A stretch of 64,000 nucleotides of DNA from Tribonema minus (Eukaryota > Sar > Xanthophyceae > Tribonematales > Tribonemataceae), in assembly GCA_017506865.1 (NCBI GenBank), contig JAFCMP010000555.1, forward strand, positions 248,001-312,000, read 5' to 3'. The notes under the pieces are model-generated. The model was not told where the DNA came from and ran no database searches. It was given only the letters and a program-made list of their open reading frames with translations. Position numbers and translations under genes: made by a program. Positions 1 through 64,000 of the stretch are shown here, piece by piece (positions within the stretch are counted from its first letter, which is position 1; every line of letters begins with the position of its first letter).

Positions 1-344
1 TCCCACGAAATGCACGTCCACCGATCAACGTTTGAGCATATTCAGGTATGGTGCATGCTTTCACAGCTGACCAATGGCGGTGCAACGCTACAGGAGGAGG
101 TTGCACAAAACTGCAGAGGTTCCACATTGCTTCGGCGTCGCCATGGAGGAGCTGGTTTGTGGCTCACGGCGCTTGCATGCGCCCACCGTGCAAGTGCCCG
201 ATGCGCATTGTGTCGGAAATCTCATCAGACACCATTTTTCAAAAGCGAATTGCCATTACGGCGCTATTGCTGTCGCCACGAGCGCTAACACCCCTGTTGC
301 GCCGCCGTCGCTGCCGCCGTTGCTGCTACTGCTCTTCCGTGCAG
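1..344. other. Start of window, upstream intron, no exon recognised
   Basis: This stretch precedes the first recognised raffinose synthase exon and ends in a pyrimidine-rich tract and gcag acceptor at 344. A short reading frame around 74-200 vaguely recalls a coding exon but shows no family motif, so it is left unassigned. Confidence 0.4.
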
Positions 345-3300
345 CGTGGAGATGTCGCGCGCTTATCACTACGCGCTCAGCAAGAGGTGCGCGCACCGCT
401 TCATGTATGCTCATGTGAGGGGGGGGGTCACAACCTTCATAATGTTTCACCCGGTTCATGTATGCTGATGGGCTTACAAAAGGGGGGGGTAGGGGGGGGA
501 GAGAGTCACAACTTTCATACTTGAATGTAGTTCATGTTTCACCTGGTTCGTGTACGCTCATGGGCTGTCAGGGGGGAGTTGGTGGGGGGGGGGGAGAGTC
601 ACAACGTTTACGCCATGTTTCACCTCACCGAGCAGATGGCAACTGCTGGGCTTTGGAATTGAAAATCACAGATGCGGACACCCGAGCGCCCGCTCGCTGC
701 GCGATGCATAGGGCTGAGGGTAGTTGTGATAAAGTCCTGTGGGACGCGAGTGGGGTTATGACAGGTTTACCTGCGCCTCAAGTGGCAGGCCGCTGGCATA
801 GTCACCTGCGCCAACCGCTGATAGGACTTGTTGAAGTTCCGCGTTCCGCGGCACCCCCACGAACATCAACTGCCGTGCCATCGCCAATCGCAACTTGATG
901 TGCTGCCGCTCTTCTTCCCCCCCCCCCCTCCTCCCCCCCCCCCCCCCCGGGGCGTCAGCCGCAAATCCGCGACACAGCGCACGGCAGGCAACAAACATCA
1001 ACTGCACCATTGCCTGAAACTTCAAGTGCAGACGCTCCGCCCCCGTTCTGTCCGCTGCTGCAGCGTCACGCGGCACTTCCTGGATAGTGACACTACGCGC
1101 GGCAGCCGATAAACGTACACGATATCATCGCCTGTGAAACTTCAAGTGAAACTTCAAGTGCTGACGCCCCCCCTTCTTTCCGCCGCCTGCTGCAGCGTCA
1201 CGCGGCACTTCCCCGACGGCGACACGGCGCGCGGCAGCGGCCGCGGCGGCCGCATCATCCACTGCATGTGCCACGACAACGAGATACTGCTGACGCTGCC
1301 GAGCTGCTACGCGCGACGCCCGCTCATCCGCGGCAGGTGCGCGCGGGCTGCTACTAGTTGAAGTTGAACTCACCTTACCCATGTTGAAGTTTTGTCTACT
1401 TCGCTCCTCCCTTGCGTTGTGGAGGGTGTCCCCCGCACCCACGGCGACATGACGCCAGCGCAGCTCTCGAGGTGGGCACAGGGTTGGTTGAATTCTCTCG
1501 AGGATGCACAGGGTGGCGTCAGCTGAAGCGCTCTCATGCATGCTACCTGCGGCACTCGTGCGCGTATTACTGCAGTGCGTACCAGGCCTGCTACAGCAGA
1601 GGCAGCTGACGCCTCAGCCGCCTTGTGATTCCCTTACGCCTTTGCCGCTGATTCAGCCTGTGCAACATGGCCCTGAAATTGCTCGTGCCAGCTGGACTGC
1701 CTGTGAGTTTTACATACTGAATACGGTGCGTCAGGTGCAACGGCATGGCAATCTGCTACAAGCCTCCGTGTTGCGAAGCGCGCTTGCCTGCTGCGCGCGT
1801 GTAACGCCGATCTCTACCCGAGCGCCGGAGTGCAAAGCGTGACCACGGCCCTGAGACGGCCCAACTGCGTTCGCATGTTGCATACCGATCACTGTGATGT
1901 CGCATGGCAATCGCACGACGCGATTCTGTTGCGACTTCTCTGGTGCCTGCAGCCACGACTTCTATGCGCGTGCCAGAGCGCAGGGCCTGAAGACAGCCTT
2001 GAGACAACCTGACTGTTTTCTTCTTGCGCTGATCACTGCGGTATTGCATGACAATCGCATGACTCTTGCAACGTGCGCTTGCGTGCCGTGTCGAGTGTGA
2101 CAGCATTGCAATCTAATCTGCGTGACGCCATTTTTCCTTCCTCTTGTCGACGCGACTTGTGCGCGCAGCGACGACTTCTACCCGCGCGACGAGGCGAGCC
2201 ACGGCAGTCACCTGTACAGCAACGCATTCAACGCGCTGCTCATTGGGCACTGCGGCCTGCAGGCAAGTCGCACCCTGCGCAGCGCCATGGCATTGAACTA
2301 TGCTGACATGCAGTACCTGCGCCGGGAGCGTCAGCTCTGCGCAACTCGATCTGAAAAAACGAACCACAAAGCTGAGGCACAAGAGCCACTTCGACAGCTG
2401 TATTCGTAAGGCTTTTGGGGTTCCCATTTGTATACCGACTACTGTCAGCAGTCAGCACGTCAGCGTAGCGGTGCGGGGCAGACGAGCGGACACGCGCTGC
2501 TAGCAGCTTGCGCGGTTTGAAGTCTGATGACGTGCTCGCTGCTGGAGTCGGCCACAGAAGCGCTGGACGGGTTCACGCACCACGCGCTCGCCGGGCTGCG
2601 TGTCGCGCGCCAACAGCCTGCAGTCGAAGTGTTCAACCTCAAGTTGAAGTTTGCACCTGTGCGTACACAAATTGCACGTGCGCCGTCCAGCGCGTGCAGG
2701 ACAGGGACATGTCCGAACGGCATCTGTCTCGAGCTCCCTTTTGCCCTGAACTTCAAGTTTCATGTCATTGTGATGCACCTTCACATCTCCGATCCACTTT
2801 GAACTTCACGCTGAACTTCCTCGTGACGCACCTTTCTTGCCGGTCCCTCACGCGTACAGGCCGTCACATTGTCGATATCTGCCCCCGGCCTTATTGCCAG
2901 CCCTTCCGCGCACGCTGTCAGTTTCTGATCTCTGCCCCCCCCGCACCCGCGCATGCGCAGGACTGGGACATGTTCCAGACGACGCTGGGCCCTGTGAGCT
3001 GGATGCACGCTGCGAGCCGCGCCATCAGCGGCGGCCCCGTGTACATCAGCGACAGGCCCGGCGCGCACGACACCGACATACTCAAGCGCATTGTGCTGGA
3101 GGTACGGTCTGCTTTCTGCTTGCGTGGCGGTTCAGCTATACATTCTGATCAGTCGCGGCACTCTATCTACTGGGTGTGTGTGCGTGCTTGCGGCAGGGGG
3201 GGGGGCGGGGGGGCTAGAGCTGGAGTCAGTTGATGATTCCCGTTCTTTGCTCACTGGCGTAATTCTTAAAAGTGCACCGTGCGTGAGTAATGGCACGGTC

Positions 3301-3958
3301 ATTTCATGTACATCAGCGGCAGGCCCAGCGCGCGCACGACACCGACATGCTCAAGCGCATCGTGCTAGAGGTGCGGCAGCCGCGCTTTTCCGCCTGCGTG
3401 TCGATGACCGGGGTGCAGCTACGCGCCCGGCGCGGCAATGGCAATCAATGTACTGGGTGTGCGTGTGTGCTTGTAGCGGGGGGGGGGGTGGGGGGTGGGG
3501 GGGGGGGTCACAGGTGGGATCGGGGTTGATAATTTCCGTTCTTTGATTGCTGGCGTAATTCAAGCGCACCGTGTGAGAGTTATGGCGTAATCACCCACAT
3601 GTAACATTTTAATTTATTAAACAGTTCCAGCGTGAAGAGCCGGGGCCAATCGGTCTGTCGGGGGTGTGTGTGCCTTTAAATGCTGGTTTGTGGCCAGGGG
3701 GAGGGGGGGTGTCAGAGCTGGAGTCAAGATTGACGATTTCCATTCTTTGATCACTGGCGTAATTCAAGCGCACCGTGCGTGAGGTATGGCACGGTTACTG
3801 TCATGTACACCAATGACAGGCGCAGCGCGCACGACGCCGACATTCTCAAGCGCACCGTGCTGGAGGTATGGTATGCTTTCGTGTTGCGCGCTACATTCGC
3901 CATGCGCTGATCGCCAGCGATTTTCGGTCGATTGATTGATCAGACTTATACTGGAGGG

Positions 3959-3998
<40 letters not shown>

Positions 3999-6900
3999 CT
4001 AGAGTTGGGGCAGATGAACCTAAATTCCTTATCAGTATGAGATGCATCACCAGCGCAGCGCTGCCCCTACACAGCATGTACCACGGTGCTTTGAAGGTAC
4101 CCTTTGATGATGATTTTTGATGCACGACTTACCTACTGGCGTGTGTATGCGGCCTCCCTGACGCCCCCCCCCCCCCCCTCCCCCTTGCCCCCCTCACTGC
4201 AGGACGGCGGCATTCTGCGGCCCGTCCAGAACGCCATGCCGGCGGCGCGCACGCTGTTTGACAACCCACAGACGCAAGGCGGCGGCCTCCTCACGCTCTG
4301 GAACGAGAACCCCGCGCCCGGGCATGGCGTCCTCGGTGCGTCACCAGTTGAAGTTTCCAGACAGAGACATGCCACTTGTGTGCGTGGTTCGTGGGGAGGT
4401 GTTTTATGTTGCTTCCTGCGGTTCAGAGTTTGACTTTGCACATGATGCCTGAAACCATTAGTGCACTATGCACAGCACTTCGCGCTTTGGAAGCACCCGA
4501 GCTCTCGCCGTTTCCACGCACAGTAATGCGCGCGCGCCTTCCTGTTTGACATGGCCACTGGAAGCGGCAGCAGATGCACCACCTTTGATGACCTTTGCAT
4601 ATTGCAGTTGCCTGCTGCATTGCCTCGCACAGTGTGTTGCTCTCCTTGCGGGCATACCTCTTCTAGTGACTGTGCCACGCCCTCATTTCCCTGCAGCATT
4701 GCCTCGTGCAGTAGGATGATGTTATTTGCACAGGTGCCTTTAACACCCGATGTAGCCCTCGACACCAGCAGCAGCCGCTACCCCAACTATGGGGGGGAAA
4801 ACTTCTCAACACTATTGTGCTCCACTTACATTACATACATGACGCCATACTTCGAAGTACATCTTTTTTCGCCATCACTCTTGACCTCCTTGCCGTTTGC
4901 GGTGTTTCGTGCCCACCTTTTACATCCAATCATATAGCCCTCGGCACCAGCAGTAGCAGCCGCTACCGCCCTCCTGACTTCACCACCCCTAATATCCTCA
5001 TCGTCGTATGATGCACGGAAACGAATCAATAGATTGTAGCGCTCTACTAGTAGATGACAAGGAGTGGTTAGCCGCAAGTGCCTTCCACCAATAACCGTGG
5101 TCGCCGCTGCATGCATGCCGTGCACGCAGGCGCGTTCAACATCCGCGGCAGCGCGCGGATTCAGCAGCAGGCGCGCTGCATTGCCTCGCGCCATATGTTG
5201 CCGCCCCTTGCTCACGCGCCTTCGACGTCCGGCCTAGCCCTTGAAACCAGTAGCAGGCGCTACGGCCCCCACCAACTTTACCCACCTAACCTCCTCGCCG
5301 TATGATGCACCTCGCGCGTGCAGGCGCGTTCGACATTCAGTATAGCCCTCGCCATCAGACACTCGCACAGGCGCCTTACACATTCGGTTTAGCCTTCAGA
5401 ACCAGCACCTGGCGCTCCCCCCCCTCCCCCCCCCCCCCCCCCCCCTTCCAACTTCACCACCCCTAACCACCCCCTTGCTGCATGATACATGTCATGCGTG
5501 CAGGCGCGTTTAACATCCGCGGCAGCGCATGGAACCAGCAGCGGCGCGCGTACGCGTTCAACTCCGCCAGCCCGGATCGCGCGCGCGAGGAGATCAGGGG
5601 GTCTCTGAGCCCCCGTGACTGCAACGTCCTGATCAAGCAGACGCGGCGCCCGAGACACGTGAGTCTCAATCTGGGTGTCAGTAAGCCTCAATTTAGTATC
5701 AGGTGGCATCATGCTCAGTCTGTGAGCATCAGCAAGTCTGAATCTGAGAGTTTGTAATGGCGTCGCGCCGTGGGCGCAATGCGGCCATGAAATCGGAGTG
5801 TGGCTGGCTTACAAGGTGGCTGTCGTGTCATGTGTTGTTTAGGGTTAGGGTTAGTGGCGTGCCTCTCCATGCACCCTCTGTTACCCCCAGTGCATGATGA
5901 TCATGAATCGTTGTGTTTTCACGAGTGTGCGGCTCGTGACGCCACTTGGCTCATTATGGTGTTCCAGAGTGTGCAGCTCGCAACCCTCCTTCCACTACGA
6001 CTCTGCCTAGGCTCGCCTCACCACTCTGCGCTCATGTGATCTTGCACGCTCCACAATACCTGTTCAGGTTGAAGTTGCTAACATCAAGTGACTCTCCGCA
6101 CACTTCCGCAACACGCCCCAGGACCACCCCCTAAAGACGCCCCACGCGCACGCCACCCCCGCCGTCATGGAAGCGGCGGCGGCGGAGGCAGCGGCCGCCG
6201 CCGCCGCCGCGGACGAGAACGAGATCTTTGCCATGTACCTGCACCGCCGTGGCAAGCTGCTGCTGCTGCGCCTGAGCGACGAAGTGCCGATCGCGCTGGG
6301 CGCGTCGCAGTTTGAGCTGGCGGCAATCGCGCGCGTCACGACGCTGCCAGGTGCGCATCCTACCCCCCCCCCCCCCGTGCACATGCGCAGCATACTTTGA
6401 AGTGCGTGTCACGGCGCTGCCAAGTGCGCATCCTGCCCCCCCCCCTTCACATGTGCAGCGTACTCTGAAGTGCGTGTGGTGGCCCTGGCTTTCATGCGCA
6501 CGCTGTCACCAGCCTACATGTTGTAGCACCCCTTGTTGCAGGTGCATGTTTGTATGCAAGAGCGGGAATGTGCCACAGCGCAAGCCCATGGCGACCTGTA
6601 GTAGCATGGGCTGCACTGTTGGAAGGCACCGTGATGTGCCGCAGCAGGGAGCAAACTGTAGCACAAAGTGTGGAGGTGTTGTCATAAGCAGTGCACGGCT
6701 GGTAATACTGCACCGCGGCCAGCCTGAAGCTGATGACGCATGCAGGACTGCGAAGCAGTGTGGGCACCATGCACTTGTAGGTGTCAAAGTTAGCCTTCAG
6801 AGGCTCAAATCTGCAGTCATCGTAGATGAATGCGTACAATTGCACTACATCATCTCACCCAACCAGGACTTGGCCAGGTTCACCTCTGATCCAGCGGGCC

Positions 6901-7394
6901 TGGCGGGCACAAAAGGCTGCATACGTTGTATCTGCCTGCCGAACCTCACTTCCAACTACTTCAACTTCGCCCCCGCAGGCAAAGCGGGCGTGCGCTGGGC
7001 GAGCGTCGGCCTCGCGGACATGTTCAACGCCGGCGGCGCAGTCCTCGCGGAACGCTCCTCCGCCGCGCAGAACGGCGCCGCGACAACGCTCAGCATCGAC
7101 CTCAAGGGCGCCGGCCGCTTCCTCGCGCATTGCAGCGTGCGCCCGACCAGCGTGACGCTTGATGGCGAAGAGCTGGCGTTTACGCACGGGCCGGCGGTGG
7201 CGCGCCCATACAGTGCCGCCGCTGCCGCCGCCGCCGCCGCCGCCAGGGCAAAGTATGCGGAAGCGGGTGGCGGCGACGATGTCGCGCCGCCGCCACCCGG
7301 GGTGCCCGCACTTGAAGTTGAAGTTCCAGCGGGCTACGCGGGGACGGCGCGTCGTCTTCAAGTGATGTGGAGCACTGCTGCGCCTCGGCAGTAG
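345..7394 (+). CDS. Raffinose synthase / alkaline alpha-galactosidase family protein (GH36), 3' part, 5' end outside the window
   Basis: Exons by eye: 345-386, 1196-1336, 2169-2262, 2961-3101, 4203-4335, 5504-5658, 6137-6350 (or from 6122), 6979-7394 (TAG); phases agree at every junction. Joined, they follow the raffinose synthase/Sip1 pattern: VEMSRAYHYALSKSVTRHF, then IIHCMCHD, then RGSDDFYPRDEASH, which in GH36 enzymes carries the acid/base Asp, then DWDMFQ, HAASRAISGGPVYISDRPG, LLTLWNEN, GAFNIRGSAWNQQ, and a C-terminal beta domain with GLADMFNAGGAV. The family transfers or hydrolyses galactosyl units of raffinose-type oligosaccharides; which activity applies here cannot be told. The nucleophile motif (KVDxQ) would lie in exons left of the window. 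The last exon carries an Ala/Gly/Pro-rich insertion near 7210-7330 that is longer than usual. The intron after 2262 has a GC donor. The family call is firm; the exact start of the exon at 6122/6137 is not. Confidence 0.88.
387..1195 (+). repeat. Intron with tandem decayed copies of flanking sequence
   Basis: The unit following the donor at 387 (containing ttcatgtatgctcatg and a G-run followed by gtcacaac) recurs near 450-500, 525-600 and 600-620. Near 1056-1110 there is a decayed copy of the 5' end of the exon at 1196, including its tgcag acceptor, with an internal stop. Another weak copy may lie near 945-985. C-runs sit at about 919-950 and 1167-1174, ahead of the acceptor. Confidence 0.6.
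3304..3867 (+). repeat. Two downstream copies of the 3' end of the 2961-3101 exon
   Basis: The 3' end of the exon (from tgtacatcagcg to the GAG|gt donor at 3101) is repeated at 3304-3372 (ending gtgctagag then gtgcgg) and 3802-3867 (ending gtgctggag then gtatgg). Both keep a GT donor. The first copy carries a 2-nt insertion that breaks the frame. The copies lie inside the following intron, separated by G-runs. Confidence 0.8.
3960..3995 (+). repeat. Uninterrupted poly-G tract of about 36 nt
   Basis: A single G homopolymer inside a raffinose synthase intron, the longest in the window. It could form G-quadruplex structure. Its exact length is likely to be unreliable in any sequencing technology. 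Confidence 0.9.
5105..5350 (+). repeat. Upstream copies of the 5' end of the 5504-5658 exon
   Basis: The start of the exon (gtgcag then GCGCGTTCAACATCCGCGGCAG) is repeated at about 5128-5185, where AFNIRGSA is still readable, and more weakly at 5318-5350. A longer unit including tagccctc-accagcagc is repeated near 4748-4800, 4936-4965, 5230-5270 and 5390-5410. All lie in the preceding intron. Confidence 0.75.
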
Positions 7395-8590
7395 GTGCAT
7401 GAAGTGACGCCCCGTATGCAGCGGAAACTTGTGCACGTTGTGCGGCAACAGGGAAGAAGGGGGGGGGTGGCACTGTGCCTTTGCACTGCAGCCTGCCGGT
7501 TGCTTCGAGGCACGCCTGGTGATCCGTCGGCTGCTGCTGCGGTTGCCTTCTCAGAGACGCTGCAACATCATGTAGCAGCAATGTTGCGCCGAGAGCTCAG
7601 AGGGGAGGCCACTGAACGTGCGGGGAAAGAGAAAGAGCGTTGTGTGAGTCGGCTGTCGCAGCGGCGTGCGCGCGCTGCCGGCAGCCGCCGCAAGCCGCTG
7701 GTAATCGGAATACACGCGCTGGTATGTAGCGGTTGGTAACGCTGTCTTCAGCCAAGGTCTGTGGCGCTTGGCCCCGGGGAAAATGGGAGCATACATCATC
7801 ATTACGGGGATTGGATGCAGGGGGGTGGGTGGGATTGAGGGGGTTTCGGCACACGCTCCGATGTGCCATGTGAATACTTCCCGGCTATAGAGGGGGGGCG
7901 GGGGCGCCCCCTGTGCTGCTGATTGCCCGCGACTAGCGCGCGCCTCATTGGCTGATGCAGAAGACTGATGGCGCAGGGTTCTTGGGAGGGTACTCTGTGA
8001 CCCGGGGGCCCGAGTGGGCATGTGTTTTAAGCCAGCAGCACACTGCGCGCGCCCAACCCCCCACTGCGGGGGGGCTTGTTAGTAGCAGTAGAGGTCATCA
8101 CACCCGCGTTTTTAGCCGCTGGCACGCATGTATGTTTATGTGGGGAGCGGCGCGGGCCACTGTGGAAATTTCCTGCGTCGCTGTATTTTCTGGTTCAGGA
8201 GCACTTGAGGGCGGAATGGCGACGCTTTGCATCATTGTCTGTGGTGCTGCTGCTCTGTGTCTTTGCTTGGTGCTTTACGCAATGGGTGCAACTGATTGCC
8301 TTTGGATTGCGCTGACATGTTTGCAGCTGCGAGGCAACACCCGCCAAGCCAGTTTCATGGGTAGAGTTTCTGTCGACTTGAATACGAGCGCCAACGTGCG
8401 CCGCCTCAATTCTCCTGCACAGTCCTGGTGCTGGAAGCTTGTAGAAGATGCAGTCGGACGTGAAGTGTGTGGCACCCAGTGGGATTTCAACTTGGTAGGT
8501 CTGCAATATCCCTGTTGTCATCATGAGGGTGCAAAAAGGAGACTGAGTTGCTCAGGCCATGGAGGGGGAGGGGGGGGGAGGGGTTATTTG
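7395..8590. other. Intergenic, no supported gene
   Basis: This lies downstream of the raffinose synthase stop codon. The open frames here have no family signature, and the longest (+, 7955-8716) runs into the repeat that begins near 8600, so I do not call a gene. Confidence 0.5.
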
Positions 8591-8599
8591 CTTCTGTAT

Positions 8600-9335
8600 A
8601 CGTATAGCGGCAGGAAGGAGAGATGTGCACGCCAGATCAGTGCTGCAGAACGCGCGTCAGCAGCACTCTCAATGCCACATTCAGCAACAAGGGCAGTTTG
8701 CCTTACAAGCTCCTGAACACCACACACACATGACTGCAGGACGCTCGTGTTACCACTGTCCCCTGGCACCCCCATCTACATATCCTCCATCTCCGGGGGG
8801 CTGAAAGCACGGAAATATGTATCCAGTCGACTATCATATCTCAGTCCAATCAGATGTGTAATTTTGCACTTGACACAGCATGTTTTAAAGGACTAGGTCA
8901 GTGCGCTCTTGAGGCTGTCTGTTAATCGGTGGGGCCGAAGATAGACCTATCTGAGTCTCGACCTAATGGTTTTTTTTTCTCGGTCGATTTTCGACGACAC
9001 ACACACCCTTGGGGTTTGGCTGTTCCACACAAGTTCATTCACTGCAGTAAAGTTATCTTATCCCGAGAGTGAAGCCATGCTGCTGGTCTGCAGCTGCAGC
9101 GAAGCCACGTTGCTGCCTGCAATCAACCTCACTTTGCATTGCAGCATTTGATTCCCAGCACACCGTCTTTCATCCTTCAGAGCCGTCGGATGTGGCTTTC
9201 TCGACAAGTGAGTATGCTGACATGTAGCTGCCAACAGACATCCCCATCAATCAGACAAGCGCGTCGCATGCGTGCCGCGCAACATGTGCTTATGCCCTGT
9301 CAGTCTCACTTTGTCGGCCACACGCACACAACTGT
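8600..9335. mobile_element. Dispersed repeat, direct copy I
   Basis: Shares long stretches with 10505-11180 in the same order: a block around acgcgcgtcagcagcactc and gccacattcagcaacaaggg, then ctcgaggctgtctgt with a T-run, then gaagccatgctgctggtctg, then the block around cagagccgtcggatgt and gagtatgctgac. The two copies differ by many substitutions, so the duplication is not recent. No terminal repeat or coding domain is evident. Confidence 0.75.
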
Positions 9336-9584
9336 TACCGCACACAGTGACAGAATCCCCCATTTTGGTCCAGTCAGATTGGTGACTATGCCTATTTCTC
9401 ATTGCTGGAACTGGCTTGCGATTGTGCCTATTTCTAATTGCTGGAACTGGCTTGCGACGTCAGAGGAAGCTGCTGTACTCAGGCTCTGGTAGACTTAATT
9501 CAGTGCACATAGTCTACAACGCTTATGGATCAGGTGGTGCGGGGACTACATGCTTGGACACCTCTTTAGTCAAACGTGTCACCA

Positions 9585-9640
9585 CCATGCTTAGATGCCA
9601 TTCATCTGGGCTTTTTCCACGCCCTGAGCGACAATTGATA
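9585..9640 (+). mobile_element. Short retroelement 3'-tail fragment
   Basis: Contains the stretch around cattcatctgggc then ccctgagcgacaat, matching the tail of the endonuclease-bearing element at 57846-57970 (opposite strand) and the copies at 14630-14765 and 63845-63995. Read as a 5'-truncated retroelement end. Confidence 0.55.
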
Positions 9641-9689
9641 ACAGTACCATCACATTTGCAAGTCTGTACTCTCTGTCAGCATGGGAATG

Positions 9690-9800
9690 ACTAGGTCAGC
9701 GCGCTCTCGAGGCTGTCTGTAAATTGACATGGCCGAAGATCAAGCCCTATCTGGGTCACACATGTTTTTTTTTTTCTCCCCGATATTTTTCGAAGTCCTG
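9690..9800. repeat. Third, partial copy of the 8600/10505 repeat
   Basis: Only the segment around gcgctctcgaggctgtctgt, gccgaagatcaagccctat and the following T-run is present. It matches about 8890-8990 and 10765-10860. Confidence 0.7.
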
Positions 9801-9834
9801 GTGGGCTGTTCATTAAAACATCACTTGTGAAGGT

Positions 9835-10505
9835 CTCATCTGTAGCGAATGCATACTAGTAGGTTCACACACTGCCTATCGACAACGAACATCGAGTGCT
9901 GCAACAGTTATGCCACCAGTTTTCCACGTTGAGAATCATATGGTCCTTGAACCATGTCCCCCTGACCTGTGCGAGCTCACATATTATTTGGAGTGGCTAC
10001 TAGTAGTATGCACATGCATGCATTTGCCCATGGTGAAAGTGTACTTCGAAGTATCGCCTTCCTGGTGGACAAGTAGGGTAGGCAGGGCATGTGACAACGC
10101 TGGACAATACCAATGTATCTGCCCCGCCATATTGCAGTCACTGGCATACTTCGAAGTACATGAATGTGTGCCTCGTGATGCTTTGCATGTTCCACCCGTG
10201 GTCTGCTCACTGCTGTGCCATACGCGCTGATATTGCCCGTATCCTTGAAACAAACACAACTTGAATGCTGCACTGCCTTGTGCTTGACTGCAATGTCCTG
10301 CTGATGTGGCACTGGTCGTGCATGACCTGAATCAATTTCGACCTGATTGACCGTAGGTTATGACCTCGTGCACTCCACACCCAACACCATTGCCCATCCT
10401 GCAGCATTCACCGCAGCTTGGCCCTGCCAGTGCTCAGATCAGGGTTTCTGTTGCGTGAGACGCCCGCCGTCGAATATCATTCCCTTGTATATGGGGGCAG
10501 GACGG
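9835..10505 (+). mobile_element. Decayed fragment of a Helitron-like element
   Basis: Matches 59860-60635 over most of its length: catctgtagcgaatgcat, ggtccttgaaccatgtcccc, tttgcccatggt, ctgctcactgctgtgccata, ttgaccgtaggtta and ctgcagcattcaccgcagc occur in the same order. The short frame with LEPCPPDLCELTYYLEWL is the counterpart of LEPCPPELSELTYLEQLL in the longer copy. Stops and shifts show it is dead. The copy ends where direct repeat copy II begins, so the two may belong to one larger element. Confidence 0.7.
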
Positions 10506-11180
10506 AGGGTGTGCACGCCAGACCAGGTGGTGCTGCAGAAACGCGCGTCAGCAGCACTCAATGCCACATTCAGCAACAAGGGCAGTCTCAATTACACGCT
10601 CCTGGCCACCACACACACATGACTGCAGGACAACGCGTGCAACCACTTGTCCCTGGCACCCTACGTATCCTCCACCAGGGGGGCGAAAAAGGGGGGCATG
10701 GAAATATGCATGGTGTCTGTGTCCAGTCAGGTGCGTAGTTTGCGAAGAATGCCAATGGTGAAGGATTAGGTCAGTGCGCTCTCGAGGCTGTCTGTAAATC
10801 GACGGGGGCCGAAGATCGAGCCCTATCTGAGTCAGGCCCATGTTTTTTGTCTCCGGGACTGTTCAACAAATCACTGGTGTGAAGCCATGTGAAGCCAGTA
10901 GTGAAGCCGTGCTGCTGGTCTGCACCTGCAGTAAAGCCATGCTGCTGGTCTGCGATCAACCTTACATTTCATTGCAGCATTTGAGTTGCAGCATTCAGTT
11001 TCCAGCGTCGTATTTTTCATCACTCAGAGCCGTCAGATGTAGGTTTCTTGACAATGAGTATGCTGACGTTTGCTGCCGAAGGGCATCCCCAATCATCACA
11101 CCAGCGCTTTGCATGCGTGCTGCGCAGCAGAGCACATTTGTTAAGGCATGTCACGTCACTGTGATTCTGTTGCATCTGCA
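10505..11180. mobile_element. Dispersed repeat, direct copy II
   Basis: Counterpart of 8600-9335, displaced by about 1.9 kb in the same orientation. It joins directly to the Helitron-like fragment at 9835-10505. Confidence 0.75.
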
Positions 11181-12030
11181 TCAGTGGCAAGTGTGTGTGT
11201 GACTGGTGTGATGTCTCCTCCATGTGGCTAGGGCACACAATGATCTTGATGGTGGGCCTAAGCCGCAAGCTACTCAATTTTTAGAACTTGCAGATGAATG
11301 CATGAACTCTTGATTCACGCGCAAGCGAGCATGTTTTCGCGCCGTATTGCCTCTGTCCCAACCTGCACGTGCAAATGAGGGCAGCTTGCACAGAAGCACC
11401 ATGAATCCAGACACAAAGACGGCACAGATAGGCTTTACATTGTATTACTTGGGCTTGCACACACATTTACTTGGGGCTGTGTACAACCCGAACCACCAAA
11501 CATACCTCATCACCCTCCCGCCGGTACCTAAATCTAATAGGACCCCCAGTTAACGCAACCCTTGCGCGCGCTGCGGTGTGAACGACGGAAGGCTTGCATA
11601 CGCCGCAACACACAACGGCACAGCGTACGGCCTACATGTGCAACTGAGGCTGACAGACCAGGCAGCACTCGATCCGTACACACGCCAGTACTGAACACGC
11701 AGCGCCGGTGCGCGCAACGCTGCTGAGCTGCCTTGCTGCTTTGCGCCATCCGATGCGGCAGCAGCGGCAGAGCGCAGCTGCATGGCAGCGCTGGAGTTGA
11801 TGTCCACACGACCACACGACTTGATCGTTGATTCCGGGCAGCTGTCCCATCCTACGGGCGTCAGAGAAGCACTGGCGCATCCGTTGCGCGCAAGCACCGC
11901 CTTGCTCGCGCCGAATGTACATCTAGGCACTGCCGCTGCTGCCGCTACTGCTCGCTGCGCACATAGGCGGTGGCTCCCGGTGGCATGCTTCCGCTGCGCT
12001 CTGCTTCCCTCGCCGTTGCATGTGCGAGGC
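11181..12030. other. Intergenic, between repeat cluster and CYP51 3' end
   Basis: I see no gene. Reading frames on the minus strand here (up to 219 aa) overlap the CYP51 last exon in another frame and are low-complexity. Confidence 0.5.
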
Positions 12031-15000
12031 TTACTTGGCGGCGGCGGCGCGGCGCTTGTAGCGCACCATGATGTTGCCCTTGGGTCCAACGACCATGCTC
12101 TCGTAGTTGAGCTCGGGCATCTTCTTCTCAATGAGCTCAAACTCGAAGTTGCGCAGGAGGATAGAGACCAGCGTCTTGACCTGAAGTAGAGCATCAGCAG
12201 CGGCGACATTGCTTGTTGTTAGTTCAATGAATCACTGGCTCAGCACCAGGGACACTCAGGAGAAAATCATCATCAGAGGTGACGTTTCTAGATTTCAGCA
12301 CACAAGAAAGGAGTAATTAGGGTCAGGTAAGGTTGCGCAGGAGGATCAACACAAGCGTCTTGACTGAAGTGAAACATCAGCGGTGACATCGCTCGTTACA
12401 AGTAATCGAGCACTGGCTTCGCACCAGGGACAGTTTGGAGGAGCTCATAATCAGAGGTGACTTTCAAAAACGTCCTGTGAGCACGCAATAAGAAGGATGG
12501 CCATTCCACCGAAGAAACTGCAATCAAGCTACACAGCGTGACCAATAAGATGGTTATAATCTACAGGTAACGTAAAGCGTTGTGGGTGAGAGCGACTACT
12601 GTCAGTGCATGTTGTTTCAGCATTTCCCCCCCCACTCATTGAAGTAGGCGAAGCATGCGCCCTTGAACAGATGACAGGGCAGATCAGTCGGAGAGCAGAA
12701 GGCAAAGCTGCAGGCACAGGTCAAACCTTGCAATCAAATCAGCAAGTCACAACCTCGCATGAGCAGAAACCCGTGCAGATGCAGGCGATGCACACCGGCA
12801 CATGTCAGCACTGCAATGCCGCCAGCGTTGCCCCATCTCCGCCGTAGGATGCTGATGACATTCTTCCATTGCGCTGTGTCATTGCATACAGGAAGTGGTG
12901 TTGAGTGCGAGCTGATGCCTACCCTGACCCTGACGTTGTCCCTAACCCTAACCCGAAGCCCAAGGTGGTGAGTCAGCAATATTGCCATACAGACGCCAGC
13001 AGCAGCACACTTCCAACAACGGATGCGCGCTCACTGTCCTCGCTGTGCATGCCGGTGGGCGACTTGGCTCCGCAGAGGGCGCGGGTCGTGAGCACAATAC
13101 AACCCTGTACAGAGGCCTCATTGAACTATACTTAAACATGAGTTGAACTAGTATATTGAGCTTCACTACAGAGAGCGCCGCGCGCAGTAGTCACGCACCT
13201 GCAGGAAGCCAAACTGCTGCCCCATGCACTGGTGCATGCCGGCGCCGAAACCGAGGTACGCGTAGGGGGCCTTATGCTCCTCACGCGGGGGCGCGTAGCG
13301 GTCGGGGTCGAACGTGTCGGGGTCTTTGAAGACCTCTGGTATGCGCATGGCGACGGCAGGCGACGTGAAGACCAGGGAGCCTGCACGCACGCCGCAGTGA
13401 TAAGTCATGTGATCATTTTGATTTCATGAAAAGTATGGTGATACACGTATTGCATGGGGGTATTGAAGGTGTTGGGGTCCTTAAAGACCTCCGGTATGCG
13501 CATGGCGACCGCGGGCGACGTGAAGACCAAAGACCCTGCACGCGCCGCGCAGTGGTGAATCACGTGAGCACTTCTGATTTCAGAATCATGTGAACATCTT
13601 GGTTTCATGAAAAGCATAGTAATACACGTATCACGTAAGGGTATTAAACGTGTCCGGGTCCTTGAAGACCTCCGGTATGCGCATGGCGACGGCGGGCGAC
13701 GTAAAGACCCGGGAGCCTGTGTTTCAACACGGATATGTAGTTGATGGATTTCATATCAGCATGGCGCTGAAACAACGCACACCACCGCATGCGGTAGGTA
13801 TCAACAGCTGGCGTTATTACGTGCCATTATTGCGCGCGCAGACACATGACCGCGCGCTCTGTACACACATTCACACAGCCCCCCGTGAAAATGGCCCCCA
13901 GAAAGAACAGTGCACGTGCTCGGATGGGCGCTCGGAGAGTACACGCGCGCACTCACCCTTCGGCACGGTGTACTCGGTGCCCTTGCTGGTGACGGCAAAG
14001 TCCTGGCGCGCGTAGCGCATGAGCATGATGAGCGGCGGGAACATGCGCAGCGCCTCGCGCATGCAGTTGTGCATCAGCTGCGGCAAACAACACAAGGGGG
14101 AGGAGGCAGGGGGGGATCAGGGGGGATCGTTGTCAAGCCCGCCTCCAGGGGTGGCAGGCAGCGCGTGTGGTGTTCTCGGTGTCTGCTACTGTTGCCAATT
14201 AAGACATGCGCATACATGAGCATGATGAGCAGCGAGAACATGCGCAGCGCTTCGCATAGGCGGTTGTGCAGCAGCCGCAGCAGCAGAGCTGCGGGAGCAT
14301 TCAATGGCATGCACAAGTTGAAGTATCACCGTGGCATGCACAAGTTCAAGTATCACCGTACTGAATCAGCGTTTGCCTTGACTGGAGACGGAAAGCAGTC
14401 GCGAGTGACACCTTCGTGGAAGTCCTTGTGCACTGTAGCACATCTACCACAAAACATGAATGCGTACCTCCTGGGTACACAGGCGGCCGGTCGTACAGCG
14501 TCACAGGCTGCTACAGTACAAACGGATCCAGCCCTTATACACGCTTGTCCTATAACAAAAGTGGAATAGAAAGTTGTGGGCGCCCTGTTTTATGAACCTT
14601 CAGGAGAGTACGCTGTGCTCCAAAGCGGTAAAATGTACTTGAACAGAAGAGACACTTCCAGATTGTTGCACGACATGTTGATTCCGTACAGCAAGCTTCA
14701 AGTTAGATACTTCGAAGGACCATTCATCTGGGCTTTTTCGCGCCCTGAGCGAGAATTAATAAAGAGTACGTACCTCCATGTTTCCTAGGTGTTCCCAAGT
14801 CACGGGTGCGTCTGCGTCCCCCACCACTTGCGCCTGAGAGGCGGGCATGAGCCAGCAATGGGGAAGTGCGGTGTGAATCTGCAGGTACATGTGTGATGCG
14901 AACTGGTAGGTGATGACACATGCTCGATGCACCGGAGAGTTCCTGTCGCACCAGAAAGATCCAGCCCAAGCAGCTATCTGCCTCCCATGTGCCCCCCAGG

Positions 15001-18000
15001 GCAGAACATCAGCTTGTGTGATGGATATCTGAAGAGCGCAACATGAGTGCGGCGGCCGCAAGAGTAGCATCGCCACGTGCCTGGAGTGCAGTCGCACTGG
15101 CTAGGAGGTTTGCATCACGATGCTCTTCAACGCAGAGCAGTGCGTGTACCCAAACTTGATGCCATGCTCAACGGACGCCTCGCGCACCAGCTGGGCCACT
15201 TTCCTAACCGTAAGCTAGCACTAACCCTCACCCTAACCTAACCCCAATCCTAATCATAGACTCCTAGCCCTAACCTCGCAAGTGGTCCGACAAGCAGAAC
15301 ATGCGTACGGTGGCCGCGAGAGTGCCATCGCTTCGCGCCTGGAGTGCCGTCGTACTGGCTAGGAGGTTTGCATCGCAAAGCATCAACGCAGAGGAGCGCT
15401 ACTTCTCGCTCTTCCGTGGTATATTGTGCACACATCACCGAGCAGCAGCTGTACCTGCTCCTCCCCCAGCCGCTTAATAATGTCGAGAGTGGTCATCGCG
15501 AGCGTGGCGGTATACCCCAGAAGACCTTGCAACTGCAACAAGTGCGCGCAGATGCTCGCGCCGCAGCGACACGCATGCAGCAAGAACAAAAAAGAGCCCC
15601 TGCGTCGCGCTGCTGCCGTACGCGTGCCTGGCTCGTCTGACAATTCATGAGCAGCGAATCGCGCATACGAAAACAAAAGGAAAAACACGAAAAAAATCAC
15701 CTGCTCTTCCTCCAGGCGCTTCATGATGTCCGGGTTGAGCATGGCGAACGCCAGCGTCCACGTGGACGAGATGCTCGACGTGTGCTGCCCCGCAAAGAGC
15801 AGCGCGATGAGCATGCCCGTGACCTCGTCGTTGGTGGGTGCGCCGCCGTCCTGCGGTTACACGCAGGCAGTTACGCGACAGTTACGTGACAGTTACGAGG
15901 TGCAGTAGGTGGTTTGAGCATGCCCGTGACCTCGTCGTTGGTGGGCGCGCCGCCGTCCTGCAGTTACACACGCAACAGTTACGCGACACTTACAAGGTGA
16001 AATCAATCTGGCACGTTATGCGGGTGCATTTGCGCTGTTGGTGGTGCCTGCTCTCAGTGCTCTGATTTGATGGTTGCCGCAATTGCTTTTACGCATGCCC
16101 GTGACCTCGTCGTTGGTGGGCACGCCGCCGTCCTGCGGTTACACCCAGGCAGTTACGCGACAGTTGCGTGACAGTTACGAGGTAGGTAGTTGAGCATGCC
16201 CGTGACCTCGTCGTTGGTGGGCGCCCCGCCGCCGTCCTGCCGCGCGCGACAGTTTTGCGTGGCAGTTGCACAACAGTTGAAATTACGCAAGGACGTCAGT
16301 AGGAAGCCTCCGCAGCGCGAGGCCGTCCTGCCGTACGCAACAGTTAGGTGATAGCATAGCGCAAGTCAAAATAGGCCACATGGCACAGTCACACACTGAT
16401 GACACTATGACGCGCCGTGACAAAAGTGTTGACTGCATGGTCCGCCCTTTGGCTCGTCTTGAGCCGCATCGAGCAGCTTCAGAACATCAACACCTCGATG
16501 TGCGCCATAATGTGCCGCAGGAAAGCCGAATACAAAACAACTTCAGCATGTGGCGCGTCACCTTGTACTTGAGGTCCATGAAGATCTGCAGAATGTCCGT
16601 GTTCTTTGCGTTCGCCTCCGGCCCTGCCTTCCGCCGCGCCCGGATCACCTCGCCGAATAAGCGGCACATCTCCTTGCGTGCAGCTGCGTTCAGCAAATTG
16701 GGCACGCGCATCAGCGATCAGCCACGCGCGTCACAGCAGCGCTCAAACAGGTGGCACACATCTTCTTCCGCGCGGTAGTATGTGGCACAACAACCAGCTT
16801 CAAGCGCAGACTTGAGGTGAGTAAATGGGGATGGGTTGGCATACTTCGAACAGGCGACACAACCCCTTGGTCGCAGCTGCGCTCAGCAATCGGGCATGTA
16901 CATTGCTTGACGGCGATCAGTCACATGCATCACAGCAGCGCTCAAACAGGCAGCACAAGTCTCCGGTCGCACGTGGCACGACAACCAGGTTCAGGGGTAG
17001 GGTTGAGGTTGAGGATAGGATGGCACACTGAAACAGGCGACACATCTCTTTGCGAGCAGCTGCACTCAGCAAACGGGCATGCGCAGCGGCAGCAGCGATC
17101 AGTCGGACGCATCGCAGCAGCGCTCAAAGGGCGGCACACACACACTTGCGCGCAATCGCCCTCTGCAAAACAAACAGAACTGCTGTGGCGCAGTAAAGGC
17201 TACATGGCCTAGTTCAACGTAGCACGTTGTAGTTGAAGCGCAGTCTTGCTTGAGGGCTGTTGGAGATCAGCTCCAGATTGTTGGTTTAGGTCATGCTTTC
17301 ACTAACCCTAGCTCTGGGCCTAATTCCGCCAGCCTTGGCCCAGAGCGCATCGCACAACACTTACAGAGCAGCAAACGCAGCGCAGGCTCTCGCAGCGTTG
17401 CGCTTGAAGTGCTGCGGGATGGGCGCGTTCGGCAAGAAGAACGAGACCGGCGTGATGCCCTGGTCGAGGTCATGCCATCACTGACGCTTGCCCTAATTGA
17501 ACCCTAACCCCACCAAGTTAACCCCCCCCCCCCCCCCCCTGCCCGAGCAAGCACAAGGCATCGACCAACTCTCACCGTTGCGCTTGAAGTGCTGCGGAAT
17601 GGGCGCGTTAGGGAGGAAGAAAGACACGGGCGTGATGCCCTGGTCGAGGTCGTGGTACAGCTGATGCTAGCCCTAACCTGACCCCCAACCTCACCATTTT
17701 TAGCCCCCAGCAAGCATGGAGCTAGCACCGACCAACTCTCATCGTTGCGCTTGAAGTGCTGCGGATTGGGCGCATTCGGCAGGAAGAAGGACACCGGCGT
17801 GATGCCCTGGTCGAGGTCATACTCATGCTTACTCCACAGCCTTGAACCTAATGCTGGCCCAGCGCATCGCACAACAGTTACCTACTTGGCAACCGTTACT
17901 AAAAGTAACAGACGCAGCGCATGCCTTCTCACCGTTGCGCTTGAAGTGCTGCGGGATGGGCGCGTTCGGCAGGAAGAACGAGACGGGCGTGATGCCCTGG

Positions 18001-18173
18001 TCGAGGTCGTGGTACAGCTGCGCGACCTGGTGGTGCAGGTTCTCGCGCACGTCGTCGCCGTGCAGGCAGCGCGACGCCGTGAGAATGGTCAGGTCCGAGA
18101 GCACCTCCATGATGTCAAACTCGCCGGAGTCACCCCACGCTTTGGTGAACTCGCGCACCTGTGAGGACGCGCG

Positions 18174-18204
<31 letters not shown>

Positions 18205-20993
18205 AGCAGAGAACTGAGCATCATCATCATTTTCTGCACAATGTGATACTCCCCAGAGTCCCCCCACGCTTTGGTGAACTCGCGGACCTGTGACGGCGCA
18301 GGAGGGGGGGGGGGGGGGGGAGCAACTGAGCATCAGCATATGAATGATCAGCGAAGGGCGGGGGGGGGGGGGGAGGGGGGGAAATGTCAGCATCTGCAGC
18401 ATCTGCAGCAGCCGTGGCGGCGGCAGCAGCAGCAGCAGCACCTGTACCTGTACAGCAGTTCGGCACGGCAGTTGTGGATGCAGGACGGAGCGGCTCAACG
18501 CGTGCAGTGCGCGGCGACATACCTACCCACAGGTTCTTAAAAGCGGCTGCTGAGCAATGATGCCGAAGCGGTTGCGGCCCGCAACTGCACCCTGTGGGGG
18601 GGCTCACTGCGCTGCTGACCAGCGATCAAACCCGCACGGCTTCGGCAACGCGCGCGCAACACATCGGACAATGGGCGTCTACAGTAGCAGCTGACTTGTG
18701 ACGGCATTTAGAGTCAGGGTTGGCGAGCAGGCATTGGATCGTGCCACAGCCTATTTGTGCGCCGTCCCCCTGCGCAGACGGCCAGAACGTGCATATGCGG
18801 AGCGCCGCCACGACATGCAGCAGCCCTACCCGCGCCGCCGCACCCTCGAGGTGTGGCATAACTGGGAAGTGCACTGCCATGCAGTTTCTCTAAGCAGTTT
18901 GGCGGTGTAGGTATGCGGTGCAACGGCTACACAGCCAAGGCGTCAAACGGCCGAGGGGCCAAAATGTTGCACGACGAGCGGTACATGGGGGTAAATGTGC
19001 ATGTCACGCATCGCCCTGACCGCTGCATCATTGCGGCGTGCGCACCGTCTGACAGGGAGTGCGGTCATGGCGGGCCACGAGCGCCTGAAGGCACTTCAAG
19101 TACTTCAACATGCTTCATCACTTCATCGTACTTTGACATGCTTCATCAATGTGGGTGGACCGCTCAGCCTAAGCATGTATTACCACTAAATGATCAAGTG
19201 CGTGAGCGCAGCAGCAGTAACTGAGAGTTACACAGAGCGAAACGTCCGTGCTCACCTCCTTCTCGATCTTGGGCACGTACGCCTGCAGCCTGCTGACCCT
19301 GAGCCCATTAGCCATCGCCTTCATCTGTTCGCTGCGCCGCGCCGGCTCCGCATCGTACACAATCCCAGGCCCAAACACAGGCTTCATAAAGCCGTACACC
19401 TGCGCAATAAATCGGCCGGTGCATGGTGAGTGCAGTAGTCAGGCGAGTCAATTGCCACCAAAACCCCCTCTCAATGAGGGACATCTCTGGATGCAAGGTT
19501 GCAAATGTCGATGCTGCTGTAGGGCAAACCTAACCCTAATTACTAAAGCCAGTGAGGTTCATGTCATCGACGCCGGCGTTGTGAAGTAATATACCTGCAA
19601 GGAACTTTGCCTAAAAAATACATCTGTGCAACTGCAGGACGGGAGGTGATCGCAATCCCATGTGTGGGCGGGCTACGACACAGGTACATGCAGCCATGCC
19701 TGTCTGTCACGCAGCGCCAGACCAACAACACACCTTCAGCTGCAGATGATACGACATGGGAAGATTTTACAAGGTAGCAGGCAAGAATTTCTGCTGCATC
19801 AACAACACCGTTGCATGTAACATCTCACCATGTTCAAGCATGTTGAAGAAAACTGGCGGTGCACATCTAACAGAGGAGCATGTAGACGCAGTTTGATGCT
19901 TCATTCCGGGATGTGGCGACCAGGCGCCTACGATCGTCAAGCCTGGTGTGCAAACACTGCCTTCTTCAAACAATCAGTGAGCTACAGCAAACGTCGAGGT
20001 CACTACATCCGTCAACGCATCACCCAGTTGCTGGTGTGGTGGTGGTGATGTGCACATCCAGAAATGCTGTTCTAGCGCAACAGCACGGGAAGAGTGGCGC
20101 CAACGCACCTCATTTTGGCTCAGGACCTCATCCTTGTGCTTAAAGAACGGCGCCTGAGCCTCGGGCCCAATCAGGAAAGTGATGTTCTTGCCGAACATGG
20201 GGGTTGTGAACACTGCCCCGTGCCTGCAGCGCAGCAGCAATGACAACGACTGGCAACATCAGCACCTGCAACTTCAAGTGTCAGTCCGCATCACGAGAGA
20301 GGCTGCCGGCACCAGCTGTTGCTGACATTGACTACTGTTTGCGTGCTGCTTGCGCGGCGTCTGCGCCACATGCAGGTCTGCCGGTGCTCTCCAACTGTCA
20401 TTTGTGCTGGGGGACGAAAAATTCCGTCCGTCGCACTCTCGGCAGCACACTGCTATGAGGCTGCAGGTGGTGAGTCTTCGAGTCATGAATCCTAGGTGAA
20501 CGGCGTCAATGTATTCGTTGCAGAAATCAAGAGCGTCCGGCGCCGCCTAGAAGTTGATGCATTCCAGAACGACGGCTTTTGACTGTTTTCCGCTCTTGAT
20601 TGCCACATCTATGCACAGCAACGTAAACAAGCTGCTGCTGAGGCACACTGCATAAGCACAGTCATGCAGTGCTTGACCTGGGTCCGTCATTCATAATGGA
20701 AAAGCCGCATCTGAAGCAATGATTTTCACAAAGTGGGAGCGTCATCTGGCGCGAGCCTAGCATGCAGCAGGGCAGAGCACTCACTTTTCGTAGAACATCT
20801 GGATCATCTGCAAGGGCCCCTTAACGAAGCATTGCACGTTGCCAATGAAAGGCAGCCCCGTGTACACCTTGGGTGGGGCATCTTTGGGATCTGACTTCCT
20901 GAAGATCAGCAGCGCAACGAGGATTGCCGCCAGCAGGGAGCCCGCCACGGCCAGCGCATTCGCTTGCAACGCCTCCAACATCTCTGCTGCCAT
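12031..20993 (-). CDS. CYP51: Sterol 14-alpha-demethylase, cytochrome P450 family 51
   Basis: Exons (minus, 5' to 3'): 20993-20785, 20223-20109, 19399-19256, 18158-17933, 16683-16562, 15850-15701, 14833-14774, 14077-13957, 13380-13199, 12180-12031; all phases agree and give 492 residues, normal for CYP51. The enzyme oxidatively removes the 14-alpha methyl group of sterol precursors at the ER. Visible motifs are an N-terminal membrane anchor (AVAGSLLAAILVALLIF); FLIGPEAQAPFF; the B-C loop YGFMKPVFGPGIVYD; the CYP51 I-helix AGQHTSS; the K-helix ExxR in REALRMFPP; PEVFKDPDTFDPDRY; and the haem loop FGAGMHQCMG with its Cys ligand. The end reads VVGPKGNIMVRYKRR. The start is the ATG at 20993, immediately before the anchor; an in-frame ATG further upstream at 21137 would add 48 residues. 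Most introns carry copies of exon edges. Confidence 0.95.
12325..12480 (-). repeat. Copy of the 5' end of CYP51 exon 10 in the preceding intron
   Basis: ggttgcgcaggaggat, aagcgtcttgac and tgaagt, then agcggtgacat, repeat the start of exon 10 and its upstream flank (12150-12215) about 180 nt away. Part of the flank recurs again near 12395-12480. Confidence 0.7.
13480..13722 (-). repeat. Two copies of the 5' end of CYP51 exon 9 in the preceding intron
   Basis: Both copies, 13480-13545 and 13650-13722, still read SPAVAMRIPEVFKDP on the minus strand and lie upstream of the real exon start at 13380. The first keeps a gcag acceptor; the second has a mutated junction. Confidence 0.85.
14208..14275 (-). 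repeat. Copy of the 5' end of CYP51 exon 8
   Basis: catgagcatgatgagcagcg with aacatgcgcagcgcttcgc repeats exon 8 sequence at 14018-14080, so LREALRMF-like coding is readable on the minus strand. It lies in the intron upstream of exon 8. Confidence 0.75.
14630..14765 (+). mobile_element. Retroelement 3'-tail fragment in CYP51 intron 7, antisense to the gene
   Basis: Shares with 63845-63995 the blocks ttgcacgacatgttgattcc (with differences), cagcaagctt, agata, cattcatctgggcttt and cgccctgagcgagaat. It ends within about ten bases of the exon 7 donor at 14773, so it forms the start of that intron. Confidence 0.65.
15917..16335 (-). repeat. Four copies of the 5' end of CYP51 exon 6
   Basis: Blocks at 15917-15965, 16094-16142, 16193-16243 and a short one at 16316-16335 repeat the exon 6 start (GACGGCGGCGCACCCACCAA on the minus strand) plus the gttac-rich acceptor flank. 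All lie upstream of the used acceptor. The third copy has a 3-nt insertion. Confidence 0.85.
16730..17085 (-). repeat. Copies of the 5' end of CYP51 exon 5
   Basis: The junction region of exon 5 (plus-strand gcacatctccttgcgtgcag, then ctgcgttcagcaaat) recurs near 16752-16775, 16858-16900 and 17037-17080, each with a variant of cagcagcgctcaaa between copies. Confidence 0.7.
17393..17820 (-). repeat. Three copies of the 3' end of CYP51 exon 4 in the following intron
   Basis: Copies at 17393-17475, 17570-17660 and 17738-17820, about 170-180 nt apart, still read DQGITPVSFFLPNAP. The used donor is at 17932. The copy at 17570 keeps an intact gtgaga donor; the other two have lost the GT (gatgag and gctgcga in the sense direction). 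Confidence 0.9.
18240..18300 (-). repeat. Copy of the 5' end of CYP51 exon 4
   Basis: tccccccacgctttggtgaa then ctcgcggacctgtga repeats the exon 4 start and acceptor (18128-18165). It is separated from it by a G-run of about 28 nt at 18177-18204, which is a C tract in the sense direction. Confidence 0.8.
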
Positions 20994-22087
20994 GCTAGCA
21001 GCAGTCCAGAGTGACTTCCCTCCCGCTGGATCGGTGCGGCGACGGAGTTTAGCTGTCGCTAGCTTTTCAAATATCCAAGCCGCGTCATTGGGCTTATTTG
21101 AGTCATTCTCGCGGAAATAAATTGGGTAGGCATGCAAAAGAGTCAGGAATAAACCTGAAGCAGCAGCAAGCGAAGCAAAGCATCATCACACATTCCTCCT
21201 GAGGGCTTAGGCCCCGCAGGCGCACTGCAAGGATGCCACGCCATGCACGAGCGCAGCGCTCAGCACTCGTGAGGCTACTTCAAGTTCTGATGTACTGAGC
21301 AATGCTGCCTGTGTGAGCGGAGACAAACAGCGATGACTGCGTACAGACGGTATTGTTTGTGGCATGCGGCACATACTTTGCGGCTCGGGCAGTGCCAAAG
21401 CACCCTTGCTGGCAATTGAAAGATGAGAGTGTTCGGGGTACTTGCGCCGAAATGAGCTGGGCCAGCATCAGCTACCCACTTGCTGTATGTGACTTACCTT
21501 CTGCTTCAACTCAGCATACATCGTACCCTCATCCATGCACATGCAATGTGACATGGCTTTGCGGCGGCTTTGAGGAGCAATCTTCAAGTTGGAACAACGC
21601 TTATAGTGCAGCTGACACAACAGGTCATGTGATCAGGTGGTGTCGCTAATTACAATTCACAACGCAGGGCAAACTGATGAGCAGCATTGCACTCGACACA
21701 CATCCAGATACATGCATGACACAACAAAACTGCTACTACTGTACACAACGCCAGCGTTGAAAATAGCATCAGCAGCACATTGCAGCAGCAGCATGACTCT
21801 CACACAACTTCATATCGAACAACTGCAAGCGCCATTGCATGTTCATTTACTGCAAGCAAGCAAGTGCGCACCACCTTGTCGATGAAGCAAGCAGACTCTA
21901 CACACGGGAGTGTGCATGTGTATGTATGCGCAGGTGTGCCACACCTGAGACAGCATGTGCCCTCACGACGGCTACTCACCAGGGCCACCGCTATCCTGAT
22001 GGGACCTGTACAAGCCCGCCTCGCTCGCATCCTCCTCGGCAAAGCCGTAGCTATCGTCATGGAAAGTGAAAGATACGTAACTGTGCC
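20994..22087. other. Intergenic, CYP51 upstream region and ankyrin-gene 3' flank
   Basis: No gene recognised. The 127 bases immediately above the CYP51 ATG stay open in frame but look like a 5' leader. No TATA-like or other promoter element stands out. Confidence 0.45.
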
Positions 22088-23368
22088 TCAGTTGGGCTCT
22101 GGGCACCCATTCGCACGTGCCCAATCCGCCACCTCCTCATGGCCTTCATCCTCGGCGAACTCTACGGTGCGCTCACCCCCAGGGACACCCGTTGGCGCGC
22201 GCCCACTGCAGCACCTCCAGGTGACCCCCAAAACCTGCGGCGTCGCATGTACTGCCGTCCCAACGGCAGCCATTGGCGCGCGCCCAACGCAGGACGTTAA
22301 GATGACCGGCCTCCGCTGCACGGCTGCATGTCTGCACGTCCCACGGACAACTGCTGGCGCGCATCCATCGCAGGACGTGCAGATGCCCTCCACCCGCTGC
22401 ATCGGCAAATGTCTCCTCGTCCCAGGGGCACCCGTTAGCGCGCGCCCACTGCAGTACATCTAGGTGCCCGCTCCTTGCAGCGGCTGAGCATGTGGCCGCA
22501 GTCCAAGGGCACCCGTTGGCGTGCGCCCACTGGAGCACCGCCCCCCTTCCGCTGCAAAGCTGGCTGCCCCTCCAGGCCACGGGCAACCGTTGGCGTACGC
22601 CCACTGCAGTACCGCAAGGTGCCCGCCGCGCGCTGCCAATATGCAGGTCCACCCGTCCCAGGGGCACCCGCTGGCGTGCGCCCACTGCAGCACCTCCAGC
22701 TGCCCGTTTCCCGCAGCATCTCTGCATGTGTCCTCGTCCCAAGGGCAGCCGTGTGCACGAGCCCACTGCAGTACCGCAAGATGCCCGCCGCCCGCCGCGG
22801 ACGAGCACGTGCTCGCGTCCCAGGGACATCCGTGGGCATGCGCCCACTGCAGTACTGCAAGATGCCCGCCGCCCGCAGCTTCTTCACACGTTTTTGCGCC
22901 CCAGGGACACCCGTTGGAATGCGCCCACTGCAGCACTGCTAGATGCCCTCCTGCCGCGGCGGCCTCGGGTACGTCGGTGTCCCAGGCGCTGCCGACCTGG
23001 TGCAGCCACTGCAGCACCTCAAGCTGACCGCCTAGTGCAGCGGCTACGCACAAATCTGTGCCTTCACCATCACCAAGACAGTGTTCTCGCAACCACTGAA
23101 CCAGCTGCAGGTGTCCCCTCCAGGCAGCGATTTCTGTGTGAATTGGTGACAGGCTTGTCGGGTGTGTGCTGCGGAGTAGCAGCATTGCTCCCATATCGCC
23201 CCTGCGGATGCACGAGGTGTGCGCCACGGCGACGTCCATACCGTTCTGCACCGCCCACAGAATCAGGCTGGTGCTGCCGACAGCATCCGCCGCCACGGTC
23301 TCATGCTTCCATGGTGCCGGACCAAGCTCCAAGATATCGTGAAAGGTGCGGCAGGTGCTCCTGGTCAT
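22088..23368 (-). pseudogene. F-box-like / ankyrin-repeat protein with homopolymer frameshifts
   Basis: The minus frame from 23368 reads at least six tandem ankyrin-like units of the form GGHLAVLQWAHANGCPWDAxTC. Near 22541-22546 (C6 on plus) the frame shifts, and repeats continue in another frame to about 22180. Near 22176-22180 (C5) it shifts again and ends EVADWARANGCPEPN, stop at 22088-22090. Upstream of 23368, another frame reads HILGFLPPTLMTRSTCRTF, which resembles an F-box and is joined to an ATG-led frame (MAANPILSAAP) only across a further shift at the G4 near 23398. Such proteins are usually adaptors for ubiquitin ligases or binding scaffolds; the partner is unknown. Three shifts, all at homopolymers, could be assembly indels in a live gene or true decay. 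Confidence 0.75.
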
Positions 23369-23429
23369 CAGCGTCGGAGGCAGGAAGCCCAGAATATGGG
23401 GCGGCGCTCAGGATCGGATTGGCGGCCAT

Positions 23430-24844
23430 GACAACCCTCTGGTGGTGTGAAAACACAACTGTAGATCTTGAAGTGCGCTTCCCCGTAATAGGCGGGTTCT
23501 GGAAACAAAGGGGGCTGCGAATCGTACTTCAGCTTGAGGGGCGTATGAAAGATGCAAGACAGCAGCTCTAGTGCTCAACTCAAGCGTGAGCTCACACACA
23601 TTTGGGAACGCAGCTGAACACACACGTTACTTAGTACATGTTACCTGTACAATATGACGGTCATTGACCGCCTCACACGCACTGCCTACTTACTGCAACA
23701 CAGAGATTATTGCACACCAGGTCAGGCGCCTGCAACTCACCTCAAAGTGAGAACTGCCAGCATGATGACGGTATGTGGGTAGTGTAGAACTATGTTTCAG
23801 TGCTTTTTACAACTTGGTGAATGCTAATGTCCCGGGTTTTTGATCTCATGCCCCCGGACCCCCGCTATCCCCCAGGCCTAAGAACACCAACAGCTTGGGG
23901 GTTTAGCATGCAAACCAAGCCCAGTTGGATCACCGCCAGAACTGCCAGAAGAAGAGTGAATCCCATCATTGAGTTCACTTCACACATGTATAGGTAGCTG
24001 AATCCCTATGAAACATGTAGACATGCAGCTCCAGAGCTGGCGCTGTGCTCGAATCAAGCGTGTGCTCATATGCATTTGTGACTGCAATTGAACACATGCG
24101 CTACTACACTACTAAGCGGTCAGTAACCGCCAGGCCAGCTACAGATGGACGTCCAGTACCATACTGTACAGGCGCACTACAGTCTACAGTCATACCCAGG
24201 CCTAAAAGGACAATGGCCTGGCAATTTGCCAGGTGGCACGAGAGCGAGGCCAGCACTAGCGCAGTGCTCAGCTGTCTGCCGCACTTATTCTGCAATGAGA
24301 GGCGATCGCTCTGCTCACCTGCTCATCCGTGTCTTCACTATCACAGAGAGGGACAGTCACTTTCGCAGCTGGCAAGGCGGCTGGCCTCGCATACGCAGCG
24401 ACATGCATGCCTACACTTGCAACTGCAACACTCATCATGTATCAGCAAAACCGTCACCAGAGCAGCTGGGGACACAATCTTCTTGCGCGCATGGCTCATG
24501 TGATTCATGTGATGTGCTGGGACGAACGTGCGGCCGGCCCAGTCAACAGTGCTGAAACGCAAACACACAAACACATGTTGCAGCAAGAATATTCTTTCAA
24601 CTGTTATTACACGTCAACAACAACAACAGTCACCGGCAGCAGCTGGGGGCGCGTCCCGTCCCGCCGTGCACGTGCGGGCGCGCGCGCACAAGCTGCAACT
24701 TCAATACCATGTGCGTGTCTGAATGGGGGGGGGGGCAGGGGAGTGGGGGTGCTGAAAGTCTGCAAGCATTGTTAAACGACACAGGGTCGGGGGGGGTGTC
24801 GAAGGTGGGGGGCGTCAACTTCAACCTTAGCTGCGCGCGCGACC
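23430..24844. other. Intergenic with a diverged direct repeat
   Basis: A segment of about 110 nt at 23565-23680 (ctcaactcaagcgtgagctc through cattgaccgcc) recurs at 24030-24135 (ctcgaatcaagcgtgtgctc through cagtaaccgcc). No gene is recognised in this stretch. Confidence 0.55.
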
Positions 24845-27800
24845 TCAGTTGGCTGCCCGCTGCTTGAGGTACTCTTCAAAGGTGGGCGCCCTGGAGATGG
24901 ACTTCCGGGGGTCTTCGTGGTCCTGCAGGCAGCGCAGCGCAAATAGCAAAGGCGACCGCGTCAGTGGCTCTGCGTTGAGGTGCAGCATGCTCGCACGGAT
25001 TTTGCCCTGCCCGTTGTCCGTGCGGAGCGCGGGGGGGGGGGGGGGTGTTGAGCTGGGTACAACTGCTGCCGTCCGCGCAGCGATGGCGTGCGCGGCATCG
25101 GTTCGGAGCAACAACGCTCAGCAGCGGAGCATCGCTGCACTCCTGTCGCCTTTTGTGGTCGCAACCAGCAAACGCCACAGTGAGCAGGGCAGCGCAGCGA
25201 CCGTGTGTCTGCGGCCCGACACTTCTACCTGCGTGTGTTGCCAATACAGAGCATGATTGGCGAGGTGTGCCGGAGTCTGATTGTGCAACTTTAACTCCCC
25301 ATCTTCCCATCTTTCACCAACATCAATGACCTTAAGTAGCAGTGACGTGCCGCCCCTGGTTCACGCAGCGCCATGCGCGCAAAATGCCCAATGAGAACAA
25401 CGATTTTTGCCCTTCAAGTTCAAGATTGAACTTGTGATTGCCATTCGTAGACCCGCCGAAGGGGGGGCTCGACATGGCGCCCATCATCAGGCAGGATGTG
25501 CCTCTGCATGGTAGCCTGCGTGCACAAGGTTGTGCTGCACATTCCCTGAGGCTGCAACACGCGGCGCAGCGGAAGCGGCGAGCGGTGGCCACCTCGCAAA
25601 ACCTGTCGTATGCGTTCACCGTGCCTCGCAGGTGCAGACCCACGCATGCAAAGACGCCGGCCCATGCACCATACGGCGACTACATGGAGAAAATTCAAGC
25701 AAAGTGAGGTCTTGATACAACTTCAGGATGCACTAGATGCAATGTGCGGCGTGCAATGACCAGAGACAGCACGCGCTATGACGCATGTATGTACAGAAGT
25801 TTGATGCGTGTGTGGTTGGTGAGGCCTGGACAGAGTTCTTTGGGAGCACTTCTACAGCAAATGGGTACCCATATGCATACCATCCCGCTGTCAGCCCCGC
25901 TTGCATCTCTGTTGGCCCCCTGATACTTGTTTATATCCGCCACTTTACGATCTGGACAATCCTGACTTGCACACGTCACTGAGACAGCCAAGGTGAACTA
26001 GAGATGTGTGACTCGTATTGCGTCACGTCAATTCGTACACATCGCTGTTTAACGAATTGCTCAAAGTGGTGTCCACCTACGCTGCGCAGCGTACACACGC
26101 CAAGCATCGGCGCGGCAAGCGTCGGCCTGATGCATACATGCCCCGAGCGCAGGCTTTTGCCCGCTTCTCCACGCTATGTCAAGGGCGACCGTGCTGGGAG
26201 CCTTAAACCGCCTGATCGTATACGCACGCTCTCCGAACCCACAGTGGAACGACATTTCCTACTCAGAAGCTATTGTGCACTTTTCAAGGCGTACTGACGC
26301 GATGACTGCTGGCTTGTAGTGTTGCGTGCGTCTGCCATTGTGCTGTCCCCGTCCTAGACAGACGTGCAGTCAGCAAGTGGTACCAGCTGCCACAAACATA
26401 CCTACCTGACGGTCACCATCACGCGCCGCTCGTGTTTGGGCGCAACTTTAAACTTGAGTTTGTGCGTTCCCGCCAGGTCTGCTGCACCTGACGTACAGTC
26501 GTGTACCTTGGCAACCAGTGAGCGCTGCCACACAACATACATAACCCTCACCTTGGGGTCAGGGTTGCGCGTGTCCGCCATGCCGCCCGTGCCAATGTGC
26601 AGCTTCGCCTCCGCCTCCGCCGCCGCCTTTGCCTCTGCCTCCCCCTTTGCCTGCGCCTCCTCTGCTGCCTTCGCCTCCGCTGCAGCCTTCGCGTCGGCGG
26701 CGGCCTTGGCTTCTGTGGCCTCCTTCTCCTCGTCCGCCTGAGGCAGAAATCGCGCGCGACATCAACCGTTGAGAGACCGTCAGCTGCATTGGACACCGCG
26801 CGTGACATCACTCGAGCGCCCACCGACTCTGTTTGCAGACATGTCCATCAGTGTCGTGGCTGCCGCTTGCTGCCGCAGCACGCCGGATGCCGCCCAATTC
26901 AGGCGGGGCCAATTGATCTGCTGCCTCTGTCTGCAAGAGAAGACAGCCTGATTAAGATGGAGCGCTTTTATGAGCTCTCTTCTTCTGTAAAAGGCAGAGC
27001 ACCTGGAGGACACACTGCGCTGAAGCAAGTTGAAGTTCTTGAACTTCACCTTTGGCGCCTCCTCCTCCTCCTCCTCCGTTGCCGCGGGCGCAGGCGCTGC
27101 TGCTGCCGGCGGCGCCTCCTCCTCTATCGCATAGTCAGAGCCCGTGCCCACGGTCAGCGCGCTGATGGCGGGGTTGCTAAGCCGTGACTTGAGGGCATCG
27201 AGCATGTTCGACTTGACGGCGCTGGCCTGGCCCTCCTCGGCGACCATGCGCAAGGCGCCAGGGGCAGTCCTGGGGGCCTGTGAGGGGAGAGGGGGAATGC
27301 TGCGTGAGAACTGGACACTGAGAGGACTGCAGCAGCGCAGGGGGCGTGACATAAACTCGCCCTTGAGGAGCGTGTGTCCAGCTGTGCCTGAAGTGTCGTG
27401 TTCTGTGTTCCACTTTCACACCCGTGAAGCAGTTGGTATCTTTAAAGCGACCAGATGTTTATAGATAAGGCTCTCACAAGCAACGCTTCGGCACAAGTAG
27501 TTTCTGCTTCTGATTGATGCAGCGCATCTAGTAGGTGGAATCGCTCGAGCAGCGTGCTTGGCCACCTCAACATTGCGTTTGACGCGGCCTCAGCCTGCTC
27601 ATCTGGCGAGCGGCACACGTGCACTTGCAATGAGCATGGGCAGCGGCGCTAACGGGCGCGAGCAAGCATTGAGGAGGACCTCTTGTCCTCAGCTGGATAT
27701 CGCAGCAGCGTACGTAAGCCCAAATTGCGTGTGCACGACGTGCAGGCAGGCCACGCGACAAGCCCCTCGCAGAAGCGGCCAGATATATCTTCAGCGTGGC

Positions 27801-27953
27801 GACGCGCAGCAGATTTGTCAAGCGTTGCGCCCGCAGCGGTGCATGCACGCGCGCCTGCAGGTGGTTACTTCTGTCGCTTACCAGGGGCATGAAGAAGGCC
27901 GATGCGGAGCCGATGGTGCCCAGGGCATAGGCGACAGCGGCAGAGGTCTTCAT
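24845..27953 (-). CDS. Predicted plastid-targeted protein, function unknown (187 aa)
   Basis: Exons (minus): 27953-27882, 27277-27050, 26737-26552, 24922-24845; all junctions are phase 0 with GT-AG ends. Exon 1 encodes a signal peptide ending in ASAFF, the Phe-based motif used by algae with complex red plastids to send proteins through the ER into the plastid; the following Arg/Thr/Pro-rich stretch (APRTAPGALRMVAEE) fits a transit peptide. The mature part has Glu/Ala/Pro-rich and long Ala/Lys/Glu-rich segments (AKAAAEAKAAEEAQAK type), probably helical, then GGMADTRNPDPK and the tail DPRKSISRAPTFEEYLKQR. The tail resembles endings I associate with other algal plastid proteins, but I cannot assign a function. 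It is divergently arranged with NOP9. The last intron is long (26551-24923). Targeting is well supported; the biochemical role is open. Confidence 0.8.
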
Positions 27954-28272
27954 GCTCCTTTGCTCCCCAGAAAACTCCTGTGCAGCTGCCCTCGTTACCG
28001 TGCCGGGCGTATGCAAGTGGGATGGATGAACTCGAATACAGTCGACTAAGAAAGAGAGGTGACTCTCCACATGTTGAAGTTCTTCATGGTGATCATGATC
28101 AAGCTCGAACAGCGCTCAAACCAGGGATCGAGGCAGGCACATATTACATTCGGATTCTGAGCTGCGATTTTGTGCTGCTGGGTCGTAAGAGGGACAGCGC
28201 CGGATCCTTCGCAGGGACAGGACGCGAGGGTCCTCAAGGTTTGCAGAGCACCTCTCGAAGCACGCTGTTACC
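27954..28272. promoter_or_regulatory. Shared upstream region of two divergent genes
   Basis: Only 319 bp separate the start codons of the plastid-protein gene (minus, 27953) and NOP9 (plus, 28273), so both promoters and leaders must lie here. No TATA box or clear initiator is visible. A ttgaagttcttcatgg stretch lies near 28074-28089. Confidence 0.55.
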
Positions 28273-31200
28273 ATGCCAGCAGAATGGAACCATCCTCGAC
28301 GGGCCGCGGCGGAGACCATCACCTACCTTAACCAGATGAGGGTAGTTCTGGAGAACATAGATCCCACCGCAGCGCTAGCGGATGGCGATGAGGACAGCGA
28401 CGAGCTGTCGCCCGCTCAGGTCATCAGCAACGTGCTGGAGGAGCTGAAGCACAGCACTGCGTCTGTCATGGAGCATAGAGAGGTGCGCAGTGTCAAGTAC
28501 CATGTATCTCCCAGCAAGGGTGTAGCTATGACAGCAAAACCTAGAGCACTTCAGAGGGCAGCCCCGTCCGCCATCGTGGTGTCATTGATGCAGCAGTAGC
28601 CATTATTAGTGTTTCAGGTCCATTTCTCTGCCAATTCTTTACTCGAGGTCTTCATTAGGACAACAGCCATGGCAAGGCCTGGCCTCTGGGATATATGGCA
28701 AAAATTTCAGCCCGGGTTGCCCACAGCATCAGCAGCCATTCTCTGTTGCAGCCATAGCTAATTAGAGAGGCGGGTGCCCTCCATCATCGAGCAGACATCA
28801 TCATCTCAGAAAACACGGGCATAGCCAGCTTCTGCAATTATCTCGACTCTTTCCGCTGCTCCAATCAGCAACTTCAACAGTATTCCTGGTGACCGACTGC
28901 GATGGCAGATGGCAGCGAGCTGGCGACTCCAACCTTGACCCTGTGACCTGTTGACCCCCCCGCTGCGGTGCAGGGCAGCGAGGTGGTGGAGACGCTCGCC
29001 CGGCGCGCCAGCCCGCTGCAGCTGAGGGTGATGCTCGATCGCTGCTGCGGCTACCTGCTGTCGTTAGCCAACAATAGGCAAGCCCACGTGCGACACGCGC
29101 CGCGTGAGAAACTCAAGTTTTTGTCAACTTGCGCGCGCTGAGCCCCTGCTAGCTGCACTGTTGCGGCCACGGGCGAAGTGGCACAGCATGATGTTCTCGG
29201 CCTGCTGGTGTGCATGTGTGCCGTTGCTGGCAGACGGCAGGCGCAACACAGTTAATGACTCAGCGGCGATTATCTATTGGCACAGGTCTGTTGCGCCCTG
29301 CCATCACTCACAAATGTATTCTGGCAGCGGGGGCTTCTTCACGCAAGACCCATGCGTGCTGTGACCACGTCAAGCGCCGCTGTAGCACTGGGGCAGGATC
29401 TGGTGCAGGTGGCTTTTGTCAGGTCGTAGGCCAATGGCGCTTAGGGTTAGGGTTAGGGTTAGGGTCACTAGCGTGTTCTGGCCATGCAGCCACGTGATGC
29501 CGTGCATGCGGAAGATGCGGAGCGCTGCTGCGATTACCTGCTGACACTGGGCAACTGCATTCAGCTCTGCCGCACGGCCCCGCCCGCGCGAGGCTCGATG
29601 TTGCGATACCAGATGGTTCGTGTCACCGCAGCCGATGCAGAGCGAGGATTGCTTCAGAAGGGGGGATGCATGGGGCTTTTGGTACTGCTGCCTGCGCAAC
29701 GCGCCGCGATGAGATTGGCCTGATCATGTGTGCAGTACCATGTTGCCGTTGTGGCCCGCACACGACCATGCGATACTCTGCCAGAAGTTCGGTAGGCTGG
29801 CTGGCCCTGCTCACTGCCAGTTGATGTCGAGTTACGGTGAGGCACAGTGTTGGTGTGTGCTGGCGTCATGTCCTGCCCGGACTGTGTGTGACACAAAGGA
29901 TTCGCCATGAGCACTGTGCACCCCCCTCGACGTACGACAGCGCACGAGTGTCACCATGTGAATAACGCCTTCCTGCTAACCCTAATGCCCCTAGACATGC
30001 TCAGCCACACACAACCTCCCGCTGCGCTGACATGCAGGTACAGCAGCCACTGCCTGCAGACGATGCTGTCGCTGGCGGGCGCGGTGATAGCGCAGGAGAG
30101 TCACAACGTTGAAGTTGAAAAGGATGGGGAGGGGGGGGGCGGTCCGCCGCCAATGCGCGAGATCGTTCTAAAGCTGGTGTCGGAGGCGGCGGGCGCGTGG
30201 GCGGAGCTGTTCAGGGACGTGAGCGGCAGCCACACGGCCCGAGCGCTGATACAGGTGCGTCACCTGCAGAAGTACGTCTGAAGTCCTGGTTCAAGAAGCG
30301 GGTGCGGACGATGGTAGTGTTACATGCGCAGCAGATTGGCCTGAAGGTGGTGTCGGAGGCGGCGGGCGTGGGCGGAGGTGTTCAGGGACGTGAGCGGCAG
30401 CCACACGGCGCGGGCGCTGATGACAGGTGCGTCGTGTGCTGAAGTTTGTGTTGAGATTGAGCCATTCAGTTGCATGAGCCTCAAGTGCATGTGAAACGCA
30501 TACCTTGAGGCGCTGAAGGAGCGGGTGCGGTTGATGGTGGTATTTAAGCGTGCAGGAGAATGGTGTGAAGCGCGTGGGCGGAGGTGTTCAGGGGCGTGAG
30601 CGGCGGCCACACGGGCGCGTGCGCTGATACAGGTGCGTCACATGCTGCACTTTGTGTGCAGGCGGGCTGTTCGGGGACGTCACATGCTGAAGTTTGTGTA
30701 AAAGTTGAGCCGTGCAGGGACGTGAGCAGCAGCCATAGGCGCGAGCGCCGATGCAGGTGCGTCACGTGCACATGTTCGTCTGAACGTTGTATCAAAGAAG
30801 GGGTGCTGTGGATGGCGGTGTTACATGTGCCGTAGAACGGTGCGAAGCTGGCGGAGGCGTTCGGCGGTTGAACGACCATATGGGGCCTTGCAGTGCCTGG
30901 GTGCCGAGGCAGGGTCAAGGTGGCGTCGGGTCAAGCTCACGCAACACCATCTGAGCAAGCAATGCAACAGAAACCGGTCCATTGGCCTTCGCAGTGCGAC
31001 GTATACTTCTTCTTCCTGGCGCGCGTCCGTCGCTGAGCGGGTCGCTGGTGATGACAGGGCGGCGCTTCCCTCTCTGAATGGATGCCTACACTACTCTTCA
31101 ATACATACAAGCCTCACTCTTGTGTGATACTGGCACGCGGCAGGTGCTAGATGGGCTGCCGGTGATGACAGGGCGGCGCGGCACGCCACGACCATTGCCA

Positions 31201-34200
31201 CTAACATAGTCTACCTACCCCACTGTGCAATACATCCTACCACAACATTGCCACCAACATACAGTACATACCCCTATGTTCAACATAAACCTACCCCACT
31301 GATCAATATATATGCCCCCCCCCCCCCCCCCCATATGTAAAAATACACACATACCACAGGTACTCGGCAGCCTGCCGGTGATGGCGGAGCGGCGTGGCAC
31401 GCCACGGCCATTGCCACCTACGTACCCATCCCACTGTTCAATCTACCTTTCTCACTCTTGTGGGCTCAAAATGTACCGCATGGCAGGTGCTCGGCGGGCT
31501 GCCTGTGATGGCGGAACGGCGCGGCAAGGCGGCGCGCCACGCGCACAACATCGCCACGGCGCAGTTCTCCAGCAACACGCCCAAGGTCGCGCCGGCGGCG
31601 GCCGCGGGCGGGCGCGTCACGCTGCAGCAGCTGGCGCAGGCGCAGGTCAGTTGTGAAATTCATGCAGCTGGATTCGCATCACGCAGCCCTTGTATGCAGC
31701 TGATGAAAGAATGGTTGAATTGAGGCGGCTTTGGGGCTGGGCCAACGCGACAGCGGAGATGGAGTGTTGGCACGCAGGCGGGCGCGTCACGCTTCAGCAG
31801 CTGGCGCAGGCGCAGGTCAGTTGTGATGAGTGTACAGCGATGGTTTGTGCCTCAAACCTTTGCAGCTGGAAAACAAGCACCTGTGAATGGGGCCAGCTTT
31901 GGGTAGAGCGATGGCGACAGCAGAGAAACGGGGGTGGGCGACGGGGGCGGGTGCGCGTCGCGCTTCAGCAGCTGGCGCAGGCGCAGGTCAGTCGTGACGC
32001 CTTTACAGCGAGATTCGCCTGATGCAACAGCGCTTCGGCGCGCGCTGCTGCACGCAACCCTCGGCTCTCGCACCGCCAAACGCTCTGCGCAGGTTCTCAA
32101 GGAACCCTCTCTCCGCGTCTGCCGTGCGCACAACTCCCCCCTTGCTCATGTCCCCGCCCCCCCTTTTTCGCGTTTTCCAAGCGGACAACACACTCGTCGC
32201 TAATGCCCACATACGCCCCCCCTGACTGCGCCCTCTCCCCCCGCAGGTGGACGCCGAGGCGAGCGCCAAGTGGGGCTGGGGCAGCGCTCAGCAGGGGGGC
32301 TCCCTCCCGCGCGAGTTCCACGAGGCGCTCGATGCGGTCGTCCAGGAAATTTCCGACCTGCCGCGCGAGAGCCTCCAGGTGCGCTGCGTGTATGACCTGT
32401 GGCCTTGTTGAGCATCACCATTCCCACAAGCTCGACGCGCGGTCGTACAGAAAGTTTCCGACCTGCCGCGCGAGAGCCTCCAGGTGCATCGCCTTGCTGA
32501 GCATCACTATTCCCATGGCGGCCGTCCGGGAGATTGGCGACCTGCCGCGCGAGAGCCTCCAGGTGCACTTTGCGCGTGAAGCCGTGGCTTTGCTGAGCAT
32601 CATCACTCCCACAAGCCTCGTTCTTGAACTTTTTTTGAAAAAATGAACGATCAGTGCACGGTGCTGTTGGCACGCCGTTCTGCTACTTCACTTCAACAGC
32701 AGCTTTGCATCATCGTTCACCTAACCACATGAATTACCGGTGCACGGTGCTCTTGCATCGCCGTCGTCTCTTGTGCAGGCCATGACGTGCCACTCGTGTG
32801 GATGCCCAGCCCTTGTCACGCTGCTGCGGGTCGTGGCGCACGCGGAAAGCAGCGGCGATGACGCCTCAGGTAAATCTCACCTTCAACTCATGTGATGACT
32901 TTGAGTGTTGCGATTGCAGATGAAGCAATTGTCGTGCATACGGGTGGGGTGGCCAGCTGTCGTAAAGCTGCAATGTGTGTTGGTGCTCAACAAGGCAGCA
33001 GTGATGAGGATCATATCAGTTCCATTATTCAAACTTGCAGTTGAGTTTGCAGTTGCATTTGAAGTCGACGCAGTACACACGTTGCTTGTGTGCCAGGCTC
33101 TCATTGCGCTGCTAAGCAGGGTTTCAACTTTGTTCGCCTGCTTACCGTTGCGTGCGCCGCTGCCGCGCCGTTGTCGCCACCGATTGCGCCCAGACGGCAG
33201 TGCCGCCGACGGCGCGGCGGCGGCGCGGGCAAGCTCCACGATGCATGACTCGACACTTGTGTCGTCCTTCCGTGCGAACGTAAACTTCAAGTGTACCTAC
33301 CCGCTTACAGCTTACTGTAGCGTGCCTCGCCGTCGTCGCCACCTGCACAAACGCGCAGACGGCAGCACTGCCGCTGCCGCCGTTCCCAGACTGCGCGGCG
33401 GCGGCGCGGGCGCGCTGCTCGTGGAGCACGCGCTGCAGTGGAACGACGCCGCGGAAGCGTGCTCCGCGGCGCTGTACGCGATGGCCGGCGAGAGGGCGGG
33501 GAGTCACTTCCTGGAGGCGGCGCTGTGGCTGGGGCCGGAGGGCTTTGCAGATGAGGCGTGTGCTCGTATGGGGCTCACTGAGGAGGCTGCGCTGCGCGAG
33601 TACTGCGCGGACGACGTGGTGAGTCACATCTTGAAGTTCTGTGCCAACGAACTTCTGCCCCAAAAGTGTAGTGTTCTGGGGGGCCGGGGGCTTTGCGGAC
33701 GAGGCGTGCGCGCGTATGGGGCTAACGGAGGAGGCTGCGCTGCGCGAGTACTGCGTGGACGACGTGGTGAGTCACATGTTGAAGTTCTTATGGTGAAGTT
33801 TTGCCCCAAGAGAGTGGTGTTCAGGGGGGGCTTTGCGGATGAGGCGTGCGCGCGCATGGGGCTGACGGAGGAGGCGGCGCTGCGGGAGTGCTGCGCGGAC
33901 GACGTGGTGAGTTTCAAGTTTCAAAAAGTTATGCCTTGACGTTGAAGTTGTAGCTTTGAAGCTGAAGTTCTGCCGGAGCGTGTTTGTAGTTCCGGGGGGT
34001 GTGCGCGGACGAGGTGTGCGCGCGCATTGGGCTGACTGAGGAGGCGGCGCTGCGCGGATGGCGTGGTGCGTTGCATCTTGAAGTTCTGTCATGAAGTTGT
34101 TGTTCCAGGGTGCGCGCGCCTTGAAGACACAGATTGAAGTACCCCTTGCCGCTGCCGTGCCGTGACGCTCCCCCGCGCTGCGCCCGCGCCGCCGCAGGCC

Positions 34201-37200
34201 AACTTCCTCGTCCAGGCCGCGCTGCAGCGCGTGTCCGACGCCGCGACCGCGGGCGCGATGGCGCGCGCTGCCGCCGCCGCCGCCGCCGCGCTCCTCGCGA
34301 CGCGCCGCGCCGGCGTCCTCTGGCGCGCCGCCCAGGCGTGCGCGCGCCTGCGCCTGCCGCCCGCGCAGGCCGCGCTCGTCGCCGCCATCGCCGCGGCGAA
34401 CAACGGCGGCGGCGGCGGGGGAGGCGGCGACGGCGGCGGCGGCGACGGCGGCGGCGGCGGCAGCGGCGGCGACGCGTTCGCGGCGGCGCGCGCGTGGGTG
34501 CCGCGGCTGATCAAGCTGCGGCTGCCGTCGGCGGAGGCGCAGGGGGGGGAGGGGGAAGGGGGGGAGGGGGGGGGGACGAAGGGGGGCGGGGGGGATGCGG
34601 GGGTGCGGGCGGGGCGGCTGGCGATGGACGTCCCGTGCGTGCGCATGGTGGAGAACGTGCTGCGCTTTGAGGGTGCGCTGTCGGGGCCGGTCGCGAAGGC
34701 CGTCACGGGCCTGTCGGAGGAGGTACGTAGGTATCGTTGCACTGCGGCGCACAGAGAGAGTTCATGTATGTGTCAGAGCGTGTCTCGGCAGGCTACTTCA
34801 ACTGCCCATTGCACCTCTTCGAGGAGGTACGTGGGTGTAAGAGCACGTCGCACTGTGACACGCACAAGAAGAGTTCAAGTAATATCTCAAAAGCGTGCAT
34901 CGACAGAGACAGTGTTTTCATTGCCCGTCACACTGTGACGCACAGAAAGAGCCCAAGCGCTTTTAATGTGCCTGAACGTGGTGTTGACAAGTGGATACTT
35001 GTTGCGCGGTTTCTCACAACATGGCCCACTTGTAAACTCTACAGACGGCTCCCCTACTTTGCAATGTCGCACTGTGACACGCAGAGAGAGAGTTCAAGTA
35101 CTTGAAAAGCGTGGCTCGGCTGGCTTTTGCAATGGCCCGTTGCGCTTTGACGCACAGACAGACTTCAAGTGCATCAAAGCGTGTCTCGACAGGTTGCTTC
35201 AACGAAACGCTCCACAATGTACACTGCTCGCTGTGCTGCGCCTCGCCTCTCAGACGCGACGGCGCATGCTGCTAGCGACGACGCTCTTGTCGCCGATGGT
35301 GACTCTGCTCATGTGACTTGAGGGCGTCTCTCATTGCTGCTGGCGGCGGTCGCATGCGATGCCCTCCCGTCACCGATGGTGATGTTCGATTCTAATTCAA
35401 TTTGCTATCTGCGTCGTGCCCCATTGCTCAGATGCTGGAGGCTGTCGCGTGCGACGGCCTGGCGGCGTGCTGCCTGCTGGACCCGCTCTTCGACGTCGCC
35501 ACAGGTAAGCGTACATACCTACCCTTCAAAGAACGTGAAGTTTGCTGAGTACTGCAACTCTGCAGAGTATTATTTCAACGCCACAGGTAAGCGACGCCCG
35601 CCGGCGCTTAAGAAAAAAAGTCGTAATGGCTGCATGTAAACGCGCTTGTTCGGTCGTGCGCCGCCGCCGCCGCTCCGCAGACAGAGACGCCAGCGCTCCC
35701 GGCAAATGAACCTGGCGTCCACCGTATGTGAGTGCGCTCATGGGCTCGTGCGCGCCGCCGCCGCCGCCGTCGCTGTCGCCGCCGCATGGCGGCCGCGACA
35801 GCAAATCTGCTGCTCGAAAAGGGTGCACGCCAGATACTCTGAAGGCGCTCTTTCGCTCGCGCCGCCGCTGCCATCGCCGTCGCCGCCGCTGCTGCCGCCG
35901 CCGCTGCCGCCGCGTGGCAGCTGCGTCAATAGCACCCTGCTGCTCAAAACGCATGTACTTTGAAGCACGCCAGATAATCTGACCGCGCTGATTCGCTTGC
36001 GCCGCCGCCGCCGCCGCACAGAGACGCCGGCGGACGCGCGGCGCGCGCTGCTGCGGCGCCTCAAGGGGCGCATGGCGGCGCTCGCGCGCAGCCGCGCCGG
36101 CAGCCACCTGCTGCTCAAGCTGTGGCACTTTGCGGACGCCGCGGGCAAGCGTGGCATCGCCGCGGAGCTGGCGGCGGCGCGCGGGCTGGCGGCGGCGGCG
36201 GAGGCGCACGCGGGCGGGCGCGCGGTGCTGCGCGAGTGCATGGTGGAGCGGTTCTCCAGGTGCGCGCCGCAGACGTGGCGGTTCGTTGTTGAAGTAGGCG
36301 GCAGTTACGTAAGCGGCAGTTGCGAAGAGTTGAAGATGGGGAGGCGCATGCGGGCGGGCGCGCGGCGCTGCACGAGTGCATGGTGAAGAGTTCTCCAGGT
36401 GTGCGCGACGGCTCGTGCCGCAGACGTGATCAATTGTTGAAGTACGCAGCAGTTGCGAAGAATTGAAGATGGCATGGGGGCAGCGCGCTCCGTGTGCGGC
36501 GCGCCGCATGATGGGGTCTCTCCGCGTGTGCGCGCCAGAGCAGCAGCGGCTCTCGCGCGCATGTGCGCGTGTGCATCAGCAGCGTCGCAGCGCGGTGGCA
36601 GTGCTCACACTCGCGGCCCTGGTGCGCACACGTGCATTCCACGGCCCCTGCGGAGGGGGGGGGGGGGCGCTGGCAAGCAGCGTTCAACACACCAGCAGCG
36701 CCATTCGCTTGTGGCAGTTGGCGCACTCCCGTGGACTATCGTAGGCATCAGCCACTCTCCTTGCTGGCTGCGCAAATGGCGAGCCTGTGACTTTAGAGGT
36801 GGCAGTGCTCAACAAAGAGCGGGTTTTGTGCGCACGTGCTTGTCCAGGGACCCTGCGGAGTGGGAGGCGGCGCTGGAGCGGCGCGGCAAGCACGCCGCGC
36901 TCATGGACGACATCCTCGGCGACGACGACAGCGGCGCCAAGAAAAAGAAGAAGCGCAAGAAGGTAGGCCGGCGCCGCCGCGCATTGTTACTGGCGAAGTA
37001 TTGTTGAAATATGAGAGCGTATAGGCCCACCACCTTGACAAATGTAGACTTGTGGGTTGGTTTGGTGGACTACCAGGGGACCCAAGCAGACATGATACTT
37101 GTGCCCGCTGCATGCGCTACGTGTTAACCTTCCTGGAAGTGATCATCGAGAACTTCTCTGGAATACAGACAGAACACCTGCATGTCCAGGCTCTTCAGTG

Positions 37201-38937
37201 CTCGGCAGCAACCGGCATGAAGTTGATGTGCGCCATCACGCCCCCGAGTGTAGTTGTAGTAGCTATTGAGGCGGTGCAGCGAGCGTGCGCTGACGTTGTG
37301 GCTGATGTGCTCGCTAATGCGATGGCAGCGGCGAGAGCGCGGAGCGCTGAGGTACAGCAGATGAAGCTGAGCGCTGCTGCAGACAGCACCGCCCGCCACA
37401 GAGCTCTTGCGCACTTGCCGTGGTCAGCAGCGGTCACTTGTAGGTGCCAGCTTGCGAGTGGCACGGCGCCTTGCCGCTCTTGGTCGCCTCTGCAAAGTCG
37501 CGTTACCTGTTAAATCAGTGAGGCAAAGTGGGCGCGGTGTCACACAGCACAGGATGACAGCAGCACTCGGTCAGGCGCTAGCAGTGCGCTGAGGCCGTGA
37601 TCCATTGTACATGCGCGCAACTCCTTTGAACAAAGTGTTCCAGAGCCCTTTGACCTATTGTGTACATGCTGTCCGTTGTTGCACATAGCTTCGATAGAAG
37701 TACCTTGAAACGCTGCCGAGCACTCAGCAGATTCTATCACGAACATTGTGCCCACCATCGTTGCGTGCCGCTTTGCCATCATTTCACAACCTTGCGCCAG
37801 GGCAAAGGCGACGACGCGGATGGCGGCAGCGCTCCGTCAGCCGCAGACGCAGACACTGCCGCGACCCCGGGCGGCAAGCGCAAGCGCGCGCGCGGCCGCG
37901 GCCGCAAGGGCGCCTCCGACGAGCCAGCAGAGGACGGCGGCGACGCCGCTGCCGTGGCCGATGATGACGATGAAAGCGCTGCTGTCGCGCCACAGGAAGA
38001 AGCGAAGAAGAGCGTGAAGAAGCAGCGCAAAGAGCGCGTGGCGAAGACCGTTTCGGATCTGTACCTCGGAGACCTCGGGTTCGGCATCGCAGCCACAGGC
38101 GCGGGGGGCGGGGACGCGGCAGCGGAGAGTCACAAGAAGAAGTCGAAGAAGAAGAAGAATGGCGAGGCAGAGGCGACGAGCGCTGACGCGGATCTGTCAT
38201 TTATCATGGACGCCATCAGGGGGTCAGGCGGCGACAGCGAGCGCAAGGGGAAGGGCAAGAAGCGCGGGCGCGCGGACAGCGCAGGCTCCGCCGAAGCGCC
38301 GCCGGTAGCCGCGGATGCCGGCGGGAAGCTGAAGAAGAAGAAGCAGAAGCAGCAGGGGGGGGAGCAGGTGGGGGTGGCGGCGTCGACGGGCGCTGAGCCG
38401 GTGATGAACGGCGCGTCGAAGAAAGAGAAGAAGCGGAAGGTGCGGGCAGGCGGCGGCGGCGGCGACGCTTCCGCGGCGGCGGGTGATGGAGGTGCTGTGC
38501 TCAACGGCGCTTCCGAGCAGGGGGTGCCGCCACTGAAGGGCCGTAATGGCGTCGACTCCACTGCAGAACATGCAGTTGCTTCAAGTATTGATGCGGTGGC
38601 CAGCGGCAGCAATAAAAAGAAAGAGAAGCGCGCCAAAGCACCGCCTGCGGATGGCGGTGACGCGAACGATGGTTCGGCGGTCAAGAGGAAAAAACGGAAA
38701 AGCGGCGCCAGCAGTGAGCAAGCGAACGGCGAAGCCCCTGCTGATGACAAGCCTGAGACAACACCCGCAAAGGTCAAGAAGTCAAAAAAAGAGAAAAAGG
38801 CCTCTGCTGAGGAAGCTGGTGGCGATGCCAGCAACGGCGGTGGCGGGGCAAGCAGCAAAGGTGCTGGCCACAAAGCCGAGGCTGAGGAGGGGTCTGCTAA
38901 GAAGAAGAAGCGTGCAGCAGGTTTCCGTATATTCTAA
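28273..38937 (+). CDS. NOP9: Nucleolar protein 9, Pumilio-repeat ribosome-biogenesis factor
   Basis: Exons: 28273-28482, 28974-29077, 30038-30254, 31487-31645, 32247-32378, 32779-32869, 33359-33618, 34198-34722, 35432-35504, 36022-36259, 36848-36962, 37801-38937; all phases agree, giving 1086 residues. NOP9 binds 18S rRNA precursor in the nucleolus and acts in small-subunit assembly. Supporting segments in family order are ETITYLNQM, SNVLEELKHST, GSEVVETLARRASPLQLR, YSSHCLQTMLSLAG, SGSHTARALIQVLGGLPVM, EALDAVVQEISDLP, AGSHFLEAAL, DDVANFLVQAALQRVSD, RRLKGRMAALARSRAGSHLLLKLWHFAD, and DPAEWEAALERRGKHAALMDDILGDD. Exon 8 has a poly-Gly stretch. Exon 12 is a 378-residue Lys/Ala/Gly/Glu-rich tail with many KKKK clusters, making the protein longer than the usual ~600-700 residues. 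The intron after 29077 has a GC donor. An ATG at 28336 is the alternative start. Confidence 0.9.
29439..29465 (+). repeat. Interstitial TTAGGG telomeric repeats in NOP9 intron 2
   Basis: Four tandem TTAGGG units in the intron between exons 2 and 3. Just downstream (about 29505-29560) lies a decayed copy of exon 2 (gcggagcgctgctgcg, attacctgctgac). Confidence 0.85.
30335..30780 (+). repeat. Copies of the 3' end of NOP9 exon 3 in the following intron
   Basis: ggtgtcggaggcggcgggcg and cagggacgtgagcggcagcc with gcgctgataca recur near 30338-30430, 30568-30640 and 30690-30760, each followed by a gtgcgtca donor-like string matching the used donor at 30255. Each copy shows frame-breaking changes. 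Confidence 0.85.
31030..31440 (+). repeat. Copies of the 5' end of NOP9 exon 4 in the preceding intron
   Basis: The start of exon 4 (caggtgctcggcgggctgcc, then tgatggcgg and gcggcaag) recurs near 31030-31065, 31140-31205 (caggtgctagatgggctgcc) and 31358-31420 (caggtactcggcagcctgcc). Two keep the cag acceptor. Confidence 0.85.
31780..31992 (+). repeat. Two copies of the 3' end of NOP9 exon 4
   Basis: gcgggcgcgtcacgct-cagcagctggcgcaggcgcag followed by gtcagt recurs at about 31776-31818 and 31950-31992, each with an intact donor. Confidence 0.9.
32430..32570 (+). repeat. Two copies of the 3' end of NOP9 exon 5
   Basis: ttccgacctgccgcgcgaga then gcctccag followed by gtgca recurs at about 32435-32488 and 32518-32568 after the used donor at 32379. 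Both keep a GT. Confidence 0.9.
33672..34080 (+). repeat. Three copies of the 3' end of NOP9 exon 7
   Basis: Copies at about 33683-33770, 33825-33910 and 33996-34072 still encode RMGLTEEAALRE-like residues. The first two end in GACGTG|gtgag donors like the used one at 33619; the third is decayed. Each donor is followed by a gttgaagtt-type motif. An upstream copy of the exon's 5' end lies near 33180-33240. Confidence 0.9.
35640..36000 (+). repeat. Copies of the 5' junction of NOP9 exon 10
   Basis: gccgccgccg then cgcagacagagacgcc (about 35666-35695) and further cgccgccgctgc tracts with cagc-type junctions recur ahead of the used acceptor at 36021. Confidence 0.6.
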
Positions 38938-40524
38938 TGGAGGCAATGTTAGAAGACTGTGCTCATGGCGCTTTTGTTGCTCCTTGGCGCGCGCATTGAT
39001 TGATTTCATCACGCAGTGTTCAAGCTGGGCATGCTGGCTCACTCGATTTGCACTTGCAAGTACATTGTGTAGGCTTAAATTACTCTTATCACGAATTGGT
39101 GGGGGTCCTCCCCCCCCCTACCCCCCACCGGCGCGCACACACCACACACGCATGCCCGTGGCCTCAGTACAGGTTGCTACTGTCGTATAGTGTCCCACGA
39201 TATCGTTTGCTTCATGCCACCGGCTCGCGCGGTGTACGGCGGCTGAAAATGTTCTTTTGGTGTGGCTGAATGCTTTCTGCAAGATGCAATTGCTCGCGCG
39301 TTGCCACACACGCACATATGACTGGCGCACACCATGTCAGAATGTATCCTATTATAGCCAGTCAACATCAACAGCTGCGACGTGCATGCTCTCGCTGTGT
39401 GTTGCAGCTGCTGTACGCTTGTTGTCAAGGGCGCCTGTTGCAACAACCACAAGAAAGCACGAAGAAACGATGTCGACACAGCGCGCGTTGCACTCGTAAT
39501 GAGACGAACTGATGCTATGTATCGTGGACTGTCGACTGCTGTCCACGGCGCGCTGGCAAGCACCGTGGCGCAAGCAATAACAGGATTCGGCCACAGAAAA
39601 AAAGCGCAGAACTTCAAACGCCTGGCTGCTTTTGCTGCTTGCTCGCGCCATGAAGCTGCCGGAGAGCGTTGGCAGGCTGGGCTACTTACAATACGTTGCT
39701 CCTGTGCCTTACGCGGCCTCACTAAGTGTCACTCAGCTGGTATGCTGCCCTGCGGCTCGATTTTTCTACGCGCCAGCACACTGGAAGGGGAACCCTAGTT
39801 GTGTGGCCCTCCTACCAATTCATGTTTTTGTGTCGCACCTTATGAAACACGAGGAAACGAGAGGCACAAAAATTGGAATTGGTGGGAAAGCCCTACCTTC
39901 CCCCCCCTACTTATTAACACCACTGATTCCAGAGAATGCGAGTGCTATGCTGTTTGCACCGGCTGCTCAACTTATGATGCTGTAGTGTTGCCGAAGCGTG
40001 CATGGCAGTATTGGTGTTGGAATGTTTGCACTGGCTGCTCGGCTCACGATGTGTTGCTGAACCGTGCATGGCAAGCTTGGTCAGGGTGCAGCGTTGGAAT
40101 GCTCGTGTGAGCCCTTCCCGGCAGTTCGCTCGTCTTCCGAAAGCCACAGCGCTGAGACGACATAGTTTGTGTGGTCTACAACAAGCACAGTGTCAAAGTC
40201 ATGCAACCTTTTTGCCGAAGTGTGCATGGCAAGATTGGTCGGGATGCAGCGTTGGAATGCTCGTGTGAGCCCTTCCCGGCAGTTCGCTCGCCATCCGAAA
40301 GTCACATCGCTGAGACAGTTTGTTTACAACAACAAGTGTCGAACAAAAAACCCCCAAAAAATGGGAACCGGCGTGCCCCTCAGAAAAGCGATCAACAGTT
40401 TCACCCAAAAGTTGAAGTTTCGACGCATGTTGTGGTGCGCCGAAACAGACCACCGCCTGGACTGAATCGTGCCAATACAGGTACCACGAGCATCGTTACC
40501 GCACCTGACAGCTGGCGTCACCGC
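38938..40524 (+). other. Intergenic, with a 158-nt-period direct repeat
   Basis: No gene recognised. About 40060-40185 and 40218-40340 are direct copies displaced by 158 nt (cgttggaatgctcgtgtgag and cccttcccggcagttcgctc shared exactly). A weaker related unit lies at about 39980-40060. Confidence 0.75.
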
Positions 40525-43500
40525 ATGAGTGGTGACGGAGGAGGTAATCTGGCTGAGCTGACGAGGCAGACAGATCGTGGCATCGCTTCATTGTGGTCCG
40601 TGTTGACTCACCTAGCCCTGAGTGAATGGCTTTATGACATGTGTATAGTGCGCAGGGTGAGTCTGTGTAGATTACGATCGAAGCACATTGCACCTGTGCT
40701 GTAAAGGGAACCGCACATCAAGTTTCGATACGGCTTAGCGCAGCCGAGGTGGGGGTATGCTTTTCGCACAGCTGGCGAGCTGCGTAGGCCTGGAGCAGCT
40801 GCGCGCGGATTTTCCGGAGGCTGATGAGGCGGGGCTAGGGCTGAAGGAGTTTGTGGCCTGCCTGCGCAAGCACCTGGGGTGAGTACTGCTCCCAAGCAGA
40901 ACTAACATGCATGAATAATTGCTGGAAGCGCTGCGCAGTCACACTTATAACGGGCAGTGAGACCAGTCAAGAAATGTATGCAGAGAGTGTTGACCAATGA
41001 AGCTTCGTCAGAGTGGTGTAGGGCTGAATAACTACTTCATGCTAAGGTCGCTGCATCAGGAAACATTCAGGCTGCAACATCAAGTGCACAAAGTGAGATG
41101 CAGATAGGAGAAATCTTTTTCTAGACGCAAACTCAAAAGACATCGCCTGGTGCAACTCAACAGTCGCCACGTGTTTCATGCCGCGCTGCCAGAGAGCTGA
41201 CTGAGTCGCGCAGATGGTACATCATGTGCACGAGATGAGCGCAGCAGTACACCTGCTCAAATGGGCGGTGAATGCTTCAATGCGTTCAGGGGCAGCGTTG
41301 GGGCCTGGCAAGTGCGTGTCTGCTCTCTGGAGACTAAAAAGAAGTGCTGCCTGGGCATTTAAGGGCTGCTGTCGGTGGTGATGGGGAAAATTAACATGGG
41401 ACAATCCGACTGCGGCCTAGATTTTTAAGCACCCAGACTTGAACACCAGTTCGAACAACACCTTCACAGACTCCGTGGCAGTAACATCCCTGCACGCATC
41501 ACGACAACAGCGCACTGGAAGTGGCACATGTACATGCAGTGTCAAAGCTGTGTTGTTTCAGCCTGCTTCTCCAAGCATCAGGGTTGCGCACAGCTCTGAC
41601 CCATGCTCCCCAAAGCGAGTGACAGGCGCGAGAGAGCGCAGCACCAGAACGCCGACTTCAATAGGTTTGTGTACAGTGTGGCGCAGGTGATCATGTTGAA
41701 GTTGCTGTGAATTGCAACTTCAAGTCCGTAGGCTTTTCTTCGTTTCCTTGAGTGTCACTGTGTGAACTGCACACACCTGCGGGCTACTGCCGCAAGGGCT
41801 TCATGCGGTGACGCTCTCCGCCATGGGCCGCAGCTCAAGAGAGGTTGAGCTCACCTTCCTGCACATACATGGAGGCACCTGAACGGCATGTGAGCATGTC
41901 ACAACATGCGCAAGTGTTGAAGTTGATACAACTTCAACAAGGCGCCTGCGCTGTTCGCGCAAGCTCTCACCGCATCCGGCGTCATTCCCTGGTGCAGGCC
42001 GAGCGCGTTGGAGAATGAGACGTATCTCACAGGATGAGACGGACCACATTGATTCAGCCGCGGGGGGAGGGGGGGGTGGGGTTGAGCAATGATGCACAGC
42101 TAGCTACAGTAGTGATGATACAACTTCAATGGTGTGCCTTCGCTAGCTCTCACCGCGACCGGCGTCGCTGCTGCTTGTGCAGGCCGAGCGCGCAGGAGGA
42201 TGAGGCGGGGTTTTTGTCAGACGCGCGCGACGTCTTTCAGCAAAGAACTCGCTTTGACCGTAGCGCGTTTTGATCGGGGGAGGGAGAAGGGGGGGGGGGG
42301 GGGGGGGGGCAATGATGCGCTGAAGCGCGATGATATAACTTCAAAAGTGCGCCTTCGCTAGCTCTCACAGCAACCGGCGCCATTTCCTGGTGCAGGTCGT
42401 GCGCGCTGGAGGACGAAGCGGGGTTTCCGTCAGAGGCGCGCGACGTCTTTCAGCAGATGGCCCACATTGACTGCAGAGCATTTCAGCGGGGGGGGGGTAC
42501 TGAAATGTGGTGATGCAACTTCAACAGTGCGCCTGCGCTGTTCCCGCAACCTCACGCAACGAGCGGCATCGCTGCTGCTTGTGCAGGCCAAGCGCGCTGG
42601 AGGATGAGGCGGGGTTCCTGTCAGAGGCGCGCGACGTGATTCAGCAGATGAGACGGACCGCATTGACCCCAGCGCGTTTCAGCCGGTGTGGCGGGGGGGG
42701 GGGGGGGGGGAGGGGACAGCAATGCACTGAAATGTGGTGATACAATGCCAACAGTGTGCCTGCTAGCTCTCACGCGACGACCGCCGTCGCTGCTGCTTGT
42801 GCAGGCCGAGCGCGCAGGAGGATGAGGCTGGCTTCCTGTCGGAGGCGCGCGATGTGTTTCAGCAGATGGATGTGCGCGGCGACGGTTCCGTCAGCTGGGA
42901 GGACTTCAGTTCGGTGCGTTGAGCAATGAAGTTATTGAATAGACAGCGAAACGCTTGTATATGTACCTTGATGTACCACTACTTGATGTAGACGGCACTT
43001 GATCAACTCAGTAAGTCAAGCAAATGATGAACGTGCGCGGCGACGGCTCCGTCAGCTGGGAGGACTTCAGCTCGGTGCGTTGAGCGTTAATGGAACAGCG
43101 GGACGTTTGTATACCTCTGTGTGTCATTCATCACAGCATAACACTTGGCCCTTGAGGTTGCTCATTCATTCAAAGTACTTCTACTACGCTTACAGTTGAA
43201 GTGTTTGTTCATTCATTCAATGTACTGCTATGACACTTTAAGTACTCCAAAGTATTTGCAGCATTGCGCCGTCAGCTGTGAGTACGTAAGCACGGTGCGC
43301 TGCGCATCAGACCGTCCTCATGCTTTGAGGTATAGTTGCATTCATCTGCGAACCCCGCTCCGACCGGAGCAGAGTTGGAGCGGAGTTGGCGTCAACTCCA
43401 GATGTCAAGTCGTGATGATTCTCAATCTCTCTACATCAAGGTGTGTGCTACCTACTGGTTAGTGCCCCGCTGCAGCTACGCGCCTACTCTTGTTGGCCGG

Positions 43501-46500
43501 TGCCACCTCAACAAGTGATGCTCACCGCTGCTCACATTACATTATGCTGTATACGCATGTTCCCCAACGCAGCATTTGCCATTTGTTCTGGTGTTCCAGC
43601 ACTTCTGTGCTGCTGGATTTGGCGGTCGGCGGCGGCGCCTAGTGTGTTGTTGACCCGTGCTTTTTGACAAGTGATGCTTACCGCATCTCACTCAGAGTCT
43701 CCGTGCAGAGTACTTTACATGCTCTTGCATGGCCTGTCCGCCTAATTTGATTATTTGTTATCCCAGTACTCCTGCCGCTGGATTTTACGGACGGCGGCGG
43801 AGCCGCAACTATTCCTCCCCTTAATTTATAAGTGTATTACTCGAAATAATGTCTGACATTTTTTCAGTTAATTTCTCATCGTTGCGTCCCAGTACAACAA
43901 GTGATGCATGCCGCTGCTCAAAGTACACGTTTCAAGCTCTTGCATGGCCTGCCCCCCACTTTGGTTTTTTGTATTTCAGTACTTCCTGCTGCTCGATTTG
44001 GCTGACGGCGGCGGCGCTGCGATTCCGCGCGCCTCGCGCTACCTGCACTACGCCGCGCACCTGGGCTTCGGCGAGTACGCTGGGCGCGGCTTCGAGAGGT
44101 AAGTAGGTACACGTGTGAGCTTATTAATACAGTTACTTTATTTTTTATTATTGTTGCTATTTGCCATTCTGTCACGGCACACACCATGTGATAGTGCGAG
44201 TGGGTAGCGGCTCAAGATTGTAGCTACGGTAGAGGGTGCACCATCACTTATGTACAGTCGCCATTTTTTTTTTAACCTTCGCATGTAGATGAGTGAGAAG
44301 GCAAAGTCCAAAGACACTATCTTTTTCAAGTCTCAACATTTAAATTTATAAACGTTGTCAATATTATCCATGTAGTACTATCAAAATCAAATCTTTGACT
44401 ACTCTCAGTTTTTTGTGGTCTTCAATCTGCACCACGCCGCGCAGCACGACTTCGGCGAGTATTTACATATGCATGCCACGTCTGTCACCTGCCACTGCTT
44501 CATGTCGATTACACCGTGATACTGTGAGGAGAAAGCAGTTCAATATTGCACTCCGCTGCGCACCCCGGCATCGGGACTGCGGGACGCAATTTTTTTTCCG
44601 TGCGCGTACGCGTGCATCACCTCTGATACTTCTATTGGGCACCGTCTTGTGATGGCTTCATGCTGCTGGTGTCAGTTTGCGCACAACAGAGTGGGTGACG
44701 ACTGCGGGGTCAGGGTCAGGATGAGGATTCGGGGTACCCCACCCACACCCTAGTCCTAACCCTGAGTGTTGGGGAAGCGTGCGTGAGTACGCGAAGCGCA
44801 GATTGTTGAGGAAGAGTGGGGGGGAGGGGGGGGGGGGGGTGTCATGAGCTTCGTGACTGGGTTCTTGTTCACTTGCGTATGATTACCAAAAACTCCGGTT
44901 GTGCCCCCCTACCCACTTGCACTGCAGCCCTGTGCACAGCTTCACCTGGCTGCCGCAGCCCATCGGCAAGGTGGCGATCGTGGAGCAAGGGAATGAGGTA
45001 TGTAGGGTATGTAAATGCTAGAGAAGTAGATGCCATGCCTTGCCAGTACCTGAGCCTCACCTGCTTTCACCATTGCTGAACGCATACTTTGAGGGGCTCA
45101 TATTGCAAAATCATGGTAGCCGAGAACAGGAAAGGACTATTGCAACTGACAATGAGGTATGTATGGCATGTAGACACTGCGCTTTCCAGCACATTGGATG
45201 AGCACTGCCCCTTGCCGACCTTACTTCGTTTGAAGTGCTATGCCAGTCAACAGCAACTAGCTCTTACTGCCCTAAGTGTGCTGGAAAGTAGTGGTGCACG
45301 GGGGGTCGCACGGCCTTAGGGCTAGGGTTAGGGTGAAAATTATCTCAGGGTAAGGGTGAGAGTTACCTAGCCCTAACCCGACCTTAACCCTAATCGTAAC
45401 CCTAAAACTGAGCAGAGGCGTGCGCCGTATTCGACTGCGCGTTGCGCAACCGTACTTTATGCTGAACCTCTCTGCAGAAACTAGTGCAGCAGGCCCTGAG
45501 CGCTGTTGCTGCTGCTGTCGCCGCCGGTCAGACATGTGGCAACTGGTGACGCATTGCAGGTGGCACGGCCCACCCTCTGGTGGTGAGGTTTACCTCCACG
45601 TTCATCGTAAGCCTTACCCCAACCTTACCCTAGCCTTTTTTTGCAAGACACCAGAGCATGCCATTCGCGCCAATGTTATGTGCATTACCGAGCGCCGTGG
45701 CGAGTGGCAGGGTTTAGCGTTAGGGTTCGGTCTAGGGTTAGGGTTAGAGTTAGGGTTAGGCGTGGCGGCACACGGCTGTGCAGAGACGCGCTGCAAGCCC
45801 TGAGCGCTGCTGCTACTGATGCCGCTGCCGCTGCCACTGCCGCCGTAACCTTCAAGGGGAAGCCCTAAGCGCTGCTGCTACTGCTGCCGCCGCCTGCGCC
45901 TGCTGCCGCCCGTTGTCGCTGCATGCCGCTGCTGCCACGCTTCTGGTGTGCCGATGGCAGGTAGTGCACGTGGCTTCGCACGGCGGCGCGGAGGCGCGCG
46001 CGGTGCTGCACTGCAATATGAACCCTTCTAAACAGCACTGACATCAGACTGCTGATGATGCTACCGCACGCCGCCGCCGCTGCTCCCTGCCAACATATGC
46101 GGCAGGTGGTGCACGTGGCGTCGCACGGCGGCGCAGAGGCGTGCACGACACTGTAACATCGACCCTTCTACTTCCAAATACACAGTACTAGGTTTCTGCT
46201 GATGATACTGCTGCGCGTCGCCACTTCCGCCGCCGCCTGTCAGCGCATGCGGCAGGTGGTGCACGTGGCTTCGCACAGCGGTGCAATTTCTTCTAAGCTC
46301 AATCTCATGAAAGCGCCTAAGATAGACGCTGGCACAGCAAGCCCTGAACACTGCTGCTGCCACACTGCTGATGTGTCACGACAGGTGGTGCACGTGGCGT
46401 CGCACGGCGGCGCGGAGGCGCGCGCAGCGCTGTAATGTCATTTAAACTCTGTTAATAATACCCGATTGCTGCTGACGATGCTACTACGCGCACAGTACTA

Positions 46501-49500
46501 GATCGCTGCTGACGATGCTGCTGCGCGCCGCCGCCCCCGCCGCCGCTGCTGCTGCCGCCGCCGGTCGATATGGCAGGTGGTGCATGTGGCATCGCACGGC
46601 GGCGCGGAGGCGCGCGCGGCGCTGGAGGGCGCGCGTGCGGGCGCGCTGTACACGCGCACCGACGCGTGCCGCGAGGGCTTCGCGCTGCGCCACGACACGG
46701 CGTACCGGCCGCACCGCGTGCACGCAGTGACGTGCGTGGACGACAAGGTATTGTTCGGGCTGGTGGGTGATGCTCAGACAGTATCAGTGGTGCTCAGCAG
46801 GGAGTCGCGGCTTGTAGGCGTGGACGCCAAAGTGGTGATGGCCGCTGTGTGCTTCAGCTGCACCACGACACGGCGTACCGGCCGCACCGCGTGCGCGCGG
46901 TCACGTGCTTGGACGACAAGGTGATGATGACGGTGATGATGCTCAGCGAGGCAGTAGTGGTGGTGGTGATGCTCAACGAGGAGGTGATGTGCGTGGACGA
47001 CAAGGCGCTGACGATTATGATGCTCAGCAAGGAAGAGGACTGACTGCGTGCGAGGGACTTTTGCCGCGTCGGGTCTTGTGTGCGGCTGGTGCAACGCGCC
47101 GTGTGAAGTGCGCGCTGCGGCGCACTGATGCCTGCTGCTGCGTGCGCACGCCCCAGCTGTGCATAGGGGGCGGCACCACATGGTACCCTCACCGCTTGCC
47201 CTGACCCTAACTTAATCCCAACTCCTCACTACCCTTGACCCTAGCCCTTGCCCTGATCCCTGACCCCGACGCTGATGCTAATCCTGAGACTGTGCGCTGC
47301 GAAGCACCGGTGTGCTGCGCCCACAGGACTGCGTGCGCGCGTTGCAGCGCGTGCGATGCGCCAAACGAGCGGACAGCACGCAACCCTTTCCGATCGTCTG
47401 CAAGAGGTGCAGTGCGTGACGCACTGTAGACCCCAAATCATCAGGTCCTCGCCGCACCGGCTCTTGTGTGCTGCTGATGGCACTTGCCACACATGTACCC
47501 TTGACCTAACTTCAGTCCCTAACCTAACCGCAACACCAATCGCCAGCTCTAACCCTAATCGTAGCTCTAAGATTGAGCTCTGCAAAGCAGTGATGCGCAC
47601 GGTGCAGCGCGCGACCCTTTTCGGTTGTCTGCGAGAGGTGAAGCGCGAATCATCAGGTCCAGGGTGAGGACGGGGCACCGTTGCGGCACGGTCTGGCATG
47701 CGCAGAATGCCGCTCGAGCCCCCCCCCCCCCCCTCCCCTGTGCACCGCCAACATGCAATCCTGCGTCAACAATTTGAAGACTAGTTTTTTCAATTGTGTT
47801 CAAGTGGTGCATCGCGGACGCACATGCATGCTCACATGCCCCGCCTCCCCATTTTCAGTGGTGTTCAAGTGGTGCCTTACAGATGTGCATGCATGCTCAC
47901 TTGCCCCGCCCCCCATCGAGTTCGTCACCTCAGGACATCATTATGCAGCATCGGCGACGAGGCGCACTGTTGCCTGCCGCGTGCACACACTGCAGCGCCG
48001 CCCCTCCGCCCTCAAACCGACAGTGTGCAAGTTTTATCTTGTTACGACTGGAATACAGTGTGGTCTGGCAGTCCAATGGCATTACAGACGTACATAATCT
48101 ACAACTACGTTGTGTACGTGCCCCCTCTCACGTTAATGCCGTCTCAGGACATCATCCTGACCAGCAGCGACCAGTCGCACTGTTGCCTGCAGCACCCCCC
48201 CTCCGCCCTCAAGCCAACAGTAGTGTGCAACGTTCTTTTCAGTTTGGGCTAGGGTCAGGATGGAGCACTGGCGCTGACATTCCAGTGATGTTACAGACGT
48301 ACATACCTTCGATGTATGTTGTTAACGAGCCTTCCCCTCGCCTCTTTTTCAATTTGGGTCAGGCTTAGGGTCAGGATGGAGCACAGATGCGGTACGGTCT
48401 GGCATTCCAGTATTCTCAACCTCCTCCGCTGCCTTTGCTAGTGCGCAACACCGCATTTCCAACCGATGTACATCGTTACATGTGCCGCCCCTCGCGTGTG
48501 TGTTGTCTCAGGACATCATCCTAACCAGCAGCAGCATCAACGACGAGGCGCACTTCATCACGCACTGGGACGCGCCCACGGGGCAGGAGCGCCTCAGCAG
48601 CGACCAGTACTCGCCGGTGCTGGTGCAGCGTGAGGAGGTATGTATGTATGTTAGCATTGAAAAAGTATAGCCAACTGTTTAAATTATTGATGAAGAAACC
48701 AAACACTTGCCGGGGCAGGAGCGCCTCAGCAGCGACCAGTACTCGCCGGCGCTGGTGCAGCGCGATGAGGTATGTATGTATGCATTCGAATACTCTAAAT
48801 GACACTGTTAGGGCTAGGGTTTGAAGCGCCTCAGCAGCGACCAGTACTCGCCGGTGCTGGTGCAGCACAAGGAGGATGTATGTATGCTAGTATTTAAAAA
48901 GTCTATCCAATTATTAAAAAAATACATCAGTCAATTGACAGGGCAGGAGCGCCTCAGCAGCGACCAGTACTTGCCGTTGCTGGTGCAACACGAGGAGGAT
49001 GTATGTATGCTAGTATTCAAAAAGTCTAGCCAATTATAAAAAAAGACATCACACATTTGACGGGGCAGGAGCGCCTCAGCAGCGACCACTATTTTCCGGT
49101 GCTGGTACAGCGCGAGCAGGTATGTACGTATGCATTGAAGTACTTCAAATAATTCAATAGCAGCCTCAGGGTTAGGGTTAGGAGCGCCTCAGCAGCGAAT
49201 AGTACTCGCCGGTGCTGGTGCAACTTAAGTAGGGGGACATGCCATTTGGCAATGTCGTTCAGAAGTGATCGCTGGTACGCATTGAGGCAATCTCACAGCG
49301 TTTACAAGACACAATGTAGATCCACCGTCTGGGCTCGCACCCTAAGTCAGCAGTAATTTACGTAATGAAAAAAACTACTTTTACAAGTAGCAAATCAATC
49401 AAATAATTGCAAGTTGTGAACGACATGAATGGCAGAGAGCGCCCAGCGCGTGCTGCACTGGAGCGGCGCCATGTGCTTGCAAGCGCGATGGTTTGAAGTT

Positions 49501-52500
49501 TCAATTGAGTTCACTTGCTTATTTGAAGTTCTAAGTTGAAGTTGAAATATCGGCGCTGCAGGTGACCAGCCCTCAGCGCGTGCTGAAATGGAGCGGCGCC
49601 ATGTGCTTCTCAAGCGCGATGGTTTGAAGTTTCGACTTGAATTGTTCATTGGCAATGCCTACATCCAATCGCAGTTCTAAGTTGAAGTTGCAACATCGAT
49701 GTCGCAGGTGAACAGCCCCCAGCGCGTGATGTACTGGAGCGGCCTCGTGTACTTTCAAGCGCGATGGTTTGCAGTCTCAAATTTGAAGTGTTCATCAAAG
49801 TTCTGATTTGCAGTTGTGGAATTAACGTTGTTGCAGGTGAACAGCCCCCAGCGCGTGCTGCACTGGAGCGGCCCCATGTGCCAGCTCTTCAGCGGCGGCG
49901 AGAGGCATGGCTTCATGCTGGGGTGGCTGCTGCAGCCGCTGCGCTGCACGCTGCGCGTTCAGCTGCACAGCATGGCAAGTACTGCCCAGAGATGCGTTTG
50001 CTTTCAGTTCAACTGTACTGTTCATTCAACGTCATCTCCAGCAAGTTGCGCATTCAGCTGCACAGCATGGCAGGTATTGCGCAAAAACTAATGGTTCCGT
50101 GTTACTGTACGTACGACTTCAATTTCAGCATGCTGTTTTAAGTCCAGCTGCACAGATTGTCAAGTGCCGCGCATAACGCATTATTCACTTCTACTTCAAT
50201 GTTATAATTCAACTTCAACACGCCGCACGTCCAGCCGCACACAGCATGGCAAGTGCCACACCCATAAAAGATTGCTTCTTCTACTTCCTACATCAAGTAT
50301 GTTATGTCAATGGTAATTACCAAGTGCATCCCCCGGCCAGTGCCGCGCATAACATTTGGGTTGGTGGTGCATGTTGCACAGTTTTATTCCACCCTGCACA
50401 GGGTTAATTCCACCCCAGCTTTACTGAAGGCGCTCCCCGTGACATGAACACGTGTACTTTGTTTGATCGCTGCGTCAGGCGTGCACTCGGACGGCCTTAC
50501 ATGACGGCGCACGCAGTACAAGGGTTAGAATTACAGTTAGGGTTGGGAAAATCTCATCAGTGCCGGCGCTGTGCTGCGTTCTACGCATCCAGATAGACTA
50601 GACTATTTGCACAGAACAGGCTGGTTTGATTTCATCGTTGGACGGAACCCCCTTGCGTGATGCCCTTCTTTGTCATGCGGTTGTTATGCGGTCATGCGCC
50701 CTGCGGACCCGGCGGGCATGAGTGCGTTGTTCGCACACCGCCTGCTGACCCTAACCCTAACCCTAATCCTTACCCTAAAACCAAGGGATTTTTTGGCACA
50801 GGTGCGTGTATACGTCTGCCTGCAGACCATCGAGGCCACAGGCACGGCATCGCTGAGCAGCGCAGGCCAGACGACGCGGGGCCTTCCGTAACCGCCCTTT
50901 CCCCCTTTCATTCCGACGAACCCTTGTTTCTCACGCGCCTCATGGATCTGTCTGGCGTGGGCGAGGTCTGCGCCTTTCTACACACTCCAAAGCGTGCTCT
51001 CCTGCATTCATTTGCAAGTTCGCGCGCAGAGCATCGAGAGGCCATTGTCACGGCGTCGCCGAGCACGAACAGGCGCCAGACGACGCGAGGGTCATCTGTA
51101 ACCGCCCATCCCGACGCTCCACTGTTTCTTGACAGGCGATCACGCGCCTCATGGACCTGTCAGGCATGGGCGAGCTGTGAGCGTAACTAGGCGACTCAGG
51201 GCCTTCCGCAACTGTCCGCCCCCCTTCATCCCAATGCTGCATCGCTCTTTCACAGGCAATCACGCAGCTCATTGATCTGTCAGGCGTGGGCGAGCGCTGC
51301 GCACACCACTCTTGTACACGCTTCAAAGCATGCGCTTCGCATTCATGTTGTAAGCACGCGCGCGCGCACCAGACGATGCGGGGTCTTCTGTAACCGCCCA
51401 TCCCCCCTCACCCCGATGCACCACTTCGTTTTGACAGGTGATCACGCGCCTCATGGATCTGTCAGGCGTGGGCGAGCTGTGCGCGCACCACCTGCCACAC
51501 ATGCACTTGAGAGTATACACACTGATCACGAATACGCCCGAAACTGCTGAATGCGCGCGGAGGAAGCCGTGCGCGCCAGACGACACAGGGCCTTCCTCAA
51601 CTGACCTCCCCCATTCACCCCTGATGCTCCATTGTTTCTTCACAGGCGATTACGCGCCTCATGGATCTGTCAGGCGTGGGCGAGCTGTGCGCACATCACC
51701 TGGCGTCGGCGTCCGCAGATGGCACCCTGGCGATGTGGGGCGGGCCCACCAGCACGGACCTCGAGGGGTTCGGCGGCGAGGGGGCGCGCAGGGCGGTGCA
51801 GCTGGTGCACGCACACGAGCGTGGCATCAAGGTGTGTGCATACTGCTGATGGCCGAAGAAAGATGGTGATGACGCTGCAGTGTGTATGCAGTAGTGGAAG
51901 GAGAATTGTGGGAAGTACTTCAACGTGTAAGTTCACGGACCTCGAGGGGTTCGGCGGCGAGGGAGCGCGCAGGGCGGTGCAGCTGGTGCACGCACACGAG
52001 CGCGGCATCAAGGTGTGTGCGCATGTTGCTGATGATTGCAGGAGGCAGTGTCATGATGATAGCGATGAGATGTCGTGATAATGATGAGTGCTACGCAGGC
52101 GGTGCAGCTGGTGCACGCGCACGAGCAAGGCATCAAGGTATGATGATGCGTGAACGCGCCCTCTGCAGGTGATGAAACAGAGCGAAGCGCACGGCCTCAA
52201 CTTCACGGCGGGCGTATTCACGGGCGCCGCGGAGATGTGGAATTCATGAATTCACCTTGCGTGAACGCATCCTCTGCAGGTGATGGAGCAGAGCGAAGCA
52301 CTCGACCTCATCTTCACGACATTGCCCTCTCCAGGGCATGGAGCAGAGCGATACGTGATGAAATTCATGAATCGCCATGCTTGAACGCGCCCACTGCAGG
52401 TGAAGAAACCGCACTCTGCAGGTGATGGAGCAGAGCGAGGTGCATGTCCACATCACGGAATTCATGAATGCACTCGCAATGTGCCCCGTGCAGGTGATGG

Positions 52501-55500
52501 AGCAGAGCGAAGCGCACGGCCTCATCTTCACAGCGGGCGTCTTCACAGGCGCCGCAGAGACGTCCCAGGACGTCAGGGTGTGGAGAAAAGACAGCGCGCT
52601 GGGCGTTAACAGGTGGCTCGCCAAGTCGCTCAAGGGCCACGCGGTGCAGGTGCGTGGAACTTTGTAACTCACGGCAGGTTGCTCAAAGGTCACGCCGTGC
52701 AGGCATGCATGCTGCTGATGGGGAAAAAAAAGTGCATCACTACTTCATGCTGAGGGCGCAAAAAAGCCCAGGTGGTTGACGCTCTTTCTGTGGAAGGTGC
52801 ACACATCAAGTGGGCGCGTAGCTCAACCCAGCCCTAGCCTTAACCCTAACCCGCACCCTAACCCTAATGCTACGCAACCCTAACCCTAACCCTAAGGCAC
52901 ACACGGGCCACTCGGTGCAGGAGCTTGGATTCTGCAACTACGCTGTGGTACAGCGCCGAATGAGGCGCCGAGTTGAGCAGACTTGCCAAAGCTAAGGCAT
53001 TGCCTTGATGGCTTGTGTTGCCGTGTACGTATGGACTTGTATTGATAAAGGCCCAAGGGAGGCCGGGTTGCCTATGCAATCGAAAAGCTTGCGTCGACGC
53101 AGCAGCCTAGTCTTCGCTGTGCCCTAGGAGTTGGATACCGGCGCCGCAACACAGCCCAGCATTCGCGCTCCACGTGTGTATGCCATGACGCGCTCCGCCA
53201 ACTCCCGCGCCAGCGATATGCTCAGCGCAATGTGTTGCCGTGTACAGAGAATTCCGGCTTTGTACTCAAGGGCACCGACTGCACCTGGGGCACAGCGCGG
53301 ATTGAATTGCTGCTGGCTAAATTTACTGCATGCGCTTGGATTGCAGGCACCGTGCACATATTTTGTAGCTGACGGTATTCCCAGGTACTCCCAGGTACTT
53401 CAGCGCGGGCATCGCAGCAAAGGCACTTCACGCAGCGGCACTCTGAAGCAGGTACCGAAGGGGCGGCAGGGCGGTTTCCATATGTACCTCACCCTGTCCC
53501 CGCAGTGCTCCGCATCACAATTTAAGGAAGGGCACCCTTTCTCCCTTACCCAGGTGGTGGGCATCGCATGCCCGCAGGCGACATGTATATCATGCCAGCG
53601 GCGTTTTGTTGTACGTCCTTTTTGTTTTAGTGAAAATTTATTCGAAGTTGAACTTCTCGGTGGTGGGCAGTGCGTGCCCGGCGTCGTACACATGTTGCAA
53701 GCACAATTGAGCACACTGAAACAATGTGTGAAACAGGTCCGTAAGGCTCAACGTCCTGCTTTTTGCTCTAGATTTCGCTCTCCCAGCTAAGGAAATCTGA
53801 GGAAAACAGGCACTTCAACTTGAACTCTGCGCCTTGTGTCGGTGGACCGCTTCGGCGTCATGCTGTACATCCTACATATTTTAGTGCCAAGCACTTCAAA
53901 GTTCAATTTTGCGCATCGCTTGTCCCAGGTGGTGGGCATCGCGTGTGCGGAGGGCAACACACACCTCGTATGCGCGGACCGCAGCGGCGTCTGTGTCGTG
54001 CACCCTTGTCATTTTAGTTGCAGATATTCCAACTTCAAGCTTTCCTCTTTGTCCCAGGTGGTGGGCATCGCGTGCCCAGAGGGCGACACGCACCTCGTAC
54101 TGGCGTACCGCAGCGGCGTCTTGTGGTATCTTAGCGATAGTTGTTTAAAGTTCAACTTTGCGCTTTGCTTTTCGCAGGTGGTGGGCATCGCTTGCCCGGA
54201 GGGCGACACACACCTCGTATCTGCGGACCGTAGCGGCGTCCTGCTGTGCTGGTCGCTGCCAGCGCTGGAGCTGCAGCAGCGCTTCTGCCGCTCCGACAAG
54301 AGCCCACTGACGGGGTCTGCGCTGACGTCGCTGGTAGCGCTGCCGGGACTGGGGGAGCGCCCCCCTATGGTTCGTACTGCTTATACTTCCAGTAGTATGT
54401 TGCTGAAGTGCAGGTGTATCTTATATATTTTGCATATATCTTTGAGTTGCACATCCTGCAGCAGAGCTTCAGCTGCTCCGATATGAGCCCGCTGACGGGC
54501 TCTGCGCTGACGTCGCTGGTGGCGCTGCCGGGACTGGGGGATCGTCCCCCAATGATTCGTGCTGGTTGCAGTATACTTCAAGAAGGAAGCCCTTTGTTAA
54601 AGTGCATATACATCTGGCAACTTTTTCAGTGTCTTTCAGATATTCATGATGCACGCTGCATCAGCGCTTCAGTCGCTCCGACAAGAGCCCGCTGACAGGC
54701 TATTTCTGCTGACGCCGCTGGTGGCACTGCCGGGACTGGGGGAACGCCCCCCTACGGGTCGAACTGATTGCAGTGTACTCATTTGATTGAAGTGCAGATA
54801 CATCCCACGTATTTTCAACCTTTTACTAAGAGTACATGGCGCAAGCTGCAGCAGCGCTTCAGCCGCTCCAACCAGAGTCATTTGACGGGGTCTACACTCT
54901 CGTCAAAGGTGGTACAGCCGCGACATCCCCCTATGGTTTGGGCGGCTTGGAGTGTACTCTTGTCCTGCTGGTCTGAGCGGCTTGGAGTGCACACTGGTAG
55001 TGCTGATCTCTCAGGCATCTTTTCACTGTGCTTTGAATTGTGAACAATGCGATCGAGCTACGGCAGCACTTCAGCCGCTTTGGCGAGAGATCCCTGAGGG
55101 GGGGGGCGCTGCTCGTGCCTTTGCTGGCGCTGCCGGGACAGGGACAGGGACAGGGAGAGCGCGCGCCCTGCGTTGCGCGCTGTTTTCGTTGCAGCTAGTG
55201 CACGCTCGCTGTTGGATGCTCGCACGCCTTGTCAACAGCTGCTTGATATAAACCAGCGCTGTTTGATTGGTTATTTCGTCATTCAAATCTTGCGGCTCGG
55301 CAACAGCCGCTCATCGTGATGGCCAGTGCATTAGGTATTCACTATTGCTTCGGTGTACACTGCCATTTAGAGCTGGTGGAGCGTGGTGTCGACCTTCCTG
55401 CTCGCGCCTGGTAAGGTCGCGCGTGACTAGAAAGGTGCCGCCGTGGACAGCATGCAGCGCTCAGCACATAATGCGGTTGGCCGTCTTCAATTATTCTTCG

Positions 55501-55937
55501 GCTGCTGATTGCCACGTTTTTGATCAGGAACACTTTGCCTGCTGATTGCCACGTGTTTGATCAGGAACACTTTGCCTGCTTGTGCGTTTCACAGGTGCTC
55601 GCCTGCTCCGCAGAATTTAAAATTTTCATAAAAGTGGACGAGCGCCTCAGTAAACATGGATGAAATGTGAAAATCCATGAACTGGCCCCGAGCTCGCCTG
55701 CTGCTGAACATCTCGCGTATAGGGGTAAGGGTAGGTAGGTAGACTACGGGATTCAAACTTGTGACATTTGTGCTTGGTCCATAAAACCTTGCCTACTGGT
55801 GCGTTTCACAGGTTGTCGCAGGCTCCGCAGGACTCGAGTTCTACATTAGAGTGGATGAGCGGCTCAGAAAGCCGCTGGTCTGCTGCTGCTATTGTGAGAA
55901 GCTCAGCTTCATTGCCACCGCCAGCGCACAGCGGTGA
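40525..55937 (+). CDS. EF-hand and WD40-repeat protein
   Basis: Exons: 40525-40656, 40772-40878, 42805-42913, 43980-44098, 44928-44997, 46577-46747, 48512-48637, 49837-49974, 51646-51831, 52494-52649, 54178-54369, 55812-55937 (TGA); phases agree throughout, giving 543 residues. Residues about 45-80 look like a helical EF-hand half. A canonical loop DVRGDGSVSWED at about 103-114 should bind calcium. The rest forms a WD40-type propeller: LLLDLADG, SFTWLPQPIGKVAIVEQGNE, THWDAPTGQ, RVLHWSGP, AITRLMDLSGVGEL, LASASADGTLAMW, FTAGVFTGAA with DVRVW, KSLKGHAVQ, and LVSADRSGVLLCW. Such proteins are calcium-responsive scaffolds, some of them in cilia; no partner is evident. The first exon is the least certain: an ATG at 40757 reading directly into the second exon is the alternative. 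The intron after 49974 has a GC donor. Nearly every intron holds exon-edge copies. Confidence 0.82.
41990..42670 (+). repeat. Four copies of the 5' end of the EF-hand exon
   Basis: gtgcaggccgagcgcg, gaggatgaggcggggttt, cgcgacgt and cagcaga units occur near 41993-42052, 42176-42250, 42394-42475 and 42584-42665 in the intron ahead of the used exon at 42805. They are separated by poly-G runs and aacttcaa motifs. Several keep the gcag acceptor. Confidence 0.88.
43018..43086 (+). repeat. Copy of the 3' end of the EF-hand exon
   Basis: gtgcgcggcgacggctccgt then cagctgggaggacttcag, followed by gtgcgttgagc, repeats the exon end and donor at 42875-42920. The calcium-loop residues are intact. Confidence 0.9.
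45953..46435 (+). repeat. Four copies of the 5' end of the 46577 exon
   Basis: caggtggtgcacgtggcgtc then gcacggcggcgcggaggcg recurs near 45957-46005, 46100-46150, 46250-46285 and 46380-46433 before the used acceptor at 46576. VVHVASHGGAEA is readable in most. Confidence 0.9.
46850..47005 (+). repeat. Copies of the 3' end of the 46577-46747 exon
   Basis: caccacgacacggcgtaccg and tggacgacaag followed by gtgatg repeat the exon end at 46855-46925. A shorter tgcgtggacgacaag copy lies near 46988-47005. Confidence 0.85.
47928..48195 (+). repeat. Two copies of the 5' end of the 48512 exon
   Basis: ctcaggacatcat followed by related sequence occurs at about 47930-47975 and 48145-48190 (DIILTSSDQ readable in the second) in the intron ahead of the used exon. 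Confidence 0.75.
48708..49225 (+). repeat. Five copies of the 3' end of the 48512-48637 exon
   Basis: gcgcctcagcagcgaccagt then actcgccggtgctggtgcag recurs near 48713, 48827, 48947, 49069 and 49183, roughly every 115-120 nt. Most are followed by gag-gtatgta donors. SSDQYSP coding survives in most; the last copy is degraded. Confidence 0.92.
49430..49770 (+). repeat. Three copies of the 5' end of the 49837 exon
   Basis: cagcgcgtgctgcactggag and cggcgccatgtgc at about 49443, 49574 and 49718, each followed by caagcgcgatggttt and a ttgaagtt-rich flank. The period is about 130-145 nt. Confidence 0.9.
50040..50260 (+). repeat. Copies of the 3' end of the 49837-49974 exon
   Basis: cagctgcacagcatggca (about 50055-50072) and weaker cagctgcacagattgtcaag and cacacagcatggcaagtg forms at 50145-50165 and 50238-50256. 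The last keeps the unusual gcaagt donor. Confidence 0.8.
50930..51490 (+). repeat. Four copies of the 5' end of the 51646 exon
   Basis: acgcgcctcatggatctgtc then ggcgtgggcgag copies occur near 50933-50975, 51134-51182, 51255-51300 and 51436-51490, each ahead of a segment with cagacgacgcggggccttc-type flank. ITRLMDLSGVGE is readable in all. Confidence 0.92.
51936..52140 (+). repeat. Two copies of the 3' end of the 51646-51831 exon
   Basis: cggacctcgaggggttcggc through ggcatcaag followed by gtgtgt is repeated at 51936-52015 with an intact frame and donor. A shorter copy at about 52097-52138 ends gcatcaag then gtatga. Confidence 0.92.
52165..52450 (+). repeat. Copies of the 5' end of the 52494 exon
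   Basis: gcaggtgatgaaacagagcg, then aagcgcacggcctca (about 52167-52232), gcaggtgatggagcagagcg (52277-52330), and gcaggtgatggagcagagcg again (52419-52445) precede the used acceptor at 52493. Confidence 0.88.
52835..52895 (+). repeat. Interstitial CCCTAA repeats in a WD40-gene intron
   Basis: Runs of ccctaa and variants. Similar short arrays occur at 45320-45400, 45720-45765, 47200-47290, 47505-47575 and 50745-50780, all in introns of the same gene. Confidence 0.85.
53548..54130 (+). repeat. Three copies of the 5' end of the 54178 exon
   Basis: caggtggtgggcatcgc at 53552, 53927 and 54056; the second and third continue through cacctcgta and cgcagcggcgtc, reading VVGIAC, GDTHLV and RSGV. The exact acceptor is kept in all three. 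Confidence 0.92.
54455..55150 (+). repeat. Four copies of the 3' end of the 54178-54369 exon
   Basis: cagcagcgcttc-type, gagcccgctgacggg, ggcgctgccgggactggggg and cgccccccta blocks recur near 54460-54560, 54660-54760, 54845-54945 and 55058-55145, with decay increasing downstream. The first two keep gattcgt- or gtcga-type junctions. Confidence 0.9.
55585..55655 (+). repeat. Decayed copy of the last WD40-gene exon start
   Basis: gtgcgtttcacag then gtgctcgcctgctccgcag with gtggacgagcgcctcag parallels the used last exon at 55801-55860, but its frame stops after about 22 codons. Use of this acceptor would truncate the protein. Confidence 0.85.
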
Positions 55938-57089
55938 GCACTTTTGTGAACCCGTAGCGGACCTTTTCATCACTATTAGGTAAGGTTGCGACGAAATGTA
56001 CATGTGACGAACATGTATGGCGTATCCCCGTACAACATATATGTTGACGTATGTGCGTATAACTGATGTGCATCCGTACATGATGGCGTATATGGGGGTG
56101 GTGCAAGTCCGCATACATGCAGCGCTGAGCATGGCATCACTCCCCCAACATCATGGGCGTAGTAGCACATAAACATCGGCATGCCTTACACATGCGCAGA
56201 TGCATGCTTTGAAGCAGGTGATACGACAAAGCATGTCGGGATGGTGATAGGGTTGCCACCCAGCGTATATGAAAATTCATACTTCTATATTGCGTACAAC
56301 ACATACAAACAACATACTTTTTCATATATTCTATACTGCGTTTGCCAGCGTGCATTAATTAGAAAAGTTCTGAAGACAAACTCAGATTCAATTTTTTCTC
56401 TTCATGCCTCGTAGTGGCTGTTTTCAGCTTTTCACAACACCCGTCACCTTCCACTCATGCAAGCATAAAAGGTGATTTGCTGCACCGCCAGTTGCAACTT
56501 CAAGTTGGATGCCACAATGAAACGAATTGCAGTCATGCATGCACCCCTGTCCATCCAGTGCATACGCTACAAGTTCCTGATTTTAGCATGCTGCTACCTG
56601 AGGCTTGTTTTCATGCATAGTGCACAAACAGTGGTGCTGCACATGTCATGCATTAGAAGTTGCTGATGGCAGCAGTAGTTCCAACATCAAGAACATCAAG
56701 AAGGTGTCAGCGCAACATTTTGATCCGTCTCAGCAGCAATCGTCACCAGGTGCCACGCACGACCTCAGAACTAAATTCTTTAACTCCTCTTTGTCGTCCA
56801 AACTCAAGCAGCTGCCTGGAGCAGTAAACGAAAAAAAAAAGCCAGGTTCAATTGCAATGCCAACGTTCAACATCGGAAGTTCCCGGAAGTCTCGTTCACT
56901 GCACAACCTCAGCACACACCCCACACGCCACCATAGCTGCAGAGGCTTCACATAGCTGATGATGACCGTAGCCTTACATTCGCTACGCATGCCATGTGTC
57001 GAGGAGGCAGCTGTTGAACAGCTGCCAGGCTTGTGCTGGTAGGTCACGACTGATGCATTGACCTTCGAATGCTTCATTTAGCGCAGGAG
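55938..57089. other. Intergenic, no supported gene
   Basis: A lower-GC stretch downstream of the WD40 gene with no recognised coding signal. Short palindromic atatatg/catatat-like and acatgtat strings occur near 56030-56100. Confidence 0.45.
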
Positions 57090-57850
57090 CGTGCGCAGCA
57101 CCTCTGCGTTGATTCCGCATTGCGGAAACACGCCCTGGCGACGAATTACATCATTTATAAGGTGTTGTGGGTGACGACAATGTCGACAAGGATGCAGCAA
57201 CAGAAGGCTGGGGGCAGCAGAATCAAGAATGCTGGCCGGCTGCTTACGCTGTAGGCTACAATGGGGGAGATGCTGAAGAGGCTGCGGTCAAGTTCGCTTC
57301 ACACGATGACACTGCATGGATATGCCTGACGGAGAGGCGCACAGTCGAGCGGGGACATTGAAGAGTGCACGTTGCGGGTGTTGTACCCGACTGACTCAGA
57401 GTTCGCTGGATTTGAGAGCAGTCTTGATGATCTCTGCGCCATGATGGCTGCTGCAAATGGCCGCTTTGTCCTTGCCCACTGTGCCACTGGGTGCCTTTTG
57501 AATACAGCCCCAGCCCAGAGCAGCCTGAGTGCACTGAGTGCAGCACCGGCAGGCTGAAGCGAGTGCTGGTCCGGGAGACTGGTGGCAGTGCCGGCGCAAC
57601 TGGTGACCCTGCAGCTGCTAGCCCCGCCGAAACGAGCACTTTGTTTGGGCCTGCTGCGGCCCGCAGTGGCAGCTTGGGGGGGGCGGGTGCAAGGGCGGGC
57701 GCGGCCTTTAAACCGCGATTGGGCAACCAGGTTGCAGTCTTGTTCGATATCATGGACCGGGTCCAAGATTTGCGACAGTTTTAACAGCAGTTATAGGTGA
57801 CCCTATTCACTGGCCAACCCAAAATGTTCGACAGGGGGGTTCCAGCACTG
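57090..57850 (+). mobile_element. Zinc-ribbon-like element, copy A (decayed)
   Basis: Matches 62330-63600 on the opposite strand. One frame reads GWGQQNQE, KFASHDDTAWICLTE; one extra base near 57358 breaks it before RVLYPTDSEF; it then runs DDLCAMMAAANGRF to 57557. A second, overlapping frame reads CPLCHWVPFEYSPSPEQPEC then TECSTGRLKRVL to 57784, a CxxC...CxxC zinc-ribbon pattern. The family is not recognised. The paired copies within 6 kb suggest mobility or segmental duplication. Confidence 0.55.
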
Positions 57851-58770
57851 TCCATTTATTCTAGCTCAGGGCGCGAAAGTGCCCAGATGAATGGTATATA
57901 AGCTTGCTGTACGGAATCTACGTGTCGTGTGACAGTCTGATAGTGTCTCGATGACAACCACTCTAACGCCGCCGCCGCCAAATGGCATCTCGAGATCCCC
58001 CCCACGTCCTCGTCCATGTGCCCCCCCCCCCCGATTCTGCCAACGGCCAGAGTACGCCATGTGGACCGCTGCCGACAGTGCCGAGCGTAAGCGCGCCAGA
58101 GCGATGGCCTTAAGAGCTTCAGGGCGCGCTCCTCCGGGCACTGACATCCTGCTGGCATACTCCGTCGCCACACCCTCCAGCAGCTTCCGCCCCTGCGCCC
58201 CGATGCTGCCAAATGACCCGATTGCCAAAGTGGCAAGTTTGTAGCAATTCTGATGATAATGATCATAATGACCAGAATAGTGGGTGCTTTTGGCGGCCTC
58301 TTGGTCCTGGCAGCAACGCTCGGGGTCTGCTGCAGTCTTCTCCGCCCGTGATGCCACCTGTGCGTCGAAGCAGGTGATGTCCACCATGAGCGGCATGTAG
58401 TTGAACAAGTTGAATCGTCGTAGCCGGTCACCGAGAAGGCGTCGGCAGGCAGCACGATGTCCATCCTGCGACCGCCCGGCGCTCCGGCGAACCCCAGAAA
58501 TGGCGGGTAGTCCTCGTCCACCAGTCCCGTTTTGAGGTATTGCCGCACGATGCGCTGCGTGGCCCTCTTGACGTTATTATGGAAGATCGTGTCGTGCGCC
58601 TTGACGTGTGGCGCTTGACACAGCCGTGCATGCAGAGTGCCGCCCGGCGACTTCCCGCACACCTTGCAGGCTGTCCTCTGATCCTGTGCTCCCATGGCGC
58701 ATTTGACGGCCAGCTGCCAGGATAGGCCAACGAAGCTGTTGTGGAGTACATTGGCCAGTACCTCATGCAA
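57846..58770 (-). mobile_element. Retroelement 3' end with Zn knuckle and endonuclease-like domain (decayed)
   Basis: The minus frame begins near 58770 and reads CKVCGKSPGGTLHARLC (Cx2CxnHx3C-type knuckle), then RRMDIVLPADAF, and after a frame change near 58408 NYMPLMVDITCFDAQ. This Asp...Asp arrangement after a zinc knuckle is that of the restriction-like endonuclease at the C-terminus of R2/CRE-type non-LTR retroelements. The frame change and low-complexity insert indicate decay. Its final 125 nt match the tail fragments at 9585, 14630 and 63845. Confidence 0.6.
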
Positions 58771-59250
58771 CTACAGACTAAGTAGCTTTCACCATTGGCG
58801 TGTCTTCAACATCATCATATGACTGCATGCCATGGCAATGCAGCATTAAATTGGCTGGAAGCATGCAAAACTGCAGGCACCATGCATGCATGAACCAACA
58901 GCAGCCAGCCAGCAGCATGACCCTGCTGATTGCTGGCAGGTTTTGCAAGGCGCGATCTCAGGCTTTGTCGGCGGGCGTCAACGGTTCGCGAGCGAGCGCA
59001 AGCGAGCGCGTGAACCAAGGCAAGTAGAAGTATGTCTGTCCTCATAAACAAGTTGAACTTCGAAACCGAAACCACACCACGAACCCAAGAAGCGAAGATG
59101 GCGCAGTGTGTCGGCGATACTGGCAGCAGCAGTAGCAGCAGCAGTAACAGCAGCCGCAGCGTGCAGTAGCACTTAATCGGCCGTCGCATCAGAGCAGCAA
59201 GGTCGCAAGCGAAGAGGTGCAAAGAGTGGCTGGTAGTGTCCACCGCGATA
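58771..59250. other. Unassigned sequence between mobile elements
   Basis: No coding signal recognised; tagcagcagcag microsatellite near 59120-59160. Confidence 0.4.
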
Positions 59251-60640
59251 GAGCAGCGTGAGCAACGGGCTTGCTGTTGACCGTGCTAGGCGGACCATGC
59301 GAGAGACAACAGCGCAACGTGAGCAACGGTCTGCTGTTGACCGTGCTAGGCGGTCTGTGCGAGAAACACCAGAGCAACGTGAGCTACGTCTTGCTGCGCG
59401 CCGTGTTAGGCAGTCCGATGCTCGTGCGCGAGAGACACCACAGCAACGTGAGCAGCGAGTTGTTGCAGACGGTGCCAAGGTGGCTGCTCGAAGAGTGAAC
59501 AATGCTTTTTTGGACCAACGCGCAAAATTGACATGAATTCATCGGTGAATGTCTCACCCGAGAACGCATTCAGTCCTGGTGATTTATCACGTGCGGACCC
59601 TCAAACTGCACATTTGCAGTTGCTACACGGGCAACCAGCTACAGTAGGATCACCGGATCATCCATGTTGGGCTGCCACCACATGCAGATTTGCTCGAGAG
59701 GCCTCGTGTTTTAGGGTTGGCGAAGGAGTTCTACGACCGTTTGTATACTTACGATTCAGAAGTCAAGTCTTGCCATGTGTGTCGTGGAGCTTGGCCACAG
59801 GAGACCTATGACATTGTCAGCAAGCTATGCACAACCATGCTCCTTTCGTTCGTCCTGCAGTTTTCATCTGTAGCGAATGCATAGGTCCATACAAAGCCTA
59901 CAAACAGCGCACATCGAGTGCTGTTATGCCCCTGCAGTCTTCAGCGTTCAGCATCATACGGTCCTTGAACCATGTCCCCCAGAACTGTCCGAGCTCACAT
60001 ACTTGGAACAGCTGCTACATTATGTAGTACATAGTATGCATATATGCTTACGTTTGCCCATGGTAAAAGTGTATTGCCTTTCTGGCTGGTGGACAAGGAG
60101 GTTACGCATGGCATGCGACAACGCTGGACAAATGCTCAGTGCTCATCATGGTATCCTCACCAACTTCAACACTGGTCCCTTCGGCTATAATTTCAACATC
60201 ATGTTGAAATCCAGCAGCGAACGCTGGCAGCGTTCATCCCGACTTCGCCAAATTGGTTTGATGCTGGGTCTCGTTTTCCCAATTCAGGTCCCGTTTTTTG
60301 TAATTCAATCGTCGCCGTGGCCTGCTCACTGCTGTGCCATACGCTCTGACATTGCTCGTATCCTCCACAACAAACCACAATGCTGAACTGCCACTGCTGC
60401 GCTGCAATGGCCTGCTCATGTCCTGCCTCCTCCTCAGGCACTGGTGATGCGCATGACCTACTTCACATCCTGTTTGATTGACCGTAGGTTATTACCTTCG
60501 GGCCTACACACCCAACACCATTGCACACCCTGCAGCATTCACCGCAGCGTGCCCTCCTTGGGTTAGGGTTTCAGTTGAGCAAGACGCCCGCCATCGAAGA
60601 TCATTCCCTTGTAGCAGGCACTCCGCCATCGCTGATCCAA
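59250..60640 (+). mobile_element. Helitron-like element N-terminal coding region (decayed)
   Basis: From 59258, tandem units of the form RARRxxRETPEQREQR are repeated about four times, a low-complexity N-terminus I associate with Helitron-type transposase proteins. After frame changes there follow EFYDRLYTYDSEVKSCHVC, then FICSECIGPYKAYKQ, then LEPCPPELSELTYLEQLL with RLPMVKVY, in at least three frames. This order resembles the region before the Helitron helicase-like Rep domain; no Rep or helicase motif is present. Homologous to 9835-10505. Confidence 0.55.
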
Positions 60641-60995
60641 GCAAATGGTTGTAAATATTTCCTATGAATCAGGCATTGCGAGCCCTCTGTGCTGCAGCAA
60701 CATGTGCCCTCTGTTCTGCAGCAACATGCTGCAACATGACATGCTGGAACGGTGACCACTACCGCCACCTCCCCCACTCAGTCTGGCTGAAGCTAGGAGC
60801 GTCGCCTGCCAGCGTTAACAGCTGCCTCTGCTGCAGTGTCCTTGGCTTTCTTCGTGGACCTGCCCCCTGTTGCCCGTCGAGGTGTGGGTCTTGGCAGAAT
60901 TTTGAGTTTTTTTTTAGGTTTGTGTTTTTGAAGTTGTATATTATGTCCTGGACCGCATGGGGGTTGAGCACACGATAATCGGGCGATAACTAAAT
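60641..60995. other. Unassigned sequence between mobile elements
   Basis: Contains a gcagcaacatg duplication near 60700-60735 and T-rich strings near 60900-60950. No gene recognised. Confidence 0.4.
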
Positions 60996-62270
60996 CTACG
61001 GAGGGGCCGGCGGTTTGGCGCTGGCCGGCGAGGGCCGCGGCACTTGCAACAGTGCGATGCGGCGGTAAGCACTGACGTCGCCATCAGGGGCAATGACTGC
61101 GTTCCAGTTGTCGATCACGACACGTGTGAGCGCGCGCTGTAGCGCGAGGGAGGCGCGGCGGCGCCAGAAGGCAACGCGCTGCGCGAGATTGTAGCTGCCC
61201 TGCGAGCTCTGCTCGGTGAGTGCGTGTAGCAGCGCTTGGGTGTCGCGTGACATAGCGCCGAAGTGGTCAAAGGCTGCGGAACATAGGGTGTGTGTAGTGG
61301 GGTCCAGGGCCCCTGAGACTACGTATGTGTCTATCTTTTCCTGCGAAGCCGATTCAAGCACGCGCTGCACATCGCGCGCGCCCCCCTGAGCCTGACGGAG
61401 GCGGGAGGGACATGAGCTGTCACGTATGGTGACGTCTATGCAACAAGCTACTCCAAAGCCGCCGCGCAGTTTAGTGCACCGGCCTGCCGCTACCGCGTCG
61501 GCGCTCGGCTGCACTTTAGGGACTGGAAGGCAGATCTGGTTGCTGCCGAAGACGATGTCCATGAACTTGTTGAACCCGTGGCGCGCCGCGTAGCGGCGGA
61601 AGGGGGCAAGGGTGTCCCGGTCGAGACCGCGGAGGTGGGCCACCTGCTTGAGCAGCTGAAAAAGCGCGTCTGCGAGCAAGTTGTGTCGCGTGACGTTGAG
61701 CCCTTGTGTGCAGCGGCGCAGGTGGGCACCCGAGTCCACTGGTTTATGGCACTTGGGGCACCGCGCCGCAGCGGAGGCGGGGCGCTCCACGCCCAGGTGG
61801 CGCCGCAGCGTCTCGCGGAATTCCGGCGGCGACATGGTCTCCGCTGGGTCAGTGCTCGGCAGTTGCGCCAAGAAACCCATGGCCCCCTTAGAGGCACCGC
61901 TGCGCCACGCCGCGACTGCTTCCAACGCATTTGCTGCTTCAAGCCGGCGCAGCTGCGTGGCGGCGAGCCCTGCGTCTAGCACCCGTGATAGCGCGGCTTG
62001 ACGCCGCGGCAGCACGGCGGCCGGCGGGGCCTGGGCGGAGCCTGGCTCGCGCGCCGCCGCTGGCGCGGCGCGGCGCGCGCCGGCGCGAGTCCGCATGCCC
62101 AGCCCCGCAGCTCCGCCTGCCCGTTGCAGCAGATCGCGCAGTGCCCGCCACGCGCCGTCGTCCTGGCGCCAGTCCTGGTACCAGACCGAGGGCAGGAGCA
62201 GTGCGAGGGCCGCTGCGGCATCATTTTTTTTTTTTTTTTTTGAAGTTTTGAGTTGAACTTGGCAAACACT
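60996..62270 (-). mobile_element. Retroelement C-terminal region: Zn knuckle plus restriction-like endonuclease
   Basis: An uninterrupted minus frame ends at 60996. Recognisable parts are EFRETLRRHLGVE, then CPKCHKPVDSGAHLRRC (CCHC knuckle) with RHNLLADALFQLL, then MDIVFGSN and GVACCIDVTIRDSS (candidate endonuclease acidic residues), then a helical tail with RRASLALQRALTRVV. The reverse transcriptase domain is absent. The open frame extends to 62402, but its first ~50 codons cross a T18-rich boundary near 62225-62242 and belong to the neighbouring element, so the native part begins near 62225. The length of the intact frame suggests fairly recent arrival. Confidence 0.6.
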
Positions 62271-62329
62271 CACGCTGAAGCACCTAGTTGTACCTAGTTG
62301 TATGCTGGGGTTGCGTTTTGAGGCCGTTC

Positions 62330-63600
62330 TGTATATGCCAGTATCACTTCTAACTGGCCATCCTAAAGTCGCGGACCCCCCCCCTTTACTCTTGTACCGC
62401 AATGTTGAACCCGGTCCATGATATCGACAAGACGAACCATCTAATCCATCTTCTGAGGCTAGCTGTGCAAACCCTCCGGACTTCGACTTTTTGTGAATGC
62501 ACGACTCGGAGGACTGGGGCTATGGCGCCAGCACAGCTACTTGCAGCGGAAGTCCCAGGTGAGCATGGGCAGCGCGGCGTCTCTTGCAGACCCGAACAAT
62601 GACTACAGCTTTGGCGGCAACGCGGCTCTTGCAGCCGATGCAGGTCTCAGCTCGCGCGGCAGCAGCGCAGCATCTGCTGGGGACATTGATTATGTGCTAG
62701 ACAATGTGACATCGCCATTGCCGGCCCCTCGCTTCCACTGGCAATGCCCACATTGTCTGGCATGTTGTCAATGTCCGCAGCAGGTGCTGCGCTGCTGCGG
62801 CGCAGGCTGAGACCTGCATCGGCTGCAAAAGCCGCGTTGCCGCCAGAGCCGTAATCGTTGTTAGGGTCTCCAAGAGACACCGCGCTGCCCAACTTGAAGC
62901 TCAACCTGGGACTTCCGCTGCAAGCAGCTGCGCTGGCGCCGTAGTCCCAGTCCTCCGAGTCACGCATCCACAAAAAGTCAAAGTCCAAAGGGTTTGCATG
63001 GCCAGCCTCAGAAGATGGGTGAATCTGTTTGCCCAATCGCGGTTCGGAGGCCCCCCCCCCGTACCCCGCCCCCCCCCCCCCACCCCACGCTGCCACTGCG
63101 GCCGCAGCAGGCCCAAACAAAGTGCTCGTTTTGGCGGGGCTAGCAGCTGCAGGGTCACCAGTTGCGCCGGCACTGCCACCAGTCTCCCGGACCAGCACTC
63201 GCTTCAGCCTGCCGGTGCTGCACTCAGTGCACTCAGGCTGCTCTGTGCTGGGGCTGTATTCAAAAGGCACCCAGTGGCACAGTGGGCAAGGACAAAGCGG
63301 CCATTTGCAGCAGCCATCATGGCGCAGAGATCATCAAAAACGCTTTCAAAATCAGTGAATTCAGAGTCAGTCGGGTACAACACTCGAAATGTGCACTCTT
63401 CAAGTCCCCGCTCGACGGCGCGCCTCTCCGTCAGGCTTATCCATGCGGTGTCATCGCGTGAAGCGAACTTGGCCGCTGCCTCTTTGGCATTTCCCCCCTC
63501 GTAGCCCACAGCATAGCGAGCAGCAGGCCGATGTTTTTGATTCTGCTGCCCCCAGGCTTCTGTTGCATTGGACATTTCACATTTTGGCAGTCGATCACGA
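62330..63600 (-). mobile_element. Zinc-ribbon-like element, copy B, carrying a foldback insertion
   Basis: Inverted relative to copy A (57090-57850). A frame on minus 63575-63204 is intact where copy A is shifted (SRDDTAWISLTE, then TFRVLYPTDSEF). The overlapping second frame, 63270-62647, reads PFEYSPSTEQPECTECSTGR as in copy A. Where copy A continues to DIMDRV, copy B is split by the hairpin at 62443-63024 before resuming at ccggtccatgatatcg (62411-62427). Confidence 0.6.
62443..63024. repeat. Foldback (long inverted-repeat) insertion
   Basis: The left arm, about 62443-62735, is the reverse complement of the right arm, about 62740-63024. The ends read ccatcttctgaggct and agcctcagaagatgg. 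Internal blocks such as aaaccctccggacttcgact / agtcaaagtccaaagggttt, and gcagccgatgcaggtctcag / ctgagacctgcatcggctgc, pair closely. Its absence from copy A identifies it as an insertion. No clear target-site duplication is visible. Confidence 0.8.
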
Positions 63601-63844
63601 ATAGTACCCCTAACGGGCGCCCTGCACAGAGTGGCGCTGTGGGACGCCAGGCTTGAGCATGGCGTGCTACAGGCACTAGTACCTTATTTACATCCACTTG
63701 AGGGGCGAAAACCCTATGAAAAACCAAGTATGCAACCCATGCATACACATGTGCTGTATCAAATGTGCAGCACATGCGCTACTTACACTATCACACAGTC
63801 ACCGACAGTTGTACTCGGCGTGTATCTTTGTGCATGAAGATAAC

Positions 63845-63995
63845 TTTCACGCACACTGAGATGCCATTTGGCGGCAGCGTCGTTTTGGTGGTTGTCATTT
63901 AGAACTTTCAGACTGTCACACGACATGTAGATTCCATGCAGCAAGCTTAGATACCATTCATCTGGGCTTTTCACGCCCTGAGCAAGAATAATTAC
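63845..63995 (+). mobile_element. Retroelement 3'-tail fragment
   Basis: From gagatgccatttggcggc to ccctgagcaagaataa this matches the reverse complement of 57846-57985 with scattered substitutions. It lacks the coding part, as expected of a 5'-truncated insertion. Confidence 0.65.
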
Positions 63996-64000
63996 TTAAG

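Follow-up and report, generated by a model that had tools for sequence, protein, structure and literature searches.

Serial copies of exon edges in the introns of Tribonema minus

Long introns are usually attributed to transposons. The genome of Tribonema minus reveals another route of intron lengthening, at scale and with datable units: many of its introns contain diverged copies of the first or last part of an adjoining exon, copies of an exon start lying upstream of that exon and copies of an exon end downstream. These copies most probably arose by serial local tandem duplication of segments, roughly 100-300 nt long, that straddle exon-intron junctions already in place. The copies were present in every gene set sampled, inside and outside the 64,000-nt stretch of DNA from which the analysis started (the window). 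The proposal of junction-spanning duplications in series and with this polarity, made in an earlier sequence-only reading of the window, is supported in all of these sets, and most pairs of neighbouring copies also have an intron part in common.

Exon-edge copies in the window

The self-comparison proposed in the sequence-only reading yielded 129 direct matches in the window, 124 of them spaced at most 3 kb apart, versus 8 inverted matches over all distances and only 2 within 3 kb. At 14 exons of CYP51, NOP9 and a raffinose-synthase-like gene we counted 21 exon-edge copies, all with the right polarity and none with the wrong one (Table 1). Eleven of these exons are supported by a search match; the other three (CYP51 E5 and E6b and exon B of the NOP9 region) were delimited by visual inspection of the reading frame, and leaving them out gives 17 copies, every one with the right polarity. 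Four genes and more than forty copies had been claimed. Three genes are confirmed and the 21 copies refer to these, while the arrays of the fourth (about 45-56 kb) stand without exon-edge assignment, and a plus-strand Pfam scan of this region gave no family above the cut-off.

Table 1. Exons and exon-edge copies in the window (coordinates count from its first nucleotide)
Feature	Position	Strand	Evidence
Raffinose-synthase-like gene exon (PF05691)	2961..3101	+	Pfam match
Raffinose-synthase-like exon, downstream copy of 3' end	3307..3370	+	89%
Raffinose-synthase-like exon, second downstream copy of 3' end	3804..3865	+	85%
CYP51 exon E9	12047..12192	-	search match
E9 start, upstream copy	12332..12370	-	copy search
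CYP51 exon E8	13187..13384	-	search match
E8 start, upstream copy	13465..13539	-	87%
E8 start, second upstream copy	13647..13719	-	92%
CYP51 exon E7	13952..14074	-	search match
E7 start, upstream copy	14215..14270	-	copy search
CYP51 exon E6	15698..15853	-	search match
E6 end plus donor, downstream copy	15453..15484	-	copy search
E6 start, three upstream copies (15915-15960, 16093-16135, 16191-16239)	15915..16239	-	copy search
CYP51 exon E5	16563..16690	-	by eye, from reading frame
E5 start, upstream copy	17037..17063	-	copy search
E5 start, further copy	near 16880	-	read by eye
CYP51 exon E4, end ...AACG/GTGAGA	17928..18161	-	search match
E4 end, downstream copy, AT in place of donor GT	17738..17818	-	91%
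E4 end, downstream copy, intact donor	17571..17651	-	94%
E4 end, downstream copy, CT in place of donor GT	17393..17471	-	96%
E4 acceptor and start, upstream copy	18241..18290	-	copy search
NOP9 exon A (PF22493)	30036..30257	+	Pfam match
Exon A end, three downstream copies (30350-30429, 30570-30635, 30707-30759)	30350..30759	+	copy search
NOP9-region exon B	33397..33642	+	open frame, not Pfam match
Exon B end, three downstream copies (33710-33788, 33850-33912, 34020-34089)	33710..34089	+	copy search
Dense local direct-repeat arrays, fourth gene region, exon edges unassigned	45795..55870		self-comparison

Conserved genes outside the window

Among 100 exons of P450, MCM, LHC, CCT and CYP51 genes, 41 had copies, 109 in total (54 of a 5' half lying upstream, 55 of a 3' half lying downstream), with no polarity exception. 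The copy at L072 reflects an old internal homology of LHC helices, seen likewise in L068, and was taken out, which leaves 40 of 100 exons with 108 local copies, evenly divided (54 upstream, 54 downstream), again with no exception. This copy is still inside the 100-exon pN/pS, the polarised change counts, the 0-fold/4-fold and indel figures and the intercept fit given below. In the control comparison 36 of the 100 exon cores matched their own flanks, versus none with shuffled flanks, a control that had likewise been proposed beforehand, and none with reverse-complement flanks or with the flanks of one other exon each. Excluded from the 100 exons were L001, L007 and L019 (the window itself), L016 and L030 (stops in the match; L076 was kept despite one stop), L029, L049, L052, L053 and L055 (judged copies of neighbouring exons), L059 (a 90% paralogue of L058), L061 and L062 (mutually identical; their relative L060 was retained) and L075 (99.9% identical to L074). 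The LHC sample comprises the loci for 20 of 92 matches and the CCT sample 30 of 56 matches, of which 22 others were not included and four, judged to be copies, were dropped (C5:353415, C135:208473, C51:21979, C51:22169). The LHC matches mark the genome as that of a photosynthetic eukaryote; one LHC exon matched PDB entries under many LHC names, a second LHC query gave none, and a search for phycoerythrin-alpha, run with no positive control, gave no match.

The introns gave the same picture. Of 60 introns in P450, MCM, CCT and CYP51 genes, assessed by core ends instead of exact splice sites, 37 held at least one copy of an adjoining exon end: the end of the upstream exon was copied in 20/60 and the start of the downstream exon in 26/60, the two wrong-polarity combinations were absent (0/60 and 0/60), and exon middles, taken for comparison, matched in 4/31 and 5/32. 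The claimed polarity thus holds for 108 of 108 copies in the exon set and for 46 right versus 0 wrong edges in the introns. Copies were found in 14 of the 16 genes of this sample. Introns with a copy had a median length of 907 nt versus 534 nt for those without (p=0.0003), and detectable local repeats make up 26% of intron bases. Within 1.5 kb, 77 partly overlapping loci contained 248 direct versus 5 inverted repeats. In all four LHC paralogue pairs compared (L065/L064, L067/L057, L072/L068, L059/L058) one member had copies and the other had none; L059 carries two upstream copies.

Origin and divergence of the copies

The exon part of the copies measures 9-135 nt with a median of about 60, and the spacing of matching stretches, in which multiples of the unit are counted too, has a median of 180 nt and a 5-95% range of 95-516 nt. 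Alignments over at least 25 intron and at least 25 exon bases were obtained for 55 of 101 copies, and of 98 pairs of neighbouring copies 67 had homologous intron parts, while the other 31 showed no clear homology there. The 79-nt match at 97% in L067 is part of a longer unit that is broken by an intronic indel. No copy in the 100-exon list spans a whole exon core. Splice sites were set by hand for the results on intron-part homology, splice dinucleotides, codon positions and stops, and copy-lineage divergence.

We propose that DNA straddling an existing exon-intron junction is duplicated head to tail, repeatedly, with a DNA-repair or replication event probably behind each duplication, and that the unit consists of the first or last part of the exon plus adjoining intron. 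Splicing would stay with the copy that still continues into the body of the exon, and the remaining copies would turn into intron and decay near-neutrally; duplications within an exon or of a whole exon would alter the protein and are presumably purged. Duplications internal to introns probably arise too and would then fade from sight because both of their copies change freely, while exon-edge copies remain recognisable since the exon acts as a slow-changing ruler. The polarity would be automatic, since no copy can go on being used unless it is continuous with the remaining exon sequence, and a junction-spanning duplicate spares the exon only with the copy placed outward. It therefore holds without exception, but as a forced outcome and not as the independent rule for which it had been taken.

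With the exon-derived part masked, 16 of 55 arrays were still detected, so that intron-only duplications are mostly invisible, and much of the apparent edge-specificity is a matter of visibility. That exon-edge duplication is the main route of intron growth, as the sequence-only reading suggested, is plausible given the share of repeat bases and the greater length of introns with copies, but the intron-only events with which it would have to be compared mostly escape notice. Points against serial tandem duplication are the 31 of 98 pairs lacking clear intron homology, the clustering of arrays at exon edges described below, the lower array density of random stretches and two features of divergence. 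Random stretches had 0.18 arrays per kb (4 in 22 kb), versus 0.64 in the window and 0.71 in the CCT genes. Exons and copies differ by 0.066 at 0-fold and 0.207 at 4-fold sites, a ratio of 0.32 (pN/pS 0.27, interval 0.22-0.33, 100-exon set), and within the same matches the divergence at codon positions 1+2 amounts to just 0.26 (0.19-0.34) times that of the intron. A ratio of about 0.5 would be expected if the exon stayed fixed while its copy evolved freely, so that amino-acid sites in the copies change too little. In a polarised intron/exon comparison that bears on constraint in the copies, copy-lineage divergence was 0.107 in intron versus 0.048 at positions 1+2, values mixed with older exon-lineage changes. 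Allelic divergence at the time of duplication was considered as a cause of the low ratio and dropped, as the intercept fit was too loose; two near-identical contig pairs (100% and 99.9%, possibly haplotypes) give no hint of high heterozygosity.

The shortage of amino-acid changes would be expected if the copies were functional, as alternative exon edges or back-ups to which splicing turns in some situations. In agreement with this, exon-derived sequence has few indels (0.0063 per base versus 0.0357 in the flanks), stops number 7 versus 11.8 +/- 3.5 simulated, and copies long enough to include the splice site retain its dinucleotide at 39 of 44 acceptors (AG) and 41 of 47 donors. However, the stop shortage is not significant (17 of 200 simulations were as low), the reading frame is not preserved (34 of 39 indels of exon-derived sequence have lengths not divisible by three, compared with 136 of 164 in the flanks), and the copies are missing from close paralogues in 4/4 pairs. 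In a polarised comparison copies gained 168 replacing, 3 stop and 121 silent changes, versus 4 replacing and 35 silent in the exons. Also in favour of duplication and decay, the splice dinucleotides show 11 differences in 182 bases, near the value of 0-fold exon sites. Function is therefore improbable, and of the notion that each intact copy is a ready alternative splice site the retained dinucleotides stand, but at about the level that one-lineage decay predicts. Somewhat less doubtful, though still improbable, is that used junctions are hot spots of both duplication and mutation, from which copies bud and move outward so that introns grow in rings with telomere-type filler. If the used junction gained silent changes faster than dead copies, the odd 0-fold/4-fold ratio would be explained without function; the order of copies expected from ring-like growth is a trend only, the most similar copy being nearest to the exon in 14 arrays and farthest in 7, with 3 ties (p=0.19).

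The same trend, with the same lack of significance, bears on duplication aimed at junctions, for example where transcribed exon borders suffer staggered breaks or the template is switched there, by which introns would grow from their ends. Exon edges hold 28 of 31 arrays in six genes, counted by eye, one of them dependent on a poor Pfam match (E=0.25); the other three are unassigned or intron-only (CYP51 15040-15399, L080 1532-1727, L077 1942-2453). If the edge share under the null is put at 0.36, a rough hand estimate, this clustering has p=0.002, and at 0.5 it has p=0.06; it somewhat exceeds what visibility predicts if introns were once long. Telomere-type tracts occur at 0.66 per kb in introns with copies versus 0.14 in the others, but they lie in 10 of 37 versus 2 of 23 introns and one intron holds 9 of the 28. 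As the masking result leaves intron-only events mostly unseen, a strong claim of junction targeting is weakened, and we regard targeting as unlikely, if worth keeping in mind. Very unlikely is that the copies are scars of intron birth by tandem duplication of an exonic AGGT segment (the Rogers model). Paralogues do differ in their introns, some of which occur in just one member of a pair (L067 vs L057, L072 vs L068), but in a test on core ends, not exact splice sites, the scar was absent from 60 introns: resemblance above the 99th percentile was seen between intron start and downstream exon start in 0/60, and between intron end and upstream exon end in 1/60, with 0.6 expected. Mobile introns (introners) or another dispersed element with exon-like ends are a highly improbable source. 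One element of ~120 nt does occur in three introns of different genes, but cross-gene matches number only 17 among the 60 introns (3 between P450 paralogues, 9 in telomere-type repeats, 3 of the dispersed element, 2 others), 12 of them thus due to paralogues or telomere-type repeats instead of similar copies across many unrelated genes, and foreign flanks, one tried per exon, were matched by none of the exon cores. An assembly artefact can practically be dismissed, the copies being diverged, private to each gene and different between paralogues on different contigs.

Related systems and the copies as clocks

The nearest precedent that we found for serial tandem duplication across junctions is a single intron of the potato RdRp gene, gained by tandem duplication across an intron-exon boundary (PMC4974935). 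The duplicated segment spans one existing boundary and the pre-existing junction supplies most splice signals; the segments with exon and adjoining intron described above (55/101 copies, 67/98 pairs) are of this type. The potato case is one event in one gene, and the donor of its new intron lies in sequence of the upstream copy that had been exon, in contrast to arrays in 14 of 16 genes and up to 8 copies at one edge (100-exon list) in T. minus. The statement that no named system is known therefore needs amending for the single event, and the scale is the new part: in the full-text literature searched, with subscription journals mostly outside it, we found no account of genome-scale serial exon-edge copies.

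Other systems share single traits. In the AGGT model a local tandem duplication becomes an intron (reviewed in PMC3443670; Drosophila cases in PMC2891723), but the new intron arises within an exon and not at an existing junction; two LHC paralogue pairs here differ in the presence of an intron, through either gain or loss. Daphnia neointrons contain internal direct repeats from staggered double-strand breaks, with repeated duplication within introns and passive drift to greater length (PMC4202315). Direct repeats within introns and with the adjacent exon exist here as well, but those of Daphnia have 4-12 bp in common with the exon, compared with an exon part of about 60 nt in T. minus. Internal gene duplication (Gao and Lynch 2009, as cited in PMC4974935) likewise involves segments with exon and intron parts; in that citation it includes segments with entire introns, unlike the serial exon edges here. 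Introners change introns on a large scale, protists and algae included (PMC9860276, PMC7789003), but form a dispersed family of similar introns, whereas each array in T. minus is private to its own exon. Mutually exclusive duplicated exons would require a whole exon with both splice sites in a copy, of which the 100-exon list has none, and an intact reading frame, which most indels in the copies break.

Each exon-edge copy combines a slow clock, the exon, with a fast clock, the intron part, so that birth, decay and loss of splice-site copies become measurable. The arrays also raise the question of how the spliceosome chooses one junction from a row of almost identical candidates whose AG or GT is intact, and they offer a natural case for observing intron growth.

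Copies of exon ends and their side

The clearest case is exon E4 of CYP51, where three copies of the last ~80 nt lie beyond the donor (91, 94 and 96% identity) and the acceptor with the exon start is copied once ahead of the acceptor. Such copies, decayed duplicates of an exon end and its splice site inside the adjoining intron, number 21 in the window, around 14 exons of CYP51, NOP9 and a raffinose-synthase-like gene. The sequence-only reading had proposed a polarity, with 5' exon ends copied upstream of the exon and 3' ends downstream, and all 21 lie on the proposed side (17/17 without the three exons set by eye).

The same polarity was found outside the window. The genome searched comprises 158.18 Mb in 554 contigs, the window being positions 248001-312000 of contig C552. 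Among 100 exons sampled as Pfam matches to P450, MCM, LHC (light-harvesting) and CCT, plus CYP51, after some rows were dropped, 41 had copies, 109 in total: 54 of 5' halves upstream, 55 of 3' halves downstream and none opposite. One LHC match counted as a copy reflected internal homology of the protein; dropping it leaves 40 exons and 108 copies. In a whole-intron test of 60 introns, for which length-matched foreign introns served as null, the end of the upstream exon recurred in 20/60 and the start of the downstream exon in 26/60; wrong-way copies (upstream exon start, downstream exon end) were found in 0/60 each. Control flanks (shuffled, foreign and reversed) gave 0/100 matches each. Exon middles were matched in 4/31 and 5/32 cases. 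Overall, 37/60 introns carried a copy, nine of them copies of both edges, and 14/16 genes had at least one; introns with copies were longer (907 versus 534 nt).

The duplicated unit and its decay

Splice sites were assigned by hand, and on this basis the exon part of the copies has a median of ~60 nt. The acceptor AG is kept in 39/44 copies reaching the site and the donor in 41/47, a further 10 stopping short of the site in the alignment and eight having no assignment. At one sampled exon (L025, ...CTGAAG/GCAAGT) the hand-assigned donor is GC in place of GT, and GC is retained in the downstream copy. Neighbouring copies are homologous in the adjoining intron too in 67/98 pairs, and at L067, an LHC locus, a copy 97% identical over 79 nt resumes its match into the intron past an indel; the unit is therefore a tandemly repeated segment that spans the junction. 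That the copies lie outward is forced, because the copy attached to the exon body must stay the used one.

Of the direct matches, 124 of 129 in the window self-comparison are at most 3 kb apart, compared to two of eight inverted matches. At 77 loci outside the window, some overlapping, repeats within 1.5 kb were direct in 248 cases versus five inverted, and the direct ones were spaced by a median of 180 nt. Local direct repeats are present in 49/77 loci. In the whole-intron set, 26% of bases fall within detectable local repeats.

Gaps in the exon-derived part ignore the frame (34/39 not a multiple of three; flanks 136/164), polarised changes number 168 replacing, 3 stop and 121 silent in copies versus 4 replacing and 35 silent in exons, and seven stops were observed in copies versus 11.8 +/- 3.5 simulated. 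These counts point to decay of the copies. Exon and copy, however, diverge by 0.066 at 0-fold sites and by 0.207 at 4-fold sites, and the ratio of 0.32 lies below the ~0.5 predicted if the copy changes freely while the exon stays fixed; codon positions 1+2 diverge at 0.26 (0.19-0.34) of the intron part in the same matches. In a separate polarised count, free copies would require a faster exon branch. Despite common frameshifts, the amino-acid sites of the copies appear too little changed for free decay.

Exon edges, turnover and related systems

Duplication may be aimed at junctions, or sets of local direct repeats (arrays) may simply be easier to see there. In six genes (CYP51 and L077-L081), 28/31 arrays counted by eye lie at exon edges. 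Masking exon-derived parts leaves 16/55 arrays detectable, thus intron-only duplications are mostly invisible. The edge excess gives p=0.002 at a null share of 0.36, a rough hand estimate, and 0.06 at 0.5; the excess is modest. Arrays number 41 in the 64 kb of the window and fewer, four in 22 kb, in random stretches of undefined gene content.

With helix homology set aside, four LHC paralogue pairs (L065/L064, L067/L057, L072/L068, L059/L058) have copies in one member and none in the other. Since their exons are 84-90% identical, arrays are gained and lost on that scale. L067 and L072 each have an intron absent from L057 and L068, and intron position, judged from match ranges, differs between close P450 paralogues on contigs C5, C511 and C223; introns therefore turn over too. 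Intron birth by AGGT duplication was not visible in the introns tested, and introners found no support in the foreign-flank control (0/100) or the cross-intron comparison.

Of the systems compared, the nearest in print are one potato intron that arose when a segment across an intron-exon boundary was duplicated (PMC4974935), the AGGT duplication model of intron origin (PMC3443670, PMC2891723) and the staggered-break repeats of Daphnia neointrons (PMC4202315). The copies here resemble these in the way they work, but they lie at existing junctions, in series, in 14/16 sampled genes of this one genome.

The window and its introns

The genome gave 92 exon-wise light-harvesting matches, and the source is therefore a photosynthetic eukaryote; its genes are probably spliced by GT-AG. 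No Pfam family exceeded the cut-off at window 45-56 kb in a plus-strand scan. The region with the 507-codon frame presumably recalls a retroelement, and the 81-nt array we take to be ankyrin-like.

Features of the window (window positions)
Feature	Position	Strand	Basis or remark
CYP51	~21.0 to 12.0 kb	minus	matches to solved structures
NOP9 (PF22493)	~30-35 kb	plus	
Raffinose-synthase-like gene (PF05691)	near 3 kb		
Telomere-type tracts	~17.5-17.7 kb; 29441, 45709, 52832		first in CYP51 intron after E4
Coding array, 81-nt period	22178-23045	minus	tandem repeat within reading frame
507-codon reading frame	60996-62519	minus	reading-frame listing
Two similar stretches	57256-57790; 62647-63504	opposite orientation	either side of region with 507-codon frame

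Telomere-type tracts, (TTAGGG)n, form 28 clusters in 12/60 introns, nine of them in one, versus 1.2 expected in base shuffles, and are denser in introns with copies. A short motif, TTGAAGT/ACTTCAA, is in strong excess both in introns and in the window, where it has 77 places. Polypyrimidine tracts at acceptors are often pure C runs (e.g. window 18170-18200), and runs of at least eight on the transcript strand have 157 start positions for C versus 49 for G in the 60 introns. A dispersed element of ~120 nt, 80-89% identical, occurs in introns of three unrelated genes (cct_L080 intron 2, mcm_C445 intron 2 and p450_C223 intron 1).
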